From Williamsia sp. 1138 (lineage in GTDB: Bacteria; Actinomycetota; Actinomycetes; Mycobacteriales; Mycobacteriaceae), in contig NZ_MJEJ02000022.1 in the NCBI RefSeq assembly GCF_002095435.2, positions 1 through 54,071 of the forward strand: a stretch of 54,071 nt of DNA. The letters run 5' to 3'. This document shows, piece by piece, positions 1 to 54,071 of the stretch (within the stretch, counting starts at the first letter, position 1; each line of letters begins with the position of its first letter). A model generated the notes under the pieces. That model made no database searches. It had not been told where the DNA came from and saw nothing but the letters and a program-made list of their open reading frames with translations. Position numbers and translations under genes: made by a program.

Positions 1-1119
1 TTGATACATGCCCTTCCGGGAAGATGCCGCCGACTGTCCCTGTTGATTGCTTGGGTGGAAGGTGTTGTCTTATGCGGGTTCTCGATGTGGTGTCGGCTGT
101 GACTGAGCTGGTGGTCCCTGGTGATTGTGCGGAGCTGTTGGTGTTGGTGCGTGATCTGATCACGTTGCGTAATGCCACCGAGCATCAGGTGTCGGTGTGT
201 GCTGCGGTTCTCGATGAGTTGGGGGTGGCGCGGCAGGCGGGGTCTACGACGTCGAAGTTGTTGGAAGCCAATGGTGCTGCGCCGGCGTCGGCGCAGCGGT
301 GGGTGCGAATCGGTGCCGGTTTGGCGGGTTTGGATCGCACGGCCGGGTGGGCCCGTGATGGGTACCTGTCGTCCGAGCATGTTGATGCGGTGGTCAAGGG
401 TCTAGCCGGTATCGAGGGGCGCTCGGACGAGCCGGTCACCGACGCCGAGCGTTACGAATTTGAGGGGGAGCTGCTGAACGGGGCGGTGTCGGGGGCGCCG
501 CCGGCTGAGATCAGTAAGACTGCTCGAGGTCTGGGTAACGCACTGGCTGCAGATACCGGTGGGAAACCGCCCGCGGAGGACCCTTCCCTGAACAGTCTCG
601 ATTATGCGGTCGGTAGCGACGGGCGGTGCGTGGGGAAGTTCGATCTGGATGTGAAGATCGGGGAGAAGTTGTTTTCCGCCCTGGACTTCTGGTCGAAGCC
701 GCGTCCGGAGCCGGATGGTTCTCCGGATGCGCGGACGCCGACGCAGGCGCGGGCCGATGCGTTGCATCAGTTGCTCGACTGTGGCGGTGGTGGGCAGGGG
801 TTGATCTCGGCGCCGCGGACCGAGGTGAATGTGACGGTCCCGGCCGATCATCCTGATCAGGCGTCGTTGCGGTGGATGGGTCCGATCACCGAAGCCACCG
901 CAGCAGCGTTGGCGTGTGATTCGACTTTCACCTTCATCACCCTCGATGGGCAGCAGGTGCCGATTGATCTGAGCCCACCCAAGCGTTTGTTCACCGGGCC
1001 GGTCCGTAAAGCCATCATCATCCGCGACGAGTGCTGCATCAAGTGCGGGGCACCGGCGACGTGGACTGATGCCCATCACATCAAGCACTACATCGACGGC
1101 GGGGAAACAACCCTGGCCA
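1..1119. repeat. Left copy of 1119-bp terminal direct repeat
   Basis: Bases 1-1119 read the same as 52953-54071 (constant offset 52,952) in all the lines compared, with no difference noticed. The left edge is the window edge, so the true repeat may extend further left. It covers the leader and most of the DUF222/HNH gene. A prefix-suffix identity like this fits a multicopy 13E12-type repeat, a circular or tandem unit of 52,952 bp, or an assembly overlap. Confidence 0.95.
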
Positions 1120-1286
1120 ATGGATGTTTGTTGTGCCGGACCTGCCACGGCGCCGTCCACAACACCGGCTGGGACGTTGTGATGGGCTCCGATGGGCATC
1201 CATGGTTGATTCCGCCGCTCGAGATGGACCCACACCAGCGACCATTACCGGCCTATAACAGGCGAACCATGACCCTCGCCGCGTAA
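72..1286 (+). CDS. DUF222 domain HNH endonuclease (13E12 repeat family)
   Basis: The product of 404 residues has an N-terminal DUF222 helical region (about 1-290) and a C-terminal HNH nuclease domain (about 310-385). The zinc-type cysteine pairs CIKC and CRTC and the catalytic DAHH, N (in LANG) and H (in CHGAVH) positions are all present, so it should be an active metal-dependent DNase. The start at 72 is chosen because GGAAGG lies 9 bases upstream; an in-frame ATG at 24 has no such site. Family members occur in many copies in mycobacteria and gordoniae, and some M. tuberculosis 13E12 genes are LexA-regulated. The promoter of this copy is outside the window; the second copy shows a LexA box. 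A hairpin at 1400-1434 follows the gene. The biological target is not known. Confidence 0.93.
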   Translation: MRVLDVVSAVTELVVPGDCAELLVLVRDLITLRNATEHQVSVCAAVLDELGVARQAGSTTSKLLEANGAAPASAQRWVRIGAGLAGLDRTAGWARDGYLSSEHVDAVVKGLAGIEGRSDEPVTDAERYEFEGELLNGAVSGAPPAEISKTARGLGNALAADTGGKPPAEDPSLNSLDYAVGSDGRCVGKFDLDVKIGEKLFSALDFWSKPRPEPDGSPDARTPTQARADALHQLLDCGGGGQGLISAPRTEVNVTVPADHPDQASLRWMGPITEATAAALACDSTFTFITLDGQQVPIDLSPPKRLFTGPVRKAIIIRDECCIKCGAPATWTDAHHIKHYIDGGETTLANGCLLCRTCHGAVHNTGWDVVMGSDGHPWLIPPLEMDPHQRPLPAYNRRTMTLAA

Positions 1287-1399
1287 CACCCTGCTACTGA
1301 ACGATTCTGACTGACCCCTGGCATTTTCGACCAGCCGCACCTGACCGTGAGTCAGGACCGCGCACGCAATCTTGACAACTCCATAGTGTGAAAACGCAC

Positions 1400-1434
1400 G
1401 GTGTTGCCGCCCAGACGGGCTGGGCGGCAACACC
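1400..1434. terminator. Hairpin terminator between convergent genes
   Basis: A 15-bp perfect stem (GGTGTTGCCGCCCAG paired with its complement) closes a 5-base loop. It sits between the stop of the HNH gene and the stop of the TetR gene on the other strand and could serve both. There is no strong T-run on either side. Confidence 0.7.
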
Positions 1435-1443
1435 AGCGAGGCT

Positions 1444-2130
1444 TCAGTCCGTGTTCTTCGTGGCGGAAAGGCGCGCCTCGATACCTCCGACGAATACGTC
1501 GATCGACAGCTCCAGTTGGGCTCTGTCGTAGGTGTTTACCTTCTGTTCGGCGATCCTGGCGAGAGTGGGTATCTCAGGTTTGTGCTCAGACATGGCTTGC
1601 CGGAGCAACTCTGGCCGCGGGGCTGCTTCGGCCGCTGCGATCGCGACGACGTCCCTGGCATGGGAGAGGCAGATGTTCGTCAGTAGCACCAGACACCGAA
1701 GGGCGGTCTCGTCATCGGCGCCGGCGTCGATCAGCTTCTGGACGATGACCTCGGATGCCTCGAGCATGGTCGTGACGAACGGATTGCCGAGTTGGAGATG
1801 GTCGGCGAGCGGCCCGATGGCGATGACCGCGTCGGTGAAGCCGATCGCGTAGGTGCGGCAAGCCTCCCTCCACGGAATCTCTGCAGCTAACCGAACTGCA
1901 GAAAAGCTGTCCGCGAAGGCGTCCATGGCGACGAGTCCGAGTAAGGTCTCTCGGTCGCTGACGTGATGATTGACCGCCTTCCTGTCGACACCCAAAACTC
2001 CGGCAACGGCCTGCATGGTGACCGCACCAGGGTCGAGTGTCTTGGCGGCTGCGACGATCTGGTCCCTGTCGAGCCCCGCCCGGACTCCTCGTGCACGGCG
2101 AACGGATGCAGTGCGTTCACTGTGAGCCAC
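1444..2130 (-). CDS. TetR family transcriptional regulator
   Basis: This is a 228-residue repressor of the TetR family. The N-terminal helix-turn-helix (about residues 20-70) contains the recognition stretch MQAVAGVLGVDRKAVNHHVS. The rest is a helical ligand/dimer domain of the TetR_C type with no recognisable ligand signature. The GTG start at 2130 is supported by GAGGAGG 8 bases upstream. It is divergent from the DUF2236 gene, and a perfect 20-bp palindrome lies between them at 2196-2215, so it probably represses that gene and perhaps itself. The inducer cannot be inferred. Confidence 0.9.
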   Translation of the reverse strand: MAHSERTASVRRARGVRAGLDRDQIVAAAKTLDPGAVTMQAVAGVLGVDRKAVNHHVSDRETLLGLVAMDAFADSFSAVRLAAEIPWREACRTYAIGFTDAVIAIGPLADHLQLGNPFVTTMLEASEVIVQKLIDAGADDETALRCLVLLTNICLSHARDVVAIAAAEAAPRPELLRQAMSEHKPEIPTLARIAEQKVNTYDRAQLELSIDVFVGGIEARLSATKNTD

Positions 2131-2154
2131 GAGCCCTGCCTCCTCGGAATGGGG

Positions 2155-2184
2155 TTGACGACCTCCGAACGGCCAGCCTACAGT
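2155..2184 (+). promoter_or_regulatory. Promoter of the DUF2236 gene
   Basis: TTGACG at 2155-2160 and TACAGT at 2179-2184 are separated by 18 bases, a good match to a primary sigma-factor promoter. The predicted start of transcription is near 2191, immediately before the palindrome at 2196-2215. Confidence 0.6.
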
Positions 2185-2195
2185 CGCACAAGCAA

Positions 2196-2215
2196 CAGTT
2201 CCCGGCCGGGAACTG
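2196..2215. promoter_or_regulatory. Probable TetR operator, 20-bp perfect palindrome
   Basis: CAGTTCCCGG at 2196-2205 is followed directly by its exact reverse complement. It lies between the divergent TetR and DUF2236 genes, just after the predicted -10 box and 19 bases before the DUF2236 start. This is where a TetR dimer would block transcription. The assignment to this regulator is inferred from position. Confidence 0.75.
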
Positions 2216-2234
2216 GAAGCCGAGGGGGGTAGGC

Positions 2235-3335
2235 ATGCGACTTGTCGCCAACGGTCGAAGCGATGGGTCCGTGAACAGGGTCCTCACCAGTGAGCGCCTT
2301 CTCGGTACCGCAAGACGATGGAGGCGATTCGGAGAGCCGACACCAGCGGGTGAATCGCTGAATGCGGACGGGATGCCCGACTACGGAATCTTCGGTCCGG
2401 GAAGCGAGGTGTGGGAGGTACTGCTCCATCCCGCGACAATCGTGTTCCACAACTCGATCCAGGGTTTCATGCAGACGATCTACAAACCGATCGAAGCCGG
2501 CATTCGCGACTGCGATCCGATCTCGCGCAAGGGCCGCGACGGCACCTTGACGTTCTTCGATTCGTTCGAACGGCTCCAGCGCAATGCGGGCATGCACGCT
2601 CCGATGTGGCTCGGCGACACCGCCACCGCGGAAAAGATGGTGAAACACCTGCACAACATTCACCAGCGAGTGGCGGGCGACATCATTGACGTCGGCGAGC
2701 CGGAACTGGGTGGCTACGCCGCGACCGACACGCGCGAGGTGATGTGGGCGGCACTCACCGAGATGCATCCCATGCTGCGTGTATATGAGGCCTTTGCCTT
2801 CCGGGATGGGAAGCTGCCCCATCGACTTCCGGCCGCAGCCCGCGACCGATTCATGGGCGAGTCCGCGCGCTACGTACGTCTGCATGGTGTGCCCGAGGAC
2901 GAGATACCGACCACGATGGCTCAGCTCGCTCTGCTCTACGAGAAATACGATCATCTGTTTCGGCACAGCCCGACGATGAAACTCATTCCCGAGACCGGCG
3001 AGGACTTCGAAGAGGTCATGGGCAAGGCCATGATCAAGAATTTTCACTTCACGCAGGTGCGGGCAATACTTCCGTTGATGATTCAGGCCATCATGTTCAA
3101 TCTGCCCATCGCAGGTGCACTTTCAGGCAAAGCGCGCCGCGCGATGGGACTGAGTCCGGCGAAGGGTCGACTTGCGATCCTGTCGAGGATGGCTGTTCTA
3201 CCGATCGTCTGGCTCATGCAGCAGCCACCGATCGAACGCCGCTTCATGAGATTGATGTGGGGACCGGACGGAGTGGTGCTCATCGAATCGGCGCGCGTAC
3301 TGCACAAGCAGGCGCTCGCAGCTCAGTCCAGCTGA
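2235..3335 (+). CDS. DUF2236 (mpaB / rubber-oxygenase-like) family protein
   Basis: The 366-residue product resembles the DUF2236 family, which covers ER-bound oxygenase mpaB and the latex-clearing (Lcp) b-type haem oxygenases. Most bacterial members have no assigned reaction. Family-like features are the FGPGSEVW start of the core, the conserved histidines in LLHPATIVFH and in the MVKHLHNIHQ stretch, and a membrane-leaning C-terminal part (RAILPLMIQAIMFNLPIAG). The ATG at 2235 is chosen because GAGGGGGGT ends 4 bases before it. It is paired with a divergent TetR regulator, a common arrangement for this family. Its last 13 bases overlap the end of the convergent GGDEF/EAL gene. Substrate unknown. 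Confidence 0.8.
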   Translation: MRLVANGRSDGSVNRVLTSERLLGTARRWRRFGEPTPAGESLNADGMPDYGIFGPGSEVWEVLLHPATIVFHNSIQGFMQTIYKPIEAGIRDCDPISRKGRDGTLTFFDSFERLQRNAGMHAPMWLGDTATAEKMVKHLHNIHQRVAGDIIDVGEPELGGYAATDTREVMWAALTEMHPMLRVYEAFAFRDGKLPHRLPAAARDRFMGESARYVRLHGVPEDEIPTTMAQLALLYEKYDHLFRHSPTMKLIPETGEDFEEVMGKAMIKNFHFTQVRAILPLMIQAIMFNLPIAGALSGKARRAMGLSPAKGRLAILSRMAVLPIVWLMQQPPIERRFMRLMWGPDGVVLIESARVLHKQALAAQSS

Positions 3336-5521
3336 GCATGCAGCAATTCCGTTGTGTCGTCGCCTGATATCGGGCGTCCGAACAGATAGCCCTGCGCCAG
3401 TTGGCATCCGCAATTCCGAAGGGCCTCGAGCTGCTCCGAGGTCTCGACCCCTTCGGCGACCACAGTCACATCGAAGGCTTTCGCAAGCGAGACGATCGCG
3501 GAGATGATGGCCTCTCCGCGAGGGCTGGGCAACCTCGCGATGAACGACTGGTCGATCTTGAAACACTCGAACAGCGGGTAGCGATCGAGGTACGAGATGG
3601 AGCTGTGCCCGACCCCGATGTCATCGAGCAGGATCCCCACGCCCATCCGGTGGAGTTCGGTGAGAGTGTCGGCAACTCGTTCCGAGTCTTCGACCCAGAC
3701 GGTCTCGGTGATCTCCAGGCCCAGTGCCGTCGGGGGCAGGCCGGTCGCAGCCAGGACCAGGGCGACCTGGTCGGGTAGCTTCGCGTCGCGCAACTGCAGA
3801 GCACTGACGTTGACGCGAATGGCGATGTCGCTGGTCTGCCGCCACTCGGCGGCCTGCGCGCACGCCGTCCGCAGGGCCCACACACCTAGTTCGGTGGCCA
3901 GGCCGGTGCGTTCGGCGACAGCGACGAACTCGGTGGGACCGATCGGACCGAGCGTCGGGTGGTTCCACCGCGCCAGCGCCTCGATCGCAACGATCCGGTT
4001 GGCGTCGATGTCGACGATCGGCTGGTACGCCATGTACATCTGATCGCCGCGGATCAGCGCCTTTCGCAATGCAAGCGACAGAGTTCGGATGCGTTCGGCG
4101 TCATAGACATCGGCGTTGTCGAAGACCGCGTGCCCGCCGGTCCCGGTGCTCTTTGCGCGGTACATGGCCAGATCAGCCTGATGAATGAGGTCTCGTCTGG
4201 TCGACGACTCGTCGGACACTGCGATCCCGATGCTGGCGCTGCGTGGGGTAGGCGAGTTGTCGTCGACGACCGGCTGTCTGATCTCGTCGGTGATCGAGTG
4301 CGCGATCTCCTGAGCATGTGCCACGTCCCGGATGCCCTCGCAGATGATCAGGAACTCATCCCCGCCCAGGCGTGCGACCGTGTCCTGTGGCCGCGTCGCG
4401 GCATTGAGGCGACGGGCGAACTGCCGCAACGCGATGTCTCCGGTGTCGTGTCCGAGGCTGTCGTTGATGATCTTGAAGTCGTCGATGTCGAGGAGGAGTA
4501 CGGCGACGACCGTGCCGTTGAGCAGGGCACGTGCGAGGGCCTCATCGATGCACTCGTAGGCGACCTCGCGGTTGGGCAAACCGGTCAGCTGATCGCTCAT
4601 CCTGCGGTGCCGCAGACGCCGATCCAGTTCGATTCGCCGAATCGCCGTGGACAGGACTCCCGCCACCGTCTGGAGAAAGGCGACCTCCCGCGGGCCGTAC
4701 GAGCGGGGCCGGACGCTGTGAACGGACAACGCACCCCACGGTCCGGCGTTACCGGCGATGGGTACCGAGACCCCACTCCGCATGCCGGTGGTGGCCATCG
4801 CGTGGGTGTCGAACCGCAGCTCGCCTGCGATGTCGGTACACACCACCGGCGTGTTGTGCAGGATCGAATAGCCCATCAGAGAATGGTTCCCCGCGGGTAT
4901 GCGCCCCATTTTCCACGGGGTTCCGCTGAAGGCCTCGAGCACCAGGGTGGAGTCTTCCTCTGCGTCGACCCGAGTGATCGTAGACCGCTCGACGCCCATC
5001 ATGGTGGCGGCTGCGCCGGTCGCAATCGGGAGTAGTTGGGGAAGGTCGCCACTGATCGCGATCTTGCTGAGTTCGGCGACAGACTGTTGCTCCGCGGCGA
5101 ACTGGGCGGCGCTGGCAGCCGCATCGAGCAACTTGAGGTCTCGGTCGTAGCCGGCCCGGCGGTCACGGACGTACGAGGCGATCAGGCTCGGTCTGTCGCC
5201 GTCCCTGTCGACCACAAACGTGGAGATGGCGACGGGGATACCCTCTCCCGTGGCGAAGTTTCGCATCTCGCTGCGGCCCTGCCAGTGTCCGACCGTGCTC
5301 AGCCCGTGCTCCACCTCGCCTGCGACCTGCAAACCCTCCGGGGTGAAGAAGTCCTTGGTGGTGAGCGTGTCTTCCTCGGGCAATGCGGTCAGGCCCAGTA
5401 GCTCGAGACCGGCCGGGTTGAGATAACGGACCAAGCCCGAGAAATCAGACAATGCGACGAGATCGGGCGACCGCTCCAACAGCGCTTGCAAGATCGCCAA
5501 CTCTGCTTCGGGTCCGCGCAT
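3323..5521 (-). CDS. PAS-GAF-GGDEF-EAL cyclic-di-GMP signalling protein
   Basis: The 732-residue protein has a PAS-like sensor (about 10-100), a GAF-like sensor (about 145-290), a diguanylate cyclase domain and a c-di-GMP phosphodiesterase domain. GGDEF is intact at residues 386-390, and an RxxD inhibitory site (RPQD) lies exactly five residues before it. The EAL domain starts at residue 514 and keeps EAL, the ETVW glutamate, DDxGxG, KID, the AEGVE glutamate and QGYLFGRP, so both activities are possible. DDIGVGHSS departs from the common DDFGTGYSS form. No membrane segment is seen, so it is probably cytoplasmic. The start at 5521 has GGGAG 11 bases upstream; a GTG at 5623 would add 34 residues that do not look like a domain. 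It is divergent from a glycosyltransferase. Confidence 0.92.
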   Translation of the reverse strand: MRGPEAELAILQALLERSPDLVALSDFSGLVRYLNPAGLELLGLTALPEEDTLTTKDFFTPEGLQVAGEVEHGLSTVGHWQGRSEMRNFATGEGIPVAISTFVVDRDGDRPSLIASYVRDRRAGYDRDLKLLDAAASAAQFAAEQQSVAELSKIAISGDLPQLLPIATGAAATMMGVERSTITRVDAEEDSTLVLEAFSGTPWKMGRIPAGNHSLMGYSILHNTPVVCTDIAGELRFDTHAMATTGMRSGVSVPIAGNAGPWGALSVHSVRPRSYGPREVAFLQTVAGVLSTAIRRIELDRRLRHRRMSDQLTGLPNREVAYECIDEALARALLNGTVVAVLLLDIDDFKIINDSLGHDTGDIALRQFARRLNAATRPQDTVARLGGDEFLIICEGIRDVAHAQEIAHSITDEIRQPVVDDNSPTPRSASIGIAVSDESSTRRDLIHQADLAMYRAKSTGTGGHAVFDNADVYDAERIRTLSLALRKALIRGDQMYMAYQPIVDIDANRIVAIEALARWNHPTLGPIGPTEFVAVAERTGLATELGVWALRTACAQAAEWRQTSDIAIRVNVSALQLRDAKLPDQVALVLAATGLPPTALGLEITETVWVEDSERVADTLTELHRMGVGILLDDIGVGHSSISYLDRYPLFECFKIDQSFIARLPSPRGEAIISAIVSLAKAFDVTVVAEGVETSEQLEALRNCGCQLAQGYLFGRPISGDDTTELLHAQLD

Positions 5522-5752
5522 AGGTCGCCATTCTCCCAGAGCCGTGGTCGGCCGGGGCTTGGGCCGCAGGCTGCCTATGAATGTACTGCGGCCAGTCAGG
5601 CGGCGGATGTGATTGACCACCACGGCGGTGGTTGCGCGAGGTCCCTGCCGTCCACCGCGGCTGGGTGGGTGCCGGAGGAGTTTCGGACGGTGTTCATCGC
5701 GGGGCCACGTGGTGTTCGGTCAACGGGCCGGGGAGGAGTCGACACTTCGATC

Positions 5753-6856
5753 ATGCGGATAGTGCAGGTCGCCAATTTCTATGGGCCGCGTTCGGGAGGA
5801 CTCCGCACCGCGGTCGATGAATTGGGTAGCGGATACGTCCGGCGCGGTCACGACGTGACGTTGATCGTTCCGGGGCCGATCGCGGCACGCGAGCCACTCG
5901 TGTCAGGGGTGGTGCGGCTGACGGTGCCCGCTCCTGTGCTCCCGTTCACCGGGGGATATCGCGCTGCGCGCTTCTCGGCCGTCGCTGCCCAGGCAGCGTC
6001 GCTGAACCCCGACGTCATCGAAGTGTCCGACCGACTGACATTGCGTCGCATGGGCATCTGGGCGCGAGACCGGGGCATCGGCTGCGTGATGATCGCCCAT
6101 GAACGTCTCGACCGGCTGCTGGGTCAGGCACTTCCCCGGCCCGTGGCGCAAACCCTTGCCGACGTCGCCAATCGCGCCACCGCGCGTGACTACGACAAGA
6201 TTGTGTGCACCACCGCGTTCGCGGGCGAGGAGTTCGACCGTATCGGTGCGAGCAATCTGTGCAGGGTTCCACTGGGCGTCGACCTCGACGTGTTCCATCC
6301 GGGCCGCCACAGCTCAGCGATACGCGACCGGACCCGGCGAGGTGCCGATCATCTGCTGATCCACTGTGGACGGTTGTCCGTGGAGAAGCAGGTCCATCGG
6401 AGCCTTGATGCTGTTGAGATGCTGCAGGATTCGGGGGATTCGGTGCGGCTGCTGGTCGTCGGCGACGGGCCGTGCATGCGAAAGCTCCGCAAGCGGGCCG
6501 AAGGGTTACCCGTCGATTTCACTGGGTACCTCGGGAGCCGTTCCGAGGTCGCGGCGTTGATGGCCTCGGCCGACGTGGCATTGGCGCCGGGACCACACGA
6601 GACGTTCGGGCTGGCGGCGCTCGAAGCGCTCGCCGCAGGTACTCCGGTGGTGGTCTCGCAGACCTCAGCGCTGTCGGAGATCGTGACACCGGAGTCCGGT
6701 GCGCAGGCGCCGAACACGGCACACGACCTCGCCCAGGCGATCAGGGCCGTGCTGCAACTACCTGTGGCTCAACGACGGTTCAGTGCGCGAGAGCGTGCAG
6801 AACAGTTCAGTTGGCCGCACGCGGTCGACGGTATGCTGGCGGCGTTCGTCGGTTGA
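5753..6856 (+). CDS. GT4 family glycosyltransferase
   Basis: This 367-residue GT-B enzyme opens with MRIVQVANFYGPRSGG, the usual first strand and glycine-rich loop of GT4 enzymes. The donor half contains the EX7E-type motif (ETFGLAALE) and AGTPVVVSQTSALSE, typical of nucleotide-sugar-dependent retaining transferases related to PimB/MgtA-type mannosyltransferases. The acceptor and donor cannot be read from the sequence. The ATG at 5753 follows GGGAGGAG by about 14 bases; longer in-frame forms lack conserved sequence. It is convergent with nadE, with only 3 bases between stop codons. No signal peptide is seen, so it acts on the cytoplasmic side. Confidence 0.88.
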   Translation: MRIVQVANFYGPRSGGLRTAVDELGSGYVRRGHDVTLIVPGPIAAREPLVSGVVRLTVPAPVLPFTGGYRAARFSAVAAQAASLNPDVIEVSDRLTLRRMGIWARDRGIGCVMIAHERLDRLLGQALPRPVAQTLADVANRATARDYDKIVCTTAFAGEEFDRIGASNLCRVPLGVDLDVFHPGRHSSAIRDRTRRGADHLLIHCGRLSVEKQVHRSLDAVEMLQDSGDSVRLLVVGDGPCMRKLRKRAEGLPVDFTGYLGSRSEVAALMASADVALAPGPHETFGLAALEALAAGTPVVVSQTSALSEIVTPESGAQAPNTAHDLAQAIRAVLQLPVAQRRFSARERAEQFSWPHAVDGMLAAFVG

Positions 6857-6859
6857 CCG

Positions 6860-7684
6860 TCATTGCCACCATGTGTCGGACGGTGCGACAGGTAGGTGGC
6901 GCTTGTGTCGGGTGCGCAGGTACGCGGCCTCGATGGTCTCTGCGGCCTCGCTCGACACCGATTGTCCCTGTAGATATCGGTCGATGTCGGAGTACGTCAC
7001 CCCGAGTGCTTCTTCGTCGGGTAGCGCGGGCCGGTCGTCCTCGAGGTCGGCCGTGGGAACCTTCTGCCAGGTCGATTCGGGTGCGTTCAGCGCACGCAGC
7101 AATTGCGCGCCCTGGCTCTTGGTCAGACCCTCGAGGGGGTTGACGTCAGTCCCGCCGTCTCCGTACTTCGTGAAGAATCCGGTGACGGCCTCTGCGGCAT
7201 GGTCGGTCCCCACCACGAGCAGGTTGTGCTCGCCGGCCACCGCGTACTGCGCCACCATGCGTGCGCGGGCCTTGACGTTTCCCCGCACGAAGTCGCGCAG
7301 CCGGTCGACACCGAGACCCGTGGCGATTGCGGCGGATTCAGCATCGACACCGGGCTTGATGTCGATGCTGATGACCCTCGACGGCTTGATGAAATCGAGA
7401 GCGATGTCGACGTCGGATTGATCGGACTGCTTGCCGTGCGGCAACTGCACGCCGACGAACTCGGCACTGTCGTCGGTCTGGTTGACGCGGTCGACGGCCA
7501 GTTGGCTCAGCTTTCCTGCCAGGGTGCTGTCCTGGCCCCCGCTGATGCCCAATACCAAACCCTTTGTCCCGGTGGCGCGTAAGTACGAGGCGAGGAAGTG
7601 CACTCGCTGTTCGATCTCGCGTTCGGCATCAATCGACGGTGAGACATGCAGCTCCTCGCGGATCTGGTCACGGAGCGCGGTCAT
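6860..7684 (-). CDS. nadE: Ammonia-dependent NAD synthetase
   Basis: The 274-residue enzyme amidates nicotinic acid adenine dinucleotide to NAD+ with ATP and ammonia. The length equals the E. coli NadE type, and there is no glutaminase domain, unlike the large M. tuberculosis NadE. The ATP pyrophosphatase P-loop is SGGQDST near residue 50; later conserved stretches are [21 protein letters not shown] and [10 protein letters not shown]. The ATG at 7684 follows GGGGAGGAG and overlaps the stop of the upstream pncC-like gene by 4 bases (ATGA), so the two are coupled. Longer in-frame starts would only add low-quality sequence. Confidence 0.95.
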
Positions 7685-8229
7685 GAAGTCTCCTCCCCGG
7701 TCCGGGGTGTCTGCTCGTCCCGATCGCCGGTTCCTGCCTTGGCGTGCTGAATGAGCAGATCTACACTGGCGGCGATCGTGGAGGCGAGGACCTGCTCCGG
7801 CTCCCCATCGAAGACGCGATGCAGGGTCTCGACGGATCCGTTGTCGTACACGCCGAACCACACGGTGCCCGGCGGTACGTCCTCCTGGGTCTCGGGCCCG
7901 GCTTCGCCGGTCACCGCGACCGCGAGGTCGGCGCCGAGCAGGGTCGCGGTGCTCCGCGCCATCGCGGTGGCCGCAGCTTCGCTGACGACCGGTCCCTCCG
8001 GGACATGCAGCACGTCGTATTTGACCTCCTTGCGGTAGGCGACGATGCCTCCGCTGTACCAGTCACCCGACTCCGAGGCGCGCCCCAACTCGGCAGCCAG
8101 GTTTCCGGCCGTGAGTGACTCGGCGGTCGCGATCACGCGATTGTTTTCTTCGGCCAGTTCCGCCAATTGCTCGCACCATTGCGCGAGCTCGGAATCGGTG
8201 GGTACCCGGTCGTCGGGATCGGCGATCAT
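7681..8229 (-). CDS. pncC: CinA-family nicotinamide-nucleotide amidohydrolase
   Basis: The 182-residue product is a stand-alone CinA C-terminal domain (PncC), which deamidates NMN to nicotinic acid mononucleotide and ammonia. The typical motifs are present: [14 protein letters not shown] with the nucleophile-region serine, WYSGGIVAY, and AVTGEAGP. The second glycine of the usual TGG is replaced (LTAG). ATG at 8229 has GGAGAAG just upstream; an in-frame start at 8301 is possible but lacks conserved sequence. The coupling to nadE fits NMN recycling: NMN to NaMN here, then NadD, then NadE. The symbol rests on family and context. Confidence 0.8.
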
Positions 8230-8396
8230 CAGCTTCTCCGTTCTCGAATTATGCTGTTCGGCAGGATGTTGCGGAACCTCAGTGTCCGCCCTGCGCCTCA
8301 TCGATCAGCTGCTGCTCGTGCTCGGCATTTCGACACCTATATGGCGTAGCCATTTCGAGATGCCCTAAACCTTCGCCCGGCCCCAGAATCTTCCGA

Positions 8397-9236
8397 TCAA
8401 GGGTGCCTGGTGATCCAGTCATCGCTACCGGCATCGAAGGCGATCAGGCCTTGGTCGCGGAAGGCGTCCAACCAACCCTGCATCGGCCACCATCCCCACC
8501 GCGCGTGGAAGATCCGGGCGTTCCGCAGGATGTCGTCGAGGTGTTCCACCGGAGGGCTCGAAACCGGGTGGTACTGATGGTAGGCGTGCGCGCCGCCCAC
8601 CCACGCGATGCGAAAGTCGTTCGCTGCAGCCGACATGGCGAAATCGGTGTCTTCGCCGCCGTAACCCTCGTAGGTCGTCTCGAATCCGCCGATCAGCTGC
8701 CAGTTCGCGACGGTCAACGCGAAAGACAACGACCAGAACAGGGTCATCTCGTCATCGCGAACGATGTCGCCTGCCGCAGGGTTGGGCCGGGCGGCGTGCG
8801 GATTCGTCAGCGCCTCGAGATCGCTGAGGTCCGCCTGCGGCGGCAGGTAGGTCACAGGCCCGCAGTAGAGCAGACGCTCGCCACCTGTCCGGTCGGCTGC
8901 AGCGCCGTACCACCGAAACAACGCGGGGCCCGGCACGCAGTCGACGTCGAGAAAAATCAGCTGTTCGGCGCCGGCATCGATTGCCGTCTGTGCACCGAGG
9001 TTGCGGGCCTGCGCCAGCGGCAAGTGTTTGCCCGCACCCTCGACGTCTACCACCCGGGTGGATGGGTAGGGGGCTGCGATGTCATGTACCGCAGCATCAT
9101 CCATCGCGACGATGATGTGCTCGGCGGGCGGCGTCGTCGCTGCTCTGACCCCGTCGAGTTGGCGCGCCAGGTGATCGTGGCGGCCGGAGACGATGGTGAT
9201 GGCGACGATCTTCGGCGGCCGGCAGACGGAAGTCAC
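8397..9236 (-). CDS. GT2 family glycosyltransferase
   Basis: This 279-residue GT-A enzyme contains the metal/nucleotide motif FLDVDCVPGP, the acceptor-side GGEDTDFAMSA motif, and a galactosyltransferase-like GGFETTYEGYGGEDTDF stretch. It is the last gene of a four-glycosyltransferase operon. The GTG start at 9236 overlaps the previous stop codon as GTGA, which decides the start: longer in-frame starts would run into the upstream gene. There is no membrane segment. The product and acceptor are unknown. Confidence 0.87.
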   Translation of the reverse strand: MTSVCRPPKIVAITIVSGRHDHLARQLDGVRAATTPPAEHIIVAMDDAAVHDIAAPYPSTRVVDVEGAGKHLPLAQARNLGAQTAIDAGAEQLIFLDVDCVPGPALFRWYGAAADRTGGERLLYCGPVTYLPPQADLSDLEALTNPHAARPNPAAGDIVRDDEMTLFWSLSFALTVANWQLIGGFETTYEGYGGEDTDFAMSAAANDFRIAWVGGAHAYHQYHPVSSPPVEHLDDILRNARIFHARWGWWPMQGWLDAFRDQGLIAFDAGSDDWITRHP

Positions 9237-10210
9237 CCGAGGACCGCCTCGATGGCGGCCGCCGCTCGTCCAGCGGCGCCGGCGGTGCGCCACTGCGACC
9301 ACGGCGGGGCCGCATCCGGTATCGACGCCAAAATGGTGTCCCACTCGCTTGCGGTGGGCCAGGAAGGGGCGACATACGCCAGACCTGCACGCGCCAAATT
9401 TCTTCCGGTCCGGAGTTGTTCGTCGAACGGGCGTTCCTGCGGAAGGATCACCGCGGGTTTCTGGGCGACCGCGACGTCGGCGACACTGCCCTGTCCGGCA
9501 TTGGTGACCACGAGCCGGGCGCTGCACAACTCCCGCCATGGATCGTCGCTCCACGTCCCGAACGCCGGGCCGAGCCCACGGATGGTGAGTTCGGGGTGGT
9601 CGCCGGCGAGCTGCGAGACCGCGGCCTGCGAGGTGGTCGCTCCGCCGGTGCCGGTCAAGACCAGGACATCGGACTCGCAGTCGGGATCGATCCGGACCGG
9701 CCGGCCGTCGAACCGGCTGATCCCTCCCGTGAACGTGGTCTTGTGCAGGTGCGGGGTGAGCCACTGAGGCTGGTACAGCTCTTTCGGCCACGGGGCGATG
9801 ATGGCGTCGGCCAACCGGTAGGCCAGCAGATGGGGCGGATCCGTCCGTTCTCCGGGCATCGCGGTGACGACCACGGGAACACCGAGCAGGCGGACGAAGG
9901 CGGTGACCTCCACCGACACGTCGACCACCATGGCATCGGGCCGATGCACGGACACGAACTCCGCGATCTCCACCATCCGCGTCCGAAGTCCGTCGTCGAG
10001 GCGCGGAGCCCAGTGCAGCGCGCCGTTGGCGTCGACGTCGCTTGGGGTGTCCGTTAAATCATCTCGCGTCAGCGTGATCCGATCGGCGAACACGGTGCTG
10101 GTGATGTCGGCACTGCTCAGTGCCACGACCGGAACCCTGAGTCGGTCGGTGATCGCCTCCGCGCGCATCCGGTGACCACTGCCCTGATGGTGGATGTAGT
10201 AGCCGATCAC
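9233..10210 (-). CDS. MurG-like (GT-B, GT28-type) glycosyltransferase
   Basis: The 325-residue protein begins VIGYYIHHQGSGHRMRAEAI, where the H-x-x-G-S-G-H loop is typical of MurG/monogalactosyldiacylglycerol-synthase-type GT-B folds. The C-terminal half carries the donor-binding region VVTNAGQGSVADVAVAQKPA with the usual glycine-serine pattern, and LPQERPFDEQLRTGRNL. The GTG start at 10210 overlaps the upstream stop as GTGA. It is the third gene of the operon. The sugar donor is probably a UDP-sugar by family, but nothing here specifies the acceptor. Confidence 0.83.
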   Translation of the reverse strand: MIGYYIHHQGSGHRMRAEAITDRLRVPVVALSSADITSTVFADRITLTRDDLTDTPSDVDANGALHWAPRLDDGLRTRMVEIAEFVSVHRPDAMVVDVSVEVTAFVRLLGVPVVVTAMPGERTDPPHLLAYRLADAIIAPWPKELYQPQWLTPHLHKTTFTGGISRFDGRPVRIDPDCESDVLVLTGTGGATTSQAAVSQLAGDHPELTIRGLGPAFGTWSDDPWRELCSARLVVTNAGQGSVADVAVAQKPAVILPQERPFDEQLRTGRNLARAGLAYVAPSWPTASEWDTILASIPDAAPPWSQWRTAGAAGRAAAAIEAVLG

Positions 10211-11301
10211 GCCGGGATGTTCTCGCGGCCGGCCATCTCCGAGTAGAGCAGTTGATACTGCTCCACCATGGCGTCTTCGCTGCAGTGGGTGAGCGCGCGA
10301 CGCCGAACGTTGCGACGGTCGTACCCCGCGGCCGTGAGTGCCGCCGTGGCCAGTGCCGCAACGTCTCCGGGCGGAACGAGGATCCCGCCGTCGGTGCCGA
10401 CGATCTCGGGGATGCCACCGCGGTCGAACGAGGCCACGGGTGTGCCGCACGCCAGTGATTCGGCGACCACCAGACCGTACGGCTCGTCCCACGTCGGGGT
10501 GACCAGGGTGACCGCCGACGAACCGACGAGGTCGGCCAGTGCGCTGTGGCCGAGGTGTCCGACGTAGCGGATCTGGTCGTCGAGCGCAGGTTCGATCATC
10601 GTGGTGAAGTAGTGCTCGTCGCTCCTCGGACCGGCAAGACGGAGCGGCTTCCCGGCCAGCCGAGCGGCCTCGATCGCCAGGTGTGCGCCCTTCTCCGGGA
10701 CCAGGCGACCGAACCAGACGAGATCGGTACCCCCGGCACCCTCCGGCCAATGGTCGATCCGAACTCCGTTGCGGACGACGGGTGTCGGACCCAGGACGTG
10801 CTCCCACAGCCGCGCGGTGTGGCCGCTGACCGCCACACACCGCGGATGGGGCGCGACGGTCATCGCCGACTCCAGCCAGGGCGTAGGTGGGGTGTGCAGC
10901 GTGGTCACCATGGGCGTGGCAAGCGCCGGGGCCATCGCAATCGGCAGGTAGTGCAGGCTGTGGTTGTGGATGAGGTCGAATCGCCCGGGATCGGCGACGA
11001 GGTCGAGCATCAATGACAAATACGCGTGATGGTCGCGCATCGCCGTCTCGGACGGCATCGACACATCACCCCGCGCCACCTCAGATGGCTCGAAGATGTT
11101 GACGTGCATCACATGTACCCCGGGGCCGACGTCCGATCCAGGGCCTGCGAACAGGGTCACCTCGTGTCCTGCAGCGGTCAGGGCCCGGGTCAGGTGCCAG
11201 ACATGGGCTTCGAGTCCGCCGGCGAAAGGTTCCGCGATCGGGTGACGGCTCGATGCGATGACGGCGATCTGCAACGGCCGCTCAGTCTTCCGTTCAGGCA
11301 T
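10207..11301 (-). CDS. GT4 family glycosyltransferase
   Basis: This 364-residue GT-B enzyme has an N-terminal FAGGLEAHVWHLTRALTAAGHEVTLF acceptor-side segment and the donor-side motif EPYGLVVAESLACGTPVAS, a clear EX7E pattern, followed by GGIPEIVG. It resembles the glycogen/trehalose-associated and PimA-like GT4 enzymes in architecture only. The ATG at 11301 is chosen because it overlaps the upstream stop by 8 bases and has AGCAGGTG before it; a start at 11340 would add 13 residues without support. It is the second gene of the operon. Confidence 0.87.
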   Translation of the reverse strand: MPERKTERPLQIAVIASSRHPIAEPFAGGLEAHVWHLTRALTAAGHEVTLFAGPGSDVGPGVHVMHVNIFEPSEVARGDVSMPSETAMRDHHAYLSLMLDLVADPGRFDLIHNHSLHYLPIAMAPALATPMVTTLHTPPTPWLESAMTVAPHPRCVAVSGHTARLWEHVLGPTPVVRNGVRIDHWPEGAGGTDLVWFGRLVPEKGAHLAIEAARLAGKPLRLAGPRSDEHYFTTMIEPALDDQIRYVGHLGHSALADLVGSSAVTLVTPTWDEPYGLVVAESLACGTPVASFDRGGIPEIVGTDGGILVPPGDVAALATAALTAAGYDRRNVRRRALTHCSEDAMVEQYQLLYSEMAGRENIPA

Positions 11302-12364
11302 CGAGGCACCTGCTGTAGATGGCGGAGTGCTGTTGGGCAAGCCACTGTCGCTGCGCCAGCCGCTGCGACCACGACGGTGCCGGGGTGGGGGTGTCGTGGG
11401 CCGCTTTCAGTGCAGCGGCGAGGCTCTCGGCGTCGAAATGGTTCTCGTCGGAGTCGAACTCGAAACAATCCTGCTGCTGACCGTAGAAACCGCAGCTGGG
11501 AGCCAGGACCGCCGTGCCCAGATCGTGGCACGCCTCGAGCCAGCCCGAGTGCGTCCCGAACCGGTACGGAAGTACCGATACCGACAGTCCCTGCAGGTAC
11601 CCCCACAGTTGGTCGTCCGAAAACCGCCGATGCTCGATCAGCCGTGCGCTGTCGTGGGATCCGAGGGTCCGTAGTTCCCGTCCGAGGTCGGGGTCGTATC
11701 CGTGGTGGCTCCGATCGAAGATGTCGTCGTGCACGTTGATCTGAACCACCATGTCGTCGTATGACGCGGCGATGTCCACCAGGGCCTGCGCGACCGTCAG
11801 TGGGTCGCAGTTCGCTCGCGCACTCTTCGCATGAATGCCGACGGTGAACTCGGGGGAGTCGGTCGGACGTTGATGAAACCACTGCGGCGGGACCACATGT
11901 GGGTGGGGCAAGACGGTGGCGGTACGCTGCCAGCGCTCCCGGATGCGCTCGGCAGCGCCCGGGGTGAGAGTGATGATCTCATCGGCCTCCGGGACCAGGA
12001 TGTCGAGTACCGCTTCGTGGGCACCTGGCGATCGGTGGTGCGGATTACGCAGGTCGTGCAGCGTGTAGACGATCGGCTTACCACGTGATCGGAGCTCGGA
12101 GATCACATCGTTCATGGTCTCGGGAGAGACATCGTCGAACCCGAAGTGGAGATGAAAGACGTCGAACTCTGCGTGATGGGCCGCGAGCCACTGCGGGTCC
12201 AACATGCGTGGCGGCCACCACACGCCGGGATCGGTCCGACCGCCGGCCGGAACAGGATCAGGAAGACGGATGACGTTCGTCTCCTCGGGCATCAGAGGAG
12301 CGATGTGCCGGACGTACACGTGCGAGTTCGGCACCGACGCGACCCTGATACTGCTGCGCTTCAC
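11294..12364 (-). CDS. Glycosyltransferase-like protein (GT4-type)
   Basis: The 356-residue protein looks like a GT-B glycosyltransferase: VFHLHFGFDD, YTLHDLRNPHH, TLTPGAAERI and the late FGTHSGWLEACHDLGTAVLAPS stretch, which sits where the EX7E donor motif would be. Only the second glutamate (LEAC) is clear. It is therefore more divergent than its neighbours. The GTG at 12364 is preferred because GAGG lies 6 bases upstream and the first beta strand (IRVASVP) follows directly; ATG at 12430 would be an alternative. It is the first gene of a four-gene operon running to 8397 with overlapping junctions. The promoter would lie in 12365-12600. Confidence 0.75.
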   Translation of the reverse strand: MKRSSIRVASVPNSHVYVRHIAPLMPEETNVIRLPDPVPAGGRTDPGVWWPPRMLDPQWLAAHHAEFDVFHLHFGFDDVSPETMNDVISELRSRGKPIVYTLHDLRNPHHRSPGAHEAVLDILVPEADEIITLTPGAAERIRERWQRTATVLPHPHVVPPQWFHQRPTDSPEFTVGIHAKSARANCDPLTVAQALVDIAASYDDMVVQINVHDDIFDRSHHGYDPDLGRELRTLGSHDSARLIEHRRFSDDQLWGYLQGLSVSVLPYRFGTHSGWLEACHDLGTAVLAPSCGFYGQQQDCFEFDSDENHFDAESLAAALKAAHDTPTPAPSWSQRLAQRQWLAQQHSAIYSRCLDA

Positions 12365-12725
12365 CCACGACCTCGCTTCACCATCGCTCACTGACTCCCA
12401 GAAGGCTGACGACTCAACCGAGACAGGCATGACGCAGGCGGATCGTGTCCGCCTCGCCATGCCTCATCGAGCGTGTACCCAGCTGTGACGGTGGCTAACC
12501 GTGCGCGGGTGACCGGCGTCAGGCCGCGGATCGATCCCTGATCACGCGAACGGGCTCCGTCATCTGGCCGTCGGCTTCAGTGGGCGCAAAGATCTCGTAA
12601 AGATGCAGCACGCGGGCGTATGAAGGTCGTCAACGCACTGGTCGCAACCACCGCCGCCCCAGCATGCTGAACTCACCGGCCGGACCCGACGAAGTGGTCC
12701 GGCCCCCTCATCCTCAGGAGTGGAC
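12365..12725. other. Intergenic region between the glycosyltransferase and kdp operons
   Basis: This 361-base stretch holds the divergent start regions of both operons. A 9-bp stem (GGCCGGACC at 12678-12686 with its complement at 12696-12704) stands 11 bases before the ribosome site of the first kdp-side gene and could be a leader hairpin. A weak minus-strand frame at 12519-12611 (30 codons, GTG start, no ribosome site) is noted but not called a gene. No riboswitch class was recognised. Confidence 0.5.
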
Positions 12726-12818
12726 GTGGCAGATCTCTATTTCGTGCCGGCGATCTTCGGTGGCTTCGGTGTGTGCGTACTCGTCCTACGCCTTGTTGCT
12801 GCCCGGACCCGACCGTGA
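12726..12818 (+). CDS. Small membrane protein upstream of kdpF
   Basis: A 30-codon frame starts at GTG 12726 with AGGAG 5 bases upstream and ends in TGA at 12816-12818, overlapping the kdpF start as GTGA. The product begins VADLYFVPAIFGG, continues as one hydrophobic segment (about residues 8-25) and ends in basic RLVAARTRP. Other actinobacterial kdp operons also carry a tiny membrane frame at this place. Ribosome site, coupling and membrane character together support it as a real gene. Function unknown; a KdpFABC-associated role is inferred from position only. Confidence 0.65.
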   Translation: MADLYFVPAIFGGFGVCVLVLRLVAARTRP

Positions 12819-12913
12819 CCGCCGACGGCGCGACAAATGTCGTGTTGCTGATCATCGCAATCGTGGTGGTGCTGTATCTCTGTGCAGCCCTGGTACTTCC
12901 CGAAAGGTTCTAG
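12815..12913 (+). CDS. kdpF: KdpF potassium-transporting ATPase small subunit
   Basis: This 32-residue single-span peptide has a hydrophobic segment VVLLIIAIVVVLYLCAALVL and ends in PERF, the usual end of KdpF. In E. coli, KdpF sits at the KdpA side and stabilises the KdpFABC complex. The GTG start at 12815 overlaps the stop of the preceding microprotein gene. The kdpA start follows 6 bases after its stop codon. Confidence 0.88.
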   Translation: MTADGATNVVLLIIAIVVVLYLCAALVLPERF

Positions 12914-12919
12914 GCAAAC

Positions 12920-14605
12920 GTGAACTCCTCAGTGGCCGCCGCCCTCCAGGTCGGGTCGGTGGTCTTCATTCTCGCGGCTGCGTATGTGCCGCTCGGCGAC
13001 TACATGGCCCGCGTCTTCTCCAGCACTCGCGACCTGGCGCCCGAACGCCTGCTCTACAAGATCGCGAGGATCGATCCGCGCCGGTCGCAGACCTGGACGG
13101 GTTACGCCACCGCGGTGCTGGCGTTCTCCTTCGTCGGGGTGCTGTTCCTCTACGCACTGCAGCGACTCCAAGGTGTACTGCCCTGGAGCGACGGACGCGT
13201 TGGGGTCTCGCCCGCGATGGCCTTCAACACGGCGATCTCCTTCGTCGCGAACACGAACTGGCAGTCGTTCTCTCCCGAGGTCGTGATGAGCAACCTCACC
13301 CAGATGGCCGGGCTCGCCGTGCAGAACTTCCTGTCCGCCGCGGTCGGACTCGCGGTGGCGATAGCACTCATCCGCGGAATCATCGGCACGAAAGGCGACG
13401 GTGAACTCGGAAATTTCTGGGTGGACCTGACCAGGGCCACCCTCCGTATCCTCCTGCCGCTGAGCATCATCGTCGCGCTACTGCTGCTCACCCAGGGTGC
13501 AGTGCAGTCGTTCAAGAGCGGTTTCGACTTCATCGGGCTCGACGGGTCGAGTGGTTCCGGCGTGGTCGGTCCGTTCGCGTCTCAGGAGGCGATCAAGGAG
13601 CTCGGCACCAACGGCGGCGGAACGCTGTCGGCCAACTCCGCCCACCCGTTCTCCAACCCCACACCGCTCAGCAACATTGTGGAAATCATTGCGCTGCTGA
13701 TCATCCCGGTGTGCCTGACCCGCACCTACGGCACGATGGTCGGTGACCGTCGACAGGGTCTGACGATCCTCGGGGTGATGGCCGCGATCTGGTCGGGCAT
13801 GGTCGCCATCGTCTGGGCGTTCGAATCGCACACCAATGGACTGGCGGCGCAGGGGGCAGGCGCGATGATGGAAGGCAAAGAACAGCGCTTCGGCGTCGCC
13901 GGGTCCGCGTTGTTCGCGGTCTCGACAACAGGAACATCCACCGGTGCGGTGAACTCCGCGCACGACTCTTACTCCGCCGGCGGCGGTGGCGCACTGATCT
14001 GGAACATGCTGCTCGGTGAAGTCGCACCCGGCGGCGTCGGGACCGGTCTGTACGGAATGCTGGTGCTGGCGATCATCGCGGTGTTCGTCGGTGGCCTACT
14101 CGTGGGCCGGACACCGCAATTCCTGGGCAAGAAGATCGGCCAGCACGAGATCACCATGGCGGCGCTGTCGATCCTGGTGATGCCCGCGTTGGTGTTGATC
14201 GGCACCTCGATCACCGTGATCTTGTCGTCCACCACCGGATTTCAGGGCAACAGCGGCGAATCCGGATCGCCGGGTTCGATTCACGGCTTCTCGGAGGTGC
14301 TGTACGCGTTCGCCTCTGCGGCGAACAACAACGGTAGTGCGTTCGGCGGACTGACGGTCACCAGTGACTGGTTCCAGACGGCGCTGGGAATCGCCATGCT
14401 GCTCGGCCGGTTCCTGCCGATCATCTTCGTCCTGGCGCTGGCCGGCCTACTGGCCTCGGCGAAACCCCGACAGGTCAGTTCCGCAACACTGCCCACCCAC
14501 GGTCTGCTCTACGGCGGCCTGCTCACCGGCACGGTTCTTCTCGTCGCCGGGCTCACCTTCTTCCCGGCCATGGCGCTGGGACCTATTGCAGAGGCACTTT
14601 CATGA
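12920..14605 (+). CDS. kdpA: Potassium-transporting ATPase subunit A
   Basis: The 561-residue membrane channel subunit binds and translocates K+ in the KdpFABC pump. About ten hydrophobic segments and four filter loops are visible: [11 protein letters not shown], the TNGGG loop, [12 protein letters not shown] and [13 protein letters not shown], as in the four pore repeats of KdpA. The length matches the family (about 557 in E. coli). The GTG start at 12920 follows GAAAGG at 12902-12907. Its stop overlaps the kdpB start by 4 bases (ATGA). Confidence 0.97.
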
Positions 14606-16704
14606 CAACAGTCGCGGAGCGGGAGACCGCGCCCGTCCGGGCGGACGACGATCTGGCCGGTAGCGGAGCGTTTGATCCCCGCCAGTTGATCACTTCGATA
14701 CCCCAGGCGCTTCGCAAACTCGATCCGCGTGACCAGGCGCGCAATCCGGTGATGTTCGTCGTCTACCTCGGCGCGATCATCACGACGGTTCTGGCGGTGT
14801 GGCAGCCCTCGTGGTTCTCGTTCGCGGTGGTGTTCTGGCTGTGGTTCACGGTGTTGTTCGCGAATCTCGCCGAAGCGGTCGCCGAGGGACGCGGCCGCGC
14901 CCAGGCCGCGAGCCTGCGGAAGGTCAAACAAGACACCGTCGCCCGACGGCTCGACGCCGACGGCGCCATCACCGAGATCTCGGGCAGTGCACTCGTGATC
15001 GGCGACCTGATCGTCGTCGAGGCCGGAGAGGTGATCGCCGGCGACGGCGACGTCGTCGACGGTATCGCCACGGTCGACGAATCCGCGATCACCGGTGAAT
15101 CCGCGCCCGTGATCCGCGAATCCGGCGGTGACCGCAGTGCGGTGACCGGTGGCACGGTGGTGTTGTCCGACAAGATCATCGTGAAGATCACGACGTCCCC
15201 GGGTGAATCCTTCGTGGACCGGATGATCGCGCTGGTCGAAGGAGCGTCGCGGAAGAAGACACCGAACGAGATCGCACTCGACATCCTGCTCTCGAGCCTG
15301 ACCATCATCTTCCTGCTGGCGGTGGTGGCCGTCGGTCCCATGCAGCAGTACGCGGGACAGAGCCCGGACGCAGTGAAACTCATTGCGCTACTGGTCTGCT
15401 TGATCCCGACCACCATCGGCGCCCTGCTCTCGTCGATCGGGATCGCCGGTATGGACAGGCTGGTGCAGCGCAACGTCCTCGCGATGTCCGGGCGCGCGGT
15501 CGAGGCGGCCGGCGACATCGACACGCTGCTCATGGACAAGACGGGAACCATCACGTTCGGCAACCGCCAGGCGACTGCCCTGGTGCCGGCGCCAGGGGTG
15601 ACGCTCGGCGAATTATCTTTGGCAGCATGCCAATCGAGCCTGGCCGATGACACCCCGGAGGGCCGCAGCATCGTCGACTTGTGCCGTGTCGAGTTCGGCC
15701 AGGACCCGGTGGCGCTCGACGCAGCAGACCGTGCCACCCGGGAGATCGTTCCCTTCACCGCCCAGACCCGGATGAGCGGCATGGACGTGCCGGGCCCCGC
15801 CGGTACGGTCAGAATCCGCAAGGGTGCGGCCGATGCGCTGTTGCGGTGGGTCGCCGACAACCACGGTGACACCCCGGCCGAGGTGAGCGACGAGGTCGCT
15901 GCCATCTCGCGGGCAGGTGGCACGCCACTGGTCGTCGGCACCCAGACCGGCGACGGCCGCGCGGTCATCCTCGGAACCATCGCCCTTTCCGATGTCGTGA
16001 AACCAGGTATGGCCGAACGGTTTGCGCAGCTGCGGGCCATGGGCATCAAGACGGTGATGGTCACCGGCGACAATCCGCTCACCGCGACGGCGATCGCCGC
16101 ACAAGCAGGGGTCGATGAGTTCGTCGCCGAGGCGACGCCGGAGGACAAACTGGCGCTGATCCGCAAGGAACAGGCCGGTGGGCGGCTGGTCGCCATGACC
16201 GGCGACGGCACCAACGACGCCCCGGCCCTCGCGCAGGCCGATGTCGGGTTGGCGATGAACACCGGTACCTCAGCCGCCAAAGAGGCGGGCAACATGGTGG
16301 ATCTGGACTCCGATCCCACCAAGCTGATCGATGTGGTGGCGATCGGCAAGCAGCTACTGATCACTCGTGGAGCGCTGACCACGTTCTCGCTGGCCAACGA
16401 CCTCGCGAAGTACTTCGCCATCCTGCCCGCGCTCTTCAGCGGCATCTATCCGCAACTCGACAAACTCAACATCATGGGTCTGCACTCGTCGGAGTCGGCG
16501 ATCACCTCGGCGGTGATCTTCAACGCCCTCGTCATCGTGGCGCTCATTCCGTTGTCGCTGCGCGGTGTGCGCTACCGGCCCAGTTCGGCGTCGAAGCTGT
16601 TGGGCCGCAATCTGTTGATCTACGGACTCGGAGGTGTGATCACGCCGTTCCTCGGGATCTGGCTGATCGACCTGGTGGTCCGCTTTCTCCCGGGAATGGG
16701 GTAG
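14602..16704 (+). CDS. kdpB: Potassium-transporting P-type ATPase subunit B
   Basis: The 700-residue P-type ATPase energises K+ uptake. The phosphorylation motif DKTGTIT lies near residue 312, the actuator motif TGES near 165 ([12 protein letters not shown]), the nucleotide-domain KGAADALL, and the hinge motif [20 protein letters not shown] near 535. The membrane helices are in the usual places, with the KdpB-type [14 protein letters not shown] segment. The start is fixed by the ATGA overlap with kdpA. kdpC follows 6 bases after the stop. Confidence 0.97.
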
Positions 16705-16710
16705 ACGAAC

Positions 16711-17337
16711 ATGAGAACGATGTCCACATGGATCCGGCAGTGCGTGGTGGCGGTCGCTGTTCTCGCGGCGATGACGGTGATCCTGGGCGTGGCGTATCCC
16801 GCAGTCGTCTGGGGTGTGTCTCGGCTCGGCGCGACGTCGGCCGAGGGGTCGCAGGTCACCGACCGCAACGGCTGCGTCGTCGGGTCGAGACTGATCGGCG
16901 TCGATTCGCAGGTGGCCGCCGGCGAACCCGACAAATACCTGCACGCCCGCGTGCTGGGTTCCACCGACGACCCGATGGCGCCCGGTGATCCCGCGGCGTC
17001 CGCGGCGAGCAACCAGGGCCCGAACAGTGAGAAGCTGGCCGGCTGGATCGCCCAACGCAGGCAACTGATCGCCACGCGCGAGGGCGTGGCGCCCGACCGG
17101 GTTCCCGTCGACGCGGTCACCGGGTCAGGGTCGGGTCTGGACCCGCACATCAGCCCGGCCTATGCGCAACTCCAGGTCCCGCGGCTGGCCCGGGAGAACG
17201 GCAAGTCGATCGCAGAGGTCGAGCAGGTCATCTCGGACCACACCGCGGGCCGTCAGCTGGGCTTTCTCGGCCAGCCCAGGGTCGACGTACTCGAGGTGAA
17301 CCTCGATCTGGGGCTGACCGCTCCTGCCTGCGACTAA
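16711..17337 (+). CDS. kdpC: Potassium-transporting ATPase subunit C
   Basis: The 208-residue KdpC has one N-terminal membrane anchor (CVVAVAVLAAMTVILGVAYPAVV) and a periplasm-side-type domain with the family stretches VGSRLIG, DPHISPAYAQLQVPRLA and FLGQPRVDVLEVNLDL. It is thought to raise the ATP affinity of KdpB. Most of the length difference from the E. coli protein is in an inserted, charged middle loop. A second ATG at 16720 is possible. The kdpD start lies 10 bases after its stop. Confidence 0.96.
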   Translation: MRTMSTWIRQCVVAVAVLAAMTVILGVAYPAVVWGVSRLGATSAEGSQVTDRNGCVVGSRLIGVDSQVAAGEPDKYLHARVLGSTDDPMAPGDPAASAASNQGPNSEKLAGWIAQRRQLIATREGVAPDRVPVDAVTGSGSGLDPHISPAYAQLQVPRLARENGKSIAEVEQVISDHTAGRQLGFLGQPRVDVLEVNLDLGLTAPACD

Positions 17338-17347
17338 GGTCGACGCA

Positions 17348-19891
17348 GTGACCGGCGAAACCAGAGGGCGTCTCGAGGTGTTCCTCGGCTGCGCCCCCGG
17401 TGTGGGCAAGACGTACGAGATGCTGGCCCAGGCGCACGCTCTGCTCGCAGAGGACGTCGATGTGGTGGTCGCGGTGGTGGAGACGCACGGGCGGTCCGTC
17501 ACCGCGGCTATGACCGACGGACTGGAGATCGTCGCCCGCAAGGATGTCGAGCACCGCGGGACCGTGCTCGCCGAAATGGATATAGACGCCGTGCTGGCCC
17601 GCCGCCCGCAGGTGGCCCTCGTCGACGAACTCGCCCACACGAACGCCCCCGGTTCGCGGAACGCCAAGCGCTGGCAAGACATCGAGGAGCTACGCGCAAG
17701 CGGGATCGATGTCCTGTCCACGATCAACATCCAGCATCTCGAGAGTCTCAACGACGTGGTCCAGGAGATCACCGGGATCGCGCAGCGTGAGACCGTCCCA
17801 GACGACGTCGTGCGGGCCGCCGACGAGATCGAACTCGTCGACATCGCGCCGCAGGCACTGCGGCAGCGTCTTTCGGCGGGCAAGGTCTATCCCGGGGACA
17901 GGGTGGGCGGTGCGCTGGCGAACTACTTCCGCGAGGGCAACCTCACCGCACTACGGGAACTGGCCCTGCTGTGGCTGGCCGATCAAGTCGACGACAACCT
18001 GGCGACGTACCGCGCCGCACACCAGATCACCGCCACCTGGGAGGCTCGCGAACGCGTCGTGGTGGCTTTGACCGGCGGTCCGGAATCGGCGACGCTGCTC
18101 CGCCGCGCAGGCCGGATCGCATCGCGCTCGAGCGCCGAACTCGTGGTGGTGCACATCGCGGCGGCCGACGGTCTCTCCGACCCCGCCTCGGTGGACATCG
18201 CCGAGCTCACCGAACTGGCCAAAGGATTCGGCGCACAGACCCACACGATCGTCGGCGACGACGTTCCTGCCGCGCTGCTCGAGTTCGCCCGTGGGGTCAA
18301 CGCCACCCAACTCGTGATCGGCACCTCCAGACGATCTCGGTGGCAACGCATCCTCGACGAAGGAGTAGGCGCCACCGTCGTGCGCAACTCCGGAAAAATC
18401 GACGTCCACATGGTCACCCATTCCGAGACCAAGGCGCGAAACCCACTCGACATCAGGCAGACCCGCTTTCACCGTCCGCTGAGCTGGATGTTCGCCGTCC
18501 TCGTGCCTGCCGCGGCGGCGGGCCTGCTCGCCTTCCTGGATCGGTGGCTGGGTATCGCCAGCGAGTCGGCGTTGTTCTTCGTGGTGGTGCTGGCGGTCTC
18601 GATGCTCGGTGGCATCGGCCCGGCGGCGTTGTCGGCGATCGTGTCGGGGTTGTTGCTCAACTACTTCTTCACCTCGCCGCGCTACACCTTCACCATCAAC
18701 GAGGCCGACAATCTGATCACCATCATCGTGATGCTGATGATCGCCATAGCCGTTGCCGCTCTGGTGGACTCGGCCACCGTCCGGCGGGTACAGGCGCAGC
18801 GGGCCGGTCGTGATGCCGAACTCCTCGCCACGTTCTCCGGTGCTGTTCTCAGCGGAGAAGGACTCGAAGGCCTTTTGCGGCGTGTCCGCGAAACCTACGA
18901 CCAGCGCGCCGTCTCTCTGATCCGACGCAGCGGCCGGGAGGCGAGCATGGTGGAAGGAGCGGTCGGGGAGAATCCACCTGCCGAGACCGGGGCCGCCGAC
19001 ACCGTCTGTCCTGTCCCTGGCAGCGACTTCGCGATGTTGCTCAGCGGACCCAAACTCGGTGGCCGTGAACGCAAAGTGCTCGTCGCGGTCGCCACCCAGG
19101 CCGCCGGGATCGTCGAACGGCGCGAGCTCGCCGCCGAGGCGGCCGAGGCGCGAGCGCTGGCGGAGACCGATCAACTGCGGCGGGCTCTGCTGTCGGCGGT
19201 GAGTCACGATCTGAGGACCCCGTTGGCCGCGGTCAAAGCGGCCGCGTCGAGTTTGCGGGGCACCGACGTCACCTTCTCGCCCCAGGACACCGAGGAACTG
19301 CTCGCGACCATCGAAGAATCCACCGATCACCTGACCGCGCTGGTCGGCAATCTGCTCGACTCGTCGAGACTGGCCGCCGGGGTGGTCCGGCCGGATCTGC
19401 AGATGGTGTACCTGACGGAGGTCGTGAGCCGAGCGATGATGGGCATCTCCCGCCTCGACCCCACAGGCGCCAACCGTGTCGAACTCGACGTCGAACAGAT
19501 GCTCGTCTACGCAGACCCGGGGTTGCTCGAGCGCGTGTTGGCCAATCTGATCGACAACGCCCTCCGGCACAGCGGGCAGGCCTGCGCGGTGCAGGTCCGC
19601 GCCCGCCTCGGCCCCGACCCGGCTGACGCCGATGGCCCACCGCGTTGCACGGTGTCGGTGCGTGATCACGGCTCGGGAGTACCCGCCGAATCCTGGGACA
19701 AGCTCTTCACCGCCTTCCAACGACTCGGGGACTCCGGCAGTGGTACCGGGGTCGGGCTGGGGTTGTCGGTGGCGCAGGGTTTCGTCCGCGCCATGGGAGC
19801 TGAGATCGCCCCGTCGCACACCCCCGGTGGCGGTCTGACGATGTCGTTCGAGCTCCCGGTCGAACCGCCGGCGGAGGCCACACATGGTTGA
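17348..19891 (+). CDS. kdpD: Sensor histidine kinase KdpD
   Basis: The 847-residue sensor has an N-terminal KdpD domain with Walker A GCAPGVGKTYEM (about 13-24) and a Walker B-like VALVDELAHTNAPGS, a universal-stress-like domain (about 235-360), a four-helix DUF4118 membrane segment (about 375-480), a GAF-like linker, and the kinase core. The phosphoacceptor is in SAVSHDLRTPLAAVK; N box NLIDNALRHS and G boxes DHGSGVP and GVGLGLSVAQ are intact. It responds to low K+ or osmotic stress and phosphorylates KdpE. GTG at 17348 follows AAGG by 8 bases. kdpE overlaps its end by 8 bases. Confidence 0.97.
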   Translation: MTGETRGRLEVFLGCAPGVGKTYEMLAQAHALLAEDVDVVVAVVETHGRSVTAAMTDGLEIVARKDVEHRGTVLAEMDIDAVLARRPQVALVDELAHTNAPGSRNAKRWQDIEELRASGIDVLSTINIQHLESLNDVVQEITGIAQRETVPDDVVRAADEIELVDIAPQALRQRLSAGKVYPGDRVGGALANYFREGNLTALRELALLWLADQVDDNLATYRAAHQITATWEARERVVVALTGGPESATLLRRAGRIASRSSAELVVVHIAAADGLSDPASVDIAELTELAKGFGAQTHTIVGDDVPAALLEFARGVNATQLVIGTSRRSRWQRILDEGVGATVVRNSGKIDVHMVTHSETKARNPLDIRQTRFHRPLSWMFAVLVPAAAAGLLAFLDRWLGIASESALFFVVVLAVSMLGGIGPAALSAIVSGLLLNYFFTSPRYTFTINEADNLITIIVMLMIAIAVAALVDSATVRRVQAQRAGRDAELLATFSGAVLSGEGLEGLLRRVRETYDQRAVSLIRRSGREASMVEGAVGENPPAETGAADTVCPVPGSDFAMLLSGPKLGGRERKVLVAVATQAAGIVERRELAAEAAEARALAETDQLRRALLSAVSHDLRTPLAAVKAAASSLRGTDVTFSPQDTEELLATIEESTDHLTALVGNLLDSSRLAAGVVRPDLQMVYLTEVVSRAMMGISRLDPTGANRVELDVEQMLVYADPGLLERVLANLIDNALRHSGQACAVQVRARLGPDPADADGPPRCTVSVRDHGSGVPAESWDKLFTAFQRLGDSGSGTGVGLGLSVAQGFVRAMGAEIAPSHTPGGGLTMSFELPVEPPAEATHG

Positions 19892-20603
19892 TCAGGTACG
19901 TGCGGATCAGGCGCGGGAAGAGCGGGTGCGGGTGCTCGTCGTCGACGACGAGCCGCAGATTCTGCGCGCCCTGCGGATCAATCTGAATGCGCGCGGGTTC
20001 GCCGTGACCACCGCCTCCAGCGGTGCGGGCGCCCTGACTGCCGCCGGGCAGACGAATCCGCAGGTGATCGTCCTCGATCTCGGGCTGCCGGACATCGACG
20101 GCTTCACCGTGCTCGCCGGGTTGCGGGGGTGGACCGACGTGCCGGTCATCGTCTTGTCGGCGCGCACCGATTCGGCCGACAAGGTGCAGGCCCTCGACGC
20201 CGGGGCGGACGACTACGTGACCAAACCTTTTGGCATGGAAGAGTTCCTCGCGCGGCTGCGGGCAGCGGTCCGGCGCGGAAGCGTTGCCACCGACTCCTCC
20301 GAACCGGTGGTGGAGACCGAAGCCTTCACCGTTGACCTACGCGCCAAACAGGTCATCCGCGCGGGAGCGCCCGTGCATTTGACCCCCACCGAATGGGGCG
20401 TTCTGGAGTTGCTCGTCCGCAACGAGGGAAAACTGGTCGGTCAACGCGACATCCTCACCCACGTGTGGGGTCCGAGCTACGGCACCCAGAGCAATTACCT
20501 CCGGGTCTATCTGGCCAGCCTGCGACGAAAGCTCGAGATCGATCCCACGAAGCCGCGGCATCTGCTGACCGAAGCGGGGATGGGCTACCGGTTCGTACGG
20601 TGA
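19884..20603 (+). CDS. kdpE: Response regulator KdpE
   Basis: The 239-residue OmpR-type regulator has a receiver domain with the acidic pair in VVDDEPQ, the phospho-aspartate in VLDLGLPDIDGF, the conserved lysine in YVTKPFGMEE, and a winged-helix output domain ending GTQSNYLRVYLASLRRKLE. In known systems it activates kdpFABC. It overlaps kdpD by 8 bases and closes the kdp cluster. Having DE after FABC in one run is the usual order. A specific KdpE box was not identified upstream of the operon. Confidence 0.97.
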   Translation: MVDQVRADQAREERVRVLVVDDEPQILRALRINLNARGFAVTTASSGAGALTAAGQTNPQVIVLDLGLPDIDGFTVLAGLRGWTDVPVIVLSARTDSADKVQALDAGADDYVTKPFGMEEFLARLRAAVRRGSVATDSSEPVVETEAFTVDLRAKQVIRAGAPVHLTPTEWGVLELLVRNEGKLVGQRDILTHVWGPSYGTQSNYLRVYLASLRRKLEIDPTKPRHLLTEAGMGYRFVR

Positions 20604-20616
20604 GGCCGATGTACGA

Positions 20617-20656
20617 CACCCTGTAGTACCCACGCGCGGTTCTGCCTAGTAGGGTG
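20617..20656. promoter_or_regulatory. Imperfect inverted repeat before the membrane protein gene
   Basis: CACCCTGTAG at 20617-20626 and CTAGTAGGGTG at 20646-20656 form an imperfect inverted repeat, ending 5 bases before the GTG of the next gene. It could be a metal-regulator operator for the copper-type module or a weak terminator for kdp. Neither is established. Confidence 0.35.
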
Positions 20657-20661
20657 CCGCT

Positions 20662-21192
20662 GTGGACTCCCGGATGCAGTTGCTCGCGCGGATGCGCGGT
20701 GCCTTCGTCGGGTTGATGTCCGGAGCTGTCGCCATCGCCGGTCACGGACTCGGTGGTGGGGCGATGGCATTGTCCGAATCGTCCCTGCTCCTGCTGATGC
20801 TGGTGTGCACCGCCGCGGGGGCTGCGGTCACCGCCGGCCAGGTGCAGTCGAACCGGCTGCTCGTCCTTCTTGCCGTGCTCGGCCTCGGCCAGGTGATGGG
20901 CCACGTGATCCTCACGCTGAGCCACGGACACGCACAGGGGCTGATGCCCGCGCCGTCCATGGCCGTCGGCCACCTCACGGTGCTCGTCCTGACCGCAGTA
21001 CTCATCCGATGCGCCGAACGCGGTTTGATCGCCGCCTTCGGTTTCGTCGCCCGCTTGCTCACCCGCGCGCTCGATGTTGCGGCGGGCCTCGTCCCGCTGT
21101 GGACGGCCACGATCACCGGCTACCGGCCCGCCGCATGCCGCTTCGTCGCGTTGTCGACCGCGGGTACCCGCGGACCACCGCTGCCTGCGTAA
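20662..21192 (+). CDS. Small multi-span membrane protein of a copper-type module
   Basis: The 176-residue protein has four or five hydrophobic segments and a histidine-bearing loop (LSHGHAQGLMP) that could bind metal. No named family was recognised. GTG at 20662 has an AGGG site just upstream. It comes first in a run with a PepSY protein, a PCu(A)C copper lipoprotein and a DyP peroxidase, so a role in copper or haem handling at the membrane is likely by context. The last 20 residues are basic and poorly hydrophobic. Confidence 0.65.
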   Translation: MDSRMQLLARMRGAFVGLMSGAVAIAGHGLGGGAMALSESSLLLLMLVCTAAGAAVTAGQVQSNRLLVLLAVLGLGQVMGHVILTLSHGHAQGLMPAPSMAVGHLTVLVLTAVLIRCAERGLIAAFGFVARLLTRALDVAAGLVPLWTATITGYRPAACRFVALSTAGTRGPPLPA

Positions 21193-21348
21193 GTCTTTCT
21201 GCTCGTACGGATCCGACTCGTCGTCGGTCCGTGCGCACACCTCTGCGCGCTGAGTCCGACTCCGGTCACCCCGCAGAGCGATTCTCCGATCGCTGCGTAC
21301 CCCCGTGGTCCGCCGCGCCATGAATTCTTCACTGACGAATAGAGAGTC

Positions 21349-22857
21349 ATGTCGATCATCCGATCCGACCATGACCAACCGGACGCGGTACCCGCGTCTG
21401 CGTCGACGACGAGACCACCTGCAGTTCAGGTGGTCCGTCCTCTGGTCATGCGTCTGCACTTCTACGCGGGGCTGTTCATCGCCCCATTTCTCATCGTCGC
21501 CGCCATCAGCGGCGGCCTCTACGCGATCGCGCCCACCGCCGAGCAGTGGGTGTATCGCGACCTCCTGCACACCGATTCGACCGGACCCGCGGCGCCACTG
21601 GCCGAGCAGGTTCAGGTGGCGCAGACCGTTGTTCCCGATCTACAGGTAGACGCGGTTCGCCCTGCCGCCGAGACCGGTCAGACCACCCGGGTGCTGTTCG
21701 CCGACCCCTCGCTCGGACCATCCGAGCGGATGGCGGTGTTCATCGATCCGGTGACAGCGGCGTCGAGAGGCACCGAGGTCGCCTACGGGTCCAGTGGATC
21801 GCTACCCATGCGGACCTGGATCTCTCAGCTGCACCGCAACCTGCACCTGGGTGAACCCGGCCGCATCTACAGCGAACTCGCCGCATCCTGGCTGTGGGTG
21901 ATCGCGCTCGGCGGGCTGGTGCTCTGGATCATCCGGTACCGCAGCGTCAGGCGTTCGAAGGGGTCGGCGCCACTGCTGACGATCGACCGCACGAGCACGG
22001 GCCGCAACCGGACACTCAATTGGCATGGCGCCGTGGGGGCGTGGATCGTGGTTGGCCTGGTGTTCCTGTCAGCGACCGGACTGACCTGGTCGAGATATGC
22101 GGGCGAGAACATCAGCGATCTGCGGCAATCATTGAGTTGGACGACGCCGGCGATGAACAGCTCCCTGAGCCCCGATTCGGCGAACCGCGCCGACTCGGGT
22201 CACCAGGGGCACGGGGGCGCCGACCACGGGTCGATGTCCGCCGATCAGCAGATCGTGACCCGTAATGTCGACGCTGTCGGGTCGGTGCTCTCCACCGCGA
22301 GGGCGGTAGGGGTCACCGGGGCAGTGGAGATGACCATCCCGTCCGATGCCGACACTGCCATGGTGGTTTCACAGGTTCGAGCGCCCTGGCAACTGGAAAC
22401 CAACGCGGTGGCGATCGATCCGGCGACCGAGACCATCGTTGACGCCTCGAAGTTCTCCGAATGGCCACTCGCGGCGAAACTCTCGAGTTGGGGTATCGCT
22501 CTGCACATGGGGCTGCTGTTCGGCCTGGCCAACCAACTGGTGTTGCTGGCCGTCGCGGTCGGACTGGTCAGCCTGTGCGTGCGCGGATACCTGATGTGGT
22601 GGAGGCGTCGCCCGACCCGGGGTCGGCAGGGTCTCGTACTTGCTCGCGCACCCGGACGCGGCGCACTGCGAAAGACCAACCCGGCCATCGCGATCGTAGT
22701 GATCGCCGCTGCCGTTCTCGTCGGCTGGTTCATCCCCCTGCTGGGGATCAGCCTGCTCGCCTTCGTCGTGATCGACACGGCGATCGGAATCTTCCTCCGC
22801 GACCGTGCACGGCGAACGCCGCCGGTCTCGACCCCCATCACCACGAAAGGTGCATGA
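21349..22857 (+). CDS. PepSY-associated membrane (iron/copper-regulated) protein
   Basis: The 502-residue protein has the PepSY-TM layout: an N-terminal span (LFIAPFLIVAAISGGLYAI), a large outside loop, a span near residue 190, another near 235, and two close to the C-terminus (about 395 and 445). HRNLHLGEPGR before the second span and histidines around HQGHGGADHGSM in the third loop suggest metal or haem binding. Family members are often reductases or metal-uptake partners. ATG at 21349 follows AGAGAG. The next gene starts 3 bases after its stop, so they are probably co-transcribed. Confidence 0.8.
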   Translation: MSIIRSDHDQPDAVPASASTTRPPAVQVVRPLVMRLHFYAGLFIAPFLIVAAISGGLYAIAPTAEQWVYRDLLHTDSTGPAAPLAEQVQVAQTVVPDLQVDAVRPAAETGQTTRVLFADPSLGPSERMAVFIDPVTAASRGTEVAYGSSGSLPMRTWISQLHRNLHLGEPGRIYSELAASWLWVIALGGLVLWIIRYRSVRRSKGSAPLLTIDRTSTGRNRTLNWHGAVGAWIVVGLVFLSATGLTWSRYAGENISDLRQSLSWTTPAMNSSLSPDSANRADSGHQGHGGADHGSMSADQQIVTRNVDAVGSVLSTARAVGVTGAVEMTIPSDADTAMVVSQVRAPWQLETNAVAIDPATETIVDASKFSEWPLAAKLSSWGIALHMGLLFGLANQLVLLAVAVGLVSLCVRGYLMWWRRRPTRGRQGLVLARAPGRGALRKTNPAIAIVVIAAAVLVGWFIPLLGISLLAFVVIDTAIGIFLRDRARRTPPVSTPITTKGA

Positions 22858-22859
22858 CC

Positions 22860-23399
22860 ATGCGTACTCTTTTCACCCGAACTGCCCGAACCGTCGCGGC
22901 AGCTGCCCTGTGCGTCACCGCGCTCGTCGCGTGCGGCGACAGTGGCGAGACGGCAACGCAGGCCGACTCGATCACCGTCTCCGACCAGTGGGTCAAGGCC
23001 GCTGACAGCGGGATGACCGCCGCGTTCGGTCAGTTGGCGAACACCGGTGACTCGCAGGTCCATCTCGTCTCCGTCTCGAGTCCTTCCAGCGGATACATGG
23101 AGATCCATGAGATGGCGACCAGCGATTCCGGCGGCATGGTCATGCGCGAAAAAGAAGGAGGACTGGTGATCCCGGCCAAGGGGTCGCACAGCCTCGATCC
23201 CGGTGGAGACCATCTCATGTTCATGGACATCACCGCACCGGTGACCGCAGGCCAGACCGTCGATCTAACCTTCACTTTCGAGGACGGGTCCACCAAGGAC
23301 GTCGAGGCCCAGGTGCGTGACTTCAGTGGCAACGAGGAGAATTACGATCCCGGAACCACCGACATGCCCATGCCGCAAGACGTGACCCCCGGTGCCTGA
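22860..23399 (+). CDS. PCu(A)C-type copper chaperone lipoprotein
   Basis: The 179-residue lipoprotein has a signal peptide ending in the lipobox LVAC (Cys at about 22), so it is anchored outside the membrane. The PCu(A)C copper site is present: MEIHEM, then MVM after seven residues, and HLMFM after the spacer, matching H(M)x10Mx21HxM. Such proteins bring Cu(I) to cytochrome c oxidase or related enzymes. ATG at 22860 has GAAAGG 9 bases upstream; ATG at 22854 overlaps the PepSY stop but is too close to that site. The DyP gene overlaps its last 8 bases. Confidence 0.88.
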   Translation: MRTLFTRTARTVAAAALCVTALVACGDSGETATQADSITVSDQWVKAADSGMTAAFGQLANTGDSQVHLVSVSSPSSGYMEIHEMATSDSGGMVMREKEGGLVIPAKGSHSLDPGGDHLMFMDITAPVTAGQTVDLTFTFEDGSTKDVEAQVRDFSGNEENYDPGTTDMPMPQDVTPGA

Positions 23400-24612
23400 G
23401 CGCAGCCGACCCCCCACCGGATTCAGCAGGCGGCGTCTCCTGGGAGGCGCCGCAGGGCTGGGGGCCGCCGGTGTGGGTGTCGGAATCGGCTGGGGCGCAG
23501 CGGAAGCGTTCATATCGAGTGACTCTGATGGTGGCGCGGGCCGCCAGACCGAGCCGTTCTACGGGCCTCATCAGGCGGGTGTGGCGACGACGCCGCAGGC
23601 ACATGCCCAGTTCGTCGGGCTCGACCTGGTCAAGGGCACCGACCGCGCTGCGCTCACCGGAATCCTCAAGGTCTGGACGGAAGACGCTGCGCGCCTGACC
23701 TCGGGGAGGTCCGCGCTGGCCGACACCGAACCCGAGCTGGCGGACATCCCGTCTCGGTTGACCGTGACCGTCGGAGTGGGAGCCGGGGCGTTCGAAGCCG
23801 CGGGTCTCGAGGATCGCCGGCCGGCGTGGCTGCGTCCTCTGCCCGCGTTCGACATCGATCGATTGGACGAGAATGCCTGGGGACAAACGGATCTGTTGCT
23901 GCAGGTCTGCGGTGATGACCCGACCACCGTCGCGCACGCGGTGAGGGTACTCCTGAAGAATGTGCGTTCGCGGGTGCGGGTGGCCTGGGTCCAGCGCGGG
24001 TTCCATCACGCGCGGGGGAGCACCCCGAAGGGCACGACGATGCGGAACCTGATGGGTCAAGTGGATGGCACCGTGAATCCGAGGTCTGACGTCGACTTCG
24101 ACGCGCTGGTCTGGGACGACGGCGGGCAGCAACCCTGGATGGCGGGTGGGACATCGCTCGTGCTCCGGCGGATTGCCATGCAACTCGACACCTGGGAGGA
24201 ACTCGACCGCCACGCAAGGGAACTCACCGTCGGACGGACCGTCGCCAACGGCGCTCCGCTGACAGGATCGGCCGAACACGACGAGCCGGACTTCGAGGCG
24301 ACCACGATGGGGATCCCGGTCATCCCACCGTCGTCCCACATCGCTCGGGCGCATCAGCGCACACCGAACGAGCAGTTCTTGCGCCGTGGGTACAACTTCG
24401 ACGACTCGCCCGCGGCAGGTCAGACGTCGAACTCCGGTCTGATCTTCGCGGCCTACCAGCGGGACGTAGAGGCGCAGTACCTTCCGGTTCAGCAGCGTCT
24501 CGCCGACCACGACGCGCTGAACGAGTGGACGGTGCCGATCGGATCTGCGGTGTATGCGATCCTTCCGGGCGTCGGGGAAGGAGACTTCCTGGGTTCGACC
24601 CTGCTCACGTGA
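23392..24612 (+). CDS. Tat-exported Dyp-type peroxidase / deferrochelatase
   Basis: The 406-residue protein has a twin-arginine signal (SRRRLLGG, about residues 12-19, then a hydrophobic stretch), so it is exported folded with its haem. The DyP fingerprint GxxDG is present as GQVDG, the proximal haem-ligand region is SSHIARAHQRTP, and the distal arginine is in FLRRGYNFDD. EfeB and DtpA are family members. The GTG at 23392 is coupled to the copper lipoprotein gene. In Streptomyces lividans a DyP enzyme and a secreted copper chaperone are genetically linked, and the same pairing is seen here. A decayed copy of this junction lies at 28248. Confidence 0.9.
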   Translation: MPERSRPPTGFSRRRLLGGAAGLGAAGVGVGIGWGAAEAFISSDSDGGAGRQTEPFYGPHQAGVATTPQAHAQFVGLDLVKGTDRAALTGILKVWTEDAARLTSGRSALADTEPELADIPSRLTVTVGVGAGAFEAAGLEDRRPAWLRPLPAFDIDRLDENAWGQTDLLLQVCGDDPTTVAHAVRVLLKNVRSRVRVAWVQRGFHHARGSTPKGTTMRNLMGQVDGTVNPRSDVDFDALVWDDGGQQPWMAGGTSLVLRRIAMQLDTWEELDRHARELTVGRTVANGAPLTGSAEHDEPDFEATTMGIPVIPPSSHIARAHQRTPNEQFLRRGYNFDDSPAAGQTSNSGLIFAAYQRDVEAQYLPVQQRLADHDALNEWTVPIGSAVYAILPGVGEGDFLGSTLLT

Positions 24613-24671
24613 CATCGCTCCGCTCTGCGGTCGAGGGTTCGAGTCGTATCCAGTGGGTACCCGGGAGGGCA

Positions 24672-25307
24672 ATGAGTCTTGAAACGGTTCTTGCCTTCTG
24701 TGGAATTGCTCTGCTCGCCTACGTCACGCCTGGTCCCGACTGGTTTGTGGTGATGAGCCACGCGGTCAGGTCCAGGCGGGCCGGCTGGGTTGCCGCGATC
24801 GGTGTCCAGTGCGGGCTACTCGTCCACATGACGGCGGCCGCGATCGGGGTCGCTGCGATCGTGCTCGCCAGCGCAACGGCGTTCACCGTGCTCAAGCTCG
24901 TCGGGGCCGCGTATCTGGTGTACCTCGGAGTTCGTGCGCTGCTGAATTCGCGGTCGAGTTCCGGCAGTTCCGTCACCGAGACCCAGGAACCGGCCGACGT
25001 GCGGTTGTTCGGCGTGTGGCGCCAGTCGTTCGTCGCCAACGTCCTCAACCCGAAGGCGGCGCTCTTCTTCGTGGCTGTGCTCCCGCAGTTCGTGTCCACC
25101 GATGGCGCGGTCACGCTGCAGATCCTCGGGCTCGGCGTGATCGACGTGGCACTTGGAGTCGCGTGGTGGGCGTTGTTCGTGTTCGGAGTGCACCGCCTCC
25201 GGACGTTAATGGGTGGACGACGCGCCAGGGTGGTGACCGACCGGATCTCGGGCACCGCACTGATCGGACTCGGTGGGGGATTGGCGCTGACGCCGGCCAA
25301 GATGTGA
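24672..25307 (+). CDS. LysE/RhtB family exporter
   Basis: The 211-residue membrane protein has the six-span LysE/RhtB layout, with the family start LAYVTPGPDWFVVMSHAVRSRRAGW (spans 1-2) and NVLNPKAALFFVAVLPQFV near residue 120. It probably exports amino acids or related small compounds; the substrate cannot be told. The ATG at 24672 follows GGGAGGG at a short distance. It is convergent with the acyl-CoA dehydrogenase and a hairpin separates them. Confidence 0.88.
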   Translation: MSLETVLAFCGIALLAYVTPGPDWFVVMSHAVRSRRAGWVAAIGVQCGLLVHMTAAAIGVAAIVLASATAFTVLKLVGAAYLVYLGVRALLNSRSSSGSSVTETQEPADVRLFGVWRQSFVANVLNPKAALFFVAVLPQFVSTDGAVTLQILGLGVIDVALGVAWWALFVFGVHRLRTLMGGRRARVVTDRISGTALIGLGGGLALTPAKM

Positions 25308-25339
25308 GAGCCCTGGTGTCGGTTGACATCTGGCCTCGA

Positions 25340-25369
25340 CCATCCGTCGCGCGGTTGCGCGACGGATGG
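25340..25369. terminator. Hairpin terminator between convergent genes
   Basis: A perfect 13-bp stem (CCATCCGTCGCGC with its complement) closes a GGTT loop, 33 bases after the LysE stop and 30 bases from the stop of the acyl-CoA dehydrogenase gene on the other strand. No T-run follows, as is common in actinobacteria. Confidence 0.75.
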
Positions 25370-25398
25370 AGGTTCCCGCCCACGGCTGCCCTCGAACG

Positions 25399-26541
25399 CT
25401 ACAGCGATCGGGCGATTATTTCCTTCATGATCTCGTTGGTGCCCGCGTAGATTTTCTGTACGCGTCCGTCGGCCCACATACGGCCGATCGGGTACTCGCT
25501 CATGTAGCCGTAGCCCCCGAAGAGCTGGACACACTCGTCGAGGACCGACATCGCACGGTCAGTGGTCCACCACTTGGCCATTGCGACCGTCGGAATGTCG
25601 AGCTCGCCCGTGAGGTGCTTGACGATGCAATCGTCGACGAAGACCCGCGCGATGCGGGTCTCCGTGGCCGCCTCGGCGAGCTTGAACTTGGTGTTCTGGA
25701 AACCGAAGACCGGGCGGCCGAACGCCTGACGGTCCTTGGTGTAGGCAATGGTCTGTGCAACAGCAGATTCCATACCAGCGACCGAGGCGACGGCGATGAT
25801 GAGGCGCTCCTGCGGGAGCTGCTGCATGAGCTGGATGAAGCCCTGGCCCTCCTCGGTGCCGAGCAGGTTCGCGACCGGAACCCTTACGCCGTCGAAAAAC
25901 AGTTCCGAGGTGTCCTGTCCTCGCTGGCCGATCTTGTCGAGCACTCGCCCCCGCCGGAAGCCCTCGCGGTCTCCCTCGACGAGCACCAGCGAGATCCCCT
26001 TGGCGCCCTCATTGGTGTCGGTCTTGACCACGACGATGATGAGGTCGGCTTGAGAACCGTTGGTTATGAACGTCTTCGACCCGTCGATGACGTAGTCGTC
26101 GCCGTCGCGAATCGCCTTGGTCTTGATGCTCTGCAGATCCGATCCGGTGCCCGGCTCGGTCATGGCGATGGCGCCGACCACCTCACCAGAGGCCATCTTC
26201 GGCAACCACCGCTGCTTTTGCTCCTCTGTCCCGTAGGCGAGCAGGTAATGAGCGATGATGCCGTTGTGCAGGCTGACGCCCCACGACGAGTCACCGACCC
26301 GAGCCTGCTCTTCGATCAGCACCGCCTCGTGTGCGAACGTGCCGCCACCGCCGCCGTACTCCTCGGGGATCGACATGCACAGCAGGCCGAGCTCTCCCGC
26401 CTGATTCCACAGATCACGATCGACGTGATGCTGGTCGACGTACTTGTCGACGTTGGGAGCGACGGTCTTCTCGAAGAACGACCGGACCAGACCACGCAGG
26501 TCGTCCAGGTCGTCGGTCGCCCAGGGGGAAACGTGAGTCAT
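25399..26541 (-). CDS. Acyl-CoA dehydrogenase, long-chain (LCAD) type
   Basis: The 380-residue flavoenzyme oxidises acyl-CoA to 2-enoyl-CoA. Family motifs: AIAMTEPGTGSDLQ, the FAD-binding GRPVFGFQNTKFKLAE, QLFGGYGYMSEYPIGRMWAD, and KIYAGTNEIMKEII at the end. The usual catalytic glutamate of the YEGT motif is alanine (YAGT), but the glutamate in LPQERLIIA is at the place used by long-chain and isovaleryl enzymes. It is therefore likely active on long or branched acyl-CoA. The start at 26541 follows GGAAGG; 26697 would add an unconserved extension. It is divergent from a BVMO gene by 60 bases. Confidence 0.93.
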   Translation of the reverse strand: MTHVSPWATDDLDDLRGLVRSFFEKTVAPNVDKYVDQHHVDRDLWNQAGELGLLCMSIPEEYGGGGGTFAHEAVLIEEQARVGDSSWGVSLHNGIIAHYLLAYGTEEQKQRWLPKMASGEVVGAIAMTEPGTGSDLQSIKTKAIRDGDDYVIDGSKTFITNGSQADLIIVVVKTDTNEGAKGISLVLVEGDREGFRRGRVLDKIGQRGQDTSELFFDGVRVPVANLLGTEEGQGFIQLMQQLPQERLIIAVASVAGMESAVAQTIAYTKDRQAFGRPVFGFQNTKFKLAEAATETRIARVFVDDCIVKHLTGELDIPTVAMAKWWTTDRAMSVLDECVQLFGGYGYMSEYPIGRMWADGRVQKIYAGTNEIMKEIIARSL

Positions 26542-26601
26542 GGGGTTACCTTCCGGATGTCCATGGAATGCGAATGTTGTCATCAGGGAGCGTAACATTG
26601 G

Positions 26602-28089
26602 GTGATGGCAGTAAAGACGCACCACGAAATCGTCGTCGTCGGTGGTGGCTTCTCCGGCTTGGGGACCGCGATCGCACTCAAGAAAGCCGGTTTCCACGAC
26701 CTGCTCATCGTCGACGACGCCGATGGGCCCGGCGGCACCTGGCAGTGGAACACCTACCCGGGTGTGGCCGTCGACATCCCGTCGTTCAGCTACCAGTTTT
26801 CGTTTGCTCAGCGGTCGACCTGGTCACGTAGCTACGCTCCCGGCCGTGAGCTGCGCGCGTACGCCAAACAGATCGTCGACGAATACGACCTCGCACCCCA
26901 CCTGCAGTTCCGCACTCGGGTCCACCAGGCCACGTTCGACGCGCAGTCCGTACGTTGGTCGATCTCGACCAGTTCCGGGGATGTCACCGCACGTTGGCTG
27001 ATTCACGCCGGTGGCCCGCTGAGCCAGCCCAAGCTGCCCGAGATCGATGGCATCGACACCTTCGAGGGCGCGACGATGCACACCAGCCGGTGGGACCACG
27101 AGGTGTCCTTGGCGGGTAAACGGGTCGGGATCATCGGCACCGGAGCGACGGCCGTGCAGGTGATCCCTGAGATCGCACCCGACGTCGAGCACCTGACGGT
27201 TTTCCAACGCACCCCCATCTGGTGTCTGCCGAAACCGGACTTCCCCCTCGGTCGCGTCGGACGCGCAGGACTGAAGAAAGTGCCCGGAGTCAGGCAAGCC
27301 GCCCGCCTGGCGAGCCAGGCGTTCGTCGAGGCGACGTTCCCGGTGCTGGCGCACTTTCATCGGTGGGTTCCCGGTACCTCCGCCCTCGAAGTTGCCGCCC
27401 GCAAGTATGTCGCCATGCAGGTCCTCGACCCGACCACACGGAGCAAGCTCACGCCCACCTACGCCCTCGGGTGCAAACGGCCGAGCTTCCACAATTCATA
27501 TCTGTCAACCTTCAACCGTGACAACGTCGCTCTGGAGACGAGGTCCATCGCCGCGATCACCCCGAAGGGGATCAGGACAACCGACGGCGCCGAACATGAA
27601 CTCGACGTACTCATCCTGGCAACAGGTTTCAAGGTCACCGACAAGGATGCGCTACCGACCTACCAACTCACCTCGAACGACGGCACCGACTTGGCCGAGC
27701 ACTGGGATGCCGATCGGTTCCACTCCTACCAGGGTGTCACGACGGCGGGCTTCCCGAACTTCTTCACCGTCTTCGGCCCATACGGCTACAACGGCGCCTC
27801 CTTCTTCACGCTGGTCGAGAACAGTGCGACCCACATCGTGCGGGTGCTCGACGAAGCTCGCCGCCGCCAAGCAACGTCAGCCGAAGTGACCGCGGCGGCA
27901 CAGGAGAAGTACATGACCTCGATACTGGCGCGCCGCCCGCTGCAAGTGTTCACCAACCCGACCTGTGCGAGCGCAAACAGCTATTACTTCACCAAGAACG
28001 GTGACGTCCCTTTCCGGGCATCGACCACGCTCGAAGCGGCCTGGCAGAGCCGGCGGTTCTCCCTTGCCGATTACACCTTCGCCGGGTAG
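26602..28089 (+). CDS. Baeyer-Villiger-type flavin monooxygenase
   Basis: The 495-residue FAD/NADPH monooxygenase has two Rossmann motifs (VVVGGGFSGLG near residue 15 and GIIGTGATAVQ near 175) and between them the Baeyer-Villiger fingerprint FxGxxxHxxxWD as FEGATMHTSRWD. The FAD-side GGTWQWNTYPGVAVD is close to the family form. It should insert oxygen next to a ketone, or act as a flavin monooxygenase; the substrate is open. Start GTG 26602 or ATG 26605, with AGGGAG upstream. It is divergent from the acyl-CoA dehydrogenase, so the two may share control in a degradation pathway. Confidence 0.9.
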   Translation: MMAVKTHHEIVVVGGGFSGLGTAIALKKAGFHDLLIVDDADGPGGTWQWNTYPGVAVDIPSFSYQFSFAQRSTWSRSYAPGRELRAYAKQIVDEYDLAPHLQFRTRVHQATFDAQSVRWSISTSSGDVTARWLIHAGGPLSQPKLPEIDGIDTFEGATMHTSRWDHEVSLAGKRVGIIGTGATAVQVIPEIAPDVEHLTVFQRTPIWCLPKPDFPLGRVGRAGLKKVPGVRQAARLASQAFVEATFPVLAHFHRWVPGTSALEVAARKYVAMQVLDPTTRSKLTPTYALGCKRPSFHNSYLSTFNRDNVALETRSIAAITPKGIRTTDGAEHELDVLILATGFKVTDKDALPTYQLTSNDGTDLAEHWDADRFHSYQGVTTAGFPNFFTVFGPYGYNGASFFTLVENSATHIVRVLDEARRRQATSAEVTAAAQEKYMTSILARRPLQVFTNPTCASANSYYFTKNGDVPFRASTTLEAAWQSRRFSLADYTFAG

Positions 28090-28247
28090 GCAACGGAACT
28101 CTGTCCGGGCGATGTCGCCCGCTGGGTGATGCCGCTGAGGACTGACTTCCGCGGAGTTGAAGAAGATGTCTCGCGCGGCGGAACACCTGGCCGAGTGGCC
28201 AAGCAAGCAGTGGCCACTCGGGGGTAGGTCCAAGCAGGGAGTTGAGT

Positions 28248-28490
28248 CCGGTGAGCGGATCCATGGAGATCCACGAAGTGGCGACCAGTGACACCCGGGG
28301 CATGGTCATGCGGGAAAGGGAAGGGGACTGTTTATCTCGGCGAAGGTCTCGCGCAGTTTCCATTCCGGTGGGGGAAATCTCATGTTCATCGTGGCCCCCG
28401 GTTCCTGAGCGCAGGCGCCCCTCGCCGGATTCAGCCAGCAGCGTCTCCTGGGAGTCGCCGCGGGGGGTGGGGCGGCCGGTGTGGTCTGTA
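28248..28490 (+). pseudogene. Relic of the PCu(A)C-DyP gene junction
   Basis: Bases 28248-28390 match 23082-23225 inside the copper lipoprotein gene (shared CATGGAGATCCA and GGCATGGTCATGCG, with substitutions and small indels). Bases 28395-28490 match 23384-23480 across the lipoprotein end and DyP start (shared TGAGCGCAG and GCGTCTCCTGGGAG). About 160 bases between are deleted. Frames are broken after the MEIHEVATSD-like peptide and there is no full gene, so this is a decayed duplicate of the operon end at 22.9-24.6 kb. Confidence 0.88.
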
Positions 28491-28859
28491 CCGTCGTTGA
28501 AAAATCTGCATATTTCATTGCCACGAAACTTCGTGCCATGAAACATGATTCCATCAAACGGATTGAACGGCGTCGTGCTGAAGAGTGCAAAGTCTCTTTT
28601 GCTCCTGCTCGTGTACTTTGCTATATCGTGCGAGAGCAACGACTTGCGGTCGCTATCGATCAAGGCATGCCGAAAGGACATGCGTCATCGGTATTTAGTG
28701 CGCGCCACTAAATTAACGCTGTGAGTTAATCTGGTGTTTTGCTCGCGTAATTCCCAGATCGCAGATAAAATGCGGCGCGCAGATCTAGCATAGCCTCAGT
28801 TATTCCATTAAGGTCAGCGCACGTGGTGAATCGACGTCACGCAACTTTGGGGAGTTGGC
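28491..28859. other. AT-richer intergenic region before the DosS-like gene
   Basis: This 369-base stretch is visibly richer in A and T than its surroundings and holds no convincing gene. It includes a perfect 8-bp inverted repeat, ATTTAGTG at 28693-28700 and CACTAAAT at 28706-28713, and just after it TTAA repeats (TTAACGCTGTGAGTTAA). GGAC-N4-GTCA at 28676-28687 is a weak DosR-box resemblance. Any promoter of the kinase gene must lie here. Confidence 0.5.
28693..28713. promoter_or_regulatory. Inverted repeat upstream of the DosS-like kinase gene
   Basis: ATTTAGTG and CACTAAAT form a perfect 8-bp inverted repeat around a 5-base CGCGC centre, 147 bases before the kinase start. It may be an operator for an unidentified regulator; it does not match the DosR box. 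Confidence 0.4.
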
Positions 28860-30566
28860 ATGAAGCGGTCGATTGAATTGCCTGCGACGGGTCATCGGCC
28901 ACTGGCGGGAACGACCCTGCGTAACGCTTTCAACGATGCGCCGAAGGCGGCCGGGGAGGCGCCCATAGCCACTGGCCGAATCCATGGCCTCGCCGAGGCG
29001 ATCGTGCTCGTGAACGCCAACCTCGATCTTCATACGACTCTTCGGTCCGTTGTGGCCTCGGCGATGACGTTGACCGGTGCAGAGTACGGCGGACTGGGGG
29101 TGTGGGGTGCAGACGGACGATTCAGTGAGATTGTTCCTGCCGGCTTCGACGCGCCGGGGCCAGCCAAGAAAGGTGCACTGCTCACGGATGGTGGGGTGTC
29201 GGGGAGGGTCGACCGTTTGCAACTCGAGCAATTGGTACGGCATCCGCAGACGATCGGTCCTTCGCCACGCGGTTCGCACACGGCCACGTTTCTCGGTGTC
29301 CAGATTCGTGTGCGAAGCAAGCTGTTTGGAGCTCTGTACCTGACTACGAAGCGGGGCGGCGGTCACTTCACCGAGGTCGATGAGCTGAATATCCAGACAC
29401 TCATCGCCGCAGCGGCCACCGCGATCGATCACGCGCGGAGGCACGAGCAGATCCGGGCGCGATTGGCCTGGAACGAGACGATCAGAGATATACGCACCGA
29501 GTTCATGACAGGGTCTGATGCGGTCGGCGCCCTGACTACAATCGCACGTGGTCTATGCCAACTGACCGACTCCGACACGGTTTTGGTCGCGCAGCCCCGA
29601 GCCGACGAACAACCGCCTGAGACGGTCAGGGAACTGATCATCTCGGCGGCCGAAGGGGGTTTCTCCGCGGGGTTGTTGGGCCGAGCCATCGCTGTTGGTT
29701 CGGTCGCCCCGGGCCACGCTTACCCCGACTTGCCCCCGATACGTCGAGGGCGGCTGGACGTGCATGCCGTGGTGAGTGGATCCGGCGTAAACGGTCCGAC
29801 CATGGTTCTGCCCCTCGGTACAGACCAGACGATGTTCGGGGTTTTGCTGGTGTCCCGTGTGGATGGGCGAGCTCCTTACACTCAGGAGATGTTGGACCTC
29901 GCGACGGAGTTCGCAGGCCAAGTGGCGCTCGGGTTGTCGATGGCGGTTGCTGTTGATCGCAACCGCGAGCTGGAGGTGTTGGCAGATCGTGAGCGCATCG
30001 CGCGGATACTCCACGACCACGTGATTCAACGGATCTTCGCGGCAGGAATTAATGTGCAAGGTACCTTGCAGCGTGCTCAATCACCGGTTGTTCGTCGTCG
30101 TTTGACCGAGACGGCCAATGATTTGCAGGACATCATCCAGGAAGTTCGCACAACGATATTCGACCTTCAACCCGATGGTCGCGAATCGACGCGGTTGCGA
30201 CAACGCGTTCACGAAGTGATCGACCAACAAACGCGAGACTTTACCGGCAGAACCTTCGTCCGGATGTCAGGCCCGCTATCTGTGGTCAGCCCGGGCCTGA
30301 CCGAGCATGCGGTGGCCGTTGTACGGGAGGGCGTGACCAACGCGGTGCGCTATGCAGGGTCGGAAATGATAACTGTGAGTCTCTCTGTCGACGACGATCT
30401 GGTCATCGAGATCGTCGATGACGGCGTTGGCATGGACGACGATGTGACACCTAGCGGATTGACCAATCTGCGTGGCAGGGCACAAGATCTCGGCGGGGGT
30501 CTGACGCTCACCACGAATACGGGTTCGGGTGTCGTGCTGAGATGGTGGGCGCCCCTCGATCACTGA
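28860..30566 (+). CDS. DosS/DosT-like GAF-GAF sensor histidine kinase
   Basis: The 568-residue cytoplasmic kinase has two GAF domains (about 55-200 and 215-365), a HisKA_3 dimer domain with phosphoacceptor His385 in LHDHVIQRIFAAG, and an HATPase domain with EGVTNAVRYAG and DDGVGMDDD. It follows M. tuberculosis DosS closely in the kinase part (TANDLQDIIQEVRTTIFDL). At the place of the DosS haem-ligand histidine the residue is Gly138, and the nearest histidine is at 140, so gas sensing through that ligand is doubtful. ATG at 28860 follows GGGGAG. The partner regulator gene runs tail to tail with it (10 bases apart), unlike the same-strand devR-devS order in M. tuberculosis. Confidence 0.9.
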   Translation: MKRSIELPATGHRPLAGTTLRNAFNDAPKAAGEAPIATGRIHGLAEAIVLVNANLDLHTTLRSVVASAMTLTGAEYGGLGVWGADGRFSEIVPAGFDAPGPAKKGALLTDGGVSGRVDRLQLEQLVRHPQTIGPSPRGSHTATFLGVQIRVRSKLFGALYLTTKRGGGHFTEVDELNIQTLIAAAATAIDHARRHEQIRARLAWNETIRDIRTEFMTGSDAVGALTTIARGLCQLTDSDTVLVAQPRADEQPPETVRELIISAAEGGFSAGLLGRAIAVGSVAPGHAYPDLPPIRRGRLDVHAVVSGSGVNGPTMVLPLGTDQTMFGVLLVSRVDGRAPYTQEMLDLATEFAGQVALGLSMAVAVDRNRELEVLADRERIARILHDHVIQRIFAAGINVQGTLQRAQSPVVRRRLTETANDLQDIIQEVRTTIFDLQPDGRESTRLRQRVHEVIDQQTRDFTGRTFVRMSGPLSVVSPGLTEHAVAVVREGVTNAVRYAGSEMITVSLSVDDDLVIEIVDDGVGMDDDVTPSGLTNLRGRAQDLGGGLTLTTNTGSGVVLRWWAPLDH

Positions 30567-30576
30567 CCGGAGTCCA

Positions 30577-31227
30577 TCAACGTTCGCGACTCCTGCGGTC
30601 GGCCGCGAGCTGGGATGCGTAAATGCCGGCTTGCGTCCGACGCTCCATCCCCAGCTTTGCCAACAGCCGGGATACGTAATTCTTCACTGTCTTCTCGGCG
30701 AGGTGCATCCGTTCCGCAATCTGCCGGTTGGTCAATCCCTCGCCGAGCAACGTAAGCAACTTGCGCTCTTGTTCAGTGAGCCCGTCGAGCCGGCCGGCAG
30801 CATTCTGACCGGTTCGGACACGATCCATCAAGGCGGCAGCTGCGCGATTGTCCAACAGCGACTTTCCTGCACCCACGTCGCGAATTGCCTTGGTCAAATC
30901 CATTCCCGTGATGTCCTTGATCACGTATCCGCTGGCGCCGGCCGTGATCGCATCAATCATCGCCTGGTCGTCGGTGTACGAGGTGAGCATCAGGCACCGA
31001 AGACCATGTACCTTGAGCAACAGCTCTCTACACAGGTCGATGCCGCTTCCGTCAGGCATCCGGACATCGAGGACGGCAACATCCGGCTTCAACGCCGGAA
31101 TGCGTACCCGCGCCTGCGCGCACGTGCCGACGTCGCCCACAACGGACAGTTCCGTGTCGGCATTGATCAGCTCGATGAGCCCCCGACGAACAACTTCGTG
31201 ATCATCGGCCAAGAATACTGAGATGAT
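30577..31227 (-). CDS. devR: DosR/DevR-like NarL-family response regulator
   Basis: The regulator is close to M. tuberculosis DosR. Receiver motifs: [11 protein letters not shown], phospho-Asp in [17 protein letters not shown] and VIKDI; then a LuxR-type DNA-binding domain with [25 protein letters not shown] and [21 protein letters not shown]. Such regulators activate hypoxia/NO dormancy genes. The first strand ([10 protein letters not shown]) is coded upstream of the TTG at 31212, but the codon that should be the start is ATC at 31227 (or 31224), with AGGAG 6 bases before it; there is no ATG, GTG or TTG upstream before a stop. So the true start may be ATC, or a base may be wrong. Starting at TTG 31212 (211 residues) would lose the first strand. 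Confidence 0.88.
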
Positions 31228-31342
31228 GGCAGGCTCCTAGTGAGTGCGAGCGTCTGCTGACCCGGCAAGTGTAATTCGAGGGCCCAGAACTGGTGGATTC
31301 GGCAACTCGACGAGGCACCGCAACGCGTCCGCGCTGCGTGCG

Positions 31343-31774
31343 TTAGTGCTGAAAAGCGAACATCGTGGAATCACTGAAGTCTATACTTTCTTTGCGATAT
31401 GTCGGCGGCATTGCCCGATAGCGCTCCACGGCCACGAGCGCCCAGTCCAGAAGTTCGAAGAACATCGTGCGGCAGGCCACTTGTATCGCGCGATCGACCT
31501 GTTTGAGATCCGTGGAATCGGCGGGCGCAAGGCCGCCTCGATTGAGGAGCCCAACGAGTTCGGAGTTGGAGATCTGATCGAATCGCGTCCACAGCCAGGT
31601 GGCTGCAACGCGAAGAGACCCTGAGTCTTGCGGACCGCCATTGGTCAGCGCCTCCTCGAGCATGGGTACCACGACGACCGCGGGCGAGCACCGCGGAAGT
31701 GCGCTGGAAATCGCGTGATCGGCACATGCACGGGGTCCTGTGCCCGAGGCCCCCTCGACCGATTCGAGATCCAT
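31343..31774 (-). CDS. Hypothetical protein in the DosR-like island
   Basis: The 143-residue protein is not recognised. It is mainly helical by appearance, with hydrophobic LRVAATWLWTRFDQISNSELVGLL and ACRTMFFELLDWALVAVERYRAM, and has no signal peptide or clear membrane span. ATG at 31774 follows GGAGGG by 6 bases, which supports a real gene. A candidate DosR box lies at 31835-31854, about 60 bases upstream of its start. It sits beside the DosR-like gene, same strand, so it is probably part of that regulon. Confidence 0.65.
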   Translation of the reverse strand: MDLESVEGASGTGPRACADHAISSALPRCSPAVVVVPMLEEALTNGGPQDSGSLRVAATWLWTRFDQISNSELVGLLNRGGLAPADSTDLKQVDRAIQVACRTMFFELLDWALVAVERYRAMPPTYRKESIDFSDSTMFAFQH

Positions 31775-31834
31775 GTTTATCCCTCCTGGAACAGGCGACG
31801 GGCATCGAGAATCTCATGATCATGGGCACGGGCC

Positions 31835-31854
31835 ACTGTGACTAGAGTCGAGTG
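31835..31854. promoter_or_regulatory. Candidate DosR box 1
   Basis: GTGACTAGAGTCGA matches the 14-base core of the mycobacterial DosR box (GGGACTWWAGTCCC) at 10 of 14 positions, and the central GACTAGAGTC is nearly symmetrical. It lies between the minus-strand gene at 31774 and the plus-strand gene at 32059, at a fitting distance from the former. Confidence 0.5.
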
Positions 31855-31933
31855 TCATCGACTTGACCATCGTCTGAATGCCGTTCTGCGACTCCAATGT
31901 GCGGTCGGAGCGAAGGCCATCCGTCCCCTTGTC

Positions 31934-31953
31934 TGTGTGACTTTGTGCCCTGG
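31934..31953. promoter_or_regulatory. Candidate DosR box 2
   Basis: GTGACTTTGTGCCC matches the DosR core at 10 of 14 positions, with a good left half and a poorer right half. It lies about 106 bases before the PLDc_N/SHOCT gene. Two such sites 99 bases apart between divergent genes make a DosR-type control region more plausible than either alone. Confidence 0.4.
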
Positions 31954-32058
31954 TACATCGAGGCGAACGAATGGTCTACTGAAAGAGCCCGTCGGTAAAC
32001 ATCACACTCCACCGTAATCCTCAGCGAGTACGGCGACATAGAAGCGGAGATCTGGCAT

Positions 32059-32442
32059 ATGTGGGATTCTTTTTGGGACTTCATGTGGTACACCATCGTC
32101 ATCTTTGCGTTCGTCGCCTATTTGCTTATCTTGTTTCATGTCATCGGCGATCTATTTCGTGACAAGGCGACTTCAGGCTGGGCGAAGGCTGCATGGATAC
32201 TTTTCCTGGTATTCATCCCGTATATCGCCCTGTTCGTCTACCTGATCGCTCGGCGGAGCGGCATGGCCGAACGGTCCGTGGCTGCGCACGAGGCAGCCCG
32301 AGAGCAGGCGGACGAGTACATCAGAAAGACTGCCGGAAGATCGGCCGCGGACCAGATATCCACTGCCAAAGGGCTACTCGACGACGGCGTCATCGATCGG
32401 GTCGAATTCGAGCAACTGAAGAGTGCGGCAATAAGCGCATAG
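32059..32442 (+). CDS. PLDc_N and SHOCT domain membrane protein
   Basis: The 127-residue protein has an N-terminal PLDc_N-type pair of membrane spans (about residues 8-30 and 47-66) and a C-terminal SHOCT motif (ISTAKGLLDDGVIDRVEFEQLKSAAI, about 99-125). SHOCT domains are short oligomerisation modules. Proteins of this layout occur in actinobacterial dormancy regions; no reaction is known. The ATG at 32059 lacks a strong ribosome site but begins the family sequence MWDSFWDF. It follows candidate DosR box 2. Confidence 0.8.
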   Translation: MWDSFWDFMWYTIVIFAFVAYLLILFHVIGDLFRDKATSGWAKAAWILFLVFIPYIALFVYLIARRSGMAERSVAAHEAAREQADEYIRKTAGRSAADQISTAKGLLDDGVIDRVEFEQLKSAAISA

Positions 32443-32544
32443 CTGGAGACCGGGCCGGGCAGTCGAAACAAGTTCAGAAGCGCAGAGCGTGACCGATGAC
32501 GCGATGAGGCGTCGACAATGATGGACCCCACCGATGGAGGAAAA

Positions 32545-32985
32545 ATGACTTCGACCGAGCGAACAACCGCCGATGGTTATGGTCGCCACCCGGTGAGGCA
32601 AGGATTTGCCACCGGAACGAACTTCGCAGCCGCCACCCTGCTACTCGTGGTGTCGGTTTTGGGAGTTTTCCAGGGCATCTCGGCTCTGGCGAACGATGAG
32701 ATATTTGTTGCCGGCATCGACTATGTGTACAAGTTCGACCTGACCACCTGGGGCTGGATCGTGCTGATACTCGGCCTTGTCGGGGCGGCGGTCGCGTGTG
32801 GGATGTACACAGGGGCGGTGTGGGCCCGAGTGGGTGCGGTCGTCATCGCTGCTGTATCCATCGTTGCCAACTTTCTCTGGTTGCCCTACTACCCGATCTG
32901 GTCATTGGTGTTGATTGCACTGGACGCGGTGATCATCTGGGCCGTCACCACGTGGGACCGCGACCGCGTAGACGGCGGCGTATGA
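32545..32985 (+). CDS. Four-span membrane protein (DUF7144-like)
   Basis: The 146-residue protein has four hydrophobic segments (about 25-45, 68-90, 95-113, 117-135) and the family-like sequence FQGISALANDEIFVAGIDYVYKFDLTTWGW between spans 1 and 2. This matches a widespread actinobacterial membrane family without known function. ATG at 32545 has GGAGG 4 bases upstream and is preferred over 32518, which lacks a site. It lies in a run of same-strand genes with the PPK2 remnant and SulP. Confidence 0.75.
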   Translation: MTSTERTTADGYGRHPVRQGFATGTNFAAATLLLVVSVLGVFQGISALANDEIFVAGIDYVYKFDLTTWGWIVLILGLVGAAVACGMYTGAVWARVGAVVIAAVSIVANFLWLPYYPIWSLVLIALDAVIIWAVTTWDRDRVDGGV

Positions 32986-33012
32986 ACGTCGGCTGACGTC
33001 GGGATTGTCGCG

Positions 33013-33384
33013 GTGAGCAAGAAAAAGAGGCGGAAGTCGTCGTCGGCGCTCGCCATGCCGAACGTCGATGCTGCTGACGCTCCCCGCTCGATGAAAAACA
33101 AGGATTACCGTCACCTGATCCGACCGCTGCGCGGCGAGCTCGTGCAACTTCAGGAATGGGTGAAGTCGACCGGATCGCGGGTGTGCATCGTGTTCGAGTG
33201 CCGTGACACAGCAGTAACAGGCGGTGTCATAGCAGCCATGACCGTGCGGGTGAGCCCGCGCGTGTTCCGGGTGGTGGCGCTGACGGCGCCGACCGGACGC
33301 GAGAAGTTGCTGGTGTACATCCAGCGATATCTGTCGCCTGTACTGACCGTCGCCGCAGCGTTCAACCCCCGTGACGTTCGCTGA
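33013..33384 (+). pseudogene. Truncated polyphosphate kinase 2 (PPK2) remnant
   Basis: The frame codes for 123 residues. From about residue 28 it follows the PPK2 N-terminal region (MKNKDYRHLIRPLRGELVQL, then LQEWVKSTGSRVCIVFECRD, then RVVALTAPTGREKLLVYIQRY). The normal family length is about 250-300 residues. The Walker A segment FEGRDAAGKGG of the family is FECRDTAVTGG here, so the ATP-binding lysine is lost, and the Walker B and lid parts are missing. It ends within the start of the SulP gene. It cannot be a working kinase; a small retained protein of another role cannot be excluded, since its frame is open. Confidence 0.8.
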
Positions 33385-33394
33385 GAACCGCGTC

Positions 33395-35113
33395 ATGTCG
33401 TGGATGGCCGGTCTGGCGCAGCTTCCGGGAATCGTGACCGCGCGTGGATACCGTCGCGGGTGGTTGCGAGCTGACGTGACTTCCGGGCTCGTGCTCACCG
33501 CGCTGCTCATACCGGCGGGGATGGGGTACGCCGAGGCAGCGGGACTGCCCGCTTACGCAGGCCTGTACGCAACGATCGTGCCTCTGACGGTGTACGCGCT
33601 GGTCGGTCCCTCGAAAATCCTGGTGCTCGGTCCCGACTCATCCCTGGCCCCGCTCATCGCAGCTGCGATAGTTCCCCTCACCGTCACCGACGACCCCGAG
33701 GAAGCGTTGGCCCTGGCCGGCATTCTTGGAGTCCTGGTCGGTGTGATCCTTCTGCTCGGTGGGTACCTCCGACTCGGTTTTGTGACCGAACTACTGTCGA
33801 AGCCCATCAGGCTCGGTTACCTGAACGCCATCGCGCTCGTCGTCATCGTCGGGCAACTGCCGAAACTACTCGGATTCGACGTCGAAGGAACTGGCGTCCT
33901 GACCGAGATTCGGGAGATTGTTCGAGCAGTGTTCACGGGCGGCATCGATCCCGTTGCTGCCGCCGTCGGAGTCTGCTCACTGACGGTAATTCTTGCGTTC
34001 CGGGTGTGGCTTCCTGTCGTACCGGGCGTCCTGGTCGCCGTTGTCGGGGCGATCGTCGTGTCCGCGATCCTCGGTCTGCAAGATGAGATCGAGATGGTCG
34101 GCGCTCTACCGGAGGGCCTGCCACTCCCTTCATTTGACGGGGTCACCTGGGGCGACGTCGGTCGTCTGGTCGGGCCTGCGGCCGGCATCGCTTTGATTGC
34201 ATTCGCGGACACGGGTGTGTTGTCGCGTACGTTCGCAGCGCGACGAGGTGAAGACGTGAACGGCAGCACCGAGATGAAAGCGGTAGGTGCAGCCAACATC
34301 GCCGGAGGATTCCTGGGCGGATTTCCGGTGTCGGCCAGCGGTTCTCGAACACCTGTGGCCGAACAGAGCGGCGCCAAAACCCAATTTGCTTGTTTGATCG
34401 GCGCGGCCGCGGTACTGATCTTCATCCTGGTTGCGCCCGGCGTCACCTCCTATCTTCCCGATGCGGCCCTCGGGGCAGTGGTCATCGTGGCAGCCACCGC
34501 CTTGATCGATGTTGGCGGCATGGTGCGTCTGTGGCGGATGAGCTCGGTCGAATTCAGCCTCGCCGCCGCGGCTTTTCTCGGCGTGGCACTTGTCGGGGTA
34601 CTACAGGGAATCCTGGTTGCGATCGGCCTTTCTTTCGTGGCTGTGGTGGCGCGAGCCTGGCAGCCATATCGCACCGAACTGGTACAGACGGAGGGGCGTC
34701 CGGGCTTCCACGATGTACAACGTCATCCTGACGGGCGGCGTATCCCTGGGCTGATCCTGGTGCGGTTCGATGCTCCGCTCTTCTTTGCGAACGGTGAGAT
34801 CTTCGATCAGTACGTACGCACACTCGTAACGCAGGCGGCGGAACCTGTCGAGTGGGTGGTCATTGCGGCAGAACCGATCACAGGCCTGGACACCACGGCC
34901 GTCGACGAACTGGTCGACCTCGATACGTACCTGGAGACGAAAGACATCCGACTGGTGTTCGCAGAGATGAAGGGCCCCATCAAAGATCGACTCATCCGGT
35001 ACGGACTGAGCGACAGGTTCGACGCAACGCACTTCTACCCGACGCTCGACTACGCCGTAGAGGCCTACGCCGATAGAACAGGCCGCGCAACCGACTCGGC
35101 GGACCGACCATGA
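33395..35113 (+). CDS. SulP family anion transporter with STAS domain
   Basis: The 572-residue transporter has the SulP start motif region MGYAEAAGLPAYAGLYATIVP, about ten to twelve membrane spans to residue 420, and a C-terminal STAS domain (about 440-555, LILVRFDAPLFFANGEIFDQYV, VVIAAEPITGLDTTAVDEL). Members move sulfate, bicarbonate or other anions. ATG at 33395 has a weak GAGAA site; a GTG at 33371 overlapping the PPK2 remnant is an alternative. Its stop overlaps the next gene by 4 bases (ATGA). A SulP gene beside DosR-type genes is known from mycobacteria (Rv1739c). Confidence 0.9.
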   Translation: MSWMAGLAQLPGIVTARGYRRGWLRADVTSGLVLTALLIPAGMGYAEAAGLPAYAGLYATIVPLTVYALVGPSKILVLGPDSSLAPLIAAAIVPLTVTDDPEEALALAGILGVLVGVILLLGGYLRLGFVTELLSKPIRLGYLNAIALVVIVGQLPKLLGFDVEGTGVLTEIREIVRAVFTGGIDPVAAAVGVCSLTVILAFRVWLPVVPGVLVAVVGAIVVSAILGLQDEIEMVGALPEGLPLPSFDGVTWGDVGRLVGPAAGIALIAFADTGVLSRTFAARRGEDVNGSTEMKAVGAANIAGGFLGGFPVSASGSRTPVAEQSGAKTQFACLIGAAAVLIFILVAPGVTSYLPDAALGAVVIVAATALIDVGGMVRLWRMSSVEFSLAAAAFLGVALVGVLQGILVAIGLSFVAVVARAWQPYRTELVQTEGRPGFHDVQRHPDGRRIPGLILVRFDAPLFFANGEIFDQYVRTLVTQAAEPVEWVVIAAEPITGLDTTAVDELVDLDTYLETKDIRLVFAEMKGPIKDRLIRYGLSDRFDATHFYPTLDYAVEAYADRTGRATDSADRP

Positions 35114-36456
35114 CCGATCGGCGGCACGAAGCGGTCAGGTCCGAAGGTGCTGGCAGCCGATGGTGGGCCCGAGCAGCGTTCCTGTTCGCATTCTCGACCG
35201 CTGCAGTGCCGCTGCTGTGGGCAGGGCTCACGAGCACGGTAGGTGTCCTGCTGGTCAGCGTCGGTGCAGTTGTGATCACGACGGCAGCGTTGTATCGGGT
35301 CCTCGCCAGCCGAGGCGTACTGCGGTGGATCTCATTTGCCATCGTGCTGATCGCCCCTCTCTCCATGCTGATCGTCTTCATCCAGGCCGACTTGTTGGCA
35401 GCGGTGATGTCCGTGTGCGGACTGGCTTTGCTGACCGTGTTCTGTGCCCGTGCTGCCCTGCATCGACCGCTGCCGGACAGGACGATCAGGGCACCTGCGG
35501 TCAAGGCCGAGAGACCCTTCGTCCTCATGAACCCTCGTTCGGGAGGCGGGAAGGTGGCGAAGTTCGATCTCCGGCGGAAGGCCGAGGATCTCGGTGCCGA
35601 GGTTGTGCTGCTGGAAGGTCCGGCCACGGTGGACGTCACCGCATTGGCGCGGGACGCGGTCGAACGGGGCGCCGACCTGCTCGGAGTGGCCGGCGGCGAT
35701 GGCACGCAGGCCCTCGTGGCCTCGGTGGCCGCCGAGCGCGGAGTGCCGTTCGTGGTGATCAGCGCAGGAACTCGCAACCATTTCGCGATGGACCTGGGAC
35801 TCGATCGCACCGACCCGAGCCTTTGCCTCGATGCGTTGCGCGATGGCGTGGACGTGCCTGTTGACCTGGGCCGGATCAACGGCAGGCCGTTCGTGAACAA
35901 TGCGTCGTTCGGTGTCTACGCGGAGATCGTACGCAGTCCTGCGTACAGAGAGGACAAGGCGGGGACCGTACTCTCCGCCATTCCAGACCTACTCGCAGAA
36001 CACGCCGGCTCGCGGTTGACCGCTCGATTCGGTGGTGTGCAGGTGACCGGGCCGCAAGCAGTCCTGGTCAGCAACAACCCCTACGGCACAGGAGATCTGG
36101 CGGGCCTGAGCCGGCGAGTGCGGCTCGACCTCGGCATCCTCGGAGTGGTGACACTGTCGGTTGCCAACACTCGACAGGCAGTGGGGTTGCTGCGCCGCGC
36201 AAAGGTTCGAGGTTTGACCCAACACACCACTGCCGAGGTCGTCATCGAGGCCGATACCGTCGAAGTTCCCGTGGGTGTGGATGGAGAGACGTTGATGCTG
36301 ACCTCTCCGGTGCGATGCACGATCGAGCCGGGGGTCCTTCGGGTCAGGCTGCCGCGTGACCTGCCCACGCCCCGCCCTGCCGAGCCGCCGATCGACTGGG
36401 TACGTCTGAGCCAACTGGCTCGGCGCCGCGGAAAGGATGCGACGCATGGCCCATGA
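35110..36456 (+). CDS. Diacylglycerol kinase family lipid kinase, membrane-anchored
   Basis: The 448-residue protein has four N-terminal membrane segments (about 20-115) and a DAGK-type catalytic domain: FVLMNPRSGGGKVAKF (about 137-152), the ATP-binding GVAGGDGTQALV (about 195), AGTRNHFAMDLGLD, and FVNNASFGVYAE. It should phosphorylate a lipid such as diacylglycerol with ATP. The start is fixed by the 4-base ATGA overlap with SulP. A paralogue of the same layout lies at 42510-43874. It is followed after an 11-base overlap by the three-helix-bundle gene. Confidence 0.88.
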   Translation: MTDRRHEAVRSEGAGSRWWARAAFLFAFSTAAVPLLWAGLTSTVGVLLVSVGAVVITTAALYRVLASRGVLRWISFAIVLIAPLSMLIVFIQADLLAAVMSVCGLALLTVFCARAALHRPLPDRTIRAPAVKAERPFVLMNPRSGGGKVAKFDLRRKAEDLGAEVVLLEGPATVDVTALARDAVERGADLLGVAGGDGTQALVASVAAERGVPFVVISAGTRNHFAMDLGLDRTDPSLCLDALRDGVDVPVDLGRINGRPFVNNASFGVYAEIVRSPAYREDKAGTVLSAIPDLLAEHAGSRLTARFGGVQVTGPQAVLVSNNPYGTGDLAGLSRRVRLDLGILGVVTLSVANTRQAVGLLRRAKVRGLTQHTTAEVVIEADTVEVPVGVDGETLMLTSPVRCTIEPGVLRVRLPRDLPTPRPAEPPIDWVRLSQLARRRGKDATHGP

Positions 36457-36757
36457 GCTTGACGCTGAGCGTCAGAGCATCGCGAACGTCGTTGCGCGCC
36501 TGGTCTCTTGCCATCCTGGAATCACGATGGCGGACATGGACTGCCTCGTCCAATCCATCTACGAGCGTTTCGTCGACGCGCGGGTGCGTGACTTCATACC
36601 ACTGTTGGTAGAACGCCGTGCGCGAGAGGAATTGACGAGGGGTAACAGCAGTCCGGACCCGATGCGAGCTGTTGAATTGTTCAGAAGGGTTGATCTACCA
36701 ATGGTGGAGCGCCTGAACCCATCCGGTGTGGACAGCGCCGCATATCGGACTGCGTGA
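36446..36757 (+). CDS. Three-helix bundle dimerisation domain protein
   Basis: The 103-residue protein matches the short actinobacterial family with sequence IANVVARLVSCHPGITMADM followed by IYERFVDARVRDFIPLLVERRARE, thought to form a three-helix bundle for dimerisation. No catalytic residues are seen. The ATG at 36446 follows GGAAAGG by 6 bases; ATG 36437 is inside that site. It overlaps the lipid kinase gene and ends 65 bases before the MFS gene, so it is part of the same run. Confidence 0.75.
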   Translation: MAHELDAERQSIANVVARLVSCHPGITMADMDCLVQSIYERFVDARVRDFIPLLVERRAREELTRGNSSPDPMRAVELFRRVDLPMVERLNPSGVDSAAYRTA

Positions 36758-36821
36758 ACGCTGATGCCCCTTGCGGTATGGCATTTCAATCAGGCGACCT
36801 ACTCTCAGGGTGGGTGGCCGC

Positions 36822-38384
36822 ATGAATGACCGTTCATCCGCCGAGGATTTCGGGCAGCTGACGAACTCGGATCGTGTACTCGCGTTGCTCCTCGCGATGG
36901 CGATGTTCGTCTTGGTTGTAGACACCTCGCTGATGAATGTCTCCATATCGTCGGTGGTTCGCGACCTCGAAACCACGGTCAGCGGAGTTCAGGCAGCTAT
37001 CGCCCTGGAGGCGCTGGTGTCCGCGGCATTCATTCTGATCGGCGGCAAGGTCGGTGATCTCATCGGACGAAAAAGGGCCTATGTGCTCGGGTTGCTCGGG
37101 TACGCGGTCGGGGCCTCGGCCATGGCGTTCGCGCAGAGTCTGACTGCAATCATCGTCTTCTGGGCCGTTCTCGGCGGAATCGGCGCCTCACTTCTGTTGC
37201 CCGCGATGCAATCGCTCATCCACGGCAATTTCCATGGTGCCGCTCAGAAGAAGGTCTATGCGCTGGTCGGCGCGGCCGCTGCCATAGCTGCTGCCATCGG
37301 CCCCCTACTCGGAGGCTTCATCACGACATTCCTCTCCTGGAGAGTCGGTTTCGTACTCGAAGTGGCCATCATCGCGATCGTGCTGTGCGGCATCAGACTG
37401 GTCAAGGACGTGCCGTACACCGGGCCCAGAGGCATCGATCTGGTCGGCGCAGCGCTGTCGGTTGTCGGCATGGGAACAATCGTGCTGGGCGTTCTGGTGT
37501 GGCAGGAAGGAGGCGAGGCGGTCGGCCTCCTACTGGTGGTCGGCGCGCTGTCGCTGGTGGGGTTGGCATATTGGCTCATCAGGCGCACCCGTGAGGGAAA
37601 GTCGACGCTGCTGGACCCGGCCCTGTTCCGTTCAGCGATGTATCGCTTGGGCATTTCGGGACAGATGCTCCAGCAGATCGCGCTCGGTGGGACGATGATC
37701 GTGCTGCCCATCTACTTGCAGATGGTGCTCGAATACAACGCGATGCAGGCCGGCCTGTCGCTGGCGCCGCTGTCGCTGAGCATGTTTGCCGTAGCGCTGG
37801 TGGCAGGTAAGAAGGCCGGTGGTCGGCGGCCGAGCAGCATCATCCGGTGGGGTTTTGTGCTCCTGACCATCGGAACCGTCGCACTGATTCCCATCGTGCC
37901 ACGCGCGGAGTTCGGTTGGGGGCTCGTCATCCCCCTGGTGATCATGGGATCTGCTCTCGGGCTGCTGGTGTCGCAGCTCAACAACTACACTTTGGCGCCG
38001 ATTGCCGAAGATCGGATCAGTGAGGCTGCGGGTGTGAACTCGGCCGCGGGATCGTTTGGATTGTCCTTCGGACTGGCGTTCGCCGGGGCGGTCATGTTGG
38101 CGGCGATGACCATCGCCTTCACAACGATGTCCGACTCCAGCGAGGTGCTTGCGCCGTCGGAGCAACAACAGGTCGCACAGGTGCTCGAAGACGACGCCGA
38201 GCTCATGAGCAACACCCAACTGAAACAACTACTTACCGAACAGCCGGTGGAGACCGCCGACGAGGTCATCCGAATCAACACGGATGCGCGGCCACTGGCT
38301 CTTCAAATAGCCTTGCTCATACCGCTTTCTGCTGGCGTCATCGGTCTGATCATCTCGACGCGAATGACCCGAATCGAGTCATGA
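36822..38384 (+). CDS. MFS drug-type efflux transporter (DHA2, 14-span)
   Basis: The 520-residue permease shows the MFS loop motif GGKVGDLIGRKRAYVLG between spans 2 and 3, the DHA2-type VLVVDTSLMNVSISSVVRDL in span 1, and about 14 spans in all. A hydrophilic outside loop rich in Glu/Gln (about 445-490) precedes the last span. It probably exports a drug-like or lipid-like compound by proton antiport. ATG at 36822 is chosen by the onset of conserved sequence; AGGG lies upstream. Its stop abuts the stop of the convergent 81-residue gene. Confidence 0.87.
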   Translation: MNDRSSAEDFGQLTNSDRVLALLLAMAMFVLVVDTSLMNVSISSVVRDLETTVSGVQAAIALEALVSAAFILIGGKVGDLIGRKRAYVLGLLGYAVGASAMAFAQSLTAIIVFWAVLGGIGASLLLPAMQSLIHGNFHGAAQKKVYALVGAAAAIAAAIGPLLGGFITTFLSWRVGFVLEVAIIAIVLCGIRLVKDVPYTGPRGIDLVGAALSVVGMGTIVLGVLVWQEGGEAVGLLLVVGALSLVGLAYWLIRRTREGKSTLLDPALFRSAMYRLGISGQMLQQIALGGTMIVLPIYLQMVLEYNAMQAGLSLAPLSLSMFAVALVAGKKAGGRRPSSIIRWGFVLLTIGTVALIPIVPRAEFGWGLVIPLVIMGSALGLLVSQLNNYTLAPIAEDRISEAAGVNSAAGSFGLSFGLAFAGAVMLAAMTIAFTTMSDSSEVLAPSEQQQVAQVLEDDAELMSNTQLKQLLTEQPVETADEVIRINTDARPLALQIALLIPLSAGVIGLIISTRMTRIES

Positions 38385-38624
38385 GGCGTCCTGAGCGATG
38401 ATCGGAACCGGCTGGGGCGACAGGACAAACGCTTCGGGGAATTCGGAAATGAGGGCATCCATTAGTCTATGGATTTCGTCGAGCTCGCGTTGCTTCAGGA
38501 ATACGACAGCAGGTGCATTCGGATGATGCGTTTCGAGTTCGAGGATGCAGACCCATCTTCTCAATTCTCCGAAAAGATAGCGAGCCTGCTCCACCTCGGC
38601 CGCCACGTAAATCACGGTAGTCAT
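38379..38624 (-). CDS. Hypothetical 81-residue protein
   Basis: The short protein begins MTTVIYVAAEVEQARYLFGEL and carries two aromatic/hydrophobic strands, one with helix (VCILELETHHPNAPAVVFLK). No family was recognised. ATG at 38624 follows GAAAGG by 9 bases. The stop sits against the MFS stop (TCATGA at 38379-38384). It closes the DosR-like island. The 217 bases to the MOSC gene are AT-richer, with a half-site GGGACT at 38650 only. Confidence 0.6.
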   Translation of the reverse strand: MTTVIYVAAEVEQARYLFGELRRWVCILELETHHPNAPAVVFLKQRELDEIHRLMDALISEFPEAFVLSPQPVPIIAQDAS

Positions 38625-38841
38625 GTCGCCCGGCCTTTCGTCGACGAAAGGGACTCGCTGACACCAGTGTGCACCGAATCGTGTGTCCGTATCACATTTT
38701 TGGTGGATAAAAAGTAGAGAAATAATGGGTATTGCGGCATCTACATTACTTGCATCGACCGGACCCAGTTCGTCACTGAAGCAGGCGCGAGTGAACACAA
38801 GATCGTTGTCTCGTCGCAGATGTCGACGGCTCTGCGTTTCC

Positions 38842-39390
38842 TCAGATCGGCTGGGCCCGTCGGACCTGCTCTGCCACCCGCGCCGGGTCGAGTTGCACAT
38901 CGCAGGAGATGACTGCCGGCCCGACGCGCAGGACCCCGGACGTCAACGGTTGCGTACGGAGTCCGCCGCGTCCGATCAGTGCTTTGCGGGTGCCTTCGCC
39001 TGCCATCGTGTCCATCCACACGCAGGGGTGGGCAGGACGCCCGCCGCGAAACCGGACCGGTCCGTCACCGGTGTCGATCTCGAACTCTTCGCCTCGCAGC
39101 GGGTCGAGTTCCAGTCCACGGACCATGACGTTGCGGCGGGCCACCGCCGGATCGACGTCTCCTGCCGCGGTCTCCCAGGCCTCGAGGGCGAGAAAGGTGA
39201 TCGCTGCCTCGGTGTGCGCCCTTACACCGAAGAAGCGGTCGCCCCGGATGCCTTTGTTTGCGGTGATCTCGATGAAATCGGGTGTCTGCGTCGCCACGTC
39301 GGCGGCCGGTCCGTCCTTGGCCCGGCCGAAGTAGGCGTGGGCAGGGGACACCAGCAGGGAGACGATCTCGAAGCGGTACTCGCGTTCCAT
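38842..39390 (-). CDS. MOSC domain protein
   Basis: The 182-residue protein has the MOSC fold found in molybdenum-cofactor sulfurase C-terminal domains and YiiM-like proteins. ITANKGIRGDRFFG and the conserved cysteine in HPCVWMDTM are visible; the cysteine is the presumed sulfur carrier. Members handle sulfur for metal-sulfur clusters. ATG at 39390 begins the conserved part; the ribosome site is weak. It runs on the same strand as the two oxidoreductase genes upstream. Confidence 0.82.
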   Translation of the reverse strand: MEREYRFEIVSLLVSPAHAYFGRAKDGPAADVATQTPDFIEITANKGIRGDRFFGVRAHTEAAITFLALEAWETAAGDVDPAVARRNVMVRGLELDPLRGEEFEIDTGDGPVRFRGGRPAHPCVWMDTMAGEGTRKALIGRGGLRTQPLTSGVLRVGPAVISCDVQLDPARVAEQVRRAQPI

Positions 39391-39478
39391 GGGTCCACGG
39401 TGGCACGGCGTCGGTCTCGGGCCAAAACAAGGTTCGTGCGCCTGAGGCGATCGGACGATGGCGGGCCCCGCGGCCGGG

Positions 39479-40552
39479 TCAGCCGACGTAGAGGCCTTTG
39501 CCGGTGACGAGGGGCAGATCCAGGGTGGTGCGGATCCCCGGTGGTGCAGCGATGACCGCCGGGATGGCGTTGACGATGCGGCCGGCGGCGGCCACGATCG
39601 CGGCGTGGTTGTGGTCGCCCTTGACGCTGGTTGGGCAGATGTCGACGGCGTAGTTGGGTTCACCCACGATCTCGACCCGGTACGAACCGCCCTCCTGGGC
39701 GGGCCGCGCCCAATCCGGTCGCAGATCGTCGCGCAGCCGGGTGACGTGCTCGACGACGATCGCGGAGTGCCCCTTGACCTTTCCGTGGATCTCGAAGCGC
39801 ATGGCAGCAACGGTTCCCTTCTCGATCCGTCCGACTGCGACATCGAACGCCTCGGGGGCGGGTTCCAATTCGAAGTTCTCGGTGATCTCGTCGACCTCGA
39901 TACCGAGGCCGGCCGCGAGTTGCCGAATCGTGGTGCCCCAAGTGAATCCGAGGATGCCGGGCTGAAAGAGAATCGGTAGTTCGTCCAAGGGTTTTCCGAA
40001 CCCCATGACGTCGAACATGACGACCGCGCCGTCGTAGGTGGCGTAGTCGGCGATCTCCATGACGCGGATCTGCTCGACGCGTTGACACGTGCCCGCCAGG
40101 GCGAGGGGGATCAGGTCGTTGGCGAATCCGGGGTCGACGCCGGTGATGAAGATGCTCGCGTCGCCTGTGGCGGCAGAAGCCTGGACCCGGTCGATGTTCT
40201 TGTCTGGCAACAGTTGCCACGGGTATTGCAGGATCACCGGTGCCGATCCGACCACATCGACTTCGGCTTCCAGAATCTTCTGACAATCCCTGAGCGCATC
40301 GCCGGTGCGGATGTCGCCCATCGCGCAGTACACAACGCACTCGGGTTTGGTTGCCAGTACCGCGTCGATGTCGCCCACTGCGGTGATGCCGGTGACGGCG
40401 TCTACGCCGGCCAATTCGCCGGCATCCTTGCCTACCTTGGTGTCCGTGGAGACGCCCACCGCGGTCAGTTCGTAATCTGCGCTCTCGATCAGTTGGGTCA
40501 GCGCCAGGCGGCCGACGTTGCCGGTGCCGATGAGGGCGACGCGAATCGCCAT
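39479..40552 (-). CDS. DapB-like NAD(P)-dependent oxidoreductase
   Basis: The 357-residue protein has an N-terminal Rossmann fold (VALIGTGNVGRLALTQLIES) like dihydrodipicolinate reductase and 2,4-diaminopentanoate dehydrogenase, and a C-terminal domain with VDPGFANDLIPLALAG and FDVMGFGKPLD. True DapB is shorter and has a different end, so this belongs to the broader actinobacterial amine/acyl dehydrogenase-like family. The substrate is unknown. It is between MOSC and a steroid-dehydrogenase-like gene on the same strand (gaps of 88 and 56 bases). Confidence 0.8.
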   Translation of the reverse strand: MAIRVALIGTGNVGRLALTQLIESADYELTAVGVSTDTKVGKDAGELAGVDAVTGITAVGDIDAVLATKPECVVYCAMGDIRTGDALRDCQKILEAEVDVVGSAPVILQYPWQLLPDKNIDRVQASAATGDASIFITGVDPGFANDLIPLALAGTCQRVEQIRVMEIADYATYDGAVVMFDVMGFGKPLDELPILFQPGILGFTWGTTIRQLAAGLGIEVDEITENFELEPAPEAFDVAVGRIEKGTVAAMRFEIHGKVKGHSAIVVEHVTRLRDDLRPDWARPAQEGGSYRVEIVGEPNYAVDICPTSVKGDHNHAAIVAAAGRIVNAIPAVIAAPPGIRTTLDLPLVTGKGLYVG

Positions 40553-40608
40553 GGGGATCTCCTCAGAAGTGTTGATGCACTGGTCTGTCGGGCTCTGGAA
40601 TCAGAAGT

Positions 40609-41349
40609 TCACATGGACTTGTGGGGAACGTCGGTGACCAGTCCGCCGTCGACGACGAACTCGGTGCCCGTCGCGTACGACGATTCATCGCTTGCCAGGA
40701 AGAGTACGAATGTGGACACCTCGCTGGACTGTCCCGGTCGACCGAGCGGAATCGTCACGAGGTCGTCGGGGAACTTCTCGGTCATCGGTGTGCGGATCAG
40801 ACCGGGGTGCAACGAGTTGACGCGGATGTTGTGTGGCGCCAGTTCCAGCGCGACCGATTTCGCGAGACCGCGCACGGCCCACTTGGTCGCGACGTATCCG
40901 TGCGCCCAGGGAGCCCCGCGAAGGCCCTCGATGGACGAGACGTTGATGATCGAACCGCCACCGGCCGCGATCATCGGATCGGTCGACGCCTGGATGCCGA
41001 AGAACGTGCCGGTGAGGTTGACGTCGATGATTTTCTGCCACTTGTCGTGCTTGAACTGCTGGATCGAACTGCCGTTGGCAATACCGGCGTTGTTGACGAG
41101 GACGTTCAGAGCCCCGAAGTCGTTGACGGCGGTGGCGACTGCGGCCTCCCACTGATCGAACTGCGCTACGTCCAGGTGGACATAACGAGCGGCGTCGCCG
41201 AGTTCGTCGGCCAGAGCCTGGCCTTTCTCGTCGAGGATGTCTCCGATCACGACCTTGGCGCCTTCGGCGACCAGGAGTCGGGCGTGCGATGCGCCCATTC
41301 CCTGTGCGCCACCGCTGATGATTGCCACTTTTCCGTCCACGCGTCCCAT
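40609..41349 (-). CDS. SDR oxidoreductase, 3-alpha,20-beta-hydroxysteroid dehydrogenase-like
   Basis: The 246-residue SDR has the NAD motif SGGAQGMGASHARLL, NNAG (LVNNAGIANG), and the catalytic Ser-Tyr-Lys set in SSIEGLRGAPWAHGYVATK. It is very like M. tuberculosis Rv2002 (fabG3), a 20-beta-hydroxysteroid dehydrogenase: GDILDEKGQALADEL, YVHLDV, SIINVSSIEGL, ALELAPHNIRVNSLHPGL. Steroid or sterol substrates are therefore likely. ATG at 41349 has GAGGTAG upstream; longer starts lack conservation. Confidence 0.9.
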   Translation of the reverse strand: MGRVDGKVAIISGGAQGMGASHARLLVAEGAKVVIGDILDEKGQALADELGDAARYVHLDVAQFDQWEAAVATAVNDFGALNVLVNNAGIANGSSIQQFKHDKWQKIIDVNLTGTFFGIQASTDPMIAAGGGSIINVSSIEGLRGAPWAHGYVATKWAVRGLAKSVALELAPHNIRVNSLHPGLIRTPMTEKFPDDLVTIPLGRPGQSSEVSTFVLFLASDESSYATGTEFVVDGGLVTDVPHKSM

Positions 41350-41528
41350 GGCAGGCACGCTACCTCGACCATCAGACATGTGTCCAGACTCAAGTTTTGT
41401 TTGGTGTCCAAGTCGGCCCGTCGTCGACTCCGATTGCTCCGATTCGCCGCGCGGCAACGACCTCCGCGATCTACCGTTGACGACAATCACCTGAGGTATT
41501 TCGCATCGAAGCCGTTTTGGGGGGGAAT

Positions 41529-42425
41529 GTGTCTGGCACTGTGTTGCCGAGCTGGAACGACGGAGTGGCCAGGAAGGCCGTCGTCGACTTCGTGACCTCG
41601 GCAGTCACCCCCGGTGGAGGCTTCGTGGAGATCGCGGACCGGATCGCGGCGTTCGACAACGACGGCACCCTGTGGTCGGAGCAGCCGCTGCCGCCCCAGT
41701 TCGACTTCGTGTTTCGCAAGTGGGGAGACGAGGTCGCAGCAGACCACGCTCTGGCTGCCGTTCAGCCGTACAAGGCCTTGGTCGAGAAGGACAACGCCTT
41801 CTTCGCTCGGGTGGGAGCGCAGGACCCCGAGGTGATCGAGACGTTACTGGCCGCGTTCGCGCGGTCGTGGGCAGGAACCACCCCAGCCGAGTTCGAGGCT
41901 CAGGTCCGGGAGTGGCTGGAGGCGGTCAAGCAACCGAAGTTCGATGTTCCCTACGTCGAACTTGTGTACGCACCCATGCTCGAACTCATCAAATATCTGA
42001 AGGACAACGACTTTCGAGTCTTTGTCTGCTCCGGCGGTGGGCGCGATTTCATGCGGGTCTTCGCGGAGGAGACGTGGGGTATCTACAAGGAGAACGTGAT
42101 CGGGACGGCCGCCGACTACTCCTATTCGAATGGATCCATGGTTCGCGCTGCCCGGGGCCTCGGCGGACTCGACATCGGTCCGGGAAAGCCGGAGCACATC
42201 TTCGCCACGACGGGGCGGCTGCCGGTGTTCGCCGGCGGGAACGCCGACGTCGACATCGAGATGCTCGAGACAGCGACCTTTGCGTTGTTGGTGGACCACG
42301 ACGATGACGAGCGCGAGTTCGCATACACATCGAACGCCGAGAAATCGGTCGAACGTGCCAAGGAGCTCGGCTGGACGATCGTCAGCGTGAAGGACGACTG
42401 GAAGACCGTCTTTCCTTCGAAGTAG
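41529..42425 (+). CDS. HAD family hydrolase / phosphatase
   Basis: The 298-residue protein has the HAD motif I as AFDNDGTLWSE, motif II as VFVCSGGGRDFMRVF, a lysine-bearing stretch GKPEHI, and motif IV as FAGGNADVDIEML and VDHDDDEREF. A middle cap domain of about 100 residues lies between motifs I and II. It should dephosphorylate an unknown small molecule. The GTG at 41529 follows a run of seven G at a short distance; GTG 41541 is an alternative and TTG 41517 is unlikely. Confidence 0.85.
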   Translation: MSGTVLPSWNDGVARKAVVDFVTSAVTPGGGFVEIADRIAAFDNDGTLWSEQPLPPQFDFVFRKWGDEVAADHALAAVQPYKALVEKDNAFFARVGAQDPEVIETLLAAFARSWAGTTPAEFEAQVREWLEAVKQPKFDVPYVELVYAPMLELIKYLKDNDFRVFVCSGGGRDFMRVFAEETWGIYKENVIGTAADYSYSNGSMVRAARGLGGLDIGPGKPEHIFATTGRLPVFAGGNADVDIEMLETATFALLVDHDDDEREFAYTSNAEKSVERAKELGWTIVSVKDDWKTVFPSK

Positions 42426-42509
42426 GCGGCGCTTTCTCTCGCGGCGGACACTGCCAACGGTCCTCGTGCAGACATCGACTCGGCTTGCGCGACAGTGAGA
42501 CGGCTGTCA

Positions 42510-43874
42510 TTATCTCCGGCGCCCAAAGGGTTTGACGCGGCTGAAGATCGGCTGCGCGTGCACACTGAGATCGAGAAGTCGAACCCAGTCCACTCGCGTC
42601 GGCGGCCGGTGAATTCCAGGTCGCTCGCGAGGAACCAGGACCCGTAGTGCGCCCGGTCTGATGGTGCATCGCACCGGGGTGGGGAACACGAGCGCTTCGC
42701 CGTCGACACCGACCGGGATCTCCTGCGCATCGGCCTCGATCACGACGGCGTCGACGGTGTCCTGGGTCAGCCCTCGTTGTCGTGTGCGGCGGAGTAGACC
42801 GAGGGCGTCTTTGGCGCTGTCGACCGAGATGGTGACCATTCCGAGGACGCCGCGGTCGATCCGCGGCCGACGTCCGAGTCCCGCGAGATCATGGGTCTCG
42901 TAAGGCCCGTTGCTGATCAGCACTGCCTGAGGATTGTCGATCGTCATATTTCCCGCTCGGACCCGCAACCCGGCGCCGCGGTGGTTGCCGATCAGGTCGG
43001 GCAGCATCCGCAGCATCGTGCCCCGTTTGTCATCGCGGTACTCAGGGCTCTGCACCACCTCGGCGTACGCACCGAATGACGCATTGTTCACGAATGTTCG
43101 GCCCCCGATCTCGCCGAGGTCGACGCGGATCTCCGTCCCGTCGACCAGGGCGTCGAGACACCTGGCCGGGTCGTCGAGGTCGAGTCCGAGATCGGCGGCG
43201 AAGTGATTGCGCGTGCCGGCACTGATCACCAAGTACGAGAGGTCGTGTTCGGCAGCGATGCCCGCCACGAGTGCCTGCGTCCCGTCCCCGCCCGCAACAC
43301 CGAGCAGATCGGCCCCACGCTCGACCGCGTCCCGGGTCAGGGCTGCGACGTCGACGAACCCGGGTCCGTCGAGAAGCGCGACCTCGGCTCCGAGGGCCTC
43401 GGCCTTTCTCCTCAGGTCGAACGTGCCGACCTTCCCCCCGCCCGAGCGGGGATTCATCACCAGGAACGCGTGCTCTGGACGTGAGGCTCCCCGCTCCGGC
43501 ATCGCTGGGCCGGCGTTGTCCCGCCGAATAGCTGAGCGGGCGCAGATTCCGGCGATCACCAGCAATACGATCGAGGTCACCACCACCCACAGCAGACTCG
43601 CGCGAATGAGCAAGCCCAGAAACACAAGTGGGGCGATGACCAGTGCCGCCAGCGAGACCCAGCGCACGACTCCGCGGGAAGACAGGAACCAGAACAGGCC
43701 GACGACCGCGATCAGAATCGTGCCCACTGCAGCGAGCAGCAAGGTCAGCGTGTGCAGCCCTGCGAACACCACGAGGACTGCCGCTGTCGCCAGTACGGCA
43801 AGAAACGACGCCCGTGCCAACCAACGGGCGGCGGCGGGCGACGCGGGATCCGGGCTGCCACGATGGCTGTCCAT
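42510..43874 (-). CDS. Diacylglycerol kinase family lipid kinase, paralogue
   Basis: The 454-residue paralogue of the 35110 gene has four membrane segments (about 15-120) and the same catalytic motifs: FLVMNPRSGGGKVGTF, GVAGGDGTQALVAG, SAGTRNHFAADLGLD and FVNNASFGAYAE. The C-terminal GVDGEALVFPTPVRCTI is also shared. The chosen ATG at 43874 begins the conserved order; a longer reading frame upstream lacks similarity. It follows the amphi-Trp gene by 26 bases on the same strand, so they may be one operon. Confidence 0.87.
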   Translation of the reverse strand: MDSHRGSPDPASPAAARWLARASFLAVLATAAVLVVFAGLHTLTLLLAAVGTILIAVVGLFWFLSSRGVVRWVSLAALVIAPLVFLGLLIRASLLWVVVTSIVLLVIAGICARSAIRRDNAGPAMPERGASRPEHAFLVMNPRSGGGKVGTFDLRRKAEALGAEVALLDGPGFVDVAALTRDAVERGADLLGVAGGDGTQALVAGIAAEHDLSYLVISAGTRNHFAADLGLDLDDPARCLDALVDGTEIRVDLGEIGGRTFVNNASFGAYAEVVQSPEYRDDKRGTMLRMLPDLIGNHRGAGLRVRAGNMTIDNPQAVLISNGPYETHDLAGLGRRPRIDRGVLGMVTISVDSAKDALGLLRRTRQRGLTQDTVDAVVIEADAQEIPVGVDGEALVFPTPVRCTIRPGALRVLVPRERPGIHRPPTRVDWVRLLDLSVHAQPIFSRVKPFGRRR

Positions 43875-43900
43875 CCGACGACGATGCCGGGGGCGGCGTA

Positions 43901-44221
43901 CTACTTGGCGGCCGCTTTGCGTGGCCGAGCCCGCTTGGTCGCCTTGGCCGGTGCGGCCGCGGCCGGTTCGGGTGCTGCCTTGGCGGTCGTTGTAGCAGCA
44001 TCGCGCCATTTGATCTCGATCTCGATCTCCGTCTCATCCCCGTCGACCTCGATCTCGAGCTCGAACTGGACTCGGTCGGCGACTTCGACCGTGATCGACT
44101 CACCGCCGGCGCCCAGGTCCACCTCGGAACCGCCGGCAAGGGCTTTACCGAGGGAGATGAGCCTTTCGGACACCTGCTTACGGGTCAGCTCTGTGGTCTT
44201 CTTGATCTCCAGCTTCGGCAT
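43901..44221 (-). CDS. Amphi-Trp domain protein with basic Ala/Pro/Lys tail
   Basis: The 106-residue protein has an amphi-Trp-type domain (about 1-75; KTTELTRKQVSERLISLGKAL and EIEVDGDETEIEIEIKWRD) and a low-complexity tail rich in Ala, Pro, Lys and Arg (about 76-106), like a histone-H1 or HU-type extension, which could bind nucleic acid or membranes. No catalytic function is known. ATG at 44221 follows AGGAG by 7 bases. Confidence 0.8.
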   Translation of the reverse strand: MPKLEIKKTTELTRKQVSERLISLGKALAGGSEVDLGAGGESITVEVADRVQFELEIEVDGDETEIEIEIKWRDAATTTAKAAPEPAAAAPAKATKRARPRKAAAK

Positions 44222-44451
44222 GTCGGGCTCCTGGCTTCTCGTCGATGTACAGATCGGATTGGTGTGAATCATTTTCGGGCTCGCCGGCTTCGGGAGATCC
44301 GGGCCGACGATCGCGATCATGGTCAGTGGAGCTTCGCCGGCGACGAATACCCTCGGCGACAACAGCTGCGCCGTCCGCGGTCGAGCGCTGCCTGATGACA
44401 GGGTGCCCGATCACCGCACGTCTCGTGGCTCTTCCGTTGCGCATCGTCACG

Positions 44452-44895
44452 TCAGTCCGCCATGGGGTGGTCGGCTTCGAGTGTCGCGACGATCGCTCGG
44501 GAGGGGATGCGCCCCTGCGCGACAATCTGCGCCGAGACCTGACGTGCAGACGCCGAAAGCGAGGCGACTCCGATGTTCTCCCAGACGATCACCGCGGCGG
44601 TGGCGTCTGAGCGGATCGCCCTGGCCAGGTTGTCGATGTCGTCGGCCGCCAGGATCTCGGCGAGTGTCCCTGTGAGCGAACGTAACTCGGAGGCTTTTCC
44701 GAGGTCTTCGATTTCGGTCACCGCGATGTCGCCGGTGGCCGACTTCTCGACGATGAGCAGATCGAGCACCCGGATGATGCCGCGGTCGACCAGGTCGAGT
44801 AGTGATCGCGTCATGGCGGCGGGAACGTGGTGTTCTCCGTCCACGAACTCGACGATCACGTAGTCGACCGGACCCAAGTCGGAGTAGTCGATCAA
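44452..44895 (-). CDS. DUF6325 family protein
   Basis: The 147-residue protein begins (TTG) LIDYSDLGPVDYVIVEF and carries the family core FVDGEHHVPAAMTRSLLDLVDRGIIRVLDL. It matches the actinobacterial DUF6325 family, related to stress-linked short proteins; there is no known function. TTG at 44895 follows a strong GGAGGT at 5 bases and is preferred over ATG 44946, which would add cysteine-rich unconserved residues. The 230 bases between this gene and the amphi-Trp gene hold no convincing gene. Confidence 0.78.
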   Translation of the reverse strand: MIDYSDLGPVDYVIVEFVDGEHHVPAAMTRSLLDLVDRGIIRVLDLLIVEKSATGDIAVTEIEDLGKASELRSLTGTLAEILAADDIDNLARAIRSDATAAVIVWENIGVASLSASARQVSAQIVAQGRIPSRAIVATLEADHPMAD

Positions 44896-45100
44896 ACCGG
44901 ACCTCCATGAGCAGACATGCACGTCGGTGTTGTGACCTGCGCACACGCCCGACGATGAGTGACGTCAGTTTCCCAATTGTTGTCGGGTTCTGTCGTCATC
45001 CGTAGGGAATGAGATGTGCGCGCGAATAAGACGACTTATCATCATGCACAGGTGTTCCACGGGCGGGGCCAGGAACAATACCGAAAGAGGTGGTCAAGAC

Positions 45101-47758
45101 ATGGCCGACCAGTACACTGCTGCATTTCGTCTACGGACGTCCCGATCGGATTCTCCACCAGGTTTCGTCGAGCGTCAGCGATTGAACTCGATGTTTAACC
45201 GTGGCGCGCGCAAAGCCGTCACCATCGTCTGCGCCGGACCCGGTTACGGTAAGACCCTCGCGGTCTCGGCCTGGGTCGGGCGCGGTGATCCTCCCGGGGC
45301 CGTTGCCTGGCTGACCGCGGACACCAGATATGACGTGCAGGGCCTGTGGGCGGACTTGTTGGATGCCTTGCGGATTTCCGGGGTTGTGCCGCAATCGAGT
45401 GTGCTCGCAACCTTGACCCCGGGAGTGCAGTTCGGCGAACCCGAACTGGACCGGATCGTCGAAGGGTTGATGCATCTACCGACGCCGATCGTCGTGGTGC
45501 TGGACGACTTCCACCACATCACCGATCCCGCCGCGCTGGACAGCATCAATCGCGTCGCCGAGTACCGCATTCCGCAATTGCGCCTGGTGTTGGTCTCCCG
45601 CACCGAGCCCGACCTGCGGCTGTCCAGACTCCGCCTCGTCGATGATGTCGCCGACATCGACGGCAACGACCTGACGTATACGGCTGCGGAAACCCGCGAG
45701 GTGTGCGCCCGGAGTGGGGTGACGCTCGGCGACGGCACACTCACTGAACTCCACAGTCGTACCCAGGGTTGGCCGGCCGGACTTCGCCTGGCGATGATCA
45801 GCGTCGACGAGGCTGCCGGAGCGGTCCCGGTCCTAGAGCACTTCAGCGGCAACAATCGAAGGGTCGCCGAATACCTGCTGGAGGAGATACTCGACCGGCT
45901 GTCTCCGAGCGACCGCTTGTTCCTTCTCGCCACCAGTGTTGTCGATCAGATGACCGCAGAATTGGCGCGAGCTCTGTCCGGTCGCGTGGACAGCAAACAC
46001 GTACTCGAGGACCTGGTGGCACGTAACGCGCTGACGGTGCGACTGTCGGACCGCCCGCACTGGTTTCGTTATCACCCGCTACTCCGAGAGTTGTTGCAGG
46101 ACAGACTCTCTGCGGAGAATCCGGACAGTGTCGCGGAATTGAACCGCCGGGCCGCGGACTGGTACTTCGGTAGGAACGAGCCGATCGATGCGTTGCGCCA
46201 CTATGCGTACGCCCGTGATTGGGCAACTGTGGCAATGGTTCTCGGACAGGTCGCCCTTCCGCTGATCTTGACGCCGCAGGCCACCGCTCTGGTGTCGGCG
46301 TTGTCCACCGTGTACGACGACGTGGCCCGGTTGCCGACCGCCGAGACCTTGATCGTCGCGCTGGTGTGCGACTATCAGCGACACGACTTCGAGTCGATGC
46401 AACGAAATGCCGACGACGCTGCGTTGCTGCTGAGTGGGACAGACGATCCGTTGGCCGACGTGTACCGGATCATCATAGCCATCGCGCACACCGTTCATGC
46501 GAGGGCGACCTCGCCGTCACGGTTGGTGGCAACCGCGGATGGGTTGCTCGAACTACTCGATCGCGTTCCCCGGCGGGAGGTTCCGGCGTCCGCTGCCTAC
46601 ACCCTCGTCGCCATCAACAACCGCGCGACCGGACTCGTGCACGAAGGCCTCCTCGACCGGGCACAGATCAGTCTGTCTGCGGTGCGCACCCAGGGCGGGC
46701 ATCTCGGTATAGGTTTGACGGTGCTCTCGGCCGCGTCCTATCTGTCGCTCGTCGAGTTCCTGCTGGGTGATCTCGATCAGGCCGAGATCGAGTCGACGGC
46801 TTCGCTGGCGACGGCGGAGACGCGGGGATGGGCGCGTGAGCCCCAGTTGCTTGCCGCCTACGCTGCCGCGGCACTGGTTTACCTCGAACGAGCTGATTTC
46901 GAGAAAGCCGAGCGGTATATCGACACGGGCCTGGCGGCCAGTACTACGGGGTCGGACATCGGGTGCAGGCTGCTCCTGCACGTGGCGGCAGTCGGCGTCG
47001 CCGTTGCCCGTCGGGAGCTGTCGCCGGCACGGACGGCACTGCATCGTCTCGACCTGTTGGCGGCATCGGTTGTCCTGCCCGCCTTGTTGGTTGCGTGGTC
47101 GCGCGCTTGCCGCGCGGAGGTGGCGATGGTTGCGGGGGAACCCCAGGTTGCGCTCGAGGTGATCGGCGACCCCGGCGATGGTGTGGACTACGCGTCGAGC
47201 CTGATGCGCATCACCCGCGCCAAAGCGCTTCTCGAACTCGCCAGGCCCGCCGCTGCTCTCGAGGAGCTTCGTCCGGCAGACCGGTTCGCCGGGTTCAAGA
47301 CACTGGCCGCGGAGGGTGCGCTGCTGGAGGCGGCTGCGCATGGCCACCTTCGGCGCGACAACACGGCCGTCGAACGGGTCGGCGCCGCAGTGGCGTTGGC
47401 CGCGCCGGTCGGCTTGCGGCGACCGTTCCTGCTGGCGGACGCGCAGATACCGATTCAGCTGAACCGGTATATCCGCCTCAGCGGCGACCGCAGTTCATTC
47501 GTCACCGAACTCGCGGATACCTTCGGCGTCGTCACCGAACAGACGACGCCGCCCGCCACTGTCCTGCAAGACCTCACCGAACGCGAACTAGCAGTGCTGA
47601 AGTATTTGCCGACCATGCTGAAATCGTCCGAGATCGCCGCTGATCTGTTCGTGTCGGTCAACACCGTCAAGACTCACCAGCGCTCGATCTATCGAAAGCT
47701 GGGCGTGTCCAACCGCCGCGAGGCGGTCGAGTCGGCGCGCTATTGGGAGATGCTGTAG
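45101..47758 (+). CDS. LuxR family STAND ATPase regulator (LAL/MalT type)
   Basis: The 885-residue regulator has an ATPase part with Walker A in CAGPGYGKTLAVSAW (about 46-60) and a Walker B-like VVVVLDDFHHI, a long helical repeat region (about 350-800) resembling TPR-type sensor arms, and a C-terminal LuxR HTH (ELAVLKYLPTMLKSSEIAADLF then VNTVKTHQRSIYRKLGVSNR). Such MalT-like activators oligomerise on ligand binding. The ATG at 45101 follows AAAGAGGTGG. It ends 7 bases from the stop of the convergent DUF2252 gene. The target genes are unknown. Confidence 0.92.
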   Translation: MADQYTAAFRLRTSRSDSPPGFVERQRLNSMFNRGARKAVTIVCAGPGYGKTLAVSAWVGRGDPPGAVAWLTADTRYDVQGLWADLLDALRISGVVPQSSVLATLTPGVQFGEPELDRIVEGLMHLPTPIVVVLDDFHHITDPAALDSINRVAEYRIPQLRLVLVSRTEPDLRLSRLRLVDDVADIDGNDLTYTAAETREVCARSGVTLGDGTLTELHSRTQGWPAGLRLAMISVDEAAGAVPVLEHFSGNNRRVAEYLLEEILDRLSPSDRLFLLATSVVDQMTAELARALSGRVDSKHVLEDLVARNALTVRLSDRPHWFRYHPLLRELLQDRLSAENPDSVAELNRRAADWYFGRNEPIDALRHYAYARDWATVAMVLGQVALPLILTPQATALVSALSTVYDDVARLPTAETLIVALVCDYQRHDFESMQRNADDAALLLSGTDDPLADVYRIIIAIAHTVHARATSPSRLVATADGLLELLDRVPRREVPASAAYTLVAINNRATGLVHEGLLDRAQISLSAVRTQGGHLGIGLTVLSAASYLSLVEFLLGDLDQAEIESTASLATAETRGWAREPQLLAAYAAAALVYLERADFEKAERYIDTGLAASTTGSDIGCRLLLHVAAVGVAVARRELSPARTALHRLDLLAASVVLPALLVAWSRACRAEVAMVAGEPQVALEVIGDPGDGVDYASSLMRITRAKALLELARPAAALEELRPADRFAGFKTLAAEGALLEAAAHGHLRRDNTAVERVGAAVALAAPVGLRRPFLLADAQIPIQLNRYIRLSGDRSSFVTELADTFGVVTEQTTPPATVLQDLTERELAVLKYLPTMLKSSEIAADLFVSVNTVKTHQRSIYRKLGVSNRREAVESARYWEML

Positions 47759-47765
47759 AACGAGC

Positions 47766-49178
47766 TCAGGGGATGTCGGGCCAGCCTTGTTCTGATGGGA
47801 TATCGCCGTCGGCAACGGCTTTCGCCAACTGCGCATGGTCGGCGGCGTTCTGGTCGGCATAGGCGCTCGAGAAGTCGACGAGGGCGTCCTCCACCTTGTC
47901 GCTGTTCCCGAGATAGTCGGCGATCGCTGCAGAGTCACCACTTCGGGCATGCGCCCGTGCCAGCACATGTCCGCACGCAGCGGCGAACCGAGGTAGCACC
48001 GGAGCCACCCCTTCGCCTTTCGGGATCACCTTGCCGTCGCGGAATTGACGGACATAGAAGTCCAGATCCAGATCCAACTCCTGCCACTCGAACGACGTCC
48101 AGCCCACGAACATGTCGGTGGCGCTCTGGATGAGGTGCTGTCCGTGCACAACTCGGGCACCGTGGTTGTCGTATTTGCTCCTGCCGAGAAACTGTTCGTA
48201 CACAGAGGGTCCGGCTTGTTTGACCTGCAGGAACAGGGGGTCGCCTGTACGACGTTCCTCGAGCAACGTCAGGAATACCCTCATGCCGACACTGCCCACG
48301 CCGACGACCTGGCGTACGGCGTCCACTGCGTCGTACCGGCTGAGGAGATTCTCCAGGTGGTCGGGTACCGACTCGTGGTACTTCGAGAGGACGACACGCA
48401 AGATCTGTTCGGCGGCATCGCCGAGTCGGTGGGTCCGGTACGGCGGATCCTCGGTGATCTGTCGCTTTCCCTCGACAGTGGTGAGCAGCTTTTTCGACAC
48501 ACCCCGACTGGTCCGCTTCTTGGCGCGGCTCTCGATGAGGGCGTCCAGCTTCTCTTCGTTTTCTTTCTTGGCGTACTTCACCAGTTGCTCGATGTCGATC
48601 TGGTCGTACCAGACGTCGATCTGCGGCATCTCCGCATACGTTCTCATGTGCTTGCGGTAGTTGCGGTAACCCGCCCGAACCGCATCCTGCGCGGCCGATT
48701 CCGAGATCCCGTTGTCGCGAGCGAGCACGACCAAGCTCGCGAGGAAACGTTTGAGGTCCCATTCGAACGGGCCGGGCAAGGTTTCGTCGAAGTCGCGAAG
48801 GTCGAAGATGAGGTTGCGCTCGGGCGACGTCCACATCCCGTAGTTCAGTACGTGTGCGTCGCCGCACATCTGCACCATGATGCCGGTGTGCGGGGTGGAA
48901 GCCAGATCGGCAGCCATCACCGCGGCGGCGCCGCGGTAATAGGTCCAGGGGGAGTGACTCATCCGACCGTGGCGGATGGGCAACAGGTCGGGGGCGCGGA
49001 TGTCGCTCTGCGCGAGAATCGTCTGCAGTGCGTCGTGGCCACGTTTTTCTGGATTCCAACGTCCGAGCTCGCGGCGTGGGACCACTTTTCGTGACTGCCG
49101 ACCCGGGTCCGGGTGTTCGGGCAACGGTGCGTCGATGAACTCTTGGTCCTGCGTCGGCCGCGCGTCGAGATCGGTCAC
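47766..49178 (-). CDS. DUF2252 family protein
   Basis: The 470-residue protein matches the DUF2252 family, whose fold is related to aminoglycoside phosphotransferase-like kinases. Family landmarks are MSHSPWTYYRGAAAVMA, VQMCGDAHVLNYGMW, FDLRDFDETLPGPFEWDLKR and VVGVGSVGMRVFLTLLE. No reaction has been shown for it as far as I know. GTG at 49178 has AAAGGAG 5 bases upstream; earlier in-frame starts lack a site. It is convergent with the LuxR gene. Confidence 0.88.
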   Translation of the reverse strand: MTDLDARPTQDQEFIDAPLPEHPDPGRQSRKVVPRRELGRWNPEKRGHDALQTILAQSDIRAPDLLPIRHGRMSHSPWTYYRGAAAVMAADLASTPHTGIMVQMCGDAHVLNYGMWTSPERNLIFDLRDFDETLPGPFEWDLKRFLASLVVLARDNGISESAAQDAVRAGYRNYRKHMRTYAEMPQIDVWYDQIDIEQLVKYAKKENEEKLDALIESRAKKRTSRGVSKKLLTTVEGKRQITEDPPYRTHRLGDAAEQILRVVLSKYHESVPDHLENLLSRYDAVDAVRQVVGVGSVGMRVFLTLLEERRTGDPLFLQVKQAGPSVYEQFLGRSKYDNHGARVVHGQHLIQSATDMFVGWTSFEWQELDLDLDFYVRQFRDGKVIPKGEGVAPVLPRFAAACGHVLARAHARSGDSAAIADYLGNSDKVEDALVDFSSAYADQNAADHAQLAKAVADGDIPSEQGWPDIP

Positions 49179-49265
49179 CGGCACTCCTTTGTCGTGGTCC
49201 GCTCTAAGCATTCTCCTCGACGAGGTTCCGAGCTTCATCCGATCTGGGTGAACCGGGTGCGCTAT

Positions 49266-50165
49266 TTACGCCTGGTCGTTCGAGGCGGTGCGCTCGGTGG
49301 GCAGGACGTCGTGGCTCGCCGCCCAGGACGCCAGCAGCTTGAGCGCATCGGCGGTGGGTGTCCCGGCGGCTGCGGTGTAGATGTTGAGCTTGAGGCCTGG
49401 CTCGGAAGGCAACTCCATGGCTTCGAAGTCGAGGTCGAGTTGTCCGACCGCCGGGTGGTGCAGCCTCTTCCGGCCGCTGCGGTGGAACCGCACGTCCTGC
49501 GATGCCCAGCGTTGGCGAAACGCCTCGCTCTGGGTGGACAGTTCGCCGACCAGTTCGATGAGTGCCTTGTCGTGTGGATTGAGGCCCGCCTCGAGACGGA
49601 GCATCGCGGCGGCGTCGCGAGCGATCTGGTCGTAGTCGACGAAGAAGGCCTCAGCTTCTTCGGGGTGTAGGTAGACGAAGCGGGTGGTGTTCGCCGGACG
49701 GCGCGGATCGGCCAGGACGGGGGAGTACAGCGCGCGGGCGAGGTCGTTCATCGCGATGATGTCGTGCCGGCCGTTGCGGATCCAGGCAGGGGCGTCGGTG
49801 ATGGCGTCGAGGACCTGCTGGATCGCCGGGCGGACGGTGGACTGCGGTGCTCGCTTGCGCCGCCGCGCTCCGGTCTCGGACTGGCGGGCCAGGGTGAAGA
49901 GGTGATCGCGCTCGGCCTCGTCGAGTTTGAGCGCACCGGCGAGGGCGTCGAGCACGCTGTCGGACGCACCCGACAGGCTGCCTCGTTCCATTCGGATGTA
50001 GTAGTCGACGGAGACACCAGCCAGCATGGCGACCTCCTCCCGCCGCAGCCCCTTGACCCTGCGATTGCCGCCGTACGCAGGCAGACCCGATTCTTCGGGG
50101 GTGATGCGTGCCCGACGGGAGCTGAGGAACTCGCGGATCTCGGTGCGTAGGTCGGTCGTGCCCAT
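49266..50165 (-). CDS. XRE helix-turn-helix regulator with MmyB/MLTR ligand domain
   Basis: The 299-residue regulator has an N-terminal HTH_31-type domain (RRVKGLRREEVAMLAGVSVDYYIRMERG, about 33-62) and a C-terminal MLTR/MmyB-like ligand-binding domain (about 110-285, PAWIRNGRHDIIAMNDLARALYSPV). Related proteins act as repressors or activators of the oxidoreductase gene beside them. ATG at 50165 is divergent from the zinc alcohol dehydrogenase gene by 100 bases, where a 31-bp element shared with the aldo/keto reductase promoter lies. It probably controls both and itself. Confidence 0.88.
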   Translation of the reverse strand: MGTTDLRTEIREFLSSRRARITPEESGLPAYGGNRRVKGLRREEVAMLAGVSVDYYIRMERGSLSGASDSVLDALAGALKLDEAERDHLFTLARQSETGARRRKRAPQSTVRPAIQQVLDAITDAPAWIRNGRHDIIAMNDLARALYSPVLADPRRPANTTRFVYLHPEEAEAFFVDYDQIARDAAAMLRLEAGLNPHDKALIELVGELSTQSEAFRQRWASQDVRFHRSGRKRLHHPAVGQLDLDFEAMELPSEPGLKLNIYTAAAGTPTADALKLLASWAASHDVLPTERTASNDQA

Positions 50166-50204
50166 GGACCCACGGTAGGCCGCAGAATCGGCTCGGGGGA
50201 GGCA

Positions 50205-50235
50205 CTGGCAGTACCTGGACCGACAGTGACTCCCC
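50205..50235. promoter_or_regulatory. Shared 31-bp element, copy 1 (ADH promoter)
   Basis: This copy matches 51411-51441 at 24 of 31 positions without gaps; the common skeleton is CTGnCAGTACC, then GACCG, then GACTCCC. It lies 31 bases before the dehydrogenase start and about 40 bases upstream of the divergent regulator start. It is a candidate operator and/or promoter for the XRE regulator's regulon. Confidence 0.65.
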
Positions 50236-50265
50236 AGCCGTCCGGATCGGACGTCAACTGGACGT

Positions 50266-51315
50266 ATGCGAGCAACCTATATGTACGGCGCGGGCGATGT
50301 CCGCGTCATCGACGTCCCTGACCCATCCATCCAGCAGGCCACCGACGCAGTGGTCCGAGTGAACCGGGCCTGCGTGTGCGGCAGTGATCTACATCCGTAC
50401 CACTCGATGCCGTCCGACCCGGCGGGCGCGCCGATGGGCCACGAGTTCATCGGAGTCGTCGAAGCGGTCGGCGCCGACGTCACCACCCTCAGCGTGGGCG
50501 ACTTCGTGATTGCGCCGTTCGCGGTGTCGTGCGGCGTCTGCGAGTTCTGTCTGGCCGGCCTGCAGACCTCGTGCGTGCGCGGCGGGTTCTGGAGCGACGC
50601 TGCGCTCGGAACCGCCGGCGCTCAGGCCGAGGCGGTTCGAGTTCCACTGGCCGACGGCACGCTGGTCAAGGTCGACGGGGGTGAGGGCCTCGACGATGCC
50701 ATGCATCTGTCGCTGCTCACCCTGTCCGACGTCTACGGCACCGGCTGGCACGCCGCCGTCCGAGGGGGTGTCACCGCAGGCAGTACCGTCACCGTGATCG
50801 GCGACGGCGCCGTAGGCCTGCTCGCGGTGCTCTCGGCGAAACAGCGTGGAGCCGAGCGGATCATCTTGATGGGACGGCACGCCGCCCGTACCGACCTCGG
50901 CAGGGACTTCGGTGCCACCGACGTCGTCGCCGAACGCGGCGAAGAAGGCATTGCCAAGGTTCGCGAACTCACCGGTGGACATGGCAGCCAGATCGTCCTC
51001 GAAGCTGTGGGTCATCGTCCGGCGTATGACCAGGCGCTCGGCGTCATCCGGCCCGGTGGCGTGATCAGCCGGGTCGGCGTCCCGCAGTACGACGACGCAC
51101 CCGTCGGGTTCGGCAGCCTGTTCGGCCCGAACATCACCCTCACCGGCGGCCCCGCCCCCGTCCGTGCGTATATCGAGCAGCTGCTCCCGGCAGTGCTCGA
51201 CGGAACCGTGAACCCCGGGCGGGTCTTCGACCGCACCGTCGACCTCGAGGACACCCCGAAGGGCTACGCCACCATGGACTCCCGCGAGACGCTCAAGGTC
51301 GCTGTCCGGCCATGA
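50266..51315 (+). CDS. Zinc-dependent alcohol dehydrogenase (MDR family)
   Basis: The 349-residue enzyme has the catalytic-zinc residues in CVCGSD (Cys38 type) and GHEF (His-Glu), the structural-zinc cysteines CGVCEFCLAGLQTSC, and the cofactor fold VTVIGDGAVGLLAVLSAK. It should oxidise an alcohol or reduce an aldehyde with NAD(P). ATG at 50266 follows a weak GGA site. It is divergent from the XRE regulator and is followed by the aldo/keto reductase and cupin genes on the same strand. Confidence 0.93.
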   Translation: MRATYMYGAGDVRVIDVPDPSIQQATDAVVRVNRACVCGSDLHPYHSMPSDPAGAPMGHEFIGVVEAVGADVTTLSVGDFVIAPFAVSCGVCEFCLAGLQTSCVRGGFWSDAALGTAGAQAEAVRVPLADGTLVKVDGGEGLDDAMHLSLLTLSDVYGTGWHAAVRGGVTAGSTVTVIGDGAVGLLAVLSAKQRGAERIILMGRHAARTDLGRDFGATDVVAERGEEGIAKVRELTGGHGSQIVLEAVGHRPAYDQALGVIRPGGVISRVGVPQYDDAPVGFGSLFGPNITLTGGPAPVRAYIEQLLPAVLDGTVNPGRVFDRTVDLEDTPKGYATMDSRETLKVAVRP

Positions 51316-51476
51316 GCATCGGCCCCGCCAGCAGCATCATGCATGCGCTGGCATTGATCGTGATCCTCGGCGTGATAGTTCCAGCCGGAAGCAGCAGTTC
51401 GAAGGGGGTTCTGCCAGTACCCCGACCGTCAAGGACTCCCACGCGGCCGATGTCGCGCCTAGCGTGGAAGTCATGA
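51312..51476 (+). CDS. Possible small ORF after the alcohol dehydrogenase
   Basis: A 54-codon frame starts with ATG overlapping the dehydrogenase stop (ATGA at 51312-51315). The first half (SIMHALALIVILGVIVP) could be one membrane span; the second half is basic and proline-rich. The same stretch contains the shared promoter element of the next gene, so the frame may be accidental. No family recognised. Confidence 0.2.
   Translation: MSIGPASSIMHALALIVILGVIVPAGSSSSKGVLPVPRPSRTPTRPMSRLAWKS
51411..51441. promoter_or_regulatory. Shared 31-bp element, copy 2 (AKR promoter)
   Basis: This is the second copy of the element at 50205-50235, with 24 of 31 positions the same. It ends 32 bases before the aldo/keto reductase start, almost the same spacing as in copy 1. 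Equal position before two oxidoreductase genes supports common control. Confidence 0.65.
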
Positions 51477-52357
51477 GTATTCCGAATCTGACTTTGAACA
51501 ACGGCGTCGAGATCCCGAGCCTGGGCTTCGGCGTCTTCCAGACCCCACCCGCCGAGACCGACGCCGCGGTGACGACCGCGCTGGAGACGGGCTATCGCCA
51601 CATCGACACCGCTGCGGCGTACCTCAACGAGCGAGGTGTCGGCGACGCGATCGCGCGTTCCGGTGTCGACCGTTCCGACATCTTCATCGAGACGAAGATC
51701 TGGATCAACGACTTCGGCTACGACGCCACAGTGCACGCGTTCGACAAGGCTGCGGGCAAGCTCGGCGTCGAGCAAATCGACCTGTTGATCCTGCATCAGG
51801 CGTTACCCGGCGAGTTCGACCTCACCATCGCCGCATACAAGGCGCTCGAAACGCTGCTCGCAGAGGGCAAGGTCCGGGCCATCGGGGTCAGCAACTTCAT
51901 GCCCGACCACCTCGATCGCCTACTGGAAGCGACTTCTGTTGTGCCGGCGATCAATCAGATCGAAGTTCATCCCTACTTCCGCCAGTCGGAGCTGCTCGAG
52001 GTCAACGAGAAGCACGGCATCCTGTCGCAGGCCTGGGCGCCGATCGGCGGCATCACGTTCTACCGGGATGGCAAACATGGCTCCACACTGGAAGATCCGG
52101 TCATCAAGGAGATCGCTGCGGCACACGGTAAGTCGCCCGCCCAGGCGATGCTGCGCTGGCATCTGCAGCAGGGCCGGCAGGTGATACCGAAGTCCGTCAC
52201 CCCGTCGCGAATCGCGGAGAATTTCGACGTGTTCGACTTCGAACTCACCGCTGACCAGCTCGCTGCGATCGACGCGCTCGACACCGGTGTCCGTGGAGGA
52301 CCTGAGCCCGAGGCAGTCACGCGTGAGAAGTTCGGCCTCGACATCCCGGAGGCGTGA
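51473..52357 (+). CDS. Aldo/keto reductase
   Basis: The 294-residue NADPH-dependent reductase has the catalytic tetrad in the usual places: Asp and Tyr in HIDTAAAYLNE, Lys in ETKIWI, His in LLILHQALPG. Phosphate-binding IPKSVTPSRIAENFDVF near the end supports NADP use. Substrate open; related enzymes reduce 2,5-diketo-D-gluconate and other carbonyls. ATG at 51473 is preferred; GTG 51464 adds three residues. The cupin start follows its stop by 2 bases, so the two are coupled. Confidence 0.93.
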   Translation: MSIPNLTLNNGVEIPSLGFGVFQTPPAETDAAVTTALETGYRHIDTAAAYLNERGVGDAIARSGVDRSDIFIETKIWINDFGYDATVHAFDKAAGKLGVEQIDLLILHQALPGEFDLTIAAYKALETLLAEGKVRAIGVSNFMPDHLDRLLEATSVVPAINQIEVHPYFRQSELLEVNEKHGILSQAWAPIGGITFYRDGKHGSTLEDPVIKEIAAAHGKSPAQAMLRWHLQQGRQVIPKSVTPSRIAENFDVFDFELTADQLAAIDALDTGVRGGPEPEAVTREKFGLDIPEA

Positions 52358-52359
52358 GC

Positions 52360-52767
52360 ATGCAGGTCGACCCCGTAGTACCGACAACCAAGAACCCGCC
52401 TGAGCAGTTCACCGGGGACGTGTGGCTGGACCCGATCGCCTTCCCCCGTGAAGAAGGCCAGCAGATGATCGTCGCGAAGGTGCGGTTCGCGCCGGGAGCG
52501 CGGACGGCCTGGCACTCGCACGCGCGAGGGCAGACTCTGCACGTGACCCAGGGTGTCGCATGGGTGCAGTCGCGTGGGGGAGTGAAGGTCGAGGCCTCCG
52601 CGGGCCAGACCATTTACTGCCCGCCTGGCGAAGAACATTGGCACGGTGCAACATCCGAGAACTTCATGGAGCATCTCGCGATGCTGGACAATGCCGACGA
52701 CCCGGCGACCACCACCACATGGCTCGAGCACGTGACCGATGAGGAGTACCTCAGCAGTAGTCACTGA
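52360..52767 (+). CDS. Cupin domain protein
   Basis: The 135-residue protein is a single cupin barrel. The first metal motif is GARTAWHSHARGQTLHVTQG (two His, then Gln where Glu is common, and a late His), and the second is PPGEEHWHGA. It resembles the small actinobacterial cupins related to hydroxynitrile lyases and carbonyl-handling enzymes. ATG at 52360 follows GGAGG by 7 bases inside the reductase end. A strong terminator follows after 24 bases, ending the operon. Confidence 0.87.
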   Translation: MQVDPVVPTTKNPPEQFTGDVWLDPIAFPREEGQQMIVAKVRFAPGARTAWHSHARGQTLHVTQGVAWVQSRGGVKVEASAGQTIYCPPGEEHWHGATSENFMEHLAMLDNADDPATTTTWLEHVTDEEYLSSSH

Positions 52768-52791
52768 CGGTCGCCGCGAGTGACTTTCTTC

Positions 52792-52826
52792 AAGACGCCC
52801 CACCTGTTCAGGTGGGGCGTCTTTTT
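52792..52826 (+). terminator. Rho-independent terminator after the cupin gene
   Basis: A perfect 15-bp stem (AAGACGCCCCACCTG with its complement) around a TT centre is followed by a T-run (GTCTTTTTGTG). It is the clearest intrinsic terminator in the window and separates the oxidoreductase operon from the HNH gene. Confidence 0.93.
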
Positions 52827-52893
52827 GTGTGAAGGTTCTTTCTTTGACTACCGAAAGGTGATGGGAACCAGTGAGATTGGAGGTTGGAACCGC

Positions 52894-52923
52894 TTGCGAA
52901 CATGTGTTCGAGTGCGGTAGGTT
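52894..52923 (+). promoter_or_regulatory. Promoter of the second HNH gene
   Basis: TTGCGA at 52894-52899 and TAGGTT at 52918-52923 are 18 bases apart. The SOS box at 52896-52911 overlaps the -35 element and spacer, so LexA would block it. Confidence 0.5.
52896..52911. promoter_or_regulatory. SOS (LexA) box
   Basis: GCGAACATGTGTTCGA matches the mycobacterial LexA box TCGAAC-N4-GTTCGA at 11 of 12 fixed positions, and the inner CGAAC-N4-GTTCG is perfectly symmetrical. It lies 128 bases before the start of the HNH gene at 53024. Confidence 0.85.
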
Positions 52924-52952
52924 GTAGGTAGTCGGCCCAATGATGACGAATC

Positions 52953-54071
52953 TTGATACATGCCCTTCCGGGAAGATGCCGCCGACTGTCCCTGTTGATT
53001 GCTTGGGTGGAAGGTGTTGTCTTATGCGGGTTCTCGATGTGGTGTCGGCTGTGACTGAGCTGGTGGTCCCTGGTGATTGTGCGGAGCTGTTGGTGTTGGT
53101 GCGTGATCTGATCACGTTGCGTAATGCCACCGAGCATCAGGTGTCGGTGTGTGCTGCGGTTCTCGATGAGTTGGGGGTGGCGCGGCAGGCGGGGTCTACG
53201 ACGTCGAAGTTGTTGGAAGCCAATGGTGCTGCGCCGGCGTCGGCGCAGCGGTGGGTGCGAATCGGTGCCGGTTTGGCGGGTTTGGATCGCACGGCCGGGT
53301 GGGCCCGTGATGGGTACCTGTCGTCCGAGCATGTTGATGCGGTGGTCAAGGGTCTAGCCGGTATCGAGGGGCGCTCGGACGAGCCGGTCACCGACGCCGA
53401 GCGTTACGAATTTGAGGGGGAGCTGCTGAACGGGGCGGTGTCGGGGGCGCCGCCGGCTGAGATCAGTAAGACTGCTCGAGGTCTGGGTAACGCACTGGCT
53501 GCAGATACCGGTGGGAAACCGCCCGCGGAGGACCCTTCCCTGAACAGTCTCGATTATGCGGTCGGTAGCGACGGGCGGTGCGTGGGGAAGTTCGATCTGG
53601 ATGTGAAGATCGGGGAGAAGTTGTTTTCCGCCCTGGACTTCTGGTCGAAGCCGCGTCCGGAGCCGGATGGTTCTCCGGATGCGCGGACGCCGACGCAGGC
53701 GCGGGCCGATGCGTTGCATCAGTTGCTCGACTGTGGCGGTGGTGGGCAGGGGTTGATCTCGGCGCCGCGGACCGAGGTGAATGTGACGGTCCCGGCCGAT
53801 CATCCTGATCAGGCGTCGTTGCGGTGGATGGGTCCGATCACCGAAGCCACCGCAGCAGCGTTGGCGTGTGATTCGACTTTCACCTTCATCACCCTCGATG
53901 GGCAGCAGGTGCCGATTGATCTGAGCCCACCCAAGCGTTTGTTCACCGGGCCGGTCCGTAAAGCCATCATCATCCGCGACGAGTGCTGCATCAAGTGCGG
54001 GGCACCGGCGACGTGGACTGATGCCCATCACATCAAGCACTACATCGACGGCGGGGAAACAACCCTGGCCA
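52953..54071. repeat. Right copy of 1119-bp terminal direct repeat
   Basis: This is the same as 1-1119 in all lines compared. Its left edge is not a natural boundary that can be tested here, because the other copy begins at the window start. The unique sequence just left of it (52827-52952) holds the SOS box and promoter. Confidence 0.95.
53024..54071 (+). CDS. DUF222 domain HNH endonuclease, second copy, cut by window end
   Basis: The 5' part (349 full codons) is the same as the gene at 72-1286. The start at 53024 follows GGAAGG by 9 bases. The visible part includes DUF222, the first CIKC cysteine pair and the DAHH pair; the remaining N-H part of the nuclease domain lies beyond the window. 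The gene is not shown to be broken. Its upstream region, unlike that of the first copy, is in the window and carries the LexA box, so it is likely induced by DNA damage. Confidence 0.93.
   Translation, partial: MRVLDVVSAVTELVVPGDCAELLVLVRDLITLRNATEHQVSVCAAVLDELGVARQAGSTTSKLLEANGAAPASAQRWVRIGAGLAGLDRTAGWARDGYLSSEHVDAVVKGLAGIEGRSDEPVTDAERYEFEGELLNGAVSGAPPAEISKTARGLGNALAADTGGKPPAEDPSLNSLDYAVGSDGRCVGKFDLDVKIGEKLFSALDFWSKPRPEPDGSPDARTPTQARADALHQLLDCGGGGQGLISAPRTEVNVTVPADHPDQASLRWMGPITEATAAALACDSTFTFITLDGQQVPIDLSPPKRLFTGPVRKAIIIRDECCIKCGAPATWTDAHHIKHYIDGGETTLA

Follow-up and report, generated by a model that had tools for sequence, protein, structure and literature searches.

Why should a single contig begin and end with the same kilobase of DNA? 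The stretch analysed here (the window) is the whole 54,071-bp contig C43 of a Williamsia-like genome, and its bases 1-1119 are exactly those of 52953-54071, as the initial annotation had suggested. Among prefix lengths of 20 to 4999, the prefix equals the suffix at 1119 only, and this core is the sole same-strand repeat with exact 25-mers in the window. A chance origin of the identity is excluded. We put at roughly 80% the probability that the equal ends result from an assembly break at a two-copy chromosomal repeat, the core of which was later homogenised by gene conversion.

The repeat unit and its gene

The core is part of a repeat unit of about 1.49 kb, in which an SOS-box-like palindrome precedes a DUF222-HNH gene of the 13E12 family and a hairpin follows it. 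The features in the window and on the two other contigs carrying the core are as follows.

1..1119, plus strand: copy A of the core, at the left contig terminus; exact match to 52953-54071 and to the ends of contigs C37 and C31
72..1286, plus strand: DUF222-HNH gene of the 13E12 family; its product has 404 aa when read from the ATG that relatives conserve
1120..1434, plus strand: tail of the copy A unit, homologous and not identical to the copy B tail on C31 (94.6% over 314 bp; relatives aligned)
about 1399-1434: hairpin closing the copy A tail, with self-complementary ends
1120..52952, no strand: block between the copies, chromosomal by Pfam scans of 30 ORFs and collinearity with relatives
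52893..52952, plus strand: upstream part of the unit at copy B, 59 of 60 bases as in the end of the unique part of C37
52897..52910, plus strand: SOS-box-like palindrome CGAACATGTGTTCG, upstream of copy B
52953..54071, plus strand: copy B of the core, at the right contig terminus; exact match; gene start at 53024, the rest of the gene being on C31
C37, 233835-234953 of 234953: exact match to the core
C31, 127332-128450 of 128450, minus strand: exact match to the core

An in-frame ATG at 24 is an alternative start that would give a protein of 420 aa; at the related locus L010 a stop lies within the part upstream of the conserved ATG. The 420-aa form was matched by the Pfam profiles of DUF222 (PF02720, E 3.1e-13) and HNH (PF01844, E 5e-8), both above the curated cut-offs. 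The two domains follow each other in the order typical of the 13E12 family, and no transposase family matched the gene at E ≤ 0.001, where DUF222 and HNH were the only Pfam matches. Three solved structures matched the HNH part, all weakly: IscB twice (E 0.0053 and 0.13) and an entry named CasD (E 0.92).

The ends of the unit are fairly sharp, near the SOS-like box and the hairpin. Inspection by eye of the C37/C43 junction in four genomes showed neither terminal inverted repeats nor a target-site duplication. The only CGAACN4GTTCG of the window is the one upstream of copy B, the counterpart for copy A being on C37. The box is a putative LexA site by analogy with the mycobacterial literature, in which 13E12 family genes were proposed as LexA targets (PMC4181829), and the hairpin is a putative terminator.

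Chromosomal setting of the block

Besides the ends of C43, the core has exact matches at two places in the genome, the ends of C37 and C31. It is thus found on four contig ends, with two left and two right flanks, as expected of a two-copy repeat. Since both ends of the window stop in the same repeat gene, it is most likely an ordinary 52-kb stretch of chromosome; the four contig ends would lie in the core because an assembly from what were probably short reads was unable to cross it.

The block encodes an EAL/GGDEF protein, NAD synthase, kdp genes, transporters and oxidoreductases. We scanned 30 ORFs, a subset of those in the window, at E ≤ 1e-10, which hides weaker matches; 25 had Pfam matches and five had none. 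The profiles identified KdpA, KdpC, KdpD, a P-type ATPase in the KdpB position and NAD synthase, and none of the 30 ORFs matched replication, partition or integrase families at this threshold. The earlier argument that such genes are missing and that the content (nadE, kdp) is chromosomal is therefore borne out as far as the 30 scanned ORFs go.

Homologues of C37, C43 and C31 are ordered on one contig in Williamsia soli (G005:C22) and in Williamsia limnetica (G002:C6), and in W. sp. 1135 the C43 homologue is joined to that of C31 (G007:C104). This conserved order in relatives indicates that the block is chromosomal. By synteny, the order in the genome studied here would also be C37, copy A, the C43 block, copy B and C31, which would make the two copies direct repeats about 53 kb apart.

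The pattern of two left and two right flanks also permits another resolution, in which C43 is a circular 52,952-bp plasmid or excised circle and C37 joins C31 directly via another copy. This is very improbable, because the block has the same neighbours in related species, on a single contig in two of them, the kdpB region is present in all nine Williamsia genomes, replication, partition and integrase families are absent from the scanned ORFs, and the repeat had no match to a plasmid record at megablast sensitivity. On synteny and the tested gene content we reject a circular or plasmid reading, and there is a strong case against the window being a mobile or circular unit. Of the three options proposed in the initial annotation, two stand, namely a 13E12-type repeat flanking the block (the gene is DUF222-HNH by Pfam) and a contig ended in a repeat (the core is terminal on C43, C37 and C31). 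The third, a tandem or circular unit of 52,952 bp, lacks support, given a repeat on four contig ends, not two, and the shared neighbours. Recombination between the copies could in principle delete or amplify the block. We looked for its deletion in five more distant Williamsia genomes, where the markers were far apart or on other contigs.

An identical core between diverged edges

Homology between the copies extends beyond the exact core, over 60 bases to the left and about 314 bp to the right. The cores of copies A and B show no difference in 1119 bases, whereas the left 60 bp differ once, the right tail in 17 of 314 alignment columns (6 of 167 in its coding part), and the divergence 60-110 bp upstream exceeds the roughly 5% of the right tail. 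The chance of no difference in 1119 bases is about 2e-18 at the rate of the coding tail and about 6e-16 at that of the left 60 bp and coding tail together; both figures are guides only, since the core was chosen as the longest identical stretch. By comparison, the core differs from the W. soli copy at site B at 55 of 1117 positions (4.9%).

A tail divergence of about 5% around an undiverged core points to gene conversion. The copies would be old enough for their edges to have diverged, and the 1119-bp cores would have been equalised later, in either direction, when one copy served as the template for homologous repair of its counterpart, possibly initiated by the HNH nuclease.

Gene conversion would be unnecessary if copy A arose by duplication or transposition of a whole unit into the C37/C43 junction (site A). 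The sharp ends of the unit fit such an event, as does W. soli, which has no copy at this junction. Yet a recent duplicate should be uniformly identical, unlike the right tail and, even more so, the sequence 60-110 bp upstream. The gene matches no transposase family. Remnants of the unit at site A in W. limnetica and W. sp. 1135 also argue against a recent insertion of copy A. The W. limnetica remnant is 89.8% identical to the C3 copy of the same genome and 80-83% identical to the tails of the genome studied here, W. soli and W. sp. 1135. Being closest to the C3 copy, it may be a separate arrival, which would favour duplication and weakens the case for an occupied site A in the common ancestor. 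Overall, we find duplication quite unlikely.

The exact identity might instead be largely an artefact of assembly, with scattered differences lost when one consensus was written into both copies. The contig break would then still be explained by the repeat, and recent conversion in this genome would lose its support. In all four DUF222 cores of this genome the identical stretch is exactly the terminal one, and identity never exceeds 166 bp in the one genome that has a contig of 5.25 Mb; both observations fit an artefact. However, merging still requires long segments that are truly identical, unexpected at the divergence of the tails, and exchange between copies is visible in the mosaic of the relative G008 and was reported in Mycobacterium tuberculosis (PMC13061034). 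An artefact on this scale is thus unlikely; collapse of bubbles by a short-read assembler may nevertheless exaggerate the identity of the core.

The mosaic in G008 concerns four copies with 70 two-against-two sites, which are arranged in blocks: 59 of 69 neighbours were of one type, for a mean of 24.7 after shuffling, and none of 10000 shuffles scored as high. The longest identical run was unusual in two of the six pairs (0 of 2000 shuffles); the corresponding counts for the other four pairs were 75, 218, 46 and 17 of 2000. As the longest exact match between copies is 166 bp, identity over a kilobase is not seen in G008, where one of the four copies stands at the very start of a contig. The block signal was weaker in a second subfamily (43 of 10000 shuffles).

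DUF222 genes in Williamsia and related systems

Many dispersed copies per genome, another mark of the 13E12 family, were found here. We counted 31 PF02720 matches in the genome studied and 20-29 in each of the eight other Williamsia genomes searched, some genes giving two matches and the four contig-end matches representing two copies. At least 15 of the 108 contig ends of this genome lie inside DUF222 genes, for an expectation of 0.7 (assuming 27 copies of 1500 bp), which makes these genes a frequent cause of broken assembly. Its three other DUF222 cores (725, 698 and 1220 bp) are also identical and exactly terminal, with uneven flanks: the 698-bp core has just 51 bp of further homology on the left and one right flank found, and the left homology of the 1220-bp core drops off within 60 bp.

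The SOS-box-like palindrome at the gene start, also characteristic of the family, was present for the window gene. CGAACN4GTTCG occurred at 18 of the 23 loci L009-L031, within 131 bp upstream in 16 cases and overlapping the first matched bases in two. The loci without it were L017 (truncated), L019, L021, L029 (box about 300 bp upstream) and L030; L032, which starts inside the gene, was outside the scan. The motif was found at 15 of 26 genus loci (L040-L065, some of them shared with the former set) and at only 4 of the 30 DUF222 loci of the genome itself, which suggests that the box goes with this subfamily.

The system resembles the mycobacterial REP13E12/13E12 repeats in its kind of gene, its dispersed copies and conversion between them, which long-read M. 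tuberculosis genomes were reported to show (PMC13061034). It differs by its Williamsia host and by a 1119-bp core that is identical in the assembly. Conversion in the 13E12 family is therefore already known, and is here extended to Williamsia. In Mycobacterium avium a 13E12-family copy lies beside each of two variable blocks (PMC2323391), and a prophage attachment site was described inside the REP13E12 repeat (PMC2323391, PMC13061034). MSMEG_1275 of Mycobacterium smegmatis, an HNH nuclease from a related genus, reportedly cuts host DNA and inhibits growth on overexpression (PMC9416677); the main text of that article does not mention DUF222. A nuclease gene within sequence copied between sites would act much like a homing endonuclease gene, though neither an intron nor an intein nor a cleaved empty allele is evident here. 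Our literature search for DUF222 in Williamsia gave no title on the subject among the matches listed, and one on gene conversion among DUF222 paralogs and similar topics found no paper.

What this family of nucleases with an SOS-box-like site does was termed undefined (PMC13061034). Speculatively, and with low probability, DNA damage might lead SOS-induced DUF222-HNH proteins to cleave the copies of their own gene, or sites inside those copies, and repair from a sister copy would keep the family uniform. It would then be a self-converting, homing-like family of repeat genes, and a repeat of about 110 bp replacing the HNH segment would mark members with the nuclease switched off or exchanged. 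With 20-31 DUF222 matches per genome, Williamsia is a convenient environmental genus in which to study these nucleases.

The dispersed repeat of about 110 bp takes the place of the HNH segment in several Williamsia DUF222 genes. Rfam had no match over it in three loci, the sole match being a tRNA elsewhere in L012, and DNA folds of two copies, computed for each strand, did not clearly surpass those of shuffles (z -0.5 to -1.9). In the fold of the alignment, 11 of 28 pairs have changes on both sides, and the covariation term is small (-0.97 kcal/mol).

Identical contig ends and the order of contigs

The initial annotation had noted that the window begins and ends with the same 1119 bases. This was confirmed by comparing prefix and suffix at lengths from 20 to 4999, which matched at 1119 and at no other length. 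No further same-strand repeats with exact 25-mers were found in the window. The window is the entire contig C43 of a genome of 54 contigs (6.08 Mb), and the 1119-bp core (copy A, 1..1119; copy B, 52953..54071) also forms the terminal bases of contigs C37 and C31. The core has two different left flanks (the ends of C37 and C43) and two different right flanks (the start of C43, and C31), which is the pattern left by an assembler at a two-copy repeat. Compared in 60-bp steps, A and B agree leftward of the core at 59 and then 36 of 60 positions before reaching background, and rightward at 58, 58, 56, 52 and 58 before dropping. The whole repeat unit is thus ~1494 bp long (60 + 1119 + 315). The protein of the repeat gene has DUF222 and HNH domains (13E12 family), and its closest named relatives are from Williamsia soli (96%) and Williamsia sp. 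1135 (93%).

W. soli (G005:C22) and W. limnetica (G002:C6) each have one contig with sequences homologous to the end of C37, most of C43 and the C31 flank, in that order. In W. sp. 1135, the homologues of C43 and C31 are on G007:C104, and that of C37 is at the end of C49. The C49 end and the C104 start (L082 end, L083 start) have 1664 terminal bases in common, a break between contigs like that at the 1119-bp core. This shared stretch is insertion sequence-like by eye and sits at the junction where Williamsia sp. 1138 has copy A. Given the order of homologues in these three relatives, the arrangement C37 - A - C43 - B - C31 has good support, from synteny and not from reads.

As had been read from the sequence, no replication, partition or integrase family was found among the 30 window ORFs (Pfam, E <= 1e-10), 25 of which matched a family and five none. 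Positions 28118-38839 of the window (~10.7 kb, with genes for a GAF protein, a sulfate permease, a DAGK-like protein and an MFS protein) show no match at the corresponding position of W. soli, W. sp. 1135 and W. limnetica, the latter having ~10 kb of other DNA there. We regard this stretch as a variable locus within the block.

Three more DUF222 cores of Williamsia sp. 1138 are identical between copies and contig-terminal.

Other contig-terminal DUF222 cores
725 bp: ends of C34, C39, C38 and C6; further homology on both sides
698 bp: C20, C26 and the start of C37; left homology only 51 bp further
1220 bp: end of C38, C46, C44 and C45; further homology ~180 bp right, little left

No fourth contig end was found in this genome for the 698-bp core. 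At least 15 of the 108 contig ends lie inside DUF222 genes, a count resting on 30 of 31 matches (the remaining one has no locus); 0.7 would be expected if 27 copies of 1500 bp are assumed.

Divergence and history of the two copies

Copies A and B show no differences in the core, which, set against their diverged right tails, suggests gene conversion. In the right tail, the homologous stretch that ends in a terminator-like hairpin, 17 of 314 alignment columns differ by BLAST, and a global alignment over 316 columns gives 15 mismatches plus 4 gap columns. There are 6 differences in the 167 coding positions of the tail and one in the left 60 bp. Sequencing noise does not account for the differences in the tail, since both forms of a tail indel recur in relatives: copy A has the site-B form of W. 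soli and copy B that of W. sp. 1135. The core differs from the site-B copy of W. soli (L009:4953-6069) at 55 of 1117 sites (95.1% alike); longer block matches around it are lower, at ~86-93%. That the core is closer than the surrounding block may hint at exchange between species.

Site B (the C43/C31 junction) carries a full copy in W. soli and W. sp. 1135, and no copy in W. limnetica. At site A (the C37/C43 junction), W. limnetica has a remnant made of the SOS-like box, the gene end and the hairpin, only the hairpin remains in W. sp. 1135, and W. soli has no trace of a copy. The remnants in W. limnetica and W. sp. 1135 suggest that site A already held a copy prior to the split of the species compared. 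Against such an early copy, the W. limnetica remnant may be a separate arrival, because it is closer to the C3 copy of its own genome (89.8%) than to the tails of Williamsia sp. 1138, W. soli and W. sp. 1135 (80-83%). An alpha/beta-hydrolase gene on C37 (L033:8660-9628) adjoins copy A and does not occur at the corresponding place in the three closest relatives.

Exchange between copies in the genus

We compared 20 stretches of another Williamsia genome, G008, one contig of which spans 5.25 Mb. Four copies of the same subfamily, one of them at the contig's first bases, differ from each other by 7.5-9.8%. They show 70 sites dividing them two against two, in three conflicting types (33, 22 and 15), and these sites cluster in blocks, with 59 of 69 neighbours sharing a type (mean of shuffles 24.7; this value reached in 0 of 10000). 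Such a block pattern is a mosaic produced by recombination. In two of the six pairs the longest identical run was unusual (0 of 2000 shuffles); for the other four pairs, runs as long arose in 75, 218, 46 and 17 of 2000 shuffles. In a second subfamily the signal for blocks was weaker (36 of 70; reached in 43 of 10000 shuffles). Exchange between copies is thus real in the genus; as the longest exact match between the G008 copies is 166 bp, the length of exact identity in Williamsia sp. 1138 may be partly overstated by assembly.

Published work describes 87 events of gene conversion in the REP13E12 regions, which are said there to be without defined function (PMC13061034), names REP13E12/HNH/DUF222 among repetitive sequences in mycobacterial reads (PMC10589994), and reports two large sequence polymorphisms in M. 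avium, each with a REP13E12 element at its border (PMC2323391). The M. avium case fits the earlier idea that such repeats can border variable blocks.

An SOS-like palindrome and a dispersed repeat

The palindrome CGAACN4GTTCG is found at the gene start in 18 of the 23 loci from relatives (L009-L031) and in 15 of the 26 from the genus (L040-L065, a set overlapping the former), but at just four of the 30 DUF222 loci of Williamsia sp. 1138. It is therefore a feature of this subfamily rather than of DUF222 genes in general. Its sequence is similar to the mycobacterial SOS box. In M. tuberculosis, 13E12-family HNH genes are listed among proposed targets of LexA (PMC4181829), and mitomycin C is reported to switch on five putative HNH endonucleases in a RecA-dependent manner (PMC8151990). 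The record of one relative locus (L011, NZ_JNYV01000004.1), titled Kitasatospora arboriphila NRRL B-24581, has 728022 bp, the same as contig G006:C4 of a Williamsia genome; it may be misnamed or contaminated.

A ~110-bp sequence with inverted arms takes the place of the HNH segment in several DUF222 genes, on C20 and C22 of W. soli, C3 and C11 of W. limnetica, and C27 of Williamsia sp. 1138.

Locations of the ~110-bp repeat
L018:5982-6100
L012:5901-6018
L150, L151 and L173
C27 of Williamsia sp. 1138, near 27220-27326

Rfam gave no match over this repeat at three loci. It is dispersed in eight of nine Williamsia genomes (5-19 matches each, partial ones counted; none in G001), and is also present outside DUF222 genes. 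The two genes tested, on C20 of W. soli and on C3 of W. limnetica, stay open in frame across it (407 and 370 aa), their products keeping DUF222 and having no HNH match. By eye, the right junctions of the repeat are similar and the left ones differ.
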